Origin: Geodermatophilaceae bacterium
GTDB taxonomy: Bacteria > Actinomycetota > Actinomycetes > Mycobacteriales > Geodermatophilaceae
Assembly: GCA_013812145.1 (NCBI GenBank)
Contig: JACCTY010000063.1
Coordinates: forward strand, 1 to 43,929
DNA: 43,929 nucleotides
Direction of reading: 5' to 3'
The first letter of the stretch is position 1, and each line of letters opens with the position of its first letter. The notes under the pieces were generated by a model. It ran no database searches. It was not told the DNA's origin and saw only the letters and a list, made by a program, of their open reading frames with translations. Positions 1 through 43,929 of this stretch are shown in pieces. Made by a program: the position numbers and the translations under genes.

Positions 1-803
1 CGCATCGGATTGCCCCAGATGCCGTGATCGCCGACCAGGTCGACCTCGTTGCCGTCCAGGAAGTCCAGATCCGCCGCGGTGACATCCAGCCCGAGGAAGT
101 CCAAGACCCGCCCGAACTGTGTCGACGGGTCGCGGACGAAGTCCTCGTAGCGCAGCAGGGAGCGTCGGCCGGCGTCCCTGCTGATGGCCTCGAGCAGGAA
201 GTTGTAGAGCACCCACCGGGCCGCCGTGCGGCCGGGTGGGTGTCGACCCATGTGCCGGTTCTCGATGTCCTGCCGGAGAACCTGCTTGGAGCGGGAGTAG
301 GCCACGCCGCGGCTGTCCCGGACCAGATGGATGATCCGGGTGGACAGCCCGTCGGTGCGCAGCCGCAGGTGCGCCTCGGAGGCGAGTTTGGAGTTGTCCA
401 CGACGACTGCGGACCCGCTGACGTCTCGCACGGCGCGGAACAGCGCCCTGGTCAGCTCGGAGTATTCGGCGAGTTCATCCGGTCGGCTCGGCCCGCGCCC
501 CGCCGCGGCGCGGAACAGCTCGCTCCTGGCGCCGAGGCTGCGGCGCAGCCGCTCGGCACGCGCGGCGTCCACCTTGTCCCATCCGCCGAAGGCGGCCTCC
601 CCGACGCCGGTCCAGAACGGGCAGTCCAGGAACGGTTCGCCGCACGAGCACGGGAGATTGCCCTGGATACCGCGCCACCACAGGTAGCAGATCTCACCGA
701 CGTGGACGCAGCCGGGCATCCGGTGCAGCATCCGGCACAGCAGGGTGCTGCCGCTGCGGCCGACGCCGCCGACAAAGGCGACAGACACCGGCTGACTCTG
801 CAC
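1..803 (-). CDS. PAPS-dependent sulfotransferase, C-terminus cut by window edge
   Basis: The reading frame runs from a GTG at 803 down to base 1 without a stop, giving 267 residues. The C-terminus lies outside the window. The N-terminus has a 5'-phosphosulfate-binding loop GGVGRSGST (residues 12-20). VVDNSK and HLVRDSRGVAYS form the 3'-phosphate-binding region. A cysteine motif CSCGEPFLDCPFW (52-64) is shared with the sulfotransferase at 6586. The frame ends in a GNPMR motif that matches the GNPSRF motif of that paralogue, so about 40 residues are probably missing. The family transfers sulfate from PAPS to a hydroxyl or amine, here probably of a sugar, given the island. It lies 9 bp downstream of the alpha/beta hydrolase on the same strand, so the two are probably co-transcribed. 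The acceptor cannot be read. Confidence 0.88.
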   Translation of the reverse strand, partial: MQSQPVSVAFVGGVGRSGSTLLCRMLHRMPGCVHVGEICYLWWRGIQGNLPCSCGEPFLDCPFWTGVGEAAFGGWDKVDAARAERLRRSLGARSELFRAAAGRGPSRPDELAEYSELTRALFRAVRDVSGSAVVVDNSKLASEAHLRLRTDGLSTRIIHLVRDSRGVAYSRSKQVLRQDIENRHMGRHPPGRTAARWVLYNFLLEAISRDAGRRSLLRYEDFVRDPSTQFGRVLDFLGLDVTAADLDFLDGNEVDLVGDHGIWGNPM

Positions 804-812
804 GGCAGCAGG

Positions 813-1697
813 TTAACGTTCCGGCAGGTGCCGGCGGAGGAAGTCCACCTGGACGCTGATCGCGCGCTCGAACCAGTCACCGCTGTAGACGTCGAAGTGA
901 CCCGTCGGCAGCCGGTGCAGCTCCAGCCGCGGTGCCCGGCTGGCCAGCTTGGCGGCCTGATCCGGTGGGGTGATCCGGTCCCGGTCACACACCATGACCA
1001 GCCACGGGCAGCCGATCCGCGCTGCTGTGTCGAACGGGCGGTACCGCGGCAGCCGCAGGGTCACTCGCGGCGTGTACGCGTTGACCCACGTGTGCGTGGC
1101 GGGTAGCAGCGCCGCCATCGTGGCCGGCGCTCCCGGCCAGACGAGGGCACCGAAGGTGCCCGGCTCGGCGACGATCGGAATGGTGGCCGGTGGGCGACCG
1201 GTCCAGCCGCACCACTCGTCTCGAGCGGCCGCGCTCAGCAGCCGGGCCAGGCCGCCGAGTCGCCGCCGCCCGCCTCGACCGCCGAGTCCGGCGTACGGGA
1301 CCTGGCTGATCACCGCCGCGATCTTGGTGTCCTCGGCGGCCAGGGCGGCGACGTGCCCACCACTGAACGACGTTCCCCACAGCGCGACCCGCCGGGCGTC
1401 CAGACCGACAAGGCCCCTAACGGTGGCGATGGCCGCCCGCCAGTCGTCGAGTTGGCGGTTGATGTCGAGCAGCTGTCGCGGCGTGCCGCTGCTGGCTCCG
1501 AAGTGCCGGTAGTCGAACACCAGGGCGGCGAAGCCGGCGGCGGCGAAGCGTTCGGCGTACGCATCGAGTCGCGCCTCGCGGACGAGCCCGAAGCCGTGCG
1601 CCAGCACGATCACCGGTGGCGGGTCCGATCCGTCGGGCCGGTAGAGCCACGCGGCGCAGCGGTCATCCCCGGAACGGAAGGTGAGATCGGTCCGCAA
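813..1697 (-). CDS. alpha/beta hydrolase
   Basis: A 294-residue alpha/beta-hydrolase-fold protein. An oxyanion-type LAHGFG motif sits near residue 33. The nucleophile elbow is WGTSFSGGH with the likely catalytic Ser at 110. A probable acid lies in CDRDRITPP (Asp238 or Asp240), and the catalytic His is in PTGHFD (about 267). No signal peptide is visible, so it is probably cytoplasmic. The frame opens at a TTG at 1697 with no clear ribosome site, so the true start is uncertain. It precedes the partial sulfotransferase by 9 bp and is divergent from the DUF1800 gene. Substrate unknown; an esterase or deacylase of a sugar or lipid is possible but unsupported. Confidence 0.82.
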   Translation of the reverse strand: MRTDLTFRSGDDRCAAWLYRPDGSDPPPVIVLAHGFGLVREARLDAYAERFAAAGFAALVFDYRHFGASSGTPRQLLDINRQLDDWRAAIATVRGLVGLDARRVALWGTSFSGGHVAALAAEDTKIAAVISQVPYAGLGGRGGRRRLGGLARLLSAAARDEWCGWTGRPPATIPIVAEPGTFGALVWPGAPATMAALLPATHTWVNAYTPRVTLRLPRYRPFDTAARIGCPWLVMVCDRDRITPPDQAAKLASRAPRLELHRLPTGHFDVYSGDWFERAISVQVDFLRRHLPER

Positions 1698-1817
1698 GAT
1701 CCGAGCACGGTACTACCCGTGTCCGGAGATGCAGGTGACCGGCTACCAGACCGTGTGACCATGGGGAGAGCCAGCTGCCAACACGGCGTGTCATCGCGGG
1801 GTCACGATGGGGGTCGA

Positions 1818-3398
1818 GTGCACGAGAACGAGGCGCCTGCGCAGCCGCCGAGCGGGGGCCAGCTGCCCTCGGCCCGGACCGGCCGGGCGCTTGCAGCCAC
1901 CGGCGCGCTGGCCGTCGGCAGTGGTGCGGTCGCGCTGTACGCCGCGGGACTCGACCCGATCGGCGGCAACCCGCTCGGCACCGAGCGCGCGACGGTACTC
2001 GATCCCGATGCCACCCTGCACCTGATCCGGCGGGCGAGTTTCGGCATGTCGACCGCGCTGCTCACCGATGTCACTGAGAAGGGGCCGCGGCGGTGGCTGG
2101 ACGAGCAGCTGCACCCCGATCGCATCGACGACTCCGATGTCGACGCCCTGCTGGCGGCGTACCCTGCGCTGGCCTCCTCTGCGGCTCAGCTGCAGCAGAA
2201 GTACGCCGGCGCCCGCCGCACCCCGGGCGACGAACTGGTCGCGGCGACGCTGGCCCGCCAGCTGTGGAGCCGGCGGCAGCTGCTCGAGGTGATGACCGAC
2301 TTCTGGAGCAACCACTTCAACGTCACGACCCCGGGCGGGCCGGCGTACGCGACGAAGCCGGTGGAGGACGCGGCAGTCATCCGCCGGCATGCCCTCGGCA
2401 CGTTCGAGGACCTGTTGCTGGCCGACGCCACGAGCCCGGCGATGCTGCTGCACCTGGACAACGCGAGCTCGCGGGGGGACGACCCGAACGAGAACTACGG
2501 CCGCGAGCTGCTGGAACTGCACACGGTCGGGATCGAGGCCGGCTACACCGAAGCCGATGTCCGGGACAGCGCCTACGCGCTGACCGGATGGGGGGTCGCC
2601 CCGGACAGCACGTTCCTCTTCACCCCGGAGGCGCACTACACCGGCCCGCTGCGGGTCATGTCCTGGTCGGCGGCCAACGCCGAGGCCGCCGACGGCTTCA
2701 AGGTCGGAGCCGACTACCTGCGCCACCTTGCCTACCACCCGGCCACCGCCCGGCACCTGTCTACGAAGCTCGCCCGCCGCTTCGTCTCCGACGAACCCTC
2801 CACCGAACTCGTCGACACGCTGGCCGAGTCGTACCTGGCCGCCAGCAGCGGCATCATCGCCTGGCTGCGGACGCTGTTCGACTCCCGGGAGTTCGCCACA
2901 TCCGTCGGCCAGAAGGTGCGCCGCCCGCTCGAGGACCTCGTCGCGACGGTGCGGGCGCTCGGAATCGGCCCGCCGGTGGACGATCCGGTGCCGTCACTGG
3001 CGGATCTGGTACGGCGCTCGCGCGACCTCGGCCAGGCGCCGCTGGGAGCCGCGGCGCCGACGGGGTACGCCGATGTCGCGGCGCCATGGCTGTCGAGTTC
3101 GATAGCGCTCGGCCGCTGGAACGACCACCGCGCACTGACCGCCGAACGGGTGCCCGGGCTGGCCTACCCCGAGCTGGCCGGCCTGGCCGCCGACTCCGAG
3201 CCGCAGACGGTTGGTGAGCTCATCGACGCGCTGACCACCCGGCTGACCGGGCAGGTCTTCCGGTCGGACCACCGGCAGGTGCTCGTCGAGTTCCTCGACA
3301 CCGATGAGGACCGGCTGTACGTCGCAGCACAGGTCGACGGCGACCTGCCGGACCTGATCGCCCTGATCCTCGACTCTCCGTACCACCTGCTCCGATGA
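1818..3398 (+). CDS. DUF1800 family protein
   Basis: About 526 residues from a GTG at 1818, chosen because a GGGGG ribosome site lies just upstream; an ATG at 1761 is in frame but has none. After a short linker there is one hydrophobic stretch (about residues 18-38), a possible export signal or anchor. Then comes the DUF1800 signature LIRRASFGM, followed by family-typical blocks such as FWSNHFNV, ENYGRELLELHTVG and YTEADVRDSAYALTGW. DUF1800 proteins are almost always encoded next to DUF1501 proteins. That is true here: the stop overlaps the next start in ATGA. The biochemical role of the family is not established. Location beside LCP and sulfation genes suggests an envelope function. Confidence 0.85.
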   Translation: MHENEAPAQPPSGGQLPSARTGRALAATGALAVGSGAVALYAAGLDPIGGNPLGTERATVLDPDATLHLIRRASFGMSTALLTDVTEKGPRRWLDEQLHPDRIDDSDVDALLAAYPALASSAAQLQQKYAGARRTPGDELVAATLARQLWSRRQLLEVMTDFWSNHFNVTTPGGPAYATKPVEDAAVIRRHALGTFEDLLLADATSPAMLLHLDNASSRGDDPNENYGRELLELHTVGIEAGYTEADVRDSAYALTGWGVAPDSTFLFTPEAHYTGPLRVMSWSAANAEAADGFKVGADYLRHLAYHPATARHLSTKLARRFVSDEPSTELVDTLAESYLAASSGIIAWLRTLFDSREFATSVGQKVRRPLEDLVATVRALGIGPPVDDPVPSLADLVRRSRDLGQAPLGAAAPTGYADVAAPWLSSSIALGRWNDHRALTAERVPGLAYPELAGLAADSEPQTVGELIDALTTRLTGQVFRSDHRQVLVEFLDTDEDRLYVAAQVDGDLPDLIALILDSPYHLLR

Positions 3399-4687
3399 AT
3401 TTGGCGGAGCGGGCTCTCGTAACGGCCGCGGAGCGGGTGGCCGCGGACGCCGAACGCCGGACCGAGCTGTGGAGCCGCGGCTTCACCCGACGTCGCTTCC
3501 TGGCCGGTGCCGGCATGGTGGGCGCTGCTGCGCTCGGTTCTCAACTGGTGACTACCCGGTACTCCTACGCCGCACCAGGCACCGGCACCGGCCGGGCGCT
3601 GGTCGTCGTCTTCCTCCGGGGAGGCTTCGACGGCCTCGCCGCCGTGGTGCCCGCGGGGGACCCCGACTACCTCACCGCCCGGCCGTCCATCGGCGTACCG
3701 GCCGAGGTTCTGCTGCCCCTGGACCGCCGCTTCGGCTTGCACCCGGCGCTCGGCGGCCTGCATGGATTCTGGACGAGCGGTCAGCTCGGCATCGTCCATG
3801 CCGTCGGCGGCGGCCCGGGCGTCACCCGCAGCCATTTCCAGGCCATGGACCACGTCGAGCGCGGCGTCGACACCCCCTCGACCCGGACCGGCTGGCTGGA
3901 ACGCGCGCTGGAGGCAGCCGGTCCCGGCACGACGTTCCGGTCGGTCAGCGAGGGGACATCGCTGCCGTCCTCGCTGGCCGGCTTGGGCACCGCGGTCGCG
4001 CTGCGTGGCGTCGACCTGGTCACGCTCAACCGCGGCTCGGAGCGGATGACGACGGCGCTGCGCGGGCTGTTCAGTGGACTGGACCACGTTGCCGCCGATC
4101 AGGTCGATCTCGCGCTCACCGTTCTCAGCGAGGCTCAGGCGCTGCGGGCCACGCCGTACGTGCCGGTCAAGGGGGTGAGCTACCCCGCGGGGAACTTCGG
4201 TTCGGCGATGTCCGATGTGGCTCGGCTGGTCAAGGCCGACGTGGGGTTGCGGGTGGCCACCGTCGACGTCGGCGGCTGGGACCTGCACTCCAACGCCGGG
4301 CCGATCGAAGACGGTGACATGACCTACCACCTGACCGGGCTCGGCAACACGTTGGCTGCCTTTGGCACCGACCTCGGCGAGCGCTTGGCCGACGTCACGG
4401 TGGTCACGATGTCGGAGTTCGGCCGCCGGGTCGCCGAGAACGGCAGCGGCGGCACCGATCACGGCGGGGGCAACGCGATGCTCCTGCTCGGCGGTCGGGT
4501 GGCGGGAGGACTGGTGCACGGCGGATGGCCGGGGCTCGCGACCGAGGCGCTCGTCGACGGGGACGTGCCCGGGGTCAACGACTACCGCAACGTCCTCGCC
4601 GAGCTTGCCCGGGCGCAGTTGGGCATCGGTTCGGTGGCCTCGGTTTTCCCGGGTCACAGCTATGTGCCGCTGGGCGTCGTACGCTGA
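3395..4687 (+). CDS. DUF1501 family protein, Tat-exported
   Basis: 430 residues, translationally coupled to the DUF1800 gene by a 4-bp overlap. The N-terminus carries a twin-arginine signal, TRRRFLAG, followed by a hydrophobic run and an A-rich cleavage region (about residues 31-60), so it is probably exported folded by the Tat pathway. DUF1501 hallmarks include LRGGFDGL, an internal VDVGGWDLHSN, a MSEFGRR block and TDHGGGN near the C-terminus; the His and Asp residues look like metal ligands. As I recall, the family is placed in the alkaline phosphatase/sulfatase superfamily, so a metal-dependent ester hydrolase activity outside the cytoplasm is possible but unproven. Confidence 0.87.
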   Translation: MNLAERALVTAAERVAADAERRTELWSRGFTRRRFLAGAGMVGAAALGSQLVTTRYSYAAPGTGTGRALVVVFLRGGFDGLAAVVPAGDPDYLTARPSIGVPAEVLLPLDRRFGLHPALGGLHGFWTSGQLGIVHAVGGGPGVTRSHFQAMDHVERGVDTPSTRTGWLERALEAAGPGTTFRSVSEGTSLPSSLAGLGTAVALRGVDLVTLNRGSERMTTALRGLFSGLDHVAADQVDLALTVLSEAQALRATPYVPVKGVSYPAGNFGSAMSDVARLVKADVGLRVATVDVGGWDLHSNAGPIEDGDMTYHLTGLGNTLAAFGTDLGERLADVTVVTMSEFGRRVAENGSGGTDHGGGNAMLLLGGRVAGGLVHGGWPGLATEALVDGDVPGVNDYRNVLAELARAQLGIGSVASVFPGHSYVPLGVVR

Positions 4688-4725
4688 CTCGACCGCGCTT
4701 CATGATCAAAAGGGGACCGCACGGC

Positions 4726-5796
4726 ATGACCGACGAGGACACCACCGCAGAGCCGGCGGTCACCGATGAGCCGCGCCGCAGGCCCAGGTTGCGGCGGGTG
4801 CTCACCGTTCTGCTGATCTGCGGCCTGGTGGTCGCCCTGACGGTCTTCGGGCTCGCCTGGTTCCTGACCGAGCGTTACGTCGGCAACATCGCCCGCATCC
4901 CGGGCGTCTTCGAAGGGCTCGATCCGAGCACCCGCCCCGAACCGGCGACCCCGGCACCCGGTGAGGACGAGGCTCCCCTCACCTTCCTGCTCGTCGGCAG
5001 CGACTCCCGCTCGGACGAGCCGACCACCGGCGACGCCGCAACGGCCGAGGCCGGTTCGCAGCGCTCCGACGTACTCATGCTGCTGCAGATCTCGGCGGAC
5101 CGGCGGGACGCCTTTGCGATCTCCTTTCCGCGCGACTCCTACGTGCCGGTTCCGGGATACGGGACGACGAAGATCAACGCCGCGTACTCCTTTGGCGGCC
5201 CCACGCTGCTCGTGCAGACCATGGAGCAGCTCACCAACATTCGGATCGACCACTTCCTGTCCGTGGACTTCGTCGGCTTCAAAGCGATCACCGACGCCCT
5301 CGGCGGGGTGGACGTTCGGGTGGCCGAGGAGACCCGGGCGTTCGGTGTCACGTTCACCAAGGGCATCAACCACCTGAACGGCGACGAGGCCCTGGCCTAC
5401 GTGCGGCAGCGCTACGAGCTTCCGAACGGCGACCTCGACCGGGTCCAGCGGCAGCAGAGCTACCTGCGCGCGGTGATGGCCACCGTGCGCCGCGACAACC
5501 TGCTCACCGATCCGGCCAAGCTGGACGACTTCCTGCTCGCGGTGACGAGCTCGGTCAGCGTGGACGCCGAGTTGAGCGATCTCGAACTGCTCTCGCTGGC
5601 GATCAGCCTGCGCAACCTGGACCCGCGCAACGTCTCCTTCCTCACCGCCCCGGTCGCGGGACTGGGCATGGAAGGTGACCAGAGCGTGGTCTACCTCGAC
5701 CAGGCCCGGTCCCAGGAGATGTGGGAGTACATCCGGCAGGGAACCCTCGCCGATCATCTCGGCGAGTTCAACACGCTGCCCGCCGTACCTCGCTGA
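4726..5796 (+). CDS. LytR-CpsA-Psr (LCP) family glycopolymer transferase
   Basis: 356 residues from ATG 4726, preceded by an AGGGG site 10 bp upstream; ATG 4702 is an alternative. A basic cytoplasmic tail is followed by one membrane helix (about 25-46) and an extracellular LCP domain from about residue 86. Signature elements are FLLVGSDSR, RSDVLML (113-119), SFPRDSYV (134-141) and KINAAYSFGG, with the arginines and aspartates that bind the lipid pyrophosphate. LCP enzymes move glycopolymers from polyprenyl carriers onto cell-wall peptidoglycan or arabinogalactan. In this island it is the natural candidate for anchoring the polysaccharide to the wall. It is convergent with the tyrosine phosphatase gene, 13 bp away. 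Confidence 0.92.
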   Translation: MTDEDTTAEPAVTDEPRRRPRLRRVLTVLLICGLVVALTVFGLAWFLTERYVGNIARIPGVFEGLDPSTRPEPATPAPGEDEAPLTFLLVGSDSRSDEPTTGDAATAEAGSQRSDVLMLLQISADRRDAFAISFPRDSYVPVPGYGTTKINAAYSFGGPTLLVQTMEQLTNIRIDHFLSVDFVGFKAITDALGGVDVRVAEETRAFGVTFTKGINHLNGDEALAYVRQRYELPNGDLDRVQRQQSYLRAVMATVRRDNLLTDPAKLDDFLLAVTSSVSVDAELSDLELLSLAISLRNLDPRNVSFLTAPVAGLGMEGDQSVVYLDQARSQEMWEYIRQGTLADHLGEFNTLPAVPR

Positions 5797-5809
5797 CTCT
5801 GCCGCCGGG

Positions 5810-6445
5810 CTAGCTGCTGGCGTTCGCCGGTGAGACGCCCATCCGGCGGTAGTCGTCCTCCTCGTCCCACTCCTCTGTCCCGCACAGGACCGCGAGCAGA
5901 TCCAGCAGCGGCGTGGCGATGTCGTTGCCGACCCGCAGGAACGTCTGCTGGTCGCGGCCGATGGGGTCGATGATGTCGTCGACGCGGGGATCCAGCGATA
6001 CCCGGCTGGCGCGTTGGCGGGCCAACGCCGCCACGAGCGCCTGCCCCCGGCGGGTCAGATCCGAGGCGTCCGGCAGCGGCGCGTAGGGGATGCCCTGCAT
6101 GAGTGCGTGCGCCTCGCGCAACGTGAACGTGCGGGACAACGCCCGGGGGGAGCCGCCGAGGACGGTACGGCGTTGCTTCCGGGACATTGTCAGGACGAGA
6201 TCCGCTTCGGCGACCTGCCACTCCTCGAGCAGCCCGGCCCGAAAGCCGCTGCCCTGCCCGCCGAGACCGAGCAGCACCATCTCCGCCGTCGGGTGCATGG
6301 AACTGCCGACGACGGCCTGCGTTCCGGCGCTGGCGGTGGTGAGCTGGCTCGGGTCGGGCAGGCACGCCTCGGCATAGGCGCGGGTGAGGCGCTCGGCCGT
6401 GGGAGAGCGGCAGATGTTGCCGGTGCACACGTAGAGGATGTGCAC
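5810..6445 (-). CDS. low-molecular-weight protein tyrosine phosphatase (Wzb-like)
   Basis: 211 residues with a GTG start at 6445 and a GAGGGG ribosome site about 10 bp upstream. The N-terminus has the P-loop CTGNICRS (7-14), with nucleophile Cys7 and Arg13. The likely general acid is Asp160 in DDIIDPIG. Bacterial LMW phosphatases of this type are usually about 150-160 residues; this one has extra length before the acid loop and an acidic C-terminal tail. In capsule systems such enzymes dephosphorylate the tyrosine tail of the BY-kinase, here the product of 21292-22986. It shares a short divergent region with a sulfotransferase gene. Confidence 0.9.
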   Translation of the reverse strand: MHILYVCTGNICRSPTAERLTRAYAEACLPDPSQLTTASAGTQAVVGSSMHPTAEMVLLGLGGQGSGFRAGLLEEWQVAEADLVLTMSRKQRRTVLGGSPRALSRTFTLREAHALMQGIPYAPLPDASDLTRRGQALVAALARQRASRVSLDPRVDDIIDPIGRDQQTFLRVGNDIATPLLDLLAVLCGTEEWDEEDDYRRMGVSPANASS

Positions 6446-6481
6446 GGTGCTTGGGCCCCCCTCAACGGCAGATCGGCACCG

Positions 6482-6487
6482 ACTATA
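6482..6487 (-). promoter_or_regulatory. candidate -10 element (TATAGT) for the phosphatase gene
   Basis: On the minus strand TATAGT lies 36 bp upstream of the phosphatase GTG, a good match to the actinobacterial -10 consensus TANNNT. No convincing -35 is seen. The predicted leader of about 30 bases would hold the GAGGGG ribosome site. Confidence 0.3.
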
Positions 6488-6585
6488 CCGGGCGGGTCGG
6501 CGGCCGAGGCTGCGCTACGGCGGCAGCCGATCACCCAGCGTAGAGGGATATGCTCCGGTGCCGCTGTCGTTGGAGGAGATCTGTC

Positions 6586-7515
6586 ATGCGTCTGGTGTTC
6601 GTCGCCGGATGGATGCGCAGCGGTACGACCTTGCTCACCGAACTGGTCGGCTCCTCACCCGGCGCCCTCGCGGTCGGCGAATTGGCCACCATGTGGACCG
6701 CACTGGAGCGTGAGGATCACTGCTCCTGCGGGCAGCCGCTTCGCAGCTGCCCGGTCTGGGGAGTCGTGGCCACCGAGGTCGCCGACCGGCACGACATCGG
6801 ACCCGGATGCAGCACGAGCTACCTGGACTTCGACGCCGTGGTCCGCGGCGTGCTGCGGCTCAGGCGGCTGCCGGGCCTGCGGCGGTTGCGGCGTACCGAT
6901 CCCGACAGCTTTCCGGCCGATGTCAGGCGGTTGTCCGAGGTGATGCGGACCGTGCTGCGGACCGTCACCGAGGTCAGTGGGTGCAGCGTCATCGTGGACT
7001 CCTCCAAACGGCCGACCGCCCTGGTGGTGTTCGCACTGATCCCAGGCGTCGAGCTCACCCCGGTCCACCTGGTTCGAGATCCCCGAGCGGTGGCCTTCAG
7101 CGAGTCCCGCCGGTGGCAGTGGGAGGGGGTCAAGGCACACTTGTCGCCGCCCGGCCGAGGGGTCCTGCTCAGTGCGCTGCACTGGGTATTGACGACGGTC
7201 GCGTGCCACCTCGTCGGCAGCCGGTTCCCGGGCTACCGGCTGCTGCGCTTCGAGCGGCTGACCGCACTGCCGGAGGAGACGATGACGGCGGTGTCCAACG
7301 GTCTCGGCCTCATCCCGCCGCCCTTTGTGGCAGCTGACGCCGTACAGCTGGCGCCGAGTCACGTCGTCAACGGCAACCCGAGCCGGTTCGGCAGCCGGCT
7401 ACGCAAGATCAAAGCCGATGAACGGTGGCGCACCCAGTTGCCGGTGACCGAACGACTGGCCGTCGGCGTGCTGACCGCGCCGGTGCGGCTGGCTCTGAAA
7501 CTGATGGCGCGATGA
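6586..7515 (+). CDS. PAPS-dependent sulfotransferase
   Basis: 309 residues from ATG 6586, which has a strong GGAGGAG site 7 bp upstream. The 5'-phosphosulfate loop is GWMRSGTT (8-15). VIVDSSK (135-141) and HLVRDPRAVAFS (161-172) form the 3'-phosphate-binding half. A cysteine motif CSCGQPLRSCPVW (46-58) and the C-terminal GNPSRF match the partial sulfotransferase at the left edge, so the two are paralogues. Its stop overlaps the start of cysC in ATGA, so enzyme and PAPS supply are translationally coupled. The acceptor is unknown; a sugar in the island's polysaccharide is the likeliest. Confidence 0.9.
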   Translation: MRLVFVAGWMRSGTTLLTELVGSSPGALAVGELATMWTALEREDHCSCGQPLRSCPVWGVVATEVADRHDIGPGCSTSYLDFDAVVRGVLRLRRLPGLRRLRRTDPDSFPADVRRLSEVMRTVLRTVTEVSGCSVIVDSSKRPTALVVFALIPGVELTPVHLVRDPRAVAFSESRRWQWEGVKAHLSPPGRGVLLSALHWVLTTVACHLVGSRFPGYRLLRFERLTALPEETMTAVSNGLGLIPPPFVAADAVQLAPSHVVNGNPSRFGSRLRKIKADERWRTQLPVTERLAVGVLTAPVRLALKLMAR

Positions 7516-8063
7516 CTACCCGTCCTGGCTTCACCGTGTTCCTGACCGGCTTGTCCGGCGCCGGCAAGTCCACGATCGCCGACATCCTGATCGAACAGCT
7601 GGAGGCTGCTGGACGTCCGGTGAGCACCCTGGACGGTGACATCGTGCGGGAGATGCTGTCCAGTGAACTCACCTTCACGCGGGCCGATCGGGACTTGAAC
7701 ATCCGCCGGATCGGCTGGGTGGCCGGTGAGATCACCAAGCACGGCGGCGCCGTCGTGGTCGCGGCCATCGCGCCGTACGACGGGGCGCGCGAGGAGGCGC
7801 GCGCGCTGGTCGACCGGCATGGGGCGTTCGTGCTGGTGTACGTCGCCACCCCGCTCGCGGTGACCGAGAAGCGTGACGTGAAGGGTCTCTACGCCCGTGC
7901 CCGCAGCGGTGAGATCACCCAGTTCACCGGCGTCTCCGACGTGTACGAGGTGCCCTCTGCTCCCGACCTCGTCGTGGACGGCTCGACCGGCTCACCGGCC
8001 GAGGCCGCCCAGCAGATCCTCGACCACCTCACCGAGCGGCGGCTACTGCCCGACCGCTCGTAA
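7512..8063 (+). CDS. cysC: adenylylsulfate (APS) kinase
   Basis: 183 residues; the ATG overlaps the stop of the sulfotransferase gene by 4 bp. It phosphorylates APS with ATP to PAPS, the sulfate donor for sulfotransferases. Visible are the Walker A loop GLSGAGKST (13-21), LDGDIVREML (APS-binding), FTRADRDLNIRRIGWVA and the lid motif DVKGLYARAR followed by FTGVSDVYEVP. These match stand-alone CysC along its whole length. It is separate from cysN, unlike CysNC fusions found in many actinobacteria. Being coupled to a sulfotransferase rather than to reductive assimilation genes suggests PAPS made here is for sulfation. Confidence 0.96.
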   Translation: MTTRPGFTVFLTGLSGAGKSTIADILIEQLEAAGRPVSTLDGDIVREMLSSELTFTRADRDLNIRRIGWVAGEITKHGGAVVVAAIAPYDGAREEARALVDRHGAFVLVYVATPLAVTEKRDVKGLYARARSGEITQFTGVSDVYEVPSAPDLVVDGSTGSPAEAAQQILDHLTERRLLPDRS

Positions 8064-8122
8064 CGGCAGACGTCGCGGCCGCCGATGCCTGCCAAGTCGG
8101 CAAAGTGAAGATCATTGCGGCC

Positions 8123-8156
8123 AATCGGGGTATCCCAACCGACGGATACCCCGATT
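8123..8156. terminator. perfect 13-bp inverted repeat, probable bidirectional terminator
   Basis: AATCGGGGTATCC at 8123-8135 is exactly complementary to GGATACCCCGATT at 8144-8156, with an 8-base loop. Three more pairs form beyond one mismatch. It lies between cysC on the plus strand and the epimerase remnant/cysQ on the minus strand, where both transcripts need to end. There is no T-run, as is common in high-GC actinobacterial terminators. Confidence 0.55.
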
Positions 8157-8227
8157 TGCCCGTGTTGATCAAGGGTGCTGTGCGGTCGCAACAACGGGCC
8201 AAGGTCGTGGTAGCAGCACTGGCTAGG

Positions 8228-8478
8228 CTAGGCGGCCCGGCGCTTGACCTGGTCGAAGATCCAGCGGTAGGTTCGCTCAAACCCCTCGACCAGCGGGATC
8301 GACGGCTCCCAGCCGAAACGCTCCAGGATCAGGGTGTTGTCGCTGTTGCGACCGCGCATCTCCCAGCCGTAGCCGTCCTCCGGCTGCCATTCCTCGACCG
8401 GGACGATGTCCACCGAGCGGACCGACAGACCCTGGCTGATCAGGTCAGCGACAAGGTGCCCGCCGATGGTACGGGTAA
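8228..8478 (-). pseudogene. GDP-mannose 3,5-epimerase-like gene remnant with two internal deletions
   Basis: The minus strand encodes three pieces of an NAD-dependent epimerase joined in one open frame. They are IGGHLVADL...SVRSVD (like residues 17-43 of the intact homologue at 16727-17710), QPEDGYGWE (like 146-154) and RGRNSDNT...YRWIFDQVK (like 285-327). The NAD-binding start, the Ser-Ala-Cys active-site segment, the catalytic Lys loop and most of the substrate domain are missing, so it cannot be active. No start codon fits. The sequence differs from the intact gene at many positions, so it is not a recent copy. It follows cysQ on the same strand, 12 bp after the cysQ stop. Confidence 0.82.
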
Positions 8479-8490
8479 CGGGTGCACTCC

Positions 8491-9234
8491 TCAGCCGGCA
8501 GCAACGACAGCGGCAAGCAGCTGCGCGGCCAGCTCCGGTCGACAGATGAGCAGGTCAGGCAGGTACGGGTTCTCGTTGTTGTAGCGCAGCGGGCTGCCGT
8601 CCAGCCGGCTGGTGTGCAGTCCGGCAGCGGTGGCCACGGCGACCGGCGCGGCGGAGTCCCACTCATATTGCCCGCCGGCGTGGAGGTAGCCGTCGGCTTC
8701 ACCGCGGACGACCGCCATCGCCTTGGCACCCGCCGAACCCAGCGGGATCGTGACGCCGCCGACCTGCTCGCAGACCGAGCTGACCAGCGCCGGCGCTCGG
8801 GTGCGGCTGACGATGAGTCGGGGTGGGCCGCCGTACGCCGGCGGCAGTTCCGTCGGCTCGGCGGTGCTGAGGGTGACGCCGAGGGCCGGCAGCGCGACCG
8901 CACCCGCGACCAGCTGACCGGCCTGCCACAGCGCCACGTGCACGGCCCAGTCGGTGCGCCCGACCTCTGAGTACTCACGGGTCCCGTCCAGCGGGTCGAC
9001 GATCCACACCCGGACGGCATGCAGCCGGGCCAGGTCGTCGGCGGCTTCCTCGGACAGCACGCTGTCGTCGGGGCGGGCCTGCTGCAGGGCCGCGGCGATG
9101 GCCTCCTGTGCCCCGTGGTCGCCGGCCTTTCTCAGCACCGACGGGTCGGCGTCGGCGTGCTCGGCTCTGATCGCCAGCAGCAGCTGTCCGGCGTCGGTGG
9201 CGATGTGCGCCGCCAGCGAGTGGTCTGAAGTCAT
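8491..9234 (-). CDS. cysQ: 3'(2'),5'-bisphosphate nucleotidase
   Basis: 247 residues; the ATG at 9234 overlaps the cysN stop in ATGA. Enzymes of this inositol-monophosphatase-like family hydrolyse PAP, the product left by sulfotransferases, to AMP and phosphate, and can also act on PAPS. Metal-binding motifs are visible: SEEA near residue 68, VDPLDGTREYSE (about 85-96), and the C-terminal block EWDSAAPVAVA. The GSAGAKAMAVVRGEADGYL stretch is typical of CysQ rather than of general inositol phosphatases. Placed directly after cysDN it would relieve PAP inhibition of the sulfotransferases encoded around it. Confidence 0.93.
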   Translation of the reverse strand: MTSDHSLAAHIATDAGQLLLAIRAEHADADPSVLRKAGDHGAQEAIAAALQQARPDDSVLSEEAADDLARLHAVRVWIVDPLDGTREYSEVGRTDWAVHVALWQAGQLVAGAVALPALGVTLSTAEPTELPPAYGGPPRLIVSRTRAPALVSSVCEQVGGVTIPLGSAGAKAMAVVRGEADGYLHAGGQYEWDSAAPVAVATAAGLHTSRLDGSPLRYNNENPYLPDLLICRPELAAQLLAAVVAAG

Positions 9235-10481
9235 GAGGCTTCGGTGATCATGCCTGCCGCGACTGTCTGGTTGGTGCCCTCGTCGACGAGGATGAACCCT
9301 CCGGTGGTGCGGTTGCGGCGGTACTCGTCGACGAACAGCGGCTGGGTCATCCGCAGCGTGACCCGGCCGATGTCGTTGCGGCGCAGCGATTCCACGCCCT
9401 CCTCGCGGTGCATCGTATTGACGTCGACCCGGTAGTGCAGCGTCCGGACGACCGCCCGAGACCACCGCGTGGTGTGCTTGATCGCGTAGCGACGGCCCGG
9501 TTGCAGCGGCTGGTCGGCCATCCAGCACAGCGTCGCGTCCATGGTCTGGCTCATCGTGGGCTGGTTGTGCGGCCGGCAGATCATGTCGCCGCGGGAGATG
9601 TCCACGTCCTCGCTGAGCCGGACACACACCGACATCGGCGGGTAGGCCTCCTCCACCGGGCCGTTCGGCGTGTCGATCGCACTGATCGACGTGCCGAGAC
9701 CTGAGGGCAGTACCTCCACCTCGTCACCGACCTTGATGACACCGGCGGCCACCGTTCCGGCGTACCCCCGGTAGTCGTGATGGGAGTCCTTGCGAGGGCG
9801 GATGACGTACTGGACCGGGAAACGGACGTCGGTCAGGTTGCGGTCGGAGGCGATGTAGACCTCCTCGAGGTGGTGCAGCAGCGCGGAGCCTTCGTACCAC
9901 GGCATGTTGCCGGAGCGGGTGACCACGTTGTCACCGTTGAGTGCGGAGACCGGGACGGAGGTCAGGTCACCGATGTCCAGGCGGCTGGCGAACTGCTCGA
10001 ACTCCTCCTTGATCGAGTCGAAGACACCTTGGTCGTAGTCGACGAGGTCCATCTTGTTCACGCACAGCACGAGGTGCGGGACCCGCAGCAGGGTGGCGAG
10101 GAAGGCGTGCCGCCGGCTCTGCTCGACGATGCCGTTGCGGGCGTCGACGAGCACCAGCGCGAGGTTCGCGGTGGACGCGCCGGTCACCATGTTGCGGGTG
10201 TACTGCGGGTGCCCCGGCGTGTCGGCCAGGATGAACGCCCGCTTCGGGGTGGCGAAGTAGCGGTAGGCGACGTCGATCGTGATGCCCTGCTCGCGTTCGG
10301 CCCGCAGCCCGTCGGTGAGCAGCGCCAAGTTGGGGGCGTCCTCGCCCCGTCGACGACTGGCGTCCTCGATCGCGGCGTACTGATCCTCGAAGATGCTCTT
10401 GCTGTCGTAGAGCAAGCGGCCGATCAGCGTGCTCTTCCCGTCGTCGACGGAGCCGGCGGTGGCCAGCCGAAGGAGCTCCAT
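9231..10481 (-). CDS. cysN: sulfate adenylyltransferase subunit 1 (GTPase)
   Basis: 416 residues of an EF-Tu-like GTPase. It has GSVDDGKST (P-loop, about 10-18), DTPGH (G3), NKMD (G4) and SAL (G5), then two beta-barrel domains ending in FVDEYRRNRTTGGFILVDE. With CysD it makes APS from sulfate and ATP, GTP hydrolysis driving the reaction. There is no fused APS kinase domain, which agrees with the separate cysC at 7512. It starts 1 bp after the cysD stop and overlaps cysQ by 4 bp, so cysD, cysN and cysQ form a tight operon. Confidence 0.96.
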   Translation of the reverse strand: MELLRLATAGSVDDGKSTLIGRLLYDSKSIFEDQYAAIEDASRRRGEDAPNLALLTDGLRAEREQGITIDVAYRYFATPKRAFILADTPGHPQYTRNMVTGASTANLALVLVDARNGIVEQSRRHAFLATLLRVPHLVLCVNKMDLVDYDQGVFDSIKEEFEQFASRLDIGDLTSVPVSALNGDNVVTRSGNMPWYEGSALLHHLEEVYIASDRNLTDVRFPVQYVIRPRKDSHHDYRGYAGTVAAGVIKVGDEVEVLPSGLGTSISAIDTPNGPVEEAYPPMSVCVRLSEDVDISRGDMICRPHNQPTMSQTMDATLCWMADQPLQPGRRYAIKHTTRWSRAVVRTLHYRVDVNTMHREEGVESLRRNDIGRVTLRMTQPLFVDEYRRNRTTGGFILVDEGTNQTVAAGMITEAS

Positions 10482-10482
10482 C

Positions 10483-11397
10483 TCAGAAGTACCCTTCCCG
10501 CTTGCGGTCTTCCATCGACGCCTCGCTGGTGCGGTCGTCGGCCCGGGTGGCGCCTCGCTCGGTCAGCCGAGATGCGCTGACCTCCACGATGATGTCTGCG
10601 ACCGCGGTCGCGGTGGATTCCACCGCCCCGGTGACCGTCATGTCGCCGACCGTCCGGTAGCGCACCGTCACCGTCTCTACCTGTTCGTGCGGTCGGGGGG
10701 AGGTCCACGGGCCGACCGCCATCCACATGTCGCCACGCCGAAAGCACTGCCGCTGGTGGGCGAAGTAGATCGGCGGCAGGGGGACCTCGGCGTGCTCGAT
10801 GTAGTGCCAGACGTCGGACTCGGTCCAGTTCGACAGCGGGAAGACCCGGATGTGCTCGCCGGCGTGGTGCCGGCCGTTGTAGAGCGACCACAGCTCCGGC
10901 CGCTGAATCTTCGGGTCCCACTGGCCGAACTCGTCGCGGAAGCTGAACACCCGCTCCTTGGCCCGCGCCTTTTCCTCGTCGCGTCGCGCACCACCGAAGG
11001 CAGCGTCGAAGCGGTTCTGGGTGATGCCGAGCAGCAGCGCTTCGGTCTGCAGCTGGTTGCGCGAGGAGTGCTGCCCCGGCAGCTCGGTCACCCGCCCGGC
11101 GTCGATCGACTCCTGGACGCTGGCCACCACGAGCCGCAGCCCCAGCATGTCCACGACCCGGTCGCGGTACTCGAGCACCTCGGGAAAGTTGTGGCCGGTG
11201 TCCACGTGCATCACCGGGAACGGGATCGGCGCCGGTGTGAACGCGCGCCTGGCCAGCCAGAGCATCACCGCGGAGTCCTTGCCGCCGGAGAACAGCATCA
11301 CCGGTCGCTCGAACTCCGCCGCGACCTCGCGGATGATGTGGATGCCCTCAGCCTCCAGCGACTGCAGCTGGGAAAGCTGATATGTGGGCGTGCTCAC
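10483..11397 (-). CDS. cysD: sulfate adenylyltransferase subunit 2
   Basis: 304 residues from GTG 11397, chosen for its GGAGGA site; the open frame extends upstream only into sequence unlike the family. It is the catalytic ATP-pyrophosphatase subunit that adenylates sulfate. The PP-loop SGGKDS lies in MLFSGGKDSAVMLWLA near residue 40. Further CysD signatures are HVDTGHNFPEV, GGARRDEEKARAKER and FPLSNWTESDVW, and the characteristic C-terminal DRKREGYF. Length and ending match known CysD. It follows ugd by 29 bp, so activated sugar and activated sulfate production are probably co-expressed. Confidence 0.96.
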   Translation of the reverse strand: MSTPTYQLSQLQSLEAEGIHIIREVAAEFERPVMLFSGGKDSAVMLWLARRAFTPAPIPFPVMHVDTGHNFPEVLEYRDRVVDMLGLRLVVASVQESIDAGRVTELPGQHSSRNQLQTEALLLGITQNRFDAAFGGARRDEEKARAKERVFSFRDEFGQWDPKIQRPELWSLYNGRHHAGEHIRVFPLSNWTESDVWHYIEHAEVPLPPIYFAHQRQCFRRGDMWMAVGPWTSPRPHEQVETVTVRYRTVGDMTVTGAVESTATAVADIIVEVSASRLTERGATRADDRTSEASMEDRKREGYF

Positions 11398-11426
11398 GTG
11401 TGTGTTCCTCCGGATCGAATGACTTG

Positions 11427-12743
11427 TCAGCGACGGCCGAGGGCCCGGTAGCTCCAGCCGCTGGCGCGCCACCGGTCCGCGTCCAGGGCGTTGCGGCCGT
11501 CGAGAATACGCCGCTCGCGGACCACGCCTTCCAGCACGGCCGGATCCAGCGTCCGGAACTCCGACCACTCGGTCAGATGCAGGATCAGGTCGGCTTCGGT
11601 CGCGGCCGCGACCGCGCTGTCAGCGTAGGTGAGCTGAGGGTAGCTGCGCCGGGCATTGGCCATGGCCTCGGGGTCGTAGACGACGACCCGGGCGCCGCGT
11701 GACTGCAGCGTCGTCGCCACGTCCAGCGCGGGTGAGTCGCGGATGTCGTCGGAGTTCGGCTTGAACGCCGCACCCCACACGGCGACGTGCGCGCCGGCGG
11801 TCGAGCCGCCCAGCTCCTCCACCGCCAGGTCCACGGTGCGGGCCCGCCGACGCATATTGATCGCGTCCACCTCGCGCAGGAAAGCCACCGCCTGTACGAC
11901 GCCCAACTCCTCCGCGCGAGCCATGAACGCCCGGATGTCCTTGGGCAGGCAGCCGCCACCGAAGCCGAGGCCCGGGTGCAGGAAGCGGCGCCCGATCCGG
12001 TCGTCGTGTCCGAGCGCCTCGGCGAGCATGCTGACGTCGGCGCCGGTCGTTTCGCACACCTCGGCCATCGCGTTGATGAAGGAGATCTTCGTGGCCAGAA
12101 AGGAGTTCGCGGCGACCTTCACCAGCTCCGCCGTCGCGAAGTCCGTGACGACGACGGGGCAGCTCGCCTCGATGATCGGCGCATAGATCTCGCGCAGCTG
12201 CTGCTCGGCGCTCGCGCTGTCCACGCCGAAGACGAGCCGGTCCGGTCGCAGCGTGTCCTGTACGGCGTACCCCTCGCGCAGGAACTCCGGATTCCAGGCC
12301 AGCTCCACATCCGTACCCGCCGGCGACTCCTCGTGCAGGCGGCCGGCCAGGCGCACCGCCGTACCGGCTGGCACCGTCGACTTGCCGACCACCAGGCTGG
12401 GCCGGTCGAGCTCGCGGGCCAGCGAGCCGATGGACTCCTCCACGTAGCGCAGGTCGGCGGCATCCGAGCCGTACTGCTGGGGGGTGCCCACGCAGACGAA
12501 ATGCACGTCGGCGTTCGCGGCTACCTCTTCATACGACGTGGTGAACGTCAGCCGGCCGCCGGCAAGGCCACGTTGCAGCAGCTGCTCGAGCTCCGGTTCG
12601 AAGAATGGCACCTCGCCGGCTTGAAGCCGGTCGATCTTCTCCTTGTCGACGTCCAGCCCGGTGACCTGATGGCCCAGCTCAGCCATCCCGGCCGCGTGCG
12701 TCGCCCCGAGATAGCCGGTGCCGATGACACTCAGCCGGGTCAC
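11427..12743 (-). CDS. ugd: UDP-glucose 6-dehydrogenase
   Basis: 438 residues from GTG 12743 with a GAGG site 7 bp upstream. It oxidises UDP-glucose to UDP-glucuronate in two NAD-dependent steps. The Rossmann motif GTGYLG (8-13), VCVGTPQ (83-89), STVPAGT (122-128), NPEFLREG (151-158) and the catalytic cysteine in GFGGGCLPKD (Cys265) are all present, followed by the C-terminal domain with FKPNSDDIRDSP. GDP-mannose dehydrogenase is the main alternative, but the neighbouring UDP-xylose synthase favours UDP-glucose. It lies 61 bp after that gene in the same direction. Confidence 0.92.
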   Translation of the reverse strand: MTRLSVIGTGYLGATHAAGMAELGHQVTGLDVDKEKIDRLQAGEVPFFEPELEQLLQRGLAGGRLTFTTSYEEVAANADVHFVCVGTPQQYGSDAADLRYVEESIGSLARELDRPSLVVGKSTVPAGTAVRLAGRLHEESPAGTDVELAWNPEFLREGYAVQDTLRPDRLVFGVDSASAEQQLREIYAPIIEASCPVVVTDFATAELVKVAANSFLATKISFINAMAEVCETTGADVSMLAEALGHDDRIGRRFLHPGLGFGGGCLPKDIRAFMARAEELGVVQAVAFLREVDAINMRRRARTVDLAVEELGGSTAGAHVAVWGAAFKPNSDDIRDSPALDVATTLQSRGARVVVYDPEAMANARRSYPQLTYADSAVAAATEADLILHLTEWSEFRTLDPAVLEGVVRERRILDGRNALDADRWRASGWSYRALGRR

Positions 12744-12804
12744 GCGGACACCTCGCTTCGCTCGGCGCGGTCGTGACACAACATGGTTCGCTCGCTCCAC
12801 TCGC

Positions 12805-13797
12805 TCACGGGTGGTTCACCAGGTCTTCGGCGAGCGGCTCGCCGGCGATCTCGGTGATGTCGGGATGTTCGCGGAACCAGGCGATGGTCTGCTTGAGCGC
12901 CTCCTCGATCGGGACTTGCGGCGACCAACCCAGCAGCCGCTGGGCCTGCGTGATATCGGGCTGGCGGATCTCCGGGTCGTCCTGCGGGCGGGGGACGAAC
13001 GTGATCGAGGACTTCGAGCCGGACAGGTCACGGATCCACTTGGCCAGGTCCAGGACCGATATCTCGTGCGGGTTGCCGATGTTGACCGGTCCGGGTAGGT
13101 CGGAGCGGAGCAGCGCGAGGATGCCCTCGACCAGGTCGTCGACGTAGCAGATGGAGCGGGTCTGGGAGCCGTCGCCGGCGACCGTCAGCGGCTCACCGTG
13201 CAGCGCCTGCCGCACGAACGTCGGGATGGCCCGACCGTCGTTGGGCCGCATCCGCGGGCCGAAGGTGTTGAAGATGCGCACGATCGCGGTGTCCACCCCG
13301 TGGGCACGCCGGTAGGCCATGGTCAGGGCCTCGGCGAAGCGCTTCGCCTCGTCGTACACCCCGCGTGGCCCGACCGGGTTCACGTTGCCCCAGTAGGTCT
13401 CCGGTTGCGGATGCACCTGCGGGTCACCGTACGTCTCGGAGGTGGAGGCGAGCAGGAAGCGGGCGCCCTTCTCCTTGGCCAGACCCAGCGCATGGAGGGT
13501 GCCGATCGAACCCACCTTCATGGTCGCGATCGGCAGCTGGAGGTAGTCGATCGGCGAGGCCGGCGAGGCGAAGTGCAAGACGGCGTCGACCGGACCTGCG
13601 ACGTGGACGTAGTCGGTGATGTCGGCGCGCAGCAGCCGGAAGCCGTCCTGACCGAGCAGGTGCTGAACGTTGACCGGTCCGCCGGTCAGAAAATTGTCCA
13701 GTGCAAGAACCTCCCACCCGCTGTCCAGCAGCCGCTCGCACAGATGCGAGCCGAGGAAACCGGCACCGCCGGTGACGACGGCCCTGCCCACACTCAT
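12805..13797 (-). CDS. UDP-glucuronate decarboxylase (UDP-xylose synthase)
   Basis: 330 residues from ATG 13797 with a GGAG site 9 bp upstream. An extended short-chain dehydrogenase: Rossmann motif [10 protein letters not shown] (10-19), HFASPASP (75-82), active-site [10 protein letters not shown] (117-126) and the catalytic pair YDEAK (Tyr148, Lys152). The blocks [26 protein letters not shown] and [17 protein letters not shown] are those of UDP-glucuronate decarboxylases, which convert UDP-GlcA to UDP-xylose. The adjacent ugd would supply its substrate. It leads the uxs-ugd-cysD-cysN-cysQ unit. A related UDP-sugar epimerase is possible but fits less well. Confidence 0.87.
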
Positions 13798-13983
13798 ATG
13801 TTCACTCCGCTGACTAGGAATAATTTGCCGGGTCAGCCTACGGTGCAGGAGCCCGCTACACATACCAGCCGGTGTACGTAGGGTGGCGAAAAAGGTCAAT
13901 CTCCGTCACCTTCTGGTGACAGAGCGGCAGCTCACCCGCTACCCTGCCCCGGGGCCGCGTAATTCGGGAGGTGCTCGGCACAT
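13798..13983. promoter_or_regulatory. divergent control region of the sugar-sulfate operon and the PGT gene
   Basis: This 186-bp gap separates the leftward UDP-xylose synthase unit from the rightward glycosylphosphotransferase. It contains a perfect inverted repeat GTCACC-TTCT-GGTGAC at 13905-13920. GTGACA (13916-13921) and TACCCT (13940-13945), 18 bp apart, form a plausible -35/-10 pair for the rightward gene. The repeat overlaps that -35, as an operator would. No clear leftward promoter was found. Confidence 0.4.
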
Positions 13984-15471
13984 ATGTCACAGGTCCACCT
14001 CGGACCGCGGGCGCCTTCATCATCACCATCCGGAGAAGCAGCTCCTCAGTTCGAGGAACCCGGCTCGGCTTCGCGCCCGCGCTGGCAATTGCGGCACTCA
14101 CTCACCCTCGTGGTTCTCGACGCCGCCGTGATCGCCTTTGCCCTTGCCCTGGCGATCGTCAGCCGCTTTGGTGAGATCGGCGCTAAACAGGGCAAATATC
14201 TGTATCTGGAGATAGCTGCCGTATACGGCATCGGCTGGATCGCGACCCTGGCCGCATCCGGAGCGTACGAGAGCCGCTTCTTCGGCTCCGGCCCGGAGGA
14301 GTACAAGCGCGTCATCGCAGCGTCGATTCGTACCCTCGTGCTTGTGGCCTTCGGCCTGTACGTCGTCAAGCTGGACGCTGCCCGCGTATTCGTCGGTGGT
14401 GCGTTCGTGCTCGGCTTGATGATGGTGCTCGTCGGGCGTTACCTCGCCCGGCTCTGGTTGGTCCGCCAGCGATATCAGGGCCGACTGACCCACCGACTGC
14501 TGGCTGTGGGCGCACCGTCGTCTATCGAAGGGCTGGTCAAAGAGCTTACCGACCAGCCGCATGCCGGGCTGACGATCATCGGAGCCTGTACACCGGGTGT
14601 CGATGATGACACCACCGTCTCAGGGATCCAGCGGATCGGCACTCTCGACAACGTGGCCGCCGTCGCGCAGGCGATGCAGGTCGACGCGGTCATCGTCACG
14701 AGCGCCGCGACCATCAACCCGCGGGTCATCCGGGAGATCGCGTGGAGCCTCGAGGGTCTCAGCGTCGACCTGATCATCGCGCCGGCGCTGAGCGGCGTCG
14801 CCGGACCGCGGATCACGATGCGCCCGATCGGTGGCCTCGCGCTGCTGCACGTCGACGAGCCGTCGTTCACCGGTGCCCGACGGGCGATGAAGACCGGCAT
14901 CGACTGGATGGGTGCCGCAATGGGACTGTTCGTGCTGTTCCCGGTGCTGCTTGCGATCGGACTGACGATCCGGCTGACGGACAACGGCCCTGCCCTGTAC
15001 CGGCAGACTCGGATCGGCCAGGCGGGGCGGGAGTTCCGCGTCTTCAAGTTCCGGACCATGTACACCGACGCCGACCACCGGCTGGCCGAGTTGCTGGACC
15101 GCAACGAGGGCGACGGGCTGTTGTTCAAGATCAAGGACGACCCACGGGTCACGCCTGTGGGCAGGTGGCTGCGAAGAGTGTCACTGGATGAACTGCCACA
15201 GCTGCTGAATGTTCTGCTCGGCCACATGTCGCTGGTCGGGCCTCGACCGCTGCCGGTCATGGACACAGCCTTTCAGGGTCACGTCCGCCGTCGCCTGCTC
15301 GTCAAGCCGGGTATTACCGGTCTCTGGCAGATCAGCGGGCGTTCCAACGTGTCCTGGGATGAGGCGGTCCGGCTGGACCTGCACTATGTCGAGAACTGGT
15401 CCATCGCCCTCGACCTCACGATTCTGGCCAAGACGGTCGCCGCGGTCGCACGGCGCGACGGCGCCTACTGA
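13984..15471 (+). CDS. polyprenyl-phosphate glycosylphosphotransferase (initiating PGT)
   Basis: 495 residues; ATG 13984 with a GGGAGG site 12 bp upstream. The N-terminal half has four predicted membrane helices (about 42-60, 77-92, 112-128 and 138-153) and a Rossmann-like soluble domain (about 170-260). A membrane hairpin (about 311-330) then leads to the bacterial sugar transferase domain, with FKFRTMYTDAD (355-365), SLDELPQLLNVL (400-411), MSLVGPRPLP (415-424) and PGITGLWQISGRS (442-454). This is the WbaP/CpsE architecture. The enzyme transfers a sugar phosphate from a nucleotide sugar to undecaprenyl phosphate, starting the repeat unit. Which sugar is used cannot be told. It is convergent with the next gene. 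Confidence 0.94.
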   Translation: MSQVHLGPRAPSSSPSGEAAPQFEEPGSASRPRWQLRHSLTLVVLDAAVIAFALALAIVSRFGEIGAKQGKYLYLEIAAVYGIGWIATLAASGAYESRFFGSGPEEYKRVIAASIRTLVLVAFGLYVVKLDAARVFVGGAFVLGLMMVLVGRYLARLWLVRQRYQGRLTHRLLAVGAPSSIEGLVKELTDQPHAGLTIIGACTPGVDDDTTVSGIQRIGTLDNVAAVAQAMQVDAVIVTSAATINPRVIREIAWSLEGLSVDLIIAPALSGVAGPRITMRPIGGLALLHVDEPSFTGARRAMKTGIDWMGAAMGLFVLFPVLLAIGLTIRLTDNGPALYRQTRIGQAGREFRVFKFRTMYTDADHRLAELLDRNEGDGLLFKIKDDPRVTPVGRWLRRVSLDELPQLLNVLLGHMSLVGPRPLPVMDTAFQGHVRRRLLVKPGITGLWQISGRSNVSWDEAVRLDLHYVENWSIALDLTILAKTVAAVARRDGAY

Positions 15472-15500
15472 GAGACTAGGAGCGGCGCTACGGCGGCCAC

Positions 15501-16730
15501 CTAAGCCGCTACGCTGCCCGGCTTGACGGCAACCGATAGCAGTAGCGCCTCGAAGCGGGCCACCGTCTGGTCGGGGGAGAACTCCGTCTCGGCCAGGGCG
15601 CGAGCCGCCGCGCCGAGGGCTTCGAGCCGATCCGGGTCGGCCCACACGGAGATCACCCAGCTGGCGGCCGCGTCGATCGAGGCCTCGACCGGCGCGAATA
15701 CGGCGCTGCCGGCCCGCTCGAGCAGGTCCGCGGCGGCGTTCGACTGCGGCAGCAAGCCCACGATGGGCCGCCCGGCACACAGATAGGACAATGCTTTAGA
15801 CGGGACCGAGAACGCGCTGGCGTCCGGCTCGAGCAGGACGACGAGGACGTCACCGGACGCCAGCACCTCGGGTAGTCGCTGGTAGGGCTGGAACGGCAGC
15901 AGCACGATCGGCACACCGCGGGCGCTTGCCTCGGCTCGAAGCACGTTGACTGCTGGCCCCTCGTTGACGGCGACCAGCCGAACGGCGCTGCCCCGCTCCT
16001 GGATCCGGGCTGCCAGCGAGACCAGCAACGTGGGGTTGTGCTTGAGCCCCAGCGTGCCGGAGTACAGCAAGGTCAACCCGCTGTCGATGCCGTGCTCGGC
16101 GGCCCAGGTGTTGTTGCGCTCCTTGGGGACGATCTCATCCACCGGCGCCCAGTTGGTGATCACCGTCGTCTTGTCCAGCGTGCCCCATTCCTCGTGCACG
16201 GCTCGGAAGGCGTCGGCGATGACGACGACGTGCGTGGCTCGGCGGGCGCACCACGCCTCCACGGCCCCGATCATCCGCGCGGCCAACCGGAGCACGCTCG
16301 AGCCCCGCTGGGCGGCGAAGCTGCCGGCGGCGGAGGCGTAGACATCCTGATGCCAGAGCACCCAGGGTGTGCTGCTCACCGCGAACCACAGCACGGCCAC
16401 GAACAGCGTCGGGATCGGCGTGTTCGCGATGAGCACGACGTCGGGCCGGTGCCGACGGAACAGCCGCGCCAGCTCGCCGCCGAGCCGGAGTTCCTGCAGG
16501 AATCGGCGTACGAAGCTGTACTTCGCAATGCTGCTCCCCGCCCCGATCGAGGTGAATCGCACGGTGTCACCTGGCGAGGCCGCGAGCGCGCCCTTCCCGG
16601 ACTGGTAGGCCTCGCAGTGCCCGTGCAGGACGTGGTGGCCCCGCTTGGCCAGAAGGCGGCTCAGTTGCGCCTGAAACGGATGTCCGGAGTTGTCATAGAC
16701 GAAGATCTTCAGGGGAACGGGCGTAGTCAC
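15501..16730 (-). CDS. glycosyltransferase, GT-B fold (GT4-like)
   Basis: 409 residues from GTG 16730, whose first bases overlap the stop of the epimerase gene (GTGA). A two-Rossmann GT-B enzyme: the N-terminal domain begins KIFVYDNSGHPF and contains LWHQDVYA; the C-terminal domain has YSGTLGLKHNP and the donor-binding block SKALSYLCAGRPIVGLLPQ, resembling WcaI-like members. No membrane segment is convincing apart from a hydrophobic patch near residue 110-120. It would add one sugar of the repeat unit at the inner face of the membrane. Coupling to the epimerase suggests it may use the GDP-sugar made by that enzyme. Confidence 0.88.
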   Translation of the reverse strand: MTTPVPLKIFVYDNSGHPFQAQLSRLLAKRGHHVLHGHCEAYQSGKGALAASPGDTVRFTSIGAGSSIAKYSFVRRFLQELRLGGELARLFRRHRPDVVLIANTPIPTLFVAVLWFAVSSTPWVLWHQDVYASAAGSFAAQRGSSVLRLAARMIGAVEAWCARRATHVVVIADAFRAVHEEWGTLDKTTVITNWAPVDEIVPKERNNTWAAEHGIDSGLTLLYSGTLGLKHNPTLLVSLAARIQERGSAVRLVAVNEGPAVNVLRAEASARGVPIVLLPFQPYQRLPEVLASGDVLVVLLEPDASAFSVPSKALSYLCAGRPIVGLLPQSNAAADLLERAGSAVFAPVEASIDAAASWVISVWADPDRLEALGAAARALAETEFSPDQTVARFEALLLSVAVKPGSVAA

Positions 16731-17710
16731 GCCGCCTGCATCTTCACCTGGTCGTAGACCCAGCGGTATGTCTTCTCCAACCCGTCGGCCAGCGAGATCG
16801 ATGGCTCCCAGCCGTACCACTTCTGGATCGCGGTGTTGTCGCTGTTGCGTCCGCGGACGCCCTGCGGGGCGCCGAGGTCATGGGTACGTCGGCAGCGCAC
16901 ACCGGCGATGTCCTCGACGATGTCCACCAGCTGGTTGATGCTGACCAGTTCGGAGCTGCCGAGGTTGACCGGCTCGGCGTTATCGCCGGCCAGGATCAGC
17001 CGGCTGCCCTGCACGCAGTCGTCGATGTACATGAAACTCCGGGTCTGCTCACCGTCGCCCCAGATTTCGATCTCCTCGCGGCCGGTGATCGCGGCAAGGG
17101 CGACCTTGCGGCAGATCGCCGCCGGGGCCTTTTCTCGGCCACCGTCCCAGGTGCCTTGCGGCCCGTACACGTTGTGGTACCGGGCAACCCGGGTGGTGAA
17201 GTCGTAGTCCTCGAGGAAATGCCTGCACATCCGCTCGCTGAAGAGCTTCTCCCAGCCGTAACCGTCCTCGGGCTGCGCCGGATAGGCGTCCTCCTCGCGC
17301 AGCGCCGTGACGTGGGGATCGGTCTGCTTCTGTGCCGCATAGACACACGCGGAAGAGGAGTAGAAGTACCGGTCGACGCCGGCCTCCTTTGCGGCGAGCA
17401 GGACGTGGGTGCTGGTGAGAATCGACAGCATGCAGGCTGCCTTGTTCTTCTCGATAAAGCCCATACCGCCCATGTCGGCGGCCAAGTTGTAGACCTGTCC
17501 GGCGCCGTCGCAGGCTTGCTGCGCGGAGTCGAGAGCGGACAGATTCAAGACGAGATTCTCCGCGCCCGCATGGGTCTGATACCACTCATGCATCGGCTTG
17601 ACGTCGACGGAGCGGACGCTGTGCCCCTGAGTGAGAAGATCACCCACGAGATGTCCGCCTATGAACCCGCCGCCACCGGCCACCAGAACGTCCACCGTGC
17701 GTTGCGCCAT
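16727..17710 (-). CDS. GDP-mannose 3,5-epimerase homologue
   Basis: 327 residues from ATG 17710 with a GAGGGG site 7 bp upstream. It matches plant-type GDP-D-mannose 3,5-epimerase along its whole length: GGGGFIGGH (NAD loop), NLAADMGGMGFI (75-86), SSSACVY with Cys122, YGWEK (Tyr151, Lys155), GTWDGGREKAPAA with Lys194, WGDGEQTRSF and GVRGRNSDN. Tyr, Lys and the Cys/Lys pair used for epimerisation are all kept. The plant enzyme turns GDP-D-mannose into GDP-L-galactose (and GDP-L-gulose). Here it would supply an L-sugar donor for the polysaccharide. The exact product is inference; a 3- or 5-only epimerase is possible. It heads a two-gene unit with the glycosyltransferase. Confidence 0.88.
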   Translation of the reverse strand: MAQRTVDVLVAGGGGFIGGHLVGDLLTQGHSVRSVDVKPMHEWYQTHAGAENLVLNLSALDSAQQACDGAGQVYNLAADMGGMGFIEKNKAACMLSILTSTHVLLAAKEAGVDRYFYSSSACVYAAQKQTDPHVTALREEDAYPAQPEDGYGWEKLFSERMCRHFLEDYDFTTRVARYHNVYGPQGTWDGGREKAPAAICRKVALAAITGREEIEIWGDGEQTRSFMYIDDCVQGSRLILAGDNAEPVNLGSSELVSINQLVDIVEDIAGVRCRRTHDLGAPQGVRGRNSDNTAIQKWYGWEPSISLADGLEKTYRWVYDQVKMQAA

Positions 17711-17897
17711 GCTTGAACCCCTCGCATTGACAGATCCGATTTCGGGTCTCCGGGTACGCCGGTCCATGCGCTGAACCCGGGCAGTACGTGCCGCCGTGGC
17801 AGCGGCCACATCGTACCCGGTGCACGCTGCCGCGCGATGCGGTGTGTGAGCAACTGGCGGCTGTCGGTACTGTCCAGCCGAAGGGAGGTGGTCACGC

Positions 17898-19010
17898 GTG
17901 CCGGGCTTGCGTGGGCGGGTCCTGGTTCTCGGCCCACTGCCACCACCGGTGCATGGGGCGGCCGTGGTCACCAAAGGGATGCTCGACTGGCTGCGCGAAA
18001 ACGGCGGGTCGGTCAGCGTCGTCGACGCCTCGGTGAGCAGCCATGGCATCGGCTCTATCGCTAGTCGGTTCCGGGTTGCGACGTATCTGTTGGCCCGGTT
18101 GTGGTTCCACCTGGTCTGCTGCGTCCGGCTGGTCCGCCGGCCCGAGGCGCTCTACATCGGCGGTGCGGGCGGTTCCGGTCTGTACTTTCAGCTGATCCCC
18201 GTGCTGGTGGCCCGGCTGCTCCGCGTGCCGGTGGTATTCCACCACCACTCCAGCGCCTATCTTGCCGAGCACAGCAGGCCGATGGCCTGGCTTTGCCGCC
18301 TGACCGCCGCCAGCTCCACGCACATCGCCCTGAGCGCCAGCATGGCCGAGCAACTCCGCCAGCGTTACCTTCGACGCAGCAAGCGCCCTCGCATCCTGCC
18401 GCTCAGCAATGCGATCTTCGTCGCGGACGCCGGGCCGGCACACATTCGCGACGGATCGTCCCCCGTCCGCGTGGGCCACATCTCCAACCTGTCCTTCGAG
18501 AAGGGGCTCCAGGAGGTCGTGGACACTGCCACCGAACTCAGGGCGACCGGGCACGACTTCGAGCTGCACATCGCCGGCGCGGCACAGGATGAGCGAACCC
18601 AAGCGGCGTTGGACGCGCTGCTGGAACCACTGCGATCCGACCCTCGGATCACCGTGCACGGACCGCTGTACGGAGGCGCCCTGGCCGCGTTCTACGACAC
18701 GCTGGACCTGCTGCTGTTCCCGAGCAGCTACCGCCACGAAGCCGCGCCGCTGGTCGTTCTGGAGGCGGCGAGTCGGGCCGTGCCAGCGGTCGCTTACCCG
18801 ATTGGGTCGCTATCGGAGATACTCTTCGCCGACGAACTGCTCGCGGCGCCGGGGGCCTTCGCCGAACACGTAACCCACCTGGTCGGACGGTGGAAGGAGG
18901 TCGGCGCGGAGTTGTCGCGGGCGACCCTGGAGGGGTATCAGCGAAGTCGCGCCGCCGCCACCGAGCAGCGGGAGCAACTGTGGGTCGGCTATTTGGGTCG
19001 AGGAAGCTGA
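17898..19010 (+). CDS. glycosyltransferase, GT4-like
   Basis: 370 residues from GTG 17898 with a GGGAGG site 9 bp upstream. A GT-B enzyme with an N-terminal acceptor domain opening VLVLGPLPPPVHGAAVV, a HHHSSAYL loop and a C-terminal donor domain. The latter contains SNLSFEKGL, HIAGAAQDE and the E-x7-E-like region SYRHEAAPLVVLEAASRAVPAVAYPIG. A hydrophobic stretch near residues 60-80 may touch the membrane. It precedes the polymerase gene by 66 bp in the same direction and is divergent from the epimerase. Role: addition of a sugar to the lipid-linked repeat; linkage and sugar unknown. Confidence 0.88.
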   Translation: MPGLRGRVLVLGPLPPPVHGAAVVTKGMLDWLRENGGSVSVVDASVSSHGIGSIASRFRVATYLLARLWFHLVCCVRLVRRPEALYIGGAGGSGLYFQLIPVLVARLLRVPVVFHHHSSAYLAEHSRPMAWLCRLTAASSTHIALSASMAEQLRQRYLRRSKRPRILPLSNAIFVADAGPAHIRDGSSPVRVGHISNLSFEKGLQEVVDTATELRATGHDFELHIAGAAQDERTQAALDALLEPLRSDPRITVHGPLYGGALAAFYDTLDLLLFPSSYRHEAAPLVVLEAASRAVPAVAYPIGSLSEILFADELLAAPGAFAEHVTHLVGRWKEVGAELSRATLEGYQRSRAAATEQREQLWVGYLGRGS

Positions 19011-19076
19011 CCAGATGGCTTGTACGCTGTGTCTGCGATTCAATGAGTGGTTAGCGCAGACGGGGGGGACTCACCA

Positions 19077-20438
19077 GTGAGATTCCTCGGCGTGGCCTGC
19101 CTTGCCCTGCTCCCGCTGCAGTGGTTCGTGGTCGTCGGGTCCCCGGTCGGCGGGAACATCCGGGTCCATCAGCTCGGCGTGTTCGTCCTGACAATCATTG
19201 TGTTCCTCACATATGGCATGAAGCAGTCCGACGATGTCATCCACCGTTTCCGTGTTTTCCTGATCGCGAACGCGTACATGTACATCATCTGGGCGGCGGT
19301 CACGATGTACGGCGGTATGGTGCCGATCGATCCCATCCAAGAAATGGTCTACATGGTCATTTTCCTGGCGGTCGGTGTGTATTTCTATGTCGCGGCGCTA
19401 TCCCCCGACGTCAGATTTGTCGAGACGCTGCGGTGGACCGCCCCTGCCGCCCTCACCGTGCTAGTGGGCGGGCTCACCCTCGGGGCGGTCCAGAACAGAG
19501 TGGACATAGCCGCGGTGATCGCGCAAGCCATCGCCACGGGAGACCCGAATGTCATCGAGTTCGGGTTGTTCCGGCGGGTCTTCGGCGGTTTCGGATTCGA
19601 GTCCGATGAGGTCCGGGCCAACTTCCGACACGAGATCTTCGGCGGCTTGCTGCTTGCCATGTACGTCACCGGGTGGGCGCACTCCCGTGTGCCGTTTCAG
19701 CCCGGTCTGAAATCGTGGATCTACCGCGCCACGATGGTCGGCGGCGCTGGCATGCTCCTTCTTTCGCTGAGCCGCTCGATCATCATTGCGGCAGCGATGT
19801 GGCCGCTCATCCTCATCGCCCGGGCGCTGGTCACCGGCCGGGTCAGCCAGCGCAACCAGCTGACCGGAATCGTGGTTCTCATCGGGGCGGTCATGGTGGG
19901 CCTGGCCGGGGTCTGGGAGCTGCTCTACGAACGATTCTTCGAAGACACGAACTCCTACGACACGCGATCGAGCAACGTGGCGTTGTCATTCCAGACGATC
20001 CAGGAGAACTTCTGGCTGGGCAAGCCAGACCTGACCGGTGAGACCAGCGCACACAACTTCGTTCTGGACGCCTGGTCAGGCGCCGGCGTCTTCGTCGGCG
20101 TCCCGGCGCTGATCGTGTTCCTCTCGGTGGTCGCGCTGTGGGCGTCCATGCTGCTGCGGATCAGCACCATGCCCGACGAACTGCTGCCGATCACCGCCGC
20201 TCTTGCGCTGCCGACGATCCGGATGCTCACCCAGGGCGGCGGTCTGCTGGCCATCGTGGAGTGGGTGACACTGGGATTCGTCGCCGGCGTTCTGGTGGCG
20301 GCCTACCGCACCGCCGAGAAGGGACGAGCGGCGGACAGCGCTCACGTCGCGGCGGCGCGGGCCGCGCGGAACAATGCCGCCAGGAGCAGTCCGGCGCTCG
20401 CGGCCAGGCGGGCCGGTACCGGTCAGATTGTCGAGTAG
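19077..20438 (+). CDS. O-antigen ligase/polymerase-like membrane protein (Wzy candidate)
   Basis: About 453 residues from GTG 19077, chosen for the G-run 8 bp upstream; GTG 19047 is an in-frame alternative. It is highly hydrophobic with roughly ten or more membrane helices and a large loop in the C-terminal half. This loop contains RSSNVALSFQTIQENFWLGKPDLTGETSAHN split by polar residues, where Wzy/WaaL proteins carry the NxFL...SAHN(x)fl motif. The arginine-containing LSRS segment after the sixth or so helix also fits. Wzy polymerises flipped repeat units at the outer face. Its last 16 bp overlap the tail of the convergent sulfotransferase gene. Confidence 0.85.
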   Translation: MRFLGVACLALLPLQWFVVVGSPVGGNIRVHQLGVFVLTIIVFLTYGMKQSDDVIHRFRVFLIANAYMYIIWAAVTMYGGMVPIDPIQEMVYMVIFLAVGVYFYVAALSPDVRFVETLRWTAPAALTVLVGGLTLGAVQNRVDIAAVIAQAIATGDPNVIEFGLFRRVFGGFGFESDEVRANFRHEIFGGLLLAMYVTGWAHSRVPFQPGLKSWIYRATMVGGAGMLLLSLSRSIIIAAAMWPLILIARALVTGRVSQRNQLTGIVVLIGAVMVGLAGVWELLYERFFEDTNSYDTRSSNVALSFQTIQENFWLGKPDLTGETSAHNFVLDAWSGAGVFVGVPALIVFLSVVALWASMLLRISTMPDELLPITAALALPTIRMLTQGGGLLAIVEWVTLGFVAGVLVAAYRTAEKGRAADSAHVAAARAARNNAARSSPALAARRAGTGQIVE

Positions 20439-21292
20439 CCCAGCCGGCGCATTTGCTGCTCGCACATGTCATTGACGAGTTCCACGTGACGCGGAGCAAG
20501 CTCCTGTCGCCAGCTGTCGATCTGGCCGCGGCGGAAGGTGGCGCTCTTGGGGGAATACACCGATCCGGCTACCCGGCCGACTTCCTCATCTCCGGCAGGC
20601 AGCCCGAGGAAGCGCAGGACGTCCGAGACGACAGTGCGTTGCTGCTGATCCGACCCGCCGCCCTGCGAACCGACCAGATCCTCGTAGCGCACCACGCACA
20701 CTCCCGGCTCGGAGAGCCAAGGTATGTATCGATCCAGTCGCTGCGTGATGCCGGGGATCCCGGGGCCGTCATCGGTCGACGGAATGCCGACGACGACGGC
20801 GTGGATGCGGTCGTCGAGGTCGGGATACTCCCGGAGAACGCGAGCGTGCAGGGGGTGCCGCTCGTTCGAATGCAGGTAATTCGCCGCGGACAGCACGATC
20901 GCTCGCGGGTCGCGGATGCTGAGGATCGTTCGGCACCCGGCCTCGGCCAGGACGGCGGCGATATCGGGCTGATGGCGGATGTGGCCGGTCATGTACTGCG
21001 ACGGACGCAGCCGGCGCACCAACGACCGCAGCTCACGCAGGCTCTGCTCGTTCGAGCCCCCGGGCCGGTCCGCCCCGGTGTAGGCGAAATGCGTGCCGGC
21101 GAAGCGCATCCCCGCCACGGAGTCCAGCAACGACATCAGGACGTGGGTGCCGGCCTTGGGGATGCTGTTGGCGAGGACTGTGGGGCCGGTCCCGGCCGGG
21201 CGCAGCCGGGTGTACAGCCGGTATCCGGCAATGCCGATCGGGCGCAACCGCGGGTTGCTGCGGACGCGGCGGGCAAGCTTGCTGGTCAGCAT
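20423..21292 (-). CDS. sulfotransferase (Sulfotransfer_1-like)
   Basis: 289 residues; its ATG shares one base with the BY-kinase stop (TGATG), so translation is probably coupled. The 5'-phosphosulfate loop is NSIPKAGTH (42-50); the usual PKSGTT has His in place of the last Thr. ILSIRDPRAIVLS (123-135) is the 3'-phosphate site. The C-terminal SATFRRGQIDSW resembles the RKGxxGDW motif of cytosolic-type sulfotransferases, so this belongs to a different subfamily from those at 1-803 and 6586. It probably sulfates a sugar hydroxyl of the repeat unit or polymer. Acceptor not readable. Confidence 0.88.
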   Translation of the reverse strand: MLTSKLARRVRSNPRLRPIGIAGYRLYTRLRPAGTGPTVLANSIPKAGTHVLMSLLDSVAGMRFAGTHFAYTGADRPGGSNEQSLRELRSLVRRLRPSQYMTGHIRHQPDIAAVLAEAGCRTILSIRDPRAIVLSAANYLHSNERHPLHARVLREYPDLDDRIHAVVVGIPSTDDGPGIPGITQRLDRYIPWLSEPGVCVVRYEDLVGSQGGGSDQQQRTVVSDVLRFLGLPAGDEEVGRVAGSVYSPKSATFRRGQIDSWRQELAPRHVELVNDMCEQQMRRLGYSTI

Positions 21293-22986
21293 CAGGTGTC
21301 GGCGCTGGCGCTGCGACCGCTTCTGCTCGCGCCGGCGGTCGCATCCTCGCTACCAGGCCGGGACGGTGAACTGTCGGCCGCGACCGACTCGTCCTTGGTC
21401 AACTTCGGGGAGGTCGACGTGGACTCCACCGTGGCGGGTAGGCCCCCCTTGGCGTCCGCAGCGGTGTCGGCAGTGGCCTTCCAGCCGCCACTGCCCGTGT
21501 CGGCGGTCGTCCGCCCACGGCTGCGGCTCCCGCGCTTGCGGCCCTTGGCCACCCGCGGGTCCAGGTCACGCGGGGCGTTGGACTCGGCCTCGTACCCGTA
21601 CCCGTAGCCGTACCCGTACCCGTAGGCCTGGGCGCCCTTGAGGACCACCATGTTGAGCACGGTTCCGATCAGCCGGGCGTCGATGGCCTGCAGGCTTTCC
21701 GCCGCCGTACGGAGGATTTCGCGCTTGGTCGATCCATATCGGGTGACGATGACGGCGCCGTCGGCGAGCACCGACAGCACGGCTGCGTCAGTGACCGGCA
21801 GCAGCGGCGGGGCGTCGATGATGACGTAGTCGTTCTTCTCGCGCAGCTCGGCCAGCACGTGACCCATCTGCGCCGAGCCCAGCAGCTCGCTCGGGTTCGG
21901 CGGGTGGGGTCCGGCGGCTAGCACGGTGAGTTTGCCGTCCCGCCACGGCTGCAGCACCTCGGACAGCTCGGCGTTTCCGACCAGCACGTTCGTCAGGCCG
22001 ACGCCGCTGACCAGGCGCATGTAGCGGGTCACCCGGGGACGCCGCAGGTCCGCCTCGACCAGCACCACCCGGTTTCCGGAGTGCGCGAGCACGAGCGCCA
22101 GGTTGATCGCCGTGGTCGACTTGCCCTCGCCGCTGACCGAACTGGTCACCACCATGACCCGCGGCGGATCGTCGACACTCACGAACTGCAGACTGGTCCG
22201 GATCTGGCGGTAGGACTCACCGGTGCGGGAGTTCGCTGAATAGTCGGTGGTGAGCGGGTGCTCGGGGATCGACGGGTCGAAGAGCACACCCCCGAGGACG
22301 GCGGCGTTGGTGACCTCCTCGACCTGCTTGCCGGTCTTGACGGTGTTGTCGAGCAGGTGGCGCAGCAGGGCGATCAGGATGCCCAGCAAGAGTCCGAGGG
22401 CCGCTCCGAGCGCCAGGTTGTTCGTGGTGGACGGCGCCACCGGGGCGCCGGGCAGGGTGGCGGTCTCCACCCGGCTGGCCTTGACCGGCGCGGTGGGGGT
22501 CGTCGTGATCTGCTCGCCGGTTTCGGTGGTGAGTGTGCTCTCCGCGGGCGTCTCGATCTCTTTCACCAGGATGACGAATTCCCCGGCCACCGCGTTCGCC
22601 AGCAGCTGGGCGCGAACCGGCGACTCGTCGGTGACGGTGGCGTCCAGGATGGAGATGTCCGCGATGAACTCGGTGGAGATGGAGCCGGCGAGTTCGGCCG
22701 GTGTCATGTCGACGCCGGTCGTGTTGATGACCCGTTGGGCAAGGTTGCGGCCGGTCAGTAGTTTGGCGTACGTCGGCACCCGGTTCGCGGCTATGGTGTC
22801 GGCCTGCACGTTAGCGGTCTCGGTCGGGCTGGACCCGGAGGTCGAGATGAACACGCTGGACGTGGCGGCGTACACCGGAGTGGTGGTGAGGGTGAGCGCG
22901 CCTCCGACTGCCACTCCGAGGAGCAGGCAGACCCAGACCGCCCTCCAATGCACCCGAAGCGCGTGTAGGTACTGGCGAAGATCCAC
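21292..22986 (-). CDS. Wzz/BY-kinase chain-length regulator and tyrosine autokinase
   Basis: 564 residues. A Wzz domain with membrane helices near 17-35 and 190-208 flanks an outer loop. It is followed by a cytoplasmic BY-kinase domain with Walker A VSGEGKST (284-291), Walker A' VLVEADLRRP (308-317) and Walker B YVIIDAPP (387-394). The kinase helps control export and length of polysaccharides by cycles of tyrosine phosphorylation. The tyrosine cluster is unusually regular: six Tyr alternating with Gly at 455-465. About 100 Ser/Thr/Ala-rich residues follow, which most BY-kinases lack. The LMW phosphatase at 5810 is the likely partner. It overlaps the sulfotransferase gene by 1 bp. Confidence 0.95.
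   Translation of the reverse strand: MDLRQYLHALRVHWRAVWVCLLLGVAVGGALTLTTTPVYAATSSVFISTSGSSPTETANVQADTIAANRVPTYAKLLTGRNLAQRVINTTGVDMTPAELAGSISTEFIADISILDATVTDESPVRAQLLANAVAGEFVILVKEIETPAESTLTTETGEQITTTPTAPVKASRVETATLPGAPVAPSTTNNLALGAALGLLLGILIALLRHLLDNTVKTGKQVEEVTNAAVLGGVLFDPSIPEHPLTTDYSANSRTGESYRQIRTSLQFVSVDDPPRVMVVTSSVSGEGKSTTAINLALVLAHSGNRVVLVEADLRRPRVTRYMRLVSGVGLTNVLVGNAELSEVLQPWRDGKLTVLAAGPHPPNPSELLGSAQMGHVLAELREKNDYVIIDAPPLLPVTDAAVLSVLADGAVIVTRYGSTKREILRTAAESLQAIDARLIGTVLNMVVLKGAQAYGYGYGYGYGYEAESNAPRDLDPRVAKGRKRGSRSRGRTTADTGSGGWKATADTAADAKGGLPATVESTSTSPKLTKDESVAADSSPSRPGSEDATAGASRSGRSASADT
21592..21624 (-). repeat. hexanucleotide (Tyr-Gly) coding repeat in the BY-kinase tail
   Basis: Six TAC codons alternate with GGG or GGC codons, with a period of 6 bp, encoding residues 455-465. 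Gain or loss of a unit would change the number of tyrosines without shifting the frame. Confidence 0.9.
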
Positions 22987-23126
22987 TCAGTGTCACCCGT
23001 CCTGTGTTGCGCTGCCTCCCAGCGCCGCTGACAACCCTAGCCGATGATCCAGCGCAGTTTGTGCTCCCCCGGCTGCAGTGCGTGACGAGGCGAGAACGCG
23101 CCGCAATCACCCACGGGGGCGACTGC

Positions 23127-24515
23127 TCACGGCGATTCGTCGAATGCCGCGAGCAACTCCTTGCGTTCCTGCCGCGCCTGCGCACGCTTTCGACGGCGTT
23201 TCAGCAGCATCCGGATGGTTCCCACCGGCTCCAGCGCCGGCAGGGCCATCCAGAAGAATGCCCGGGTGCGGCGGGCGACGAGCGCACCGAGGAAGAACAC
23301 CCACAGGTAGGCGATGAAGCTGCTGATCGCGGCACCGACCGCACCGTATTTCGGCAGCAGCGCAAAGTTCACGCCGATGCTCAGCACGGCCCCGATAACG
23401 TTTCGCACGATTGCTTCCCGGTACCAGCGCTCCCAGTTCGTCATGAACTGCAGAAGCCCGCCGATACAGACGAATGGGGTGGACAACGCCAGCAGGACGA
23501 TGACCAGCCTGGTGTCCTCGAAACCGGGCCCGAGCAGGACCGGGGCCAGCGGAGCCATGATGAACACCAAGGCGAGGGTGAGCAGGTAGCCCAGCAGCAC
23601 CAGCACCCGGGTCACCGCGATGAGTTCGGTCTGGTACCGCTCGGGGTCCCGGTTCTTGAGCTTGAGCAACCGCGGCGCGACGGAGATGAACAGCGCCAGC
23701 AGCGCGAACCGCGGCGCCTCGGCCATGCTGGAGGCGACCGCGAACAGACCGGCCTCGGACAGGCCGGACAGCCATCCGACCATCGCCTGATCCAGGCGCA
23801 GGTAGATCAGGGCGCTGCTCGAGGTGATCAGCAGCGGCGCGAACTCCTTGAGGGTGGCACCCACGCGGCTGGACTCCAGCACCCAGTGGTCGCGATCGGA
23901 CATCCGCCGATAGGCGATCCACAGTCCGATGCCGACCAGTGCCGCCTCGATCACGTACGTCCAGGCCACCGCGACGATGCCGTAGCCGAGCAGTGGCAGC
24001 GCCACCCTGGCGGCGCCGGTGAGCAGCAGGGCGGCAATCCGGATCAGCACCGCGGGCCGGCTCTGCAGCTCCATCTTGAACCAGGCATCGACGACGTTGA
24101 GGGGCCGCAGCAGGGCGGACCCGACGACGATGAGGATGACAACGCCGGTGGTGCTCCCGAACCCCATGGTCGCGCCGATCACCGCGGCCATCAGGAGGTA
24201 GAACAGGCTGGTCACGATGCCGACGGAGGCCGCCGATGCGGCGTACAGACGGCCGGCCTCCGCCGGCTTGGCGATGACGTCGCGGAGCAGGCACTGCACC
24301 GCGGGGTTGATCACCGATCCGACCAGGAGCAGAAACGCCAGGCCGATCGCCAAACTGCCGAGGTCTTCCTTGCCCAGGGCCCTGGCGACCACGATGCTGA
24401 CGACGAACGCCACGCCGAGGTGCACCACCCGTTCGAAAACGAGCCAGACCGCGTTCTTGCCCGACTTTCGGGTGCCGGCGAGCGCTGGGCTGGGCTCGGG
24501 AAGTGCTTCGGTCAC
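23127..24515 (-). CDS. polysaccharide flippase (Wzx-like, MOP superfamily)
   Basis: 462 residues with about twelve to fourteen predicted membrane helices, opening with GKNAVWLVFERVVHLG, where Wzx proteins have their first helix and its conserved basic residues. The blocks ARALGKEDLG, YLRLDQAMVGWL and the later LPKYGAVGAAISS are characteristic of the polysaccharide biosynthesis branch of the MOP (MATE-like) exporters. The protein would flip the undecaprenyl-linked repeat unit across the membrane for polymerisation. The frame begins at GTG 24515. A 140-bp gap downstream separates it from the BY-kinase gene; upstream the acyltransferase ends 11 bp away. Confidence 0.92.
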   Translation of the reverse strand: MTEALPEPSPALAGTRKSGKNAVWLVFERVVHLGVAFVVSIVVARALGKEDLGSLAIGLAFLLLVGSVINPAVQCLLRDVIAKPAEAGRLYAASAASVGIVTSLFYLLMAAVIGATMGFGSTTGVVILIVVGSALLRPLNVVDAWFKMELQSRPAVLIRIAALLLTGAARVALPLLGYGIVAVAWTYVIEAALVGIGLWIAYRRMSDRDHWVLESSRVGATLKEFAPLLITSSSALIYLRLDQAMVGWLSGLSEAGLFAVASSMAEAPRFALLALFISVAPRLLKLKNRDPERYQTELIAVTRVLVLLGYLLTLALVFIMAPLAPVLLGPGFEDTRLVIVLLALSTPFVCIGGLLQFMTNWERWYREAIVRNVIGAVLSIGVNFALLPKYGAVGAAISSFIAYLWVFFLGALVARRTRAFFWMALPALEPVGTIRMLLKRRRKRAQARQERKELLAAFDESP

Positions 24516-24526
24516 GGGAGCGGTGA

Positions 24527-25252
24527 CTAGCGGTTCTTCAGTACACGCGGGTTCGGTAGCGAGTGTGCCGGCGTCCGCGTCCGCGTGCCGTCCTCGGAGT
24601 AGTCAAAGGCCACCCAGTCGCTGATGTCCGGGCGAACGACCTTCGCCGGCACTCCGGCGTACAACGCGTGCGGCGCTGTTGCGCCCGGCATCAGAACGGC
24701 ACCCATCGCGAGGACGGACCGTTCCGGCAGGGTGGCTCCGACGGCCATGATGCACGACGAGGCGACGAACGAACTCTCCTCCATCCTCGTCACAGCACAC
24801 GCCATGACGTGACGTTTCGGGTCGTAGGAGTGCGACATCATGGTGATGCTGCGCCCGGCCAGGCCCGACCAGTCACTGATCACGATGCCGCCGGAGGCGT
24901 CTAGGTTGTGCCGGCGGGTGATCAGGCAGCTCTTGCCGATCGAGAAGACGCCGACATGTTCAGGATCGGCCTCCGGGGAACTGCGGAACTTCGGGTTCGC
25001 CCAGATGAAGTTCCACGGCCCGATCAGTGTGTAGGAGCCAACCCGCGCACCGCGGAGGTTCTTGAACACGTTCCCGATGGAGATCCGGGCGTCTGAGTCC
25101 ACCTGCATCCGGCCGACGTTGAAAATGACCACGGGATCGATCACCGCCGACTTGTGCACGTCGTGTCCCAGGGCATTGAGAAGCTTGTTCTTTGTCGTGG
25201 AGGCAGGCAGCACTCCGACAATGAGCACCAGGACCGCTCTGAGCCGGCGCAT
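24527..25252 (-). CDS. hexapeptide-repeat (LbetaH) acyltransferase
   Basis: 241 residues from ATG 25252, chosen for its GGAGG site 7 bp upstream. After a short hydrophobic N-terminus come imperfect hexapeptide repeats, as in VGVFSIGKSCLITRRHNLDAS, and a block ending AMGAVLMPGATAPHALYAGVPAKVV, the left-handed beta-helix signature of CoA-dependent O-acetyltransferases. The His in RRHNLD or in SHSYDP is the likely catalytic base. Located between flippase and sulfotransferase genes, it probably decorates the polysaccharide with acetyl groups. A short loss of glycine-hexads in the middle makes family assignment approximate. Confidence 0.82.
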   Translation of the reverse strand: MRRLRAVLVLIVGVLPASTTKNKLLNALGHDVHKSAVIDPVVIFNVGRMQVDSDARISIGNVFKNLRGARVGSYTLIGPWNFIWANPKFRSSPEADPEHVGVFSIGKSCLITRRHNLDASGGIVISDWSGLAGRSITMMSHSYDPKRHVMACAVTRMEESSFVASSCIMAVGATLPERSVLAMGAVLMPGATAPHALYAGVPAKVVRPDISDWVAFDYSEDGTRTRTPAHSLPNPRVLKNR

Positions 25253-25359
25253 CTGTGTACCTCCGCACTGCTGCTGGAATGGCCGACGGCACCGATGGTG
25301 CCGGCGGATCGTGCGCCAGCATAGTCGGCGGTTCCCCGAACGGAGGTCGGTCCCCGGCG

Positions 25360-26220
25360 TCAGCGTCGCCAGCTGGGCGTCCAGCCCAGCCACCTGGCCA
25401 GCCTTTCGTCGTAGGGGGCGAACTCGTCGGCCAACCGGGTGTTTAGGTGTGCGGGCAGAACTGGGCGGGGGCGGGCGTTGAGGTTTGCCAGGTCGGACGG
25501 CTGCCAGGTCTGCAGCCCGAGAAAAGAGGTCAGGCCGTCCAACGCCGGTCCGGCGTCGAGGAACATCGAGTCGCTGTCGATCACGTGGAGCCGGTCGCGT
25601 CCAACGAGCGCCGCCAGTCGTTCCAGCTGTTCTACGTACCGCCCACGGGTGACATAGGCCTGGCAGGCGTGCGGACGGCTGCGGTAGAGCGGCTCGGCGA
25701 CGAGTCGCGCCACCTCACCGGACAGCCGCTGCTCCTCCAGGTCCAGCGCGCGCTCGAACGGCTCGCTCTCCCAGCCCATCGAGACCGAGTGGGCGTGCTC
25801 GGAATGGGCGCGCTGGACCGGGTCCCGGATCAGCACGATCAGTCGGACGTCAGGCAGATCGGCGGCGATCCGCATCGCCGCGAGCGGGTGCCACATGTAG
25901 GACGGCGTGGCCTCCCCGGTGACCGCTGTCAGACCGGTCCGCCGTGCGCTGATCGCCGCGGCGGCGCGGGTCGGAAAGTGCCCGCGGTACCAGCTGGCTC
26001 CGCGGTGGTAGGCGTTGTCGAAGTAGTGCACCTCCTTGTGCAGCACCGCGCGCAGCACCTGGGGATGGCCGGCCAGCGTGTCGTACAGCGAGGTCGTGCC
26101 GGCCCGCTTGGCTCCGACGACGAGGAAGCTCGGCGTCATTCGCAACTCGGCGGTCAGCCGCCCGGCGGTGCGGGTTCCCGCCTGCACTGCACGCCGTGCG
26201 GAACGCGGGATTCGGGACAT
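25360..26220 (-). CDS. sulfotransferase (carbohydrate type)
   Basis: 286 residues from ATG 26220, sharing one base with the stop of the next sulfotransferase gene upstream (TGATG). The 5'-phosphosulfate loop is VGAKRAGTTS (35-44). KEVHYFD (62-68) follows, and VTGEATPSYMW (100-110). The 3'-phosphate site is LIVLIRDPVQRAHS (127-140). This layout, with a KExHYFD block and GEATPSY, is that of heparan-sulfate-like carbohydrate sulfotransferases, supporting a sugar acceptor. It lies 107 bp before the acyltransferase gene. Acceptor position unknown. Confidence 0.9.
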   Translation of the reverse strand: MSRIPRSARRAVQAGTRTAGRLTAELRMTPSFLVVGAKRAGTTSLYDTLAGHPQVLRAVLHKEVHYFDNAYHRGASWYRGHFPTRAAAAISARRTGLTAVTGEATPSYMWHPLAAMRIAADLPDVRLIVLIRDPVQRAHSEHAHSVSMGWESEPFERALDLEEQRLSGEVARLVAEPLYRSRPHACQAYVTRGRYVEQLERLAALVGRDRLHVIDSDSMFLDAGPALDGLTSFLGLQTWQPSDLANLNARPRPVLPAHLNTRLADEFAPYDERLARWLGWTPSWRR

Positions 26221-27173
26221 CAGCCGCTGCTCCGTTGCCACGCCCCGAGATCCCGGTTCAACAGCGACGCCAGATCCTCGACCTCCGAGGCGTAGTAGTC
26301 CCGCAACCGCTGTTCGACCGCGGTGTCGATACACGGTCGGCGGTCGCGGCCGAGCCGGCTGAGCACAAGCTTGTCCACTGCGGTCAACCCCGCAACCATG
26401 CCCCATGCCAGCGGCCCCTTGCGCCTGGGCGAAACCTTGCCGTACGTGGTGTCGTAGTCGTAGTAGCGGCGGCTGCGGGCAGCCCGCAGCCGGACCCTGG
26501 GCGGCCAGTAGATGCCCGGATTGGCCGTGGATCGCACACCGTCCCTCGGGACGGTGTCGTCTGCGTCGAGGAAGTGGAGGGCAGTGGCCAGGCTGCCCGC
26601 CGGATCACGAGCCATGTCGTCGTGCAGCAGGACCAGGAATTGCTCGGGGGCGAACCAGTTGTGCCAATGCCGCAGGTGCGCGGCGTACCGCCCGTACTCC
26701 AGAATCTCCTGTGACTTGGGGTGGTCCTTCTGCATTCTTCCGTCGAGAATCGCGGCGAGCGCGGCCGAGGGATCCATCACCGGCACGAAACCGAAAACGG
26801 CCAAGTGGTAGTACGCCGATACCGCGCGGGCAACCGGCTCCCGCAGGACCGCCAGCAGCTTGATCCGCGGGACGTGATCGGCCACTCGGCCGGGCACCTC
26901 CGGCTTGGGCAGGTAGTCGGGGCGCTTCAAGCCGGTGAGCGATCCGGCCCGTGGCGCGAGCAGATCGCTGAGGTGCCGCAGGCCGCCACGGCCGTAGTCG
27001 GGATCCTCGAAGTGGCGGGACTCGTGCTCCAGAACGGTGATGTCGGGATGCTCGGCGAGCCGGCGCTGCAAGAACGTCGACGCCGACTTCTGTGCCCCGA
27101 TGATCGCGAAATCCAGCGGGAGACCCGTGCACGCGCGTCCCCAGGCCCGGGTTCTCGGGTCGTCGCTGAGCAT
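26220..27173 (-). CDS. sulfotransferase (carbohydrate type)
   Basis: 317 residues from ATG 27173 with a short AAGG site. The loop IGAQKSASTFL (25-35) binds the 5'-phosphosulfate; EHESRHFEDPDY (49-60) and LKRPDYLP (82-89) occupy the places of KExHYFD and GExTPxY. LLAVLREPVARAVSAYYH (106-123) is the 3'-phosphate site, followed by LEYGRYAAHLRHW. It is the first gene of the leftward run ending with the acyltransferase, flippase, BY-kinase and a fifth sulfotransferase. A dyad GTGAA-TCAG-TTCAC lies 33-46 bp upstream of its start (27206-27219). Confidence 0.9.
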   Translation of the reverse strand: MLSDDPRTRAWGRACTGLPLDFAIIGAQKSASTFLQRRLAEHPDITVLEHESRHFEDPDYGRGGLRHLSDLLAPRAGSLTGLKRPDYLPKPEVPGRVADHVPRIKLLAVLREPVARAVSAYYHLAVFGFVPVMDPSAALAAILDGRMQKDHPKSQEILEYGRYAAHLRHWHNWFAPEQFLVLLHDDMARDPAGSLATALHFLDADDTVPRDGVRSTANPGIYWPPRVRLRAARSRRYYDYDTTYGKVSPRRKGPLAWGMVAGLTAVDKLVLSRLGRDRRPCIDTAVEQRLRDYYASEVEDLASLLNRDLGAWQRSSG

Positions 27174-27288
27174 GACACCTTTCTCGTGGCTTGGATCCCG
27201 ATGCAGTGAATCAGTTCACCCGCCTCACGGGCACTTCGGGTGCACTGAGCCCGTTGTTCATCGAGATCGGCCGACACAGTGAGTGAGG

Positions 27289-27294
27289 TAACGT
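27289..27294 (+). promoter_or_regulatory. leaderless -10 element (TAACGT) for the secreted lipase
   Basis: TAACGT ends 7 bp before ATG 27302, so transcription would begin at or near the start codon. This supports ATG 27302 over the in-frame GTG 27293, which lies inside the element. Confidence 0.45.
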
Positions 27295-27301
27295 GCGAAT
27301 T

Positions 27302-28495
27302 ATGACCAGAGTTGCGATCACCGCGGCCGCGATTGCCGCAGTGACGCTGCTGGCCAGCTGCGGCGGCGGCGGCGGGCCGGAGCCCGAGCCGCCACCGCAG
27401 ACCTTCTCCAAGTGCGACACGTCCGCAACCGAGAATGGCGACGTCGCGGCCGCCGAGTCCGGGGCCGGCGGACTGACCGGGAGCGAATCCGCGCCGGCAC
27501 CGGAGGGTGTACTGGGCTGGACCATGCGCTACTGCTCCACGGGCCGTGACGACTCGATCGTCGAGGTCACCGGCCTGCTGGCAACCCCGGACGGCGACGC
27601 CCCGGAGGGTGGCTGGCCGCTGATCGCTTTCGCGCACGGTACAGCGGGCCTCGGCGACCAGTGCGCGCCGTCGACCAGCGGCATCGAGAAGATGCTCTAC
27701 CTGGAGACCTTCATCGGGGCCGGATACGCCATCGTGGCCTCGGACTTCGCCGGCCTGGGCACCGACGGCATACCCGGATTCCTGATCGGCGAGAGCGAAG
27801 GACGCAGCGTCCTGGACTCGGCGCGCGCTGCCCGGGGAATTTCCGGGGCGAACATAGGTCCGCAAACCATGATCGTCGGCTACTCGCAGGGTGGGCACGC
27901 GGCGCTGTTCGCCGGGGAACTTGCACCGACGTACGCCCCGGAGATCGACGTGGTGGCGGTGGCGGCACTGGCGCCGCCGACGGACCTGACCGAACTCACC
28001 GATGTTAGGTTCAACGAGCCGAACTCCTTCGACACTGCCGCCCCTCTGATCGCCTCGTGGGTGGACTACTACGGCCAGGACCCGAGTTCCCTGGTGACCG
28101 CCCAAGGCGCCGAAGTCCTGGACATCGTCGTCAACGAGTGCACCGGTCGGCTACCACAAGCACAGGGGCCGGTCGACGACTTCTTGCAGGCCTCTCTGCT
28201 GGACATCCCCGAGTGGGCCGCCCTGTTGGAGGAGAACAGCACCGGGCAGAGTGCGATCGCAGCTCCGGTTTTCATCGCGCAGGGTGGCAGGGACAAGCTG
28301 GTCCCTCTCGAGGTGACCCGCTCGGCCATTCCGGACCTCTGCGCCATCAACGACAACCTGCGCTATCAGGAGTACGACGGCGTTTCGCACGGTAACCTCC
28401 GGTTGGCCGCCGCGGACGACATGCTTCAGTTCCTGGCCGACGGCTTGGCCGGACAACCGTCGGAGGTCGGCGCGGACTGCGCAAGCGTCAACTAG
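27302..28495 (+). CDS. secreted lipase/esterase lipoprotein (LIP family-like)
   Basis: 397 residues from ATG 27302. A lipoprotein signal ends in the lipobox LASC (Cys20), followed by a Gly/Pro/Glu-rich linker, so it is probably anchored outside the membrane. The alpha/beta hydrolase domain has FAHGTAGLGDQCAPST, nucleophile elbow GYSQGGH, acid in QGGRDKLVP and His in DGVSHGN. This pattern is typical of secretory lipases (PF03583-like). It cleaves an acyl ester, natural substrate unknown. It is divergent from the sulfotransferase run and may not belong to the island. Confidence 0.87.
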   Translation: MTRVAITAAAIAAVTLLASCGGGGGPEPEPPPQTFSKCDTSATENGDVAAAESGAGGLTGSESAPAPEGVLGWTMRYCSTGRDDSIVEVTGLLATPDGDAPEGGWPLIAFAHGTAGLGDQCAPSTSGIEKMLYLETFIGAGYAIVASDFAGLGTDGIPGFLIGESEGRSVLDSARAARGISGANIGPQTMIVGYSQGGHAALFAGELAPTYAPEIDVVAVAALAPPTDLTELTDVRFNEPNSFDTAAPLIASWVDYYGQDPSSLVTAQGAEVLDIVVNECTGRLPQAQGPVDDFLQASLLDIPEWAALLEENSTGQSAIAAPVFIAQGGRDKLVPLEVTRSAIPDLCAINDNLRYQEYDGVSHGNLRLAAADDMLQFLADGLAGQPSEVGADCASVN

Positions 28496-28511
28496 CTGGC
28501 CGGCAGACCGC

Positions 28512-28517
28512 TACGGT
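28512..28517 (+). promoter_or_regulatory. leaderless -10 element (TACGGT) for the MBL-fold gene
   Basis: TACGGT ends 6 bp before the GTG at 28524, and no ribosome site precedes that start, as in leaderless actinobacterial genes. Confidence 0.4.
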
Positions 28518-28523
28518 GCCCCC

Positions 28524-29387
28524 GTGCGAGTCACGTTCTGCGGAGTCCGCGGCTCCACGCCGTCACCGGGCCGGCCGTTCGTCCGCTACGGCGGCCACAC
28601 GTCCTGCGTGGCGCTGGCTCGAACCGGTCAGCCGGTGCAGCTGCTCCTGGACGCCGGCACCGGGATGCAGGCGGTCAGCCCGCTGGTAGACGGGGCGTAC
28701 GACGGCAGCGTGCTGCTCGGGCACCTGCACTGGGACCACACCCACGGGATGCCGTTCTTCGCCGCCGGCGGTCGGCCCGGCCATCGCGTCCGCGTCCTCA
28801 TGCCGCGGCAGGGCGACTCCGGTGAGGCGTTGCTGCAGCGCTGCCTGTCTCCGCCCAACTTCCCGATCGTGCCGTCGGAGCTCGGCCGGGGGTGGAGTTT
28901 CGAGGACCTCGACGAGGGCGGCTTCCAGCTAGAGGGCTTCGACGTGCTGGCCCGGGAGATACCGCACAAGGGCGGCCGGACTTACGGCTACCGGGTCAGC
29001 GCGGACGGCGGATCGCTGGCCTACTTGTCCGACCACAGCCCCACCTCGGTCGGCCCCGGCCCGGACGGGCTCGGCGAACGGCACCCGGCCGCGCTGGAAC
29101 TCGCCGCCGGTGTCGACGTGCTCATCCACGACGCGCAGCACCGCAGGGAGGAATTCCCCGGCGTCGGCTACCTCGGGCACGCCAGCGTCGACTACGCGGT
29201 GGCGTTGGGAGTCCAGGCCGGAGTCGGAACCGTCGTGCTCTTCCACCACGCACCGACCCGCACCGACGATGAGGTCGACGCCATGCTGGCGGCCGCCGAG
29301 AACCGGGACGTCTCGGTCGTCGCGGCCTCCGAAGGCCTTGTCCTGGAGTGCGTGGCCGGCCGGCCGGTCACCGCGAGGTCGGCCTGA
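28524..29387 (+). CDS. metallo-beta-lactamase-fold hydrolase
   Basis: 287 residues from GTG 28524. The metal motif HLHWDH (67-72) is preceded by a conserved N-terminal GVRGSTPSPG and YGGHTSC, characteristic of the RNase Z/PhnP-like branch of the MBL superfamily. Further ligands are in SDHSP, IHDAQHRREEF and GHAS, with HHAPTRTDDEVD near the end. Members hydrolyse phosphodiesters or are uncharacterised; the substrate here is unknown. The following gene encodes a cyclic-nucleotide-binding domain 96 bp downstream, so a cyclic nucleotide phosphodiesterase role is worth considering, but it is speculation. Confidence 0.85.
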   Translation: MRVTFCGVRGSTPSPGRPFVRYGGHTSCVALARTGQPVQLLLDAGTGMQAVSPLVDGAYDGSVLLGHLHWDHTHGMPFFAAGGRPGHRVRVLMPRQGDSGEALLQRCLSPPNFPIVPSELGRGWSFEDLDEGGFQLEGFDVLAREIPHKGGRTYGYRVSADGGSLAYLSDHSPTSVGPGPDGLGERHPAALELAAGVDVLIHDAQHRREEFPGVGYLGHASVDYAVALGVQAGVGTVVLFHHAPTRTDDEVDAMLAAAENRDVSVVAASEGLVLECVAGRPVTARSA

Positions 29388-29483
29388 TCGGGTCTCGCCG
29401 CTGATGCTCGGCACCCTCTACTGTGACCCGGGGGAGCGGACCCGGCGAGCGCCGGGCTATCGGGTGCGACGAAAGGGGCTCCT

Positions 29484-29909
29484 ATGGCCAAAGCAGACCG
29501 GTCCGTGGAGGAGCCGCTCGCCGCTGCCGAGCCGTTCGAACGGATCGGGAAGCGCGCCCTGCGCTCGCTCGCCTCCTCGGCTAAGAGCGTTGAGCATGCC
29601 GAGGGCCATCACGTCGTCGAAGAAGGCGGTACGCCGCTGGGCTTCCACCTGATCACCGAGGGGGAGGCTGTGGTCGAGGTCGGCGGCAAGCAGCGGCGGC
29701 AGCTCCGGACCGGAGACTACTTCGGCCTGATCTCCCTGATCGATGGCAAGCCCCGGTCGGCCACCGTGCGGGCGACGACACCGATGCGCACCCTGTTCAT
29801 CTCCCCGTGGGTCTTCGGTCCGGTGCTGGAGGCCGAGACGACGATCGCCCGCGACCTGTTGCCGATGTTGTGTGAGTTGCTGCGCGACGCCGAGCAGCGC
29901 GACAGCTAG
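29484..29909 (+). CDS. cyclic-nucleotide-binding-domain protein without DNA-binding domain
   Basis: 141 residues, ATG 29484 with an AAAGGGG site. It is a single CRP-like beta-roll (about 16-125): EHAEGHHVVEEGG, FHLITEGEAVVEV, and a phosphate-binding cassette GDYFGLISLIDGKPRSATVRA (77-97 in parts). In the cassette the Arg (91) is kept, but the Glu that contacts the ribose in CRP (FGEL) is replaced by Leu82. Nucleotide binding may be altered or lost. No helix-turn-helix follows, so it is not a transcription factor on its own. It precedes the thioesterase gene by 16 bp. Confidence 0.82.
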   Translation: MAKADRSVEEPLAAAEPFERIGKRALRSLASSAKSVEHAEGHHVVEEGGTPLGFHLITEGEAVVEVGGKQRRQLRTGDYFGLISLIDGKPRSATVRATTPMRTLFISPWVFGPVLEAETTIARDLLPMLCELLRDAEQRDS

Positions 29910-29925
29910 TCCGAGCGGCGCCCGG

Positions 29926-30339
29926 ATGGTGATGTCGGTGACCGAGCTCAACGAGCTCACCGAGGGGTGCCTGCCGGGACTGCTGGGGATGCGGTTCACC
30001 GACTCCAGGTCGGGACGGGTCAGCGCTCGGCTTGCCGTCCGGCCCGAGCTGCTGGCTCCCAACGGCTACCTGCACGCCGCCACCATCGTGGCCCTGGCCG
30101 ACACCGCGTGTGGTTTCGGCTGCCGGTCCCTGCTGCCGGAAGGTTCCAGCGGGTTCACCACAATCGAGCTCAAGTCGAACTTCCTCGGCACCGCCCGAGA
30201 CGGCATGATCAGCACCGACGCCGAGGCGATCCACGCCGGCCGGACGACGCAGGTCTGGGACGCCACCGTGCGACATGTCGACTCGGGAAAGACCCTCGCC
30301 CTTTTCCGCTGCACCCAAGCCGTGCTCTGGCCCCGCTGA
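29926..30339 (+). CDS. hot-dog-fold thioesterase (PaaI-like)
   Basis: 137 residues; ATG 29926 is taken, ATG 29932 is equally possible, and neither has a strong ribosome site. The sequence shows the PaaI/YbgC-type hot-dog pattern: NGYLHAATIVALADTACG (47-64 in parts) with a catalytic-region Asn/His and Asp, then ELKSNFLGTA and a final strand ending TQAVLWPR. Such enzymes hydrolyse acyl-CoA thioesters. The gene lies 14 bp before an acyl-CoA ligase gene in the same direction, so the pair could act on related acyl-CoAs. Substrate unknown. Confidence 0.85.
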   Translation: MVMSVTELNELTEGCLPGLLGMRFTDSRSGRVSARLAVRPELLAPNGYLHAATIVALADTACGFGCRSLLPEGSSGFTTIELKSNFLGTARDGMISTDAEAIHAGRTTQVWDATVRHVDSGKTLALFRCTQAVLWPR

Positions 30340-30353
30340 ACCCAGGAGATCTC

Positions 30354-31907
30354 GTGACCGTTACCAGCAGCAGTTATCCCACTGTCGAGATCCCCAACGT
30401 GTCGGTCCCGGCGTACGTCCTGCGAAACGCCGCGGAGCGCAAGGACGACCAAGCCCTCGTCGACGGGCTCAGCGGGGATCAGCTGACCTACGGTCAGCTG
30501 GCCGGCTACGTCGACCGGGTGGCCGCGGCGCTGGCCGAGCGGGGCGTCAAGCCAGGCGACACGGTCGCCATATTCAGCCCGAACACCATCTACTATCCGG
30601 TCGTCTTCCACGGGATCGCCGCCGCCGGCGCGCTGTCCAGCACGATAAACTCGCTCTACACGCCGGAGGAGATCGCGTTCCAGCTCAAGGACTCCGGCGC
30701 GAAGATGCTGATCACCGTCTCGCCGTTCCTCGACCGGGCGCGGGCCGCGGCCGAGAAGCAGCCGGTCGAGGAGATCATCGTCATGGACGGCGCCGAGGGC
30801 CATGCCTCCCTGCGAGACCTGCTCAGCTCGCAGGCGCCCAGCCCACAGATCCAGATCAACCCGGAAGCGGACCTGGTCACGCTGCCATACTCCAGCGGGA
30901 CAACCGGCCTGCCCAAGGGCGTGATGCTGACCCACCGCAACCTGGTGGCCAACGTGGCCCAGTGCGAGGCGCTGTTCAAAGTAAGGCCGGGGGAGCGGCT
31001 GGTCGCCGTACTACCGTTCTTCCACATCTACGGGCTGACCGTTCTGATGAACGTCGGACTGTCCACCGGGGCGACCGTCGTGACGATGCCGCGCTTCGAC
31101 CTCGAGCAGTTCCTGACCGTTCTACAGGACCAGAAGATCACCCGGGCGTACGTGGCACCGCCTATCGTGCTCGCGCTGGCCAAGCATCCGATGGTCGACA
31201 AGTTCGACCTCTCGGCGCTGTCGGTGATCTTCTCCGGCGCGGCGCCGCTGTCCGCCGAACTCGCCGACGCCTGCGCCCAGCGGCTGGGGTGCGAGGTCAA
31301 GCAGGGCTACGGGATGACCGAACTGTCCCCGGTGTCGCATGCGATGCCCGACGGCGTGGACCTCCCGACCGGCAGCGTCGGTGTCACGCTGCCGAACACC
31401 GAGTGCCGGCTGGTGTCGGTGGAAACCGGAGAGGATGCCGCCGAGGGCGAGCCCGGCGAGCTGTGGGTCCGCGGGCCGCAGGTCATGAAGGGCTACCTCA
31501 ACAACGACGAGGCCACTGCCGCGACCGTCGACTCCGAGGGCTGGTTGCACACCGGCGACGTGGCCGTCGTCGACGAGCAGGGCGCATTCACCATCGTCGA
31601 CCGGGTCAAGGAGCTCATCAAGTACAAGGGCTACCAGGTCGCGCCGGCCGAGTTGGAGGCGATCCTGCTCGGCAACCCGAGTATCGCCGACGCGGCGGTC
31701 ATCGGCGTACCGGACGAGGAAGGTGGGGAGATCCCCAAGGCGTTCGTCGTGGTCGGAGCGGGCCAGGAGATCTCCGCCGAGGACGTCATGTCCTACGTCG
31801 CGGGGCAGGTCGCTCCGCACAAGAAGGTGCGTTCGGTCGAGTTCATCGACGCCATCCCGAAGTCGGCCAGCGGCAAGATCCTGCGCAAGGACCTGCGCTC
31901 CAAGTAG
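30354..31907 (+). CDS. acyl-CoA ligase, 4-coumarate:CoA ligase-like
   Basis: 517 residues from GTG 30354 with an AGGAG site 5 bp upstream. An ANL-superfamily enzyme: AMP-binding loop SSGTTGLPK (180-188), FFHIYG, GAAPLS, GYGMTE, the hinge GWLHTGD and IVDRVKELIKYKGYQV, and the catalytic Lys508 in SGKILRKDL. The overall pattern is that of 4-coumarate:CoA ligases and related aryl/fatty-acyl-CoA ligases. It forms an acyl-AMP and then the CoA thioester. The substrate cannot be assigned from sequence alone. It shares an operon with the thioesterase and perhaps the small ORF that follows. Confidence 0.93.
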   Translation: MTVTSSSYPTVEIPNVSVPAYVLRNAAERKDDQALVDGLSGDQLTYGQLAGYVDRVAAALAERGVKPGDTVAIFSPNTIYYPVVFHGIAAAGALSSTINSLYTPEEIAFQLKDSGAKMLITVSPFLDRARAAAEKQPVEEIIVMDGAEGHASLRDLLSSQAPSPQIQINPEADLVTLPYSSGTTGLPKGVMLTHRNLVANVAQCEALFKVRPGERLVAVLPFFHIYGLTVLMNVGLSTGATVVTMPRFDLEQFLTVLQDQKITRAYVAPPIVLALAKHPMVDKFDLSALSVIFSGAAPLSAELADACAQRLGCEVKQGYGMTELSPVSHAMPDGVDLPTGSVGVTLPNTECRLVSVETGEDAAEGEPGELWVRGPQVMKGYLNNDEATAATVDSEGWLHTGDVAVVDEQGAFTIVDRVKELIKYKGYQVAPAELEAILLGNPSIADAAVIGVPDEEGGEIPKAFVVVGAGQEISAEDVMSYVAGQVAPHKKVRSVEFIDAIPKSASGKILRKDLRSK

Positions 31908-32075
31908 GTGGCCGAACCGGAGGAGCGCTATGCGCGGCTCGTCGACGACATGCTCGCGGAGTCTCCGGAGGACGTCTCCCGCACCTGGCGGGAGCGCGCG
32001 GCTATGGTGCGTCGGCGCTGCGCCATGCTCGTCAAGGGTCGGCTGGTCGCTTCGACCCCGGACACGGGCGGCTGA
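31908..32075 (+). CDS. small hypothetical protein (55 aa)
   Basis: Begins with GTG directly after the TAG of the acyl-CoA ligase gene and runs 55 codons to TGA. The product is charged and helix-prone, starting VAEPEERYARLVDDM and rich in Glu/Asp early and Arg later. Third codon positions are GC-rich as in neighbouring genes. No ribosome site is visible other than coupling to the preceding stop. No family recognised. Confidence 0.4.
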   Translation: MAEPEERYARLVDDMLAESPEDVSRTWRERAAMVRRRCAMLVKGRLVASTPDTGG

Positions 32076-32360
32076 TGCGGTAGTGGCTGGCCGTGCACCC
32101 GACCGCTGACGCCGACGGTGGTCGTTGGCTCGCGAGAAGCTGGCCTTTCTCGGCCCAAAGCGGTGAGCCTTTGACCGTCTCCGCGTGGTCTGCCGAGGTT
32201 CCTCGGGTGATCGAGCACGCGCAGCAGCGGCAGGCGATCAGGCGAGGCGCAAAGTGATCTTCCGCCGCAGCCCAGGACAGGTTTCAACTGGGGCGAGCGC
32301 GGAACGAGTGCGACTAGAAGAGAGTGGCGGAGGTCCGCAGGTGCCGTCCGATCACTTTCG
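32076..32360. other. non-coding gap with no recognised feature
   Basis: About 285 bp between the small ORF and the aminopeptidase pseudogene. Short open frames exist but none has family motifs, a ribosome site and sensible start together. No RNA gene, repeat or clear promoter is seen. Confidence 0.5.
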
Positions 32361-33594
32361 GTGGATCAAGGAGACCGCTACTTGGCACGACGTCCACACT
32401 GGAAGAGCGTGAGTCTGATCAGCCTGGGGGCTGTCATCGGCTTGGTGGCCGCGGGCACACCCGCAGCCGCGGGGACCGCGGACGCGCCATTTCTCGCCAA
32501 CCAGTTCGTCCGCAAGGCCAGGTCGCGTTCAGGTATGAGGAGCAGGTCGTCGACGCGGAGGTGTTCACCGTCAGCGGCACGCCGTACGAGGTGCTGACGA
32601 TGGAGTTCTCGCCGCAGACCCCGGAGGGGGGCATCACCGGCCCGCTGGGACCCACACCGGAAGCATTGCGCTGATCCGGCGCGGTGGGTGCACGTTCGTG
32701 AGCAAGGCGCAGAACGCAGCCGACGCCGGCGCGATTATCTCCAACAACGTCGGCGGCGGCGTCCCGGTGAACGGAACCCTGGGTGACCGGGAGTCGGCCG
32801 TCATCCCCACGGCCGGACTGAGCCAGAACGACGGCACGGGGCTCGCGGACAGTTCGGCAAACCCGCGACGCTGGAGCTGCGCTACCACCTGGAGTCCCGC
32901 ACGAGCTACAACGTCATCGCGAAGACCGGACCGGCCGGACCACCAAAGTCATGGCCGGGGCACACTTGGACAGCGTCGAGGCAGGTCCGGGAATCAACGA
33001 CAACGGCCGAGGAACTCGGGCTGATCGGGTCGACGGCGTATGTCGCCGGCCTGTCGTTCCAGCAGCAGCTGGACATCGCGCTGTACCTGACTTCGGCATG
33101 ATCGGCTCGCCCAACGCGGCGTACTTCGTCTACGACGGTGACGACTCCGACGGTGTCGGGGCCGGTCCCGATCCCTACGGCTCCGCGCAGATCGAGCAGG
33201 CGTTCGTCGACTACCTCGCCTCGATCGACGTACCGCCGGAGCGAACGGACTTCAGCGGCCGGTCGGACTACGGACCGTTCATTGCCGTCGGCATCTCCTC
33301 CGGTGGGTTGTTCACCGGCGTCGAGGGCATCAAGACCGAGGACAGGCCGCCACGTGGGGCGGTACGGCGGGCTCGCCGACGACCCGTGCTACCACCAGGC
33401 CTGCGACAAACCTCGGCAATCCCAACCGCCAGGCGCTGGACCGCAACAGTGACGCCGCAGCATTCGTGATCGGGACCTACGGCATCTCCACAACCGGCAT
33501 CAACGGGGTACCGGATCGAGCCGAGCGGGCCGCGGCACGCTCGGGTGCCGTTGCGGTTGCCGTCGGTCGCGCTGACGGCCACGCGGCAGCCTGA
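32361..33594 (+). pseudogene. secreted M28 zinc aminopeptidase (PA-domain type), multiply frameshifted
   Basis: A signal-peptide-like start (ARRPHWKSVSLISLGAVI and an Ala-rich end) is followed by pieces of a Streptomyces-type aminopeptidase scattered over all three frames. They are a PA-domain fragment (LIRRGGCTFVSKAQNAADAG, NGTLGDRESAVIPTAG), the metal site AGAHLDSVEAGPGINDNG, EELGLIGSTAYVAGL and MIGSPNAAYFVYDGD. GRSDYGPFIAVGISSGGLFTG and the DPCYHQACD site complete the set. At least five frame changes are needed. A stretch of about 25 residues before EELGL is missing, as is much of the region before the PA domain. It cannot give an active enzyme. Confidence 0.88.
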
Positions 33595-33610
33595 GACTCG
33601 TCCCGTCGCG

Positions 33611-33652
33611 CGGGGGCTGGGGGTCAGCCGGCGGGGGCTGGGGTTCAGCCGG
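33611..33652. repeat. 21-bp tandem duplication at the 3' end of the FAD oxidoreductase gene
   Basis: Two adjacent 21-bp copies (33611-33631 and 33632-33652) differ at one base. On the minus strand the copy nearest the gene contains its TGA stop and the next copy repeats that TGA. Confidence 0.85.
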
Positions 33653-35054
33653 CGACGGCTGCCAACAGCTCGGCGCGGTCGGGTCCGGGCAGCGGTCGGC
33701 TCTCCGCTCCCAAGTCCAGCCGGTCGGCCACCTCCGGCCGGTCGAGCACCTCCTGCGGCGTGGCAAGGAGCGAGGAGATGTCCAGTACGCCGCGCAGCGC
33801 CTCAGGGTGGCGGCGGGCCGCGGCGACCAGCGCCTTGTGGCTCGCCCAGCCCGCGTCGGCGGTACGGTACGTCCGACCCTCCCGATCGGCGTCGAGTTCG
33901 GCCAGCCGGTGCCGGTCGTAGGCCAGCGTCAGCCGGAAGAGCGGCTCGACGTCCCTGCGGGTCAGCTCGTCCCAGCGCACGGCCAGCCTCGCCGGCTGGT
34001 GCGGCTCGGCCTGGCGTAGCAGGTCACGCAGGGTACAGACGTGCAGGAGGCCGATGGACGAGCCGCGGCCCAGCGACGGGTTCGTGCAGGCCCAGGCGTC
34101 ACCGACCGGCAGCAGCCCGGTGACGGTCGGGCCGTCCGCGTCGACATACCGGCGAATCCGGTCCTCGATCCCGGCGATCACCTCCACGTCGCTGATCGGC
34201 TCGCCGTCGGCCCAATGCGCGGCCAACGGGAACAGCCGCAGCGCCGCGCACCACGCCGCCGGCTCCCGCAGGGCGCGCAGCTCCCGGTCGCGGGCACTGA
34301 CCACGAACGAGACCGACCAGGTGTCGTTGTCGGCCGGCAGGGTGAGGATCGACAGGCCCGCGTAGTCCTGGATCAGCGCTGCCAGTACCGGCGGAGTCGC
34401 GCCGGCGGAGCGGGCCCGGAAGTGCCGCGTCTGGTAGACGAAGCCGCAGTCCTCGCGCTGCTCCGTGCCGGGGCGAGCGCCGGCCGCGGCGAGCAACCCG
34501 GGCACGGTCGAGCGGCGACCGGTGGCGTCGACGACGACGTCGGCGGAGATCTGCTCACCGGATCCGGTGCGGACGCCGGCGACATGCGGTACGCCGGGGC
34601 TCGTCGGCGTACCGGTCGTCACGGCCGTGACCCTGGCGCCGCGCCGGATCGTCACCCCTGGCTGGTTCTCCGCCGCGCGGGCGAGCGCGGACTCCAGCAC
34701 CGGCCGGCGGGCGGTCACCGTTGCGAAGCGCTCGTCGCCGTCCCACCAGCCACCGCTGTGCTTGGGCAGCATCAGGGCCAGCGGGTTGATCGAGGCGGCA
34801 CCGACCGCGACGAGGTCGGCCAGCACATCGGGCAGCTCGCGCTGCATGAGCTGGCGCCACCGGGGGAGCATGTAGTGCGGCATTCGGAACTGGTTCACGC
34901 CGTGCCGGTCCCAGTTGGCCCAGGCCTGCTCCGGGTCGGCTGGCGGCGGGTCGTCGTCGCGCTCGAGGACAGTCACCCGGTGGCCGTCGCTGGCAAGCAA
35001 CAGCGCCGCGCTGAGGCCGCCCAGTCCGGCACCGAGAACGAGAACATCGGCCAC
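33645..35054 (-). CDS. FAD-dependent oxidoreductase/monooxygenase
   Basis: 469 residues from GTG 35054, which has GGAGG 7 bp upstream. The N-terminal dinucleotide-binding motif GAGLGGLSAALLLASDG starts at residue 8 and ends in TVLERD. The middle has the DATGRRSTVPGLL block, and VGDAWACTNPSLGRGSSIGLLH is the second FAD motif near residue 330. The layout resembles p-hydroxybenzoate-hydroxylase-like or geranylgeranyl-reductase-like flavoproteins. No substrate can be assigned. It is divergent from the quinone oxidoreductase gene across a 56-bp region with an inverted repeat. Confidence 0.82.
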   Translation of the reverse strand: MADVLVLGAGLGGLSAALLLASDGHRVTVLERDDDPPPADPEQAWANWDRHGVNQFRMPHYMLPRWRQLMQRELPDVLADLVAVGAASINPLALMLPKHSGGWWDGDERFATVTARRPVLESALARAAENQPGVTIRRGARVTAVTTGTPTSPGVPHVAGVRTGSGEQISADVVVDATGRRSTVPGLLAAAGARPGTEQREDCGFVYQTRHFRARSAGATPPVLAALIQDYAGLSILTLPADNDTWSVSFVVSARDRELRALREPAAWCAALRLFPLAAHWADGEPISDVEVIAGIEDRIRRYVDADGPTVTGLLPVGDAWACTNPSLGRGSSIGLLHVCTLRDLLRQAEPHQPARLAVRWDELTRRDVEPLFRLTLAYDRHRLAELDADREGRTYRTADAGWASHKALVAAARRHPEALRGVLDISSLLATPQEVLDRPEVADRLDLGAESRPLPGPDRAELLAAVAG

Positions 35055-35071
35055 GATCACACCTCCGAGTA

Positions 35072-35093
35072 ACCGGTCGGTCACCGGACCGGT
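35072..35093. promoter_or_regulatory. inverted repeat in a divergent promoter, TetR-type operator candidate
   Basis: ACCGGTC (35072-35078) and GACCGGT (35087-35093) form a 7-bp dyad with an 8-bp spacer between two divergent oxidoreductase genes. It lies where the -35 region of the rightward gene would be. Similar ACCGGTCGGT half-sites occur in TetR-family operators; no regulator gene is adjacent. Confidence 0.4.
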
Positions 35094-35098
35094 CCGCA

Positions 35099-35104
35099 TA
35101 GGTT
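35099..35104 (+). promoter_or_regulatory. leaderless -10 element (TAGGTT) for the quinone oxidoreductase gene
   Basis: TAGGTT ends 6 bp before ATG 35111 and there is no ribosome site, so the transcript probably starts at the ATG. Confidence 0.5.
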
Positions 35105-35110
35105 AGTTGT

Positions 35111-36097
35111 ATGCGCGCGATCACCTTGCCCTCCTTCGGCGGACCCGAAGTCCTGACCTGGACCGAGGTGCCCGAGCCGACACCGGGGCCCGGTGAGGTG
35201 CTCATCGACGTGGCGGCCAGCGCGGTGAACCGCGCAGATGTGATGCAGCGACAGGGCAGCTACCCCTCACCGCCGGGCGCCTCGGCCTACCCGGGGCTGG
35301 AGTGCAGCGGCCGGATCACCGCTATCGGCTCCGCGGTCACCGGCTGGCACGTAGGCGACAAGGTGTGCGCCCTGCTCGCCGGCGGCGGGTACGCCGAACG
35401 GGTCGCCGTACCGGCCGGTCAGCTGCTGCCGATCCCGTCCGGCGTGGACCTGGTGACCGCCGCCGCGCTGCCCGAGGTGACCTGCACGGTGTGGTCCAAC
35501 GTCTTCATGCTGGCCGGCCTCGCGGCCGGCGACGTCTTTCTGGTGCACGGCGGATCCAGCGGGATCGGGACCATGGCAATCCAGCTTGCCGCGCGGGCGG
35601 GCGCTCGGGTGTTCTGCACCGCCGGTACGCCGGACAAGCGCTCCCGCTGCCTCGAACTGGGTGCCGAGGTCGCGATCGACTACCACAACGAGGACTTCGC
35701 CGACCGGGTGCGCAAGGCGACCGACGGCCGCGGCGCCGATGTCGTCCTGGACAACATGGGTGCGGCCTACCTCGAGCGGAACGTCGACGTACTGGCCGTC
35801 GGGGGGAGGCTTGTCGTGATCGGGCTGCAGGGCGGCGCGAGGGCCGAGCTCAACCTCGGGACGCTGCTGCGCAAGCGGGCATCGGTGAACGCGACGACGC
35901 TGCGGGCCCGACCGCCGGACGGTCCGGGCGGCAAGGGCGAGATCGTTGCCGCCGTGCGGGAGCAGGTGTGGCCGGCGATCGCCGCCGGAGAGATCCGGCC
36001 GGTCGTCGATCAGGTGCTGCCGATGGCGCAGGCTGCGCAGGCACACCGGCTGCTGGAGGCCAGTGCGCACGTGGGCAAGATCCTGCTCGCCACCTGA
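35111..36097 (+). CDS. NAD(P)H:quinone oxidoreductase, zinc-less MDR (PIG3-like)
   Basis: 328 residues of the medium-chain dehydrogenase family: a GroES-like N-terminal domain (NRADVMQRQGSYPSPPG, YPGLECSG) and a Rossmann domain with VHGGSSGIGTMAIQLA. Zinc-binding cysteines of alcohol dehydrogenases are absent, which fits the quinone oxidoreductase branch. The pattern AAALPEVTCTVWSNVF is typical of the PIG3 subgroup. It reduces quinones or enones with NADPH. As I recall, M. tuberculosis carries a similar oxidoreductase (Rv3777) beside the homologues of the next genes here. Confidence 0.9.
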   Translation: MRAITLPSFGGPEVLTWTEVPEPTPGPGEVLIDVAASAVNRADVMQRQGSYPSPPGASAYPGLECSGRITAIGSAVTGWHVGDKVCALLAGGGYAERVAVPAGQLLPIPSGVDLVTAAALPEVTCTVWSNVFMLAGLAAGDVFLVHGGSSGIGTMAIQLAARAGARVFCTAGTPDKRSRCLELGAEVAIDYHNEDFADRVRKATDGRGADVVLDNMGAAYLERNVDVLAVGGRLVVIGLQGGARAELNLGTLLRKRASVNATTLRARPPDGPGGKGEIVAAVREQVWPAIAAGEIRPVVDQVLPMAQAAQAHRLLEASAHVGKILLAT

Positions 36098-36121
36098 GTC
36101 CTCGCGTGATCAAGGGGTTTG

Positions 36122-36137
36122 GCCGGTCAGGACCGGC
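36122..36137. terminator. 7-bp hairpin between convergent genes
   Basis: GCCGGTC-AG-GACCGGC is a perfect inverted repeat in the 52-bp gap between the quinone oxidoreductase and the SufS-like gene, which converge here. A 2-base loop is tight, so the real stem is probably shorter. Confidence 0.4.
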
Positions 36138-36149
36138 ACAATCCCATGT

Positions 36150-37385
36150 TCACGGACGGATGTCGTCGAGGACGCTCAGGACGTGTTCGACCTCGTTGGC
36201 CGCGGTGTAGTGGGCCAATCCGAGTCGGACAGCGCCGCCCACCTCGCTGACACCGAGGGCGTCCATGAGTTCGCGCGCGTAGTAGTCCCCGTCCCAGGCA
36301 CAGATGTCGCGCCGGGCCAGTTCCTCGGTCACCTGCCGCGGTGTCCTCCCGTCGACGGTGAGAGACACCGTCGGCGTACGGCGGGCCGCGGTCCCGAGCA
36401 CCGTGACGTGCGGCAGCGCCCGCAGGCCCTGATCGAGACGCGTCATCAACTGCTGCTCGTACGCCTCGACGGCAGCCATCGACACCAGAATGCGCCTGCG
36501 CCGGTCAGCACCGGTGGATGCGTGGTTCCTGCCGCCCACCGGCTGGTCGCCGGCCAAGGCCGCGATGTGTTCGACGGCCGCGACCACGCCGGCGAACAGC
36601 TCGAACGGCGGCGTACCGGTCTCGAACCGGTCCGGTACCCGGTCCGGTGACGGGATCAGCTTGTCCGGCTGAAGGGCGTCAAGGACGGCGGGAGCAGCGA
36701 CCACGGCGCCGACGTGCGGGCCGCACCACTTGTAGGCGCTCACCGCGATGAAGTCCGCGCCGAGTTCGGCCAGGTCCAGCGGGATGTGCGGGGCGGCGTG
36801 CACCGCGTCGACGTACACCAATGCACCGACCGCGTGCGCCCGGTCGGCGATGGCGCGCACATCGGGCCGGGTCCCTACCGCGTTGCTCGCCGCCGTGACA
36901 GCGACCAGCCGGGTGCGGTCGGTGACGAGTTCGTCGTACTGCCACTCCGGCAGTTCGCACGTCTCGATGTCGATCTCGGCCCACCGCACACCTGCGCCGG
37001 CCCCGGCCGCGGCCTGTACCCATGGACGGATGTTCGCGTCGTGGTCGAGCCGGCTGACGACGACCTCGTCACCCATCCGCCAGGTCTTGGCCAGCGCCCG
37101 GGACAAGACGTAGGTCAGCGTCGTCATGTTAGGGCCCAGCACGACGCCCTCCGGACCGCCGCCGACCAGGTCGGCCATCGCCAGCCGAGCCGCGTCGCGC
37201 AGCTGACCGGCACGGACGGAGGACGGGAAGGCACCGCCGGTGTTGCCGATCGGACGCCGCATCGTCGCCCCGACGGCGTGCGCGACGCTCTCGGGAACGA
37301 GGCTGCCGGCGGGGCCGTCGAGGTGCACGAATCCATCGCACAGACTCGGAAACAGCCCCCGAACCTTGGCAATGTCAAGCGGCAC
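36150..37385 (-). CDS. cysteine desulfurase-like PLP protein (SufS-like subfamily)
   Basis: 411 residues from GTG 37385. A fold-type I class V aminotransferase: LDGPAGS near the N-terminus, SRLDHDANIRPW, the cofactor-contacting VDAVHAAPH (Asp193, His196) and the PLP lysine in SAYKWCGPH (Lys219). It belongs to the cysteine-desulfurase-like subgroup that lacks the usual mobile-loop active cysteine. The matching C-terminal region reads ICAWDGDYYA, so desulfurase activity is doubtful. No ribosome site; a -10 (TAACCT) lies 6 bp before the start. Homologue of the gene next to bpa in mycobacteria (Rv3778c, from memory). Confidence 0.88.
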   Translation of the reverse strand: MPLDIAKVRGLFPSLCDGFVHLDGPAGSLVPESVAHAVGATMRRPIGNTGGAFPSSVRAGQLRDAARLAMADLVGGGPEGVVLGPNMTTLTYVLSRALAKTWRMGDEVVVSRLDHDANIRPWVQAAAGAGAGVRWAEIDIETCELPEWQYDELVTDRTRLVAVTAASNAVGTRPDVRAIADRAHAVGALVYVDAVHAAPHIPLDLAELGADFIAVSAYKWCGPHVGAVVAAPAVLDALQPDKLIPSPDRVPDRFETGTPPFELFAGVVAAVEHIAALAGDQPVGGRNHASTGADRRRRILVSMAAVEAYEQQLMTRLDQGLRALPHVTVLGTAARRTPTVSLTVDGRTPRQVTEELARRDICAWDGDYYARELMDALGVSEVGGAVRLGLAHYTAANEVEHVLSVLDDIRP

Positions 37386-37391
37386 AAGGTG

Positions 37392-37397
37392 AGGTTA
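37392..37397 (-). promoter_or_regulatory. leaderless -10 element (TAACCT) for the SufS-like gene
   Basis: On the minus strand TAACCT is followed by six bases and then the GTG at 37385, with no ribosome site. Confidence 0.5.
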
Positions 37398-37488
37398 GTC
37401 GCATACGTCACCCCGCTTCCCGCGGTCTTCCGGCGAATGCAGCCTGCGCCGAGACCGGGGCATGTGGAAGCGGCAGCGGCAACCCGCC

Positions 37489-37494
37489 TAGGGT
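37489..37494 (+). promoter_or_regulatory. leaderless -10 element (TAGGGT) for bpa
   Basis: TAGGGT ends 7 bp before ATG 37502. No Shine-Dalgarno sequence is present. Confidence 0.5.
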
Positions 37495-37501
37495 TTGTGC
37501 C

Positions 37502-38059
37502 ATGACCGAGGAAACTCAGGAAACACCCCCGCGGCAGGTCGTCATCGTCGGCGAGGACGGCCGGCCGGTTGGCCAGATCGCCGTCGACGAGGACGGCGAG
37601 AATGCCGGGCCGAACGTCGCCGACATGGTCGAGCAGCCGGCCAAGGTGATGCGGATCGGCACCATGATCAAGCAGCTGTTGGAGGAGGTCCGCTCGGCAC
37701 CCCTGGACGAGGCCAGCCGAAACCGACTGCGGGAGATCCACGAGTCGTCCATCCACGAGATCGAGGACGGTCTCGCACCGGAACTGCGAGACGAACTGCG
37801 CCGGCTCTCGCTGCCGTTCGACGACGACGCGACACCCACCGACGCAGAGCTGCGGATAGCGCAGGCGCAACTCGTCGGCTGGCTCGAGGGACTGTTCCAC
37901 GGCATCCAGACCGCACTGTTCGCCCAGCAGATGTCCGCCCGGATGCAGCTGGAGGAGATGCGCCGCCGCGCGCTGCCGGCGGGAGCAAGCATGCCGGGCC
38001 AGCCACCGCAGCCGGGCCAGCAGCAGTCCGCAATGGGAGGGACCGGGCAGTACCTGTAG
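37502..38059 (+). CDS. bpa: bacterial proteasome activator
   Basis: 185 residues matching Bpa/PafE (DUF2587). It has an acidic, probably disordered N-terminus, a conserved core from PAKVMRIGTMIKQLLEEVRSAPLDE (about 46-70), a helical bundle, and EGLFHGIQTALFAQQMSARMQLEEMR. A Pro/Gln-rich linker ends in GQYL, the C-terminal motif that docks into the 20S proteasome and opens its gate. It forms a ring and promotes ATP-independent degradation. Its presence implies that the host has a 20S proteasome. It is divergent from the SufS-like gene, as in mycobacteria. Confidence 0.95.
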   Translation: MTEETQETPPRQVVIVGEDGRPVGQIAVDEDGENAGPNVADMVEQPAKVMRIGTMIKQLLEEVRSAPLDEASRNRLREIHESSIHEIEDGLAPELRDELRRLSLPFDDDATPTDAELRIAQAQLVGWLEGLFHGIQTALFAQQMSARMQLEEMRRRALPAGASMPGQPPQPGQQQSAMGGTGQYL

Positions 38060-38064
38060 TGGGG

Positions 38065-38859
38065 TCAGGGGAACATCGGTTCCAGGTACGCCGCGACTCC
38101 GTCCTCCGCGTTGGAGCCGGTGACCTCGTCGGCGGCGTCGAGCACGGCCTGATGTGCGTTCGTCACGGCCACGGACCGGCCGGCCCACCCGAACATCGGC
38201 AGGTCGTTCGGCATGTCACCGAACACGAGCACATCCTCGGCGTCGACCCCGTGCGATGCAGCGACGCTGGCCAGCCCCGTCGCCTTGGTGACCCCCGCGG
38301 CGGAGATCTCCAGCAGCCCGTCGTGCGATGAATGAGTCGCGGTCACCGAGTCGCCCAACAGCGTCACCGCCGCGGCCAGCAACTCATCCGGCCCATACGT
38401 CGGATGCCGAACCAGCAGCTTCACCGCGGGCGCTCCGATCATCTCGGCGAGCTCACTGATCGAGACCTCCGACCGGACATCCACTCCGACCCGGTAGGTG
38501 GGCTCGTGCCGGAACGCGCTGCCGAGCTCGATGGCAAACGCCGCCTCGGGCAGCTCCGACCGCAGCCGGCCGGTGACATCGGCCAGTACGGCCGGGTCGA
38601 GCAGGTCGGACTCGACGATGCGCTGAGTGTGCAGGTCCCAGATCACCGCCCCGTTCGCGCAGACAGCGATGCCGCGGTGGTCCAATTGCTCGGCAACCGA
38701 GCCCAGCCAGCGCGGTGGCCGGCCGGTCACGATGACGACGGGTACGCCGGCCGCCTCCACCTGTGCCACCACCCGCGCCGTCCGCGCCGAGACCGTCCCG
38801 TCGGCACCGAGCAGGGTCCCGTCCAGGTCGGTCGCCACCAGCCGCGGGCGCCAGGTCAC
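38065..38859 (-). CDS. HAD-superfamily phosphatase (Cof-type), copy 2
   Basis: 264 residues from GTG 38859, overlapping the previous HAD stop in GTGA. Motif I is [10 protein letters not shown] (nucleophile Asp), motif II lies in VIVTGRP, and motifs III and IV are KATGL and [11 protein letters not shown]. The large cap (about residues 80-190) marks it as Cof/IIB-type, which dephosphorylates small sugar or nucleotide phosphates. It is clearly related to the gene just upstream and forms the third gene of the serS-HAD-HAD operon. It is convergent with bpa, 5 bp apart. Confidence 0.92.
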   Translation of the reverse strand: MTWRPRLVATDLDGTLLGADGTVSARTARVVAQVEAAGVPVVIVTGRPPRWLGSVAEQLDHRGIAVCANGAVIWDLHTQRIVESDLLDPAVLADVTGRLRSELPEAAFAIELGSAFRHEPTYRVGVDVRSEVSISELAEMIGAPAVKLLVRHPTYGPDELLAAAVTLLGDSVTATHSSHDGLLEISAAGVTKATGLASVAASHGVDAEDVLVFGDMPNDLPMFGWAGRSVAVTNAHQAVLDAADEVTGSNAEDGVAAYLEPMFP

Positions 38860-39656
38860 CCGAACAGCGCCTCGAGGTAGGCAGCCACGCCGTCCTCGTC
38901 GTTGGACAGCGTGACCGAGTCGGCGGCGGCGAGGACCACGGGATGCGCGGATGCGACCGCCACCGAGTGCCCGGCCCACGCGAACATCGGCAGGTCGTTG
39001 GGCATGTCCCCGAAGCAGAGCACGCCGTCGGCCGTGACCCCGTGCCGCGCGGCGGCAACGGCCAGCCCGGTCGCCTTGGTCACACCGGGCGGACAGATCT
39101 CGATGAAGCCGAGGCCCGCGTGGGTCACCTCGACCAGGTCGGGTGGCAGCACGTCCAGTGCAAGGGCGAGCAGCGAGTCCTGATCGTGCGACGGAGAGCG
39201 CACGAACACCTTCAACGCATCGCCGCGGAGGACCTCGGCGCGGTGCAGCAGTACGGCGGGATCCGGGAAGGGCCAGTCGAAGCCGTTCTGCAGCCGCAAC
39301 GGGCCGGTGAGGTCACCGACCTCCTCCACCGCGATGATCAGCCCGCCCACGGCGTCCTCGATCAGCTCGACGGCCTTGGCGGCCACCGCCGACGGCAGCG
39401 AGGAGACCGACAGCTCCTCGCCGGTGGCCAGGTCGACGACGTATCCACCCTGGGCCAGTACGGCGAGCCCCTGCCTGCCCATGTCACGGCGGACCAGGTC
39501 CAGCAGCCGCGGTCCCCGACCGGTCACCGGAACCACCGGGATGCCACGGGATCGCACGTCGGAAAGCGCCGTCCGGCTGCGCTCGGACACTGTGCCGTCG
39601 GTGCGCAACAGGGTCCCGTCCAGATCGGTGGCGATCAGTTTCGGCGTCAAGCTCAC
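38856..39656 (-). CDS. HAD-superfamily phosphatase (Cof-type), copy 1
   Basis: 266 residues from GTG 39656, overlapping the serS stop in GTGA. HAD motifs: [21 protein letters not shown] and [11 protein letters not shown], with a IIB cap between. About half of the residues match the tandem copy downstream, so the two arose by duplication. Substrate unknown. Cotranslation with serS is shown by the 4-bp overlap; HAD genes near serS also occur in mycobacteria. Confidence 0.92.
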
Positions 39657-40918
39657 TGTGGTTGCAGGACCTCGCGGCCACCGAGGTAGGGGCGCAAGGC
39701 GGCGGGGACGGCGACCGAGCCGTCGGCCTGCTGATGGTTCTCCAGGATCGCGACCAGCCACCGGGTGGTCGCGAGGGTGCCGTTGAGGGTGGCGGCGAAC
39801 TGGGGGCGGCCCTCGGTGTCCCGGTAGCGGATGTTCAGGCGGCGGGCCTGGAACGTCGTGCAGTTCGAAGTGCTCGTCAGTTCCCGGTAGCGGCCCTGGG
39901 TCGGGATCCACGCCTCGCAGTCGTACTTGCGGGCGGCGCTGGAGCCGAGATCACCGGCCGCGGTCTCGATGACGCGGTAGGGCAGTTCCACTTTGGCGAG
40001 CATCTGCTCCTCCCAGGCCAGCATCCGGTCGTGCTCCTCACGGGCGTCGGCCGGGTCGCAGTAGGAGAACATCTCGACCTTGTCGAACTGGTGCACCCGG
40101 ATGATGCCCTGGGTGTCCTTGCCGTAGGAGCCGGCTTCTCGCCGGTAACACGACGACCAGCCGGCGTAGCGCCGTGGCCCCGCGGACAGGTCCAGGATCT
40201 CGTCCATGTGCAGGCCCGCGAGCGGCACCTCCGACGTACCCACGAGGTACAGGTCGTCGGCCTCGAGCCGGTAGACCTCCGTCGCGTGGGCGCCAAGATA
40301 CCCGGTTCCGCCCATCACCTCCGGCCGGACGAGCGTCGGAGTGATGACCGTGGTGAAGCCGGTCTCGACGGCCTGTGCGACCGCCATGTTCAGCAGGGCG
40401 AGCTGCAGCAGCGCGCCCTGGCCGGTGAGGAAGTAGAACCGCGCACCGGACACCTTGGCACCGCGCTCGGTATCGATGGCGCCGAGCAACCGCCCGAGTC
40501 CGACATGATCCCGGGGGGTGAACCCGGCGAACGTCGGCTTGTCACCGATCTCCTTGACGACGACGTAGTCGTCCTCGCCACCGGCCGGTACGCCGTCCTC
40601 GATGACATTGGGTACGGCGAGCTGCGCCTGCCGCAGCGCTGCCTCGGCCGCGGCTTCGTCGGCCACAGCCGATCTGACTGCAGCGGCCAGCTCCTTGGCC
40701 TGGGTCATCAGCGCGGGACGTTCCGCCGGAGTGGCCTGGCTGACCCGCTTGCCGATCGTCTTCTGCTCCCCCCGCAGGGTGTCGGCGCGGCCGACGGTCT
40801 CGCGCCTGCGCTCGGCGGCCAGTAGGAGCGTGTCCACGGTGGACGGATCCTCGCCCCGAGCCGCCTGGCTGGCACGGACGCGGTCGGTGTCCTCGCGAAG
40901 CAGCCGCAGGTCGATCAC
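39653..40918 (-). CDS. serS: seryl-tRNA synthetase
   Basis: 421 residues from GTG 40918; open frame continues upstream but only with unrelated sequence. The N-terminal arm is a long coiled coil (about 25-105) that holds tRNA-Ser. Class II motifs follow: [16 protein letters not shown], motif 2 [15 protein letters not shown] with HQFDKVEMF, and motif 3 [18 protein letters not shown]. It charges tRNA-Ser with serine. A -10 (TAGCCT) sits 7 bp before the GTG and there is no usable ribosome site. First gene of the serS-HAD-HAD operon. Confidence 0.97.
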
Positions 40919-40925
40919 TCCATGA

Positions 40926-42494
<1,569 letters not shown>

Positions 42495-42702
42495 GGCCCC
42501 GAAGCTGTAGCCCGATGGGAGATCCGCGGCAGTCGGCTCGGCCACCATGCCTGGCGGGTCCGGCAGCGGCGCCTCGTCGTCGACCTCGGGCCCAGCAGCA
42601 GGCTAGACCCCTCCGATTGCGGTTGCGATGAGCCGGCCAGGTGCCGTCGTCCACTGCCAAAAAGGCTGGCCCGAGGCGATGCCGGCCACGTCGTGTCAGG
42701 CC

Positions 42703-43430
42703 TCATCCTGCGGGGCCAGGCCAGCGGGCCTCATGCACCCCGGCGCCCGAATCGCCGCGCACCAGCACCCGAGAGCGGTCGGCCTCGGGGATCTGGGCCA
42801 GCGCGTCGGTGAGCACCGTGATGTGATCCGCGGCGTCGTTGGCCGTCGCCTTTCCGGTGCGCAGCAGCCCGGCGACTGGTTCACCCATCCCGCCCGGCCC
42901 ATGATCGACGAACGCCAGCAGCGGATGAAACCCGAACGTCCGCTTCCACGTCGCAGTTGCGCCTTCCTTCTCCGAGTGCGCCAGCACGATGGTGGCATCC
43001 AGATCGACGATCACCGGCCCATCGGGATCGACCGAGCCTGGACCGCCCAGACCCGATCCCGCGCCTGCGCCCGCCGCAGGCCGCCAGCACGACCGGAGCC
43101 TCAGCGGCCAGCGTCGCGATCAGCCGCGACACCGTCGCATCGGAGGCGACCTGACCGAACAGATCCGGCTGCGCCCGCACCACCGCAAGATCAGCGAGGC
43201 AGTCACCGCCCAGTGCGATCGCTACGGCCAGATCGAGCACGACCTTGCCCGGGTCGTGCCGCGCCCGCCCCGCTCGCCACGGCGCCAGGCACACGCTCAA
43301 CGCCCGATCCAAACCAACCGCCGCAGCGGTGTGCACCAGCAGCGACCCACCCGCCGAGGACAGCAGCGACTCGCCGCCGACCACTACCCGAACCCGTCTG
43401 GAAACGCCGGTTACCCTTTACCCACGGAGT
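42703..43430 (-). pseudogene. IS1380-type transposase remnant
   Basis: Reading leftward, one frame encodes an N-terminal part (GRARHDPGKVVLDLAVAIALGGDCLADLAVVRAQPDLFG and a DATVSRL block). A second frame, after a frameshift near 43015-43080, encodes VIVDLDATIVLAHSEKEGA, FGFHPLLAFVDHG and ADHITVLTDALAQIP, ending at a stop at 42703. These are IS1380-family DDE transposase motifs; the first catalytic Asp is in DLDAT. The C-terminal half is absent, so the element is dead. No terminal inverted repeats were identified. Confidence 0.82.
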
Positions 43431-43541
43431 GCCTCTCCCACTCGGTCTCTGATGTCGTCGCAAACACCAGAATCCCAAGCAGGACAGGCACTTCCGTGCT
43501 TTTAGCGCAGGTGTCGCCTCAGACCAGACGACCGATCGAGG

Positions 43542-43929
43542 CTAGCCGGCCGGGACCACCTTGCTCATCACGCAGTTGCCCTTGCCCTTGGGCCGCTCGT
43601 AGTTGAACCCGAGCTGCTCGTACATGCTCCGGGTGGCGTTGTAGAGGAACGACGCCGAGGTCTTCTTGCCCGGGGGGAGGTCGTGTGGGTAGGACTCGAC
43701 CAGGCCACCACCCGCCGCGGCGATCAGCGCCAGCGCGCCTCGAACGGCGACCACGGCCATCCCCTTGCGCCGGTACCTGCGGTCCACGAACAGGCAGGTG
43801 ATCCGATAGTCCGGCATGCCTACCACGCCCTGTTCCCATTCCTTGCGGTGATGGATGTTCGGTAGTTCCTCGACCGGCCCGTACTCGGCCCAGGCGACCG
43901 CGACGTCACCGTCGAACACCAGCGCTGCG
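43542..43929 (-). CDS. GNAT-family N-acetyltransferase, 5' end cut by window edge
   Basis: The open frame runs from base 43929 to a TAG at 43542 without a stop, giving 128 residues. The N-terminus lies outside the window. The acetyl-CoA-binding motif A is visible as CLFVDRRYRRKGMAVVAVRGAL, with the R-x-x-G-x-A signature, followed by a helix and SMYEQLGFNYERPKGKGN at the end of the fold. Substrate unknown. It follows the transposase remnant by about 110 bp. Confidence 0.82.
   Translation of the reverse strand, partial: AALVFDGDVAVAWAEYGPVEELPNIHHRKEWEQGVVGMPDYRITCLFVDRRYRRKGMAVVAVRGALALIAAAGGGLVESYPHDLPPGKKTSASFLYNATRSMYEQLGFNYERPKGKGNCVMSKVVPAG

Follow-up and report, generated by a model that had tools for sequence, protein, structure and literature searches.

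A gene island in a Geodermatophilaceae bacterium that most likely encodes a sulfated surface polysaccharide and its own supply of activated sulfate

Described loci for sulfated polysaccharides

Animals, algae, cyanobacteria and some marine bacteria are the sources usually named for sulfated polysaccharides. A locus of the kind described here is already known from synechan, from a Vibrio capsule and from a predicted Actinoplanes cluster; the points added below are an apparent lack of the reductive branch, the strand run, two sulfotransferases (STFs) that resemble heparan-sulfate enzymes and the presence of same-type loci in at least four other genomes.

Synechan, an established sulfated polymer, is made by the xss cluster of Synechocystis sp. 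PCC 6803, which shares with our island the Wzx/Wzy type, a priming glycosyltransferase, a polysaccharide co-polymerase and in-cluster sulfotransferases (PMC8205485). In the same account, xss is cyanobacterial and has two sulfotransferases, eight glycosyltransferases and its own two-component/STAND regulators, whereas the island carries five STFs, two glycosyltransferases besides the priming enzyme, PAPS genes inside the cluster and an LCP ligase. The capsule of Vibrio sp. KMM 8419 is likewise established as sulfated, its product having been chemically proven and its structure solved by NMR; cysNDC and sulfotransferase genes lie inside the polysaccharide cluster as they do here, yet the organism is Gram-negative, export is by an ABC transporter and the repeat is of rhamnose and glucose (PMC11641403).

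A predicted actinobacterial precedent is wps-1 of Actinoplanes missouriensis, a cluster of the Wzx/Wzy type that encodes two sulfotransferases, including one of heparan-sulfate type, and is flanked by a sulfate adenylyltransferase/APS kinase gene (PMC13390465). Deletion of the latter gene and of wpsH impaired sporangia, and the authors describe AMIS_7390 via its role in sulfur amino-acid synthesis (PMC13390465). Sulfation is predicted for wps-1 as for the present locus, but wps-1 has a GH26 enzyme and a methyltransferase of its own (PMC13390465), in contrast to the separate CysD, CysN, CysC and CysQ, the UGD/UXS/GME set, the LCP ligase and the DUF1800/DUF1501 pair found here. An earlier note on this DNA had called such a pathway little described in actinobacteria, which is fair, although wps-1, published in 2026, means that it is not without a predicted precedent.

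Gene content of the island

The window analysed here is one whole contig of 43,929 nucleotides from the MAG-type, 95% complete genome of a soil actinobacterium of the Geodermatophilaceae. Positions 1–27173 hold an island of polysaccharide and sulfate-activation genes whose most likely product is a surface polysaccharide decorated with sulfate, the activated sulfate being supplied by the island itself. Genes were called by Pfam and NCBIfam profile searches against family cut-offs and by sequence comparison with solved structures (PDB). Pfam found in place all of the nucleotide-sugar enzymes, the priming transferase (PGT), two glycosyltransferases, Wzx, Wzz/BY-kinase, phosphatase and LCP ligase that the earlier note had proposed.

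The predicted precursor enzymes comprise UDP-glucose 6-dehydrogenase (UGD; 11427–12743, −; Pfam E 2e-58) and UDP-xylose synthase (UXS, a UDP-glucuronate decarboxylase; 12805–13797, −), which matches human UXS1 at E 3e-111 and an epimerase-type Pfam family. What had been called a GDP-mannose epimerase homologue (16727–17710, −) is an epimerase and can be refined to GDP-mannose 3,5-epimerase, which makes GDP-L-galactose, from its full-length alignment to solved enzymes (residues 6/8–325 of 327; PDB GME chains, E 8e-89 and 3e-86). The PGT, a polyprenyl-phosphate sugar-1-phosphate transferase (13984–15471, +; PF02397 E 3e-64; TIGR03025 above cut-off), is assigned by NCBIfam to the EPS polyprenyl glycosylphosphotransferase subfamily, and two GT4-like glycosyltransferases lie at 15501–16730 (−; Pfam E 2e-10) and 17898–19010 (+; Pfam E 1.5e-16).

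As for the suggested Wzx- and Wzy-like pair, the flippase call is borne out (23127–24515, −; PF01943 E 7e-15) and the polymerase call is weak. The putative Wzy (19047–20438, +) is a multi-spanning membrane protein with many membrane segments in a crude hydropathy analysis and a dN/dS of 0.17; its own Pfam scan returned zero families, one of the four sequences in its alignment (that of a relative) matched Wzy_C (PF04932) at E 6.5e-4, and hhalign found no match to the Wzy_C-bearing protein of genome G068 (probability 0.5%). Predicted length control comprises a Wzz domain fused to a tyrosine autokinase with a Tyr-rich stretch (21292–22986, −; Wzz Pfam E 7e-8; TIGR01007 above cut-off) and a Wzb-like low-molecular-weight tyrosine phosphatase (5810–6445, −; LMWPc Pfam E 2e-17). 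The presumed acyltransferase (24527–25252, −) had no Pfam match and stands as a weak hexapeptide-type, WcaF-like candidate (NCBIfam WcaF E 4e-6, below cut-off; best PDB chain E 2.5e-4).

LytR-CpsA-Psr (LCP) proteins are wall glycopolymer ligases. Because the locus encodes one as a putative polymer-to-wall attachment enzyme (4702–5796, +; PF03816 E 4e-45; TIGR00350 above cut-off), its product is probably wall-linked rather than a free exopolysaccharide. The island also holds a DUF1800 protein (1818–3398, +, start refined by codon statistics; Pfam E 8e-114) and a DUF1501 protein with a Tat-type N-terminus (3395–4687, +; Pfam E 5e-27), a pairing seen at 52 of 52 DUF1501 loci. Fold comparison of DUF1800 with the PDB gave no match at E<=0.001; the predicted DUF1501 model (pLDDT 86) has an alkaline-phosphatase-superfamily fold nearest to NPP phosphodiesterases (best VIA Z 18.6). 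A role for DUF1501 as a formylglycine sulfatase was rejected, as the C-x-P-x-R motif of these enzymes is impossible in a protein that contains no cysteine.

The sulfate-activation set comprises the small and large subunits of sulfate adenylyltransferase, CysD (10483–11397, −; TIGR02039) and CysN (9231–10481, −; TIGR02034), and the free-standing APS kinase CysC (7506–8063, +, with an uncertain start at 7506 or 7536; Pfam E 7.5e-56; TIGR00455), all above their NCBIfam cut-offs, together with a CysQ-like 3′-phosphoadenosine phosphatase of the IMPase family (8491–9234, −; Pfam E 1e-29) that matches TIGR01331 (E 2e-28) below cut-off (99.6 against 228.8 bits). UXS, UGD, CysD, CysN and CysQ form one strand run with gaps of 61, 29, 1 and −4 bases, and CysC adjoins STF2. 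The PAPS synthesis genes (CysD, CysN, CysC) lie inside the polysaccharide cluster.

Five sulfotransferases had been counted in the island, and the count holds, four scoring above the Pfam cut-off and the fifth, STF2, being recognised by homology to STF1. STF1 (Sulfotransfer_3; 3–803, −; Pfam E 4.5e-15; 80% identity to the G001 copy) is truncated by the contig end at the island's outer edge. In G001, a genome of the same genus, a DUF4185 protein, a hydrolase, a cupin protein, an FGGY kinase and a GntP permease come next on the outward side, so that little of the island seems to be missing here. STF2 (6586–7515, +; scanned from 6550) reaches 26.6 bits against a Pfam cut-off of 27 and is an STF1 paralogue (32% identity over 276 aa, E 5e-30; dN/dS 0.26). 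STF3 (20423–21292, −; PF00685 E 6e-8) lies outside the dN/dS gene set. For STF4 (25360–26217, −; scanned as 25360–26406) and STF5 (26220–27173, −), the nearest solved structures are heparan-sulfate sulfotransferases (human 3-OST-3 at E 5e-16 for the former; 3-OST at E 2.5e-16 and NDST at E 6e-8 for the latter), whereas STF1, STF2 and STF3 resembled no polysaccharide sulfotransferase among solved structures. The rest of the genome holds one confident and one weak sulfotransferase; the confident one (C70) adjoins purine genes and could be another PAPS user. In 14 of 74 genomes, against about 3.2 expected, an STF4 homologue and an APS kinase lie no more than 40 kb apart.

Recurrence of the island and apparent absence of a reductive branch

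Compared with G001, 21 island genes are under purifying selection (dN/dS 0.064–0.285), and much of the arrangement recurs in the genus. The activation block is found in G001, G012, G002 (up to CysC, at the contig end) and G003 (split over two contigs), with the LCP ligase within the conserved block. A glycosyltransferase instead of UGD precedes CysD in G012, and in G001 UXS is represented by its first 27 residues alone, directly before UGD and inside the contig, reflecting either a deletion or a misassembly. Beyond these, full same-type loci occur in at least four other genomes, G051, G064, G068 and G104, of two families.

The absence of PAPS reductase and sulfite reductase genes, first noticed in the island, extends to the whole 95% complete assembly, in which CysD was the one protein found of PF01507, the PAPS-reductase superfamily, and a search for NIR_SIR gave no match. 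NIR_SIR is present in 134 of the 146 genomes searched, a set to which our own belongs, and all nine compared relatives, from genera g2–g5, g7–g9, g11 and g12, have at least two PF01507 matches. Where G001 has its polA/cysH-sir-cbiX-cysG site, the sequence of both our genome and G003 runs on contiguously with none of the genes cysH, sir, cbiX and cysG; no NIR_SIR and no second PF01507 protein was found in G003 (98% complete). The absence thus covers the assembly and one homologous site, and given 95% completeness it is not proof. With CysD as the sole PF01507 protein found and no sulfite reductase detected, PAPS seems to be without a reductive outlet, the usual route from activated sulfate to amino acids, and appears to serve sulfation only in this genome. 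G001 has the island plus cysH and sir, with cysH-sir on another contig, and in G012, an island-bearing genome of another genus, a fragment at a contig edge shares 71% identity with CysH across 82 aa, while the NIR_SIR search gave no match. Since G001 and apparently G012 keep cysH, carrying the island does not in itself mean that PAPS is reserved for sulfation.

Predicted product, alternatives and implications

We consider it quite probable that the island builds a sulfated heteropolysaccharide, with PAPS made in-cluster and apparently used here for sulfation only. That the genes jointly make a sulfated polymer, as the earlier note supposed, is well supported by the strand run, the recurrence of much of the gene order in the genus, the same-type loci in two families and the failure to find a reductive PAPS outlet in this genome; the LCP ligase points to wall linkage rather than to the free exopolysaccharide of that note, and the Wzy assignment is weak. 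UGD and UXS would supply UDP-glucuronate and UDP-xylose, and the 3,5-epimerase GDP-L-galactose, to a repeat unit started by the PGT on a polyprenyl carrier and extended by the two glycosyltransferases. CysDN and CysC would convert sulfate into PAPS, from which the five sulfotransferases would transfer sulfate onto the sugars in the cytoplasm, CysQ clearing the by-product PAP. Wzx would then flip the unit, the Wzy-like protein may polymerise it, Wzz/BY-kinase and the phosphatase would set chain length, and attachment to the wall is the likely task of the LCP ligase. More tentatively, the lineage may have lost reductive sulfate assimilation and kept ATP sulfurylase and APS kinase only for envelope sulfation, the product being a wall-fixed, glycosaminoglycan-like chain (uronate/xylose, L-galactose, heparan-sulfate-type sulfotransferases) and DUF1501/DUF1800 an exported processing pair.

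Among the alternatives, the one that survives best, though unlikely, is a sulfated glycan of the spore, sporangium or other extracellular matrix that is not wall-linked, as proposed for wps-1, whose Actinoplanes mutants have sporangium defects (PMC13390465); the LCP ligase inside the conserved block argues against it. It is improbable that a lipid or small glycolipid is the sulfotransferase substrate and the Wzx/Wzy polymer stays unsulfated. In favour, PMC8205485 names rhizobial Nod factor and mycobacterial lipo-oligosaccharides among bacterial sulfotransferase products, mycobacterial sulfolipids offer a further parallel, and STF2 has NoeE as its sole NCBIfam match, at a weak E 4e-4. Against it, STF4 and STF5 have heparan-sulfate enzymes as their nearest solved structures, and the STF genes are interspersed with Wzx, Wzz and GT genes, the polymer section of the relatives' loci containing different STF genes. 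Equally improbable is ordinary assimilatory sulfate reduction by CysDNC/CysQ, in which case cysH and sulfite reductase would fall in sequence that the assembly lacks and the sulfotransferases would be incidental neighbours, for while the incomplete genome, the cysH-sir of G001, the CysH fragment of G012 and a listed APS kinase within 10 kb of a sulfite reductase in 48 of 83 family genomes favour it, the contiguous site without cysH-sir here and in G003, the latter's matching lack of detected reductive genes, the co-stranding of activation with sugar-nucleotide genes and the adjacency of CysC to a sulfotransferase speak against it.

The Actinoplanes AMIS_7390 phenotype may, we suggest, be reread as one of PAPS supply, and APS kinase plus sulfotransferases plus PGT would be a testable marker for such loci. 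The missing reductive branch constitutes a natural test of PAPS for sulfation versus PAPS for amino acids, and the occurrence of so nearly complete a locus among soil actinobacteria, alongside loci of the same type in other genomes of the order, would widen the map of sulfated polysaccharides.

Gene content and enzyme identities

The window makes up all of contig C78 (43,929 bases), one of 186 contigs in a genome of 3.08 Mb that is 95% complete. Gene calling by codon-position GC, together with Pfam and NCBIfam scans, bore out the gene list drawn up earlier for the island at 1-27173. The genes in the right flank of the island are ordinary ones, encoding a lipase-family protein, an AMP-binding enzyme, a proteasome activator, SerRS and IMPDH, and the outer portion of this flank is also present in G001, a genome of the same genus, and in the relatives G002 and G003.

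Among the nucleotide-sugar enzymes, the epimerase at 16727-17710 is a GDP-mannose 3,5-epimerase, with residues 8-325 of 327 aligning to solved enzymes (E 8e-89); its predicted product is GDP-L-galactose. UXS is similar to the human UDP-xylose synthase (E 3e-111), and the acyltransferase has a weak WcaF-like match in NCBIfam. As to the five sulfotransferases, STF1 (3..803, minus strand) and STF2 (6586..7515, plus strand) are paralogues (32% identity, E 5e-30), and both STF4 (25360..26217, minus strand; E 5e-16) and STF5 (26220..27173, minus strand; E 2.5e-16) are of the heparan-sulfate type. A P-loop-like pattern, which we take to be the 5'-phosphosulfate motif, occurs in all five, and a second, simple pattern, presumably that of the 3'-phosphate site, in every one except STF3 (20423..21292, minus strand), i.e. 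in four of five. A sixth sulfotransferase (G000:C70:9927-10823, locus L047; PF00685, E 5.5e-35) is encoded far from the island, directly after purine genes of the adenylosuccinate-lyase and SAICAR-synthetase types.

The earlier note had described a complete Wzx/Wzy-type pathway for a sulfated polymer. Its observation is confirmed and its interpretation partly supported; the Wzy candidate, the putative polymerase, is the weakest link of the locus. The profile of this Wzy-like protein has a narrow spread, with matches in 7 of 146 genomes, and comparing it by profile with the Wzy_C protein from G068, a genome of the same family, yielded no signal.

The DUF1501 protein carries a Tat-type N-terminus. 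Its model (pLDDT 86) adopts an alkaline-phosphatase-superfamily fold, with NPP phosphodiesterases as the nearest structures (Z 18.6; rmsd 3.2 across 240 residues); the best Foldseek hit had E 2.5e-5, and TM-scores were ~0.2-0.4. The protein is without cysteine, which led us to reject a role as a formylglycine sulfatase. We likewise rejected the general idea of DUF1501 as an enzyme specific to the island: all 52 DUF1501 loci, drawn from several phyla, contain the DUF1800-DUF1501 pair, which has been noted beside bacterial chitin synthases (PMC5122149). Within the flanks read, island cys or LCP genes do accompany DUF1501 at three of these loci (L084, L085 and L090), and a fourth, L086, ends inside LCP. 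For the DUF1800 model (1818-3398, pLDDT 88), Foldseek gave no hit in the PDB at E<=0.001, which is no proof of a new fold. A second DUF1501 gene lies on another contig of the same genome (G000:C161:16163-17125, L163).

Search for a reductive outlet for PAPS

CysD is the only protein of the PAPS-reductase superfamily (PF01507) found in the 95%-complete genome, and the sulfite reductase family NIR_SIR had no match there. Two or more PF01507 matches were present in all nine relatives compared, which represent nine other genera of the family. In G001, cysH-sir-cbiX-cysG lie beside polA. The matching site of the window's genome (L178) is a 3.2 kb stretch that comprises genes for a GGDEF protein and a LysE-type transporter plus an ORF of unknown function, and in G003 (L179) the aligned flanks are just 136 bases apart; neither stretch gave a match to CysH, SIR, CbiX or CysG. 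Because both flanks lie on one contig, the absence at this site is no assembly gap; a cysH/sir copy may reside elsewhere in the missing 5% of the genome. Since NIR_SIR is kept in 134 of the 146 genomes searched (own included), loss of the reductive genes in the window's genome and in G003 would be simpler than their gain in G001.

Two further genomes do not enter this comparison. The polA contig of G012, a genome of another genus with the island, is also without cysH-sir-cbiX-cysG, yet its contig C280 ends with a CysH fragment (71% identity over 82 aa), so that G012 probably keeps cysH and was left out as a case of loss. G002 gave zero PF01507 matches, and its absences were disregarded on that account.

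With no reductive genes found, sulfotransferases therefore appear to be the sole users of the PAPS made in the window's genome, which encodes five in the island and, outside it, one confident and one weak candidate. Loss of cysH is not a requirement for the island, since G001, and probably G012, carry the island and cysH together. The idea that CysC always stands beside sulfite reductase in the family was rejected; among the 83 family genomes for which an APS kinase was listed, at least 48 have this gene 10 kb or less from NIR_SIR.

Variation within the genus and recurrence beyond it

On the minus strand, UXS-UGD-CysD-CysN-CysQ form a tight run (spacings of 61, 29, 1 and -4 bases) whose order is also found in G003 (L137), and on the plus strand STF2 adjoins CysC. 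The intergenic region between UGD and UXS carries a dispersed repeat (12738-12809) with 81-90% matches on seven other contigs of G001, G002, G003 and G012, in places as tandem copies ~64 bases apart (G001:C279). G001, G002 and G012 share the block DUF1800-DUF1501-LCP-LMWP-CysC; beyond it, CysQ-CysN-CysD follow in G001 and G012, and STF2 is in its place in G001 only. In G003, CysC has only a poor match (E 1e-4), and contigs C5 and C189 end where it would be. The activation block of G012 shares its contig with integrase, resolvase and primase-polymerase genes (L063:135-5167).

Most of the island is present in G001, spread over three contigs at 69-96% protein identity, with STF3 falling in a gap between contigs. 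Its UXS (L064:6559-6690) comprises the first 27 residues only, followed ~50 bases on by UGD within one contig, the result of either deletion or misassembly. An alpha/beta hydrolase gene (813-1697) separates STF1 from DUF1800 in the window; in G001 the two adjoin directly. For 21 island genes compared between the window and G001, dN/dS was 0.064-0.285, a set without UXS (its row matched the epimerase paralogue), STF3 (spanned by no G001 contig) and the flank genes LIP, MBL, ACS and SerRS. Among the sequence sets used, A1 comprised 6 sequences, A3 the window plus 50 of 52 loci (L088, with a stop, and the partial L130 were left out) and A4 the window plus 32 of 52.

The polymer part differs in G002, G003 and G012, with 43-53% identity for Wzx and the Wzy-like protein and with different sulfotransferases as substitutes; G003 also has different glycosyltransferases. 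The acyltransferase was found in G002 and G003 (48-52% identical). In G008, from another genus, one contig carries STF2-, STF4-, Wzz-, LCP-, UXS- and LMWP-like genes, and a second one UGD, PGT, one GT and the epimerase. The pattern resembles that of a capsule-type locus in which activation and attachment genes stay constant and the polymer part varies.

STF4 homologues were found in 74 of the 146 genomes (own included), and in at least 14 of these 74 an APS kinase lies <=40 kb away, vs ~3.2 expected by random placement, an expectation that ignores relatedness and contig breaks. Loci were read in 12 of the 14, i.e. all except the window itself and G145. The earlier note had proposed looking for the same gene set in related genomes, and loci of the same type indeed turned up in three genomes of the family (G051, G064 and G068) and one of another family (G104), each with CysC, CysN, CysD, PGT, Wzz and both sulfotransferase types; CysQ is also seen in the stretches of G064, G068 and G104, and not in that of G051. 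The G068 locus, from a one-contig genome, includes Wzx, a Wzy_C protein (E 1.3e-8), Wzz, a WecG-type transferase and three sulfotransferases; a TauE/SafE sulfite-exporter-type gene adjoins it (L182:10139-11191). As to the remaining loci, CysN and CysC are fused in G034 and G077, which also have CysD, CysQ, a more distant PGT, a distant Wzx and sulfotransferases; G106 has CysC, Wzz and STF1- and STF4-like genes, with no PGT, CysN or CysD match within the stretch read; G097, G119 and G127 have a small CysC-CysD-CysN-sulfotransferase set; and G089 and G116 only CysC and STF4.

Known relatives and significance

Known relatives of the island include the xss cluster, described as making synechan (PMC8205485), the sulfated capsule of Vibrio KMM 8419, with a reported NMR structure and a cluster holding cysNDC and sulfotransferases (PMC11641403), and a sulfated capsule of Cobetia (PMC11766843). 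Among actinobacteria, wps-1 of Actinoplanes missouriensis is described as predicted, genetically tested and chemically unverified (PMC13390465). Deletion of AMIS_7390, the ATP-sulfurylase/APS-kinase gene neighbouring wps-1, reportedly caused a severe defect that its authors had not expected (PMC13390465); in our view, a role in supplying PAPS to WpsB/WpsH would account for it. Our literature search found nothing on sulfated exopolysaccharide in Geodermatophilaceae, and publications joining geodermatophil- and sulfotransferase concern, by title, only Frankia or its hosts. The literature likewise did not confirm a conjectured origin of the related MAGs in the Mackay Glacier region. Tempered by these close precedents, the interest of the locus comes from its occurrence without a reductive branch, its probable wall-linked actinobacterial setting and its recurrence in other genomes.
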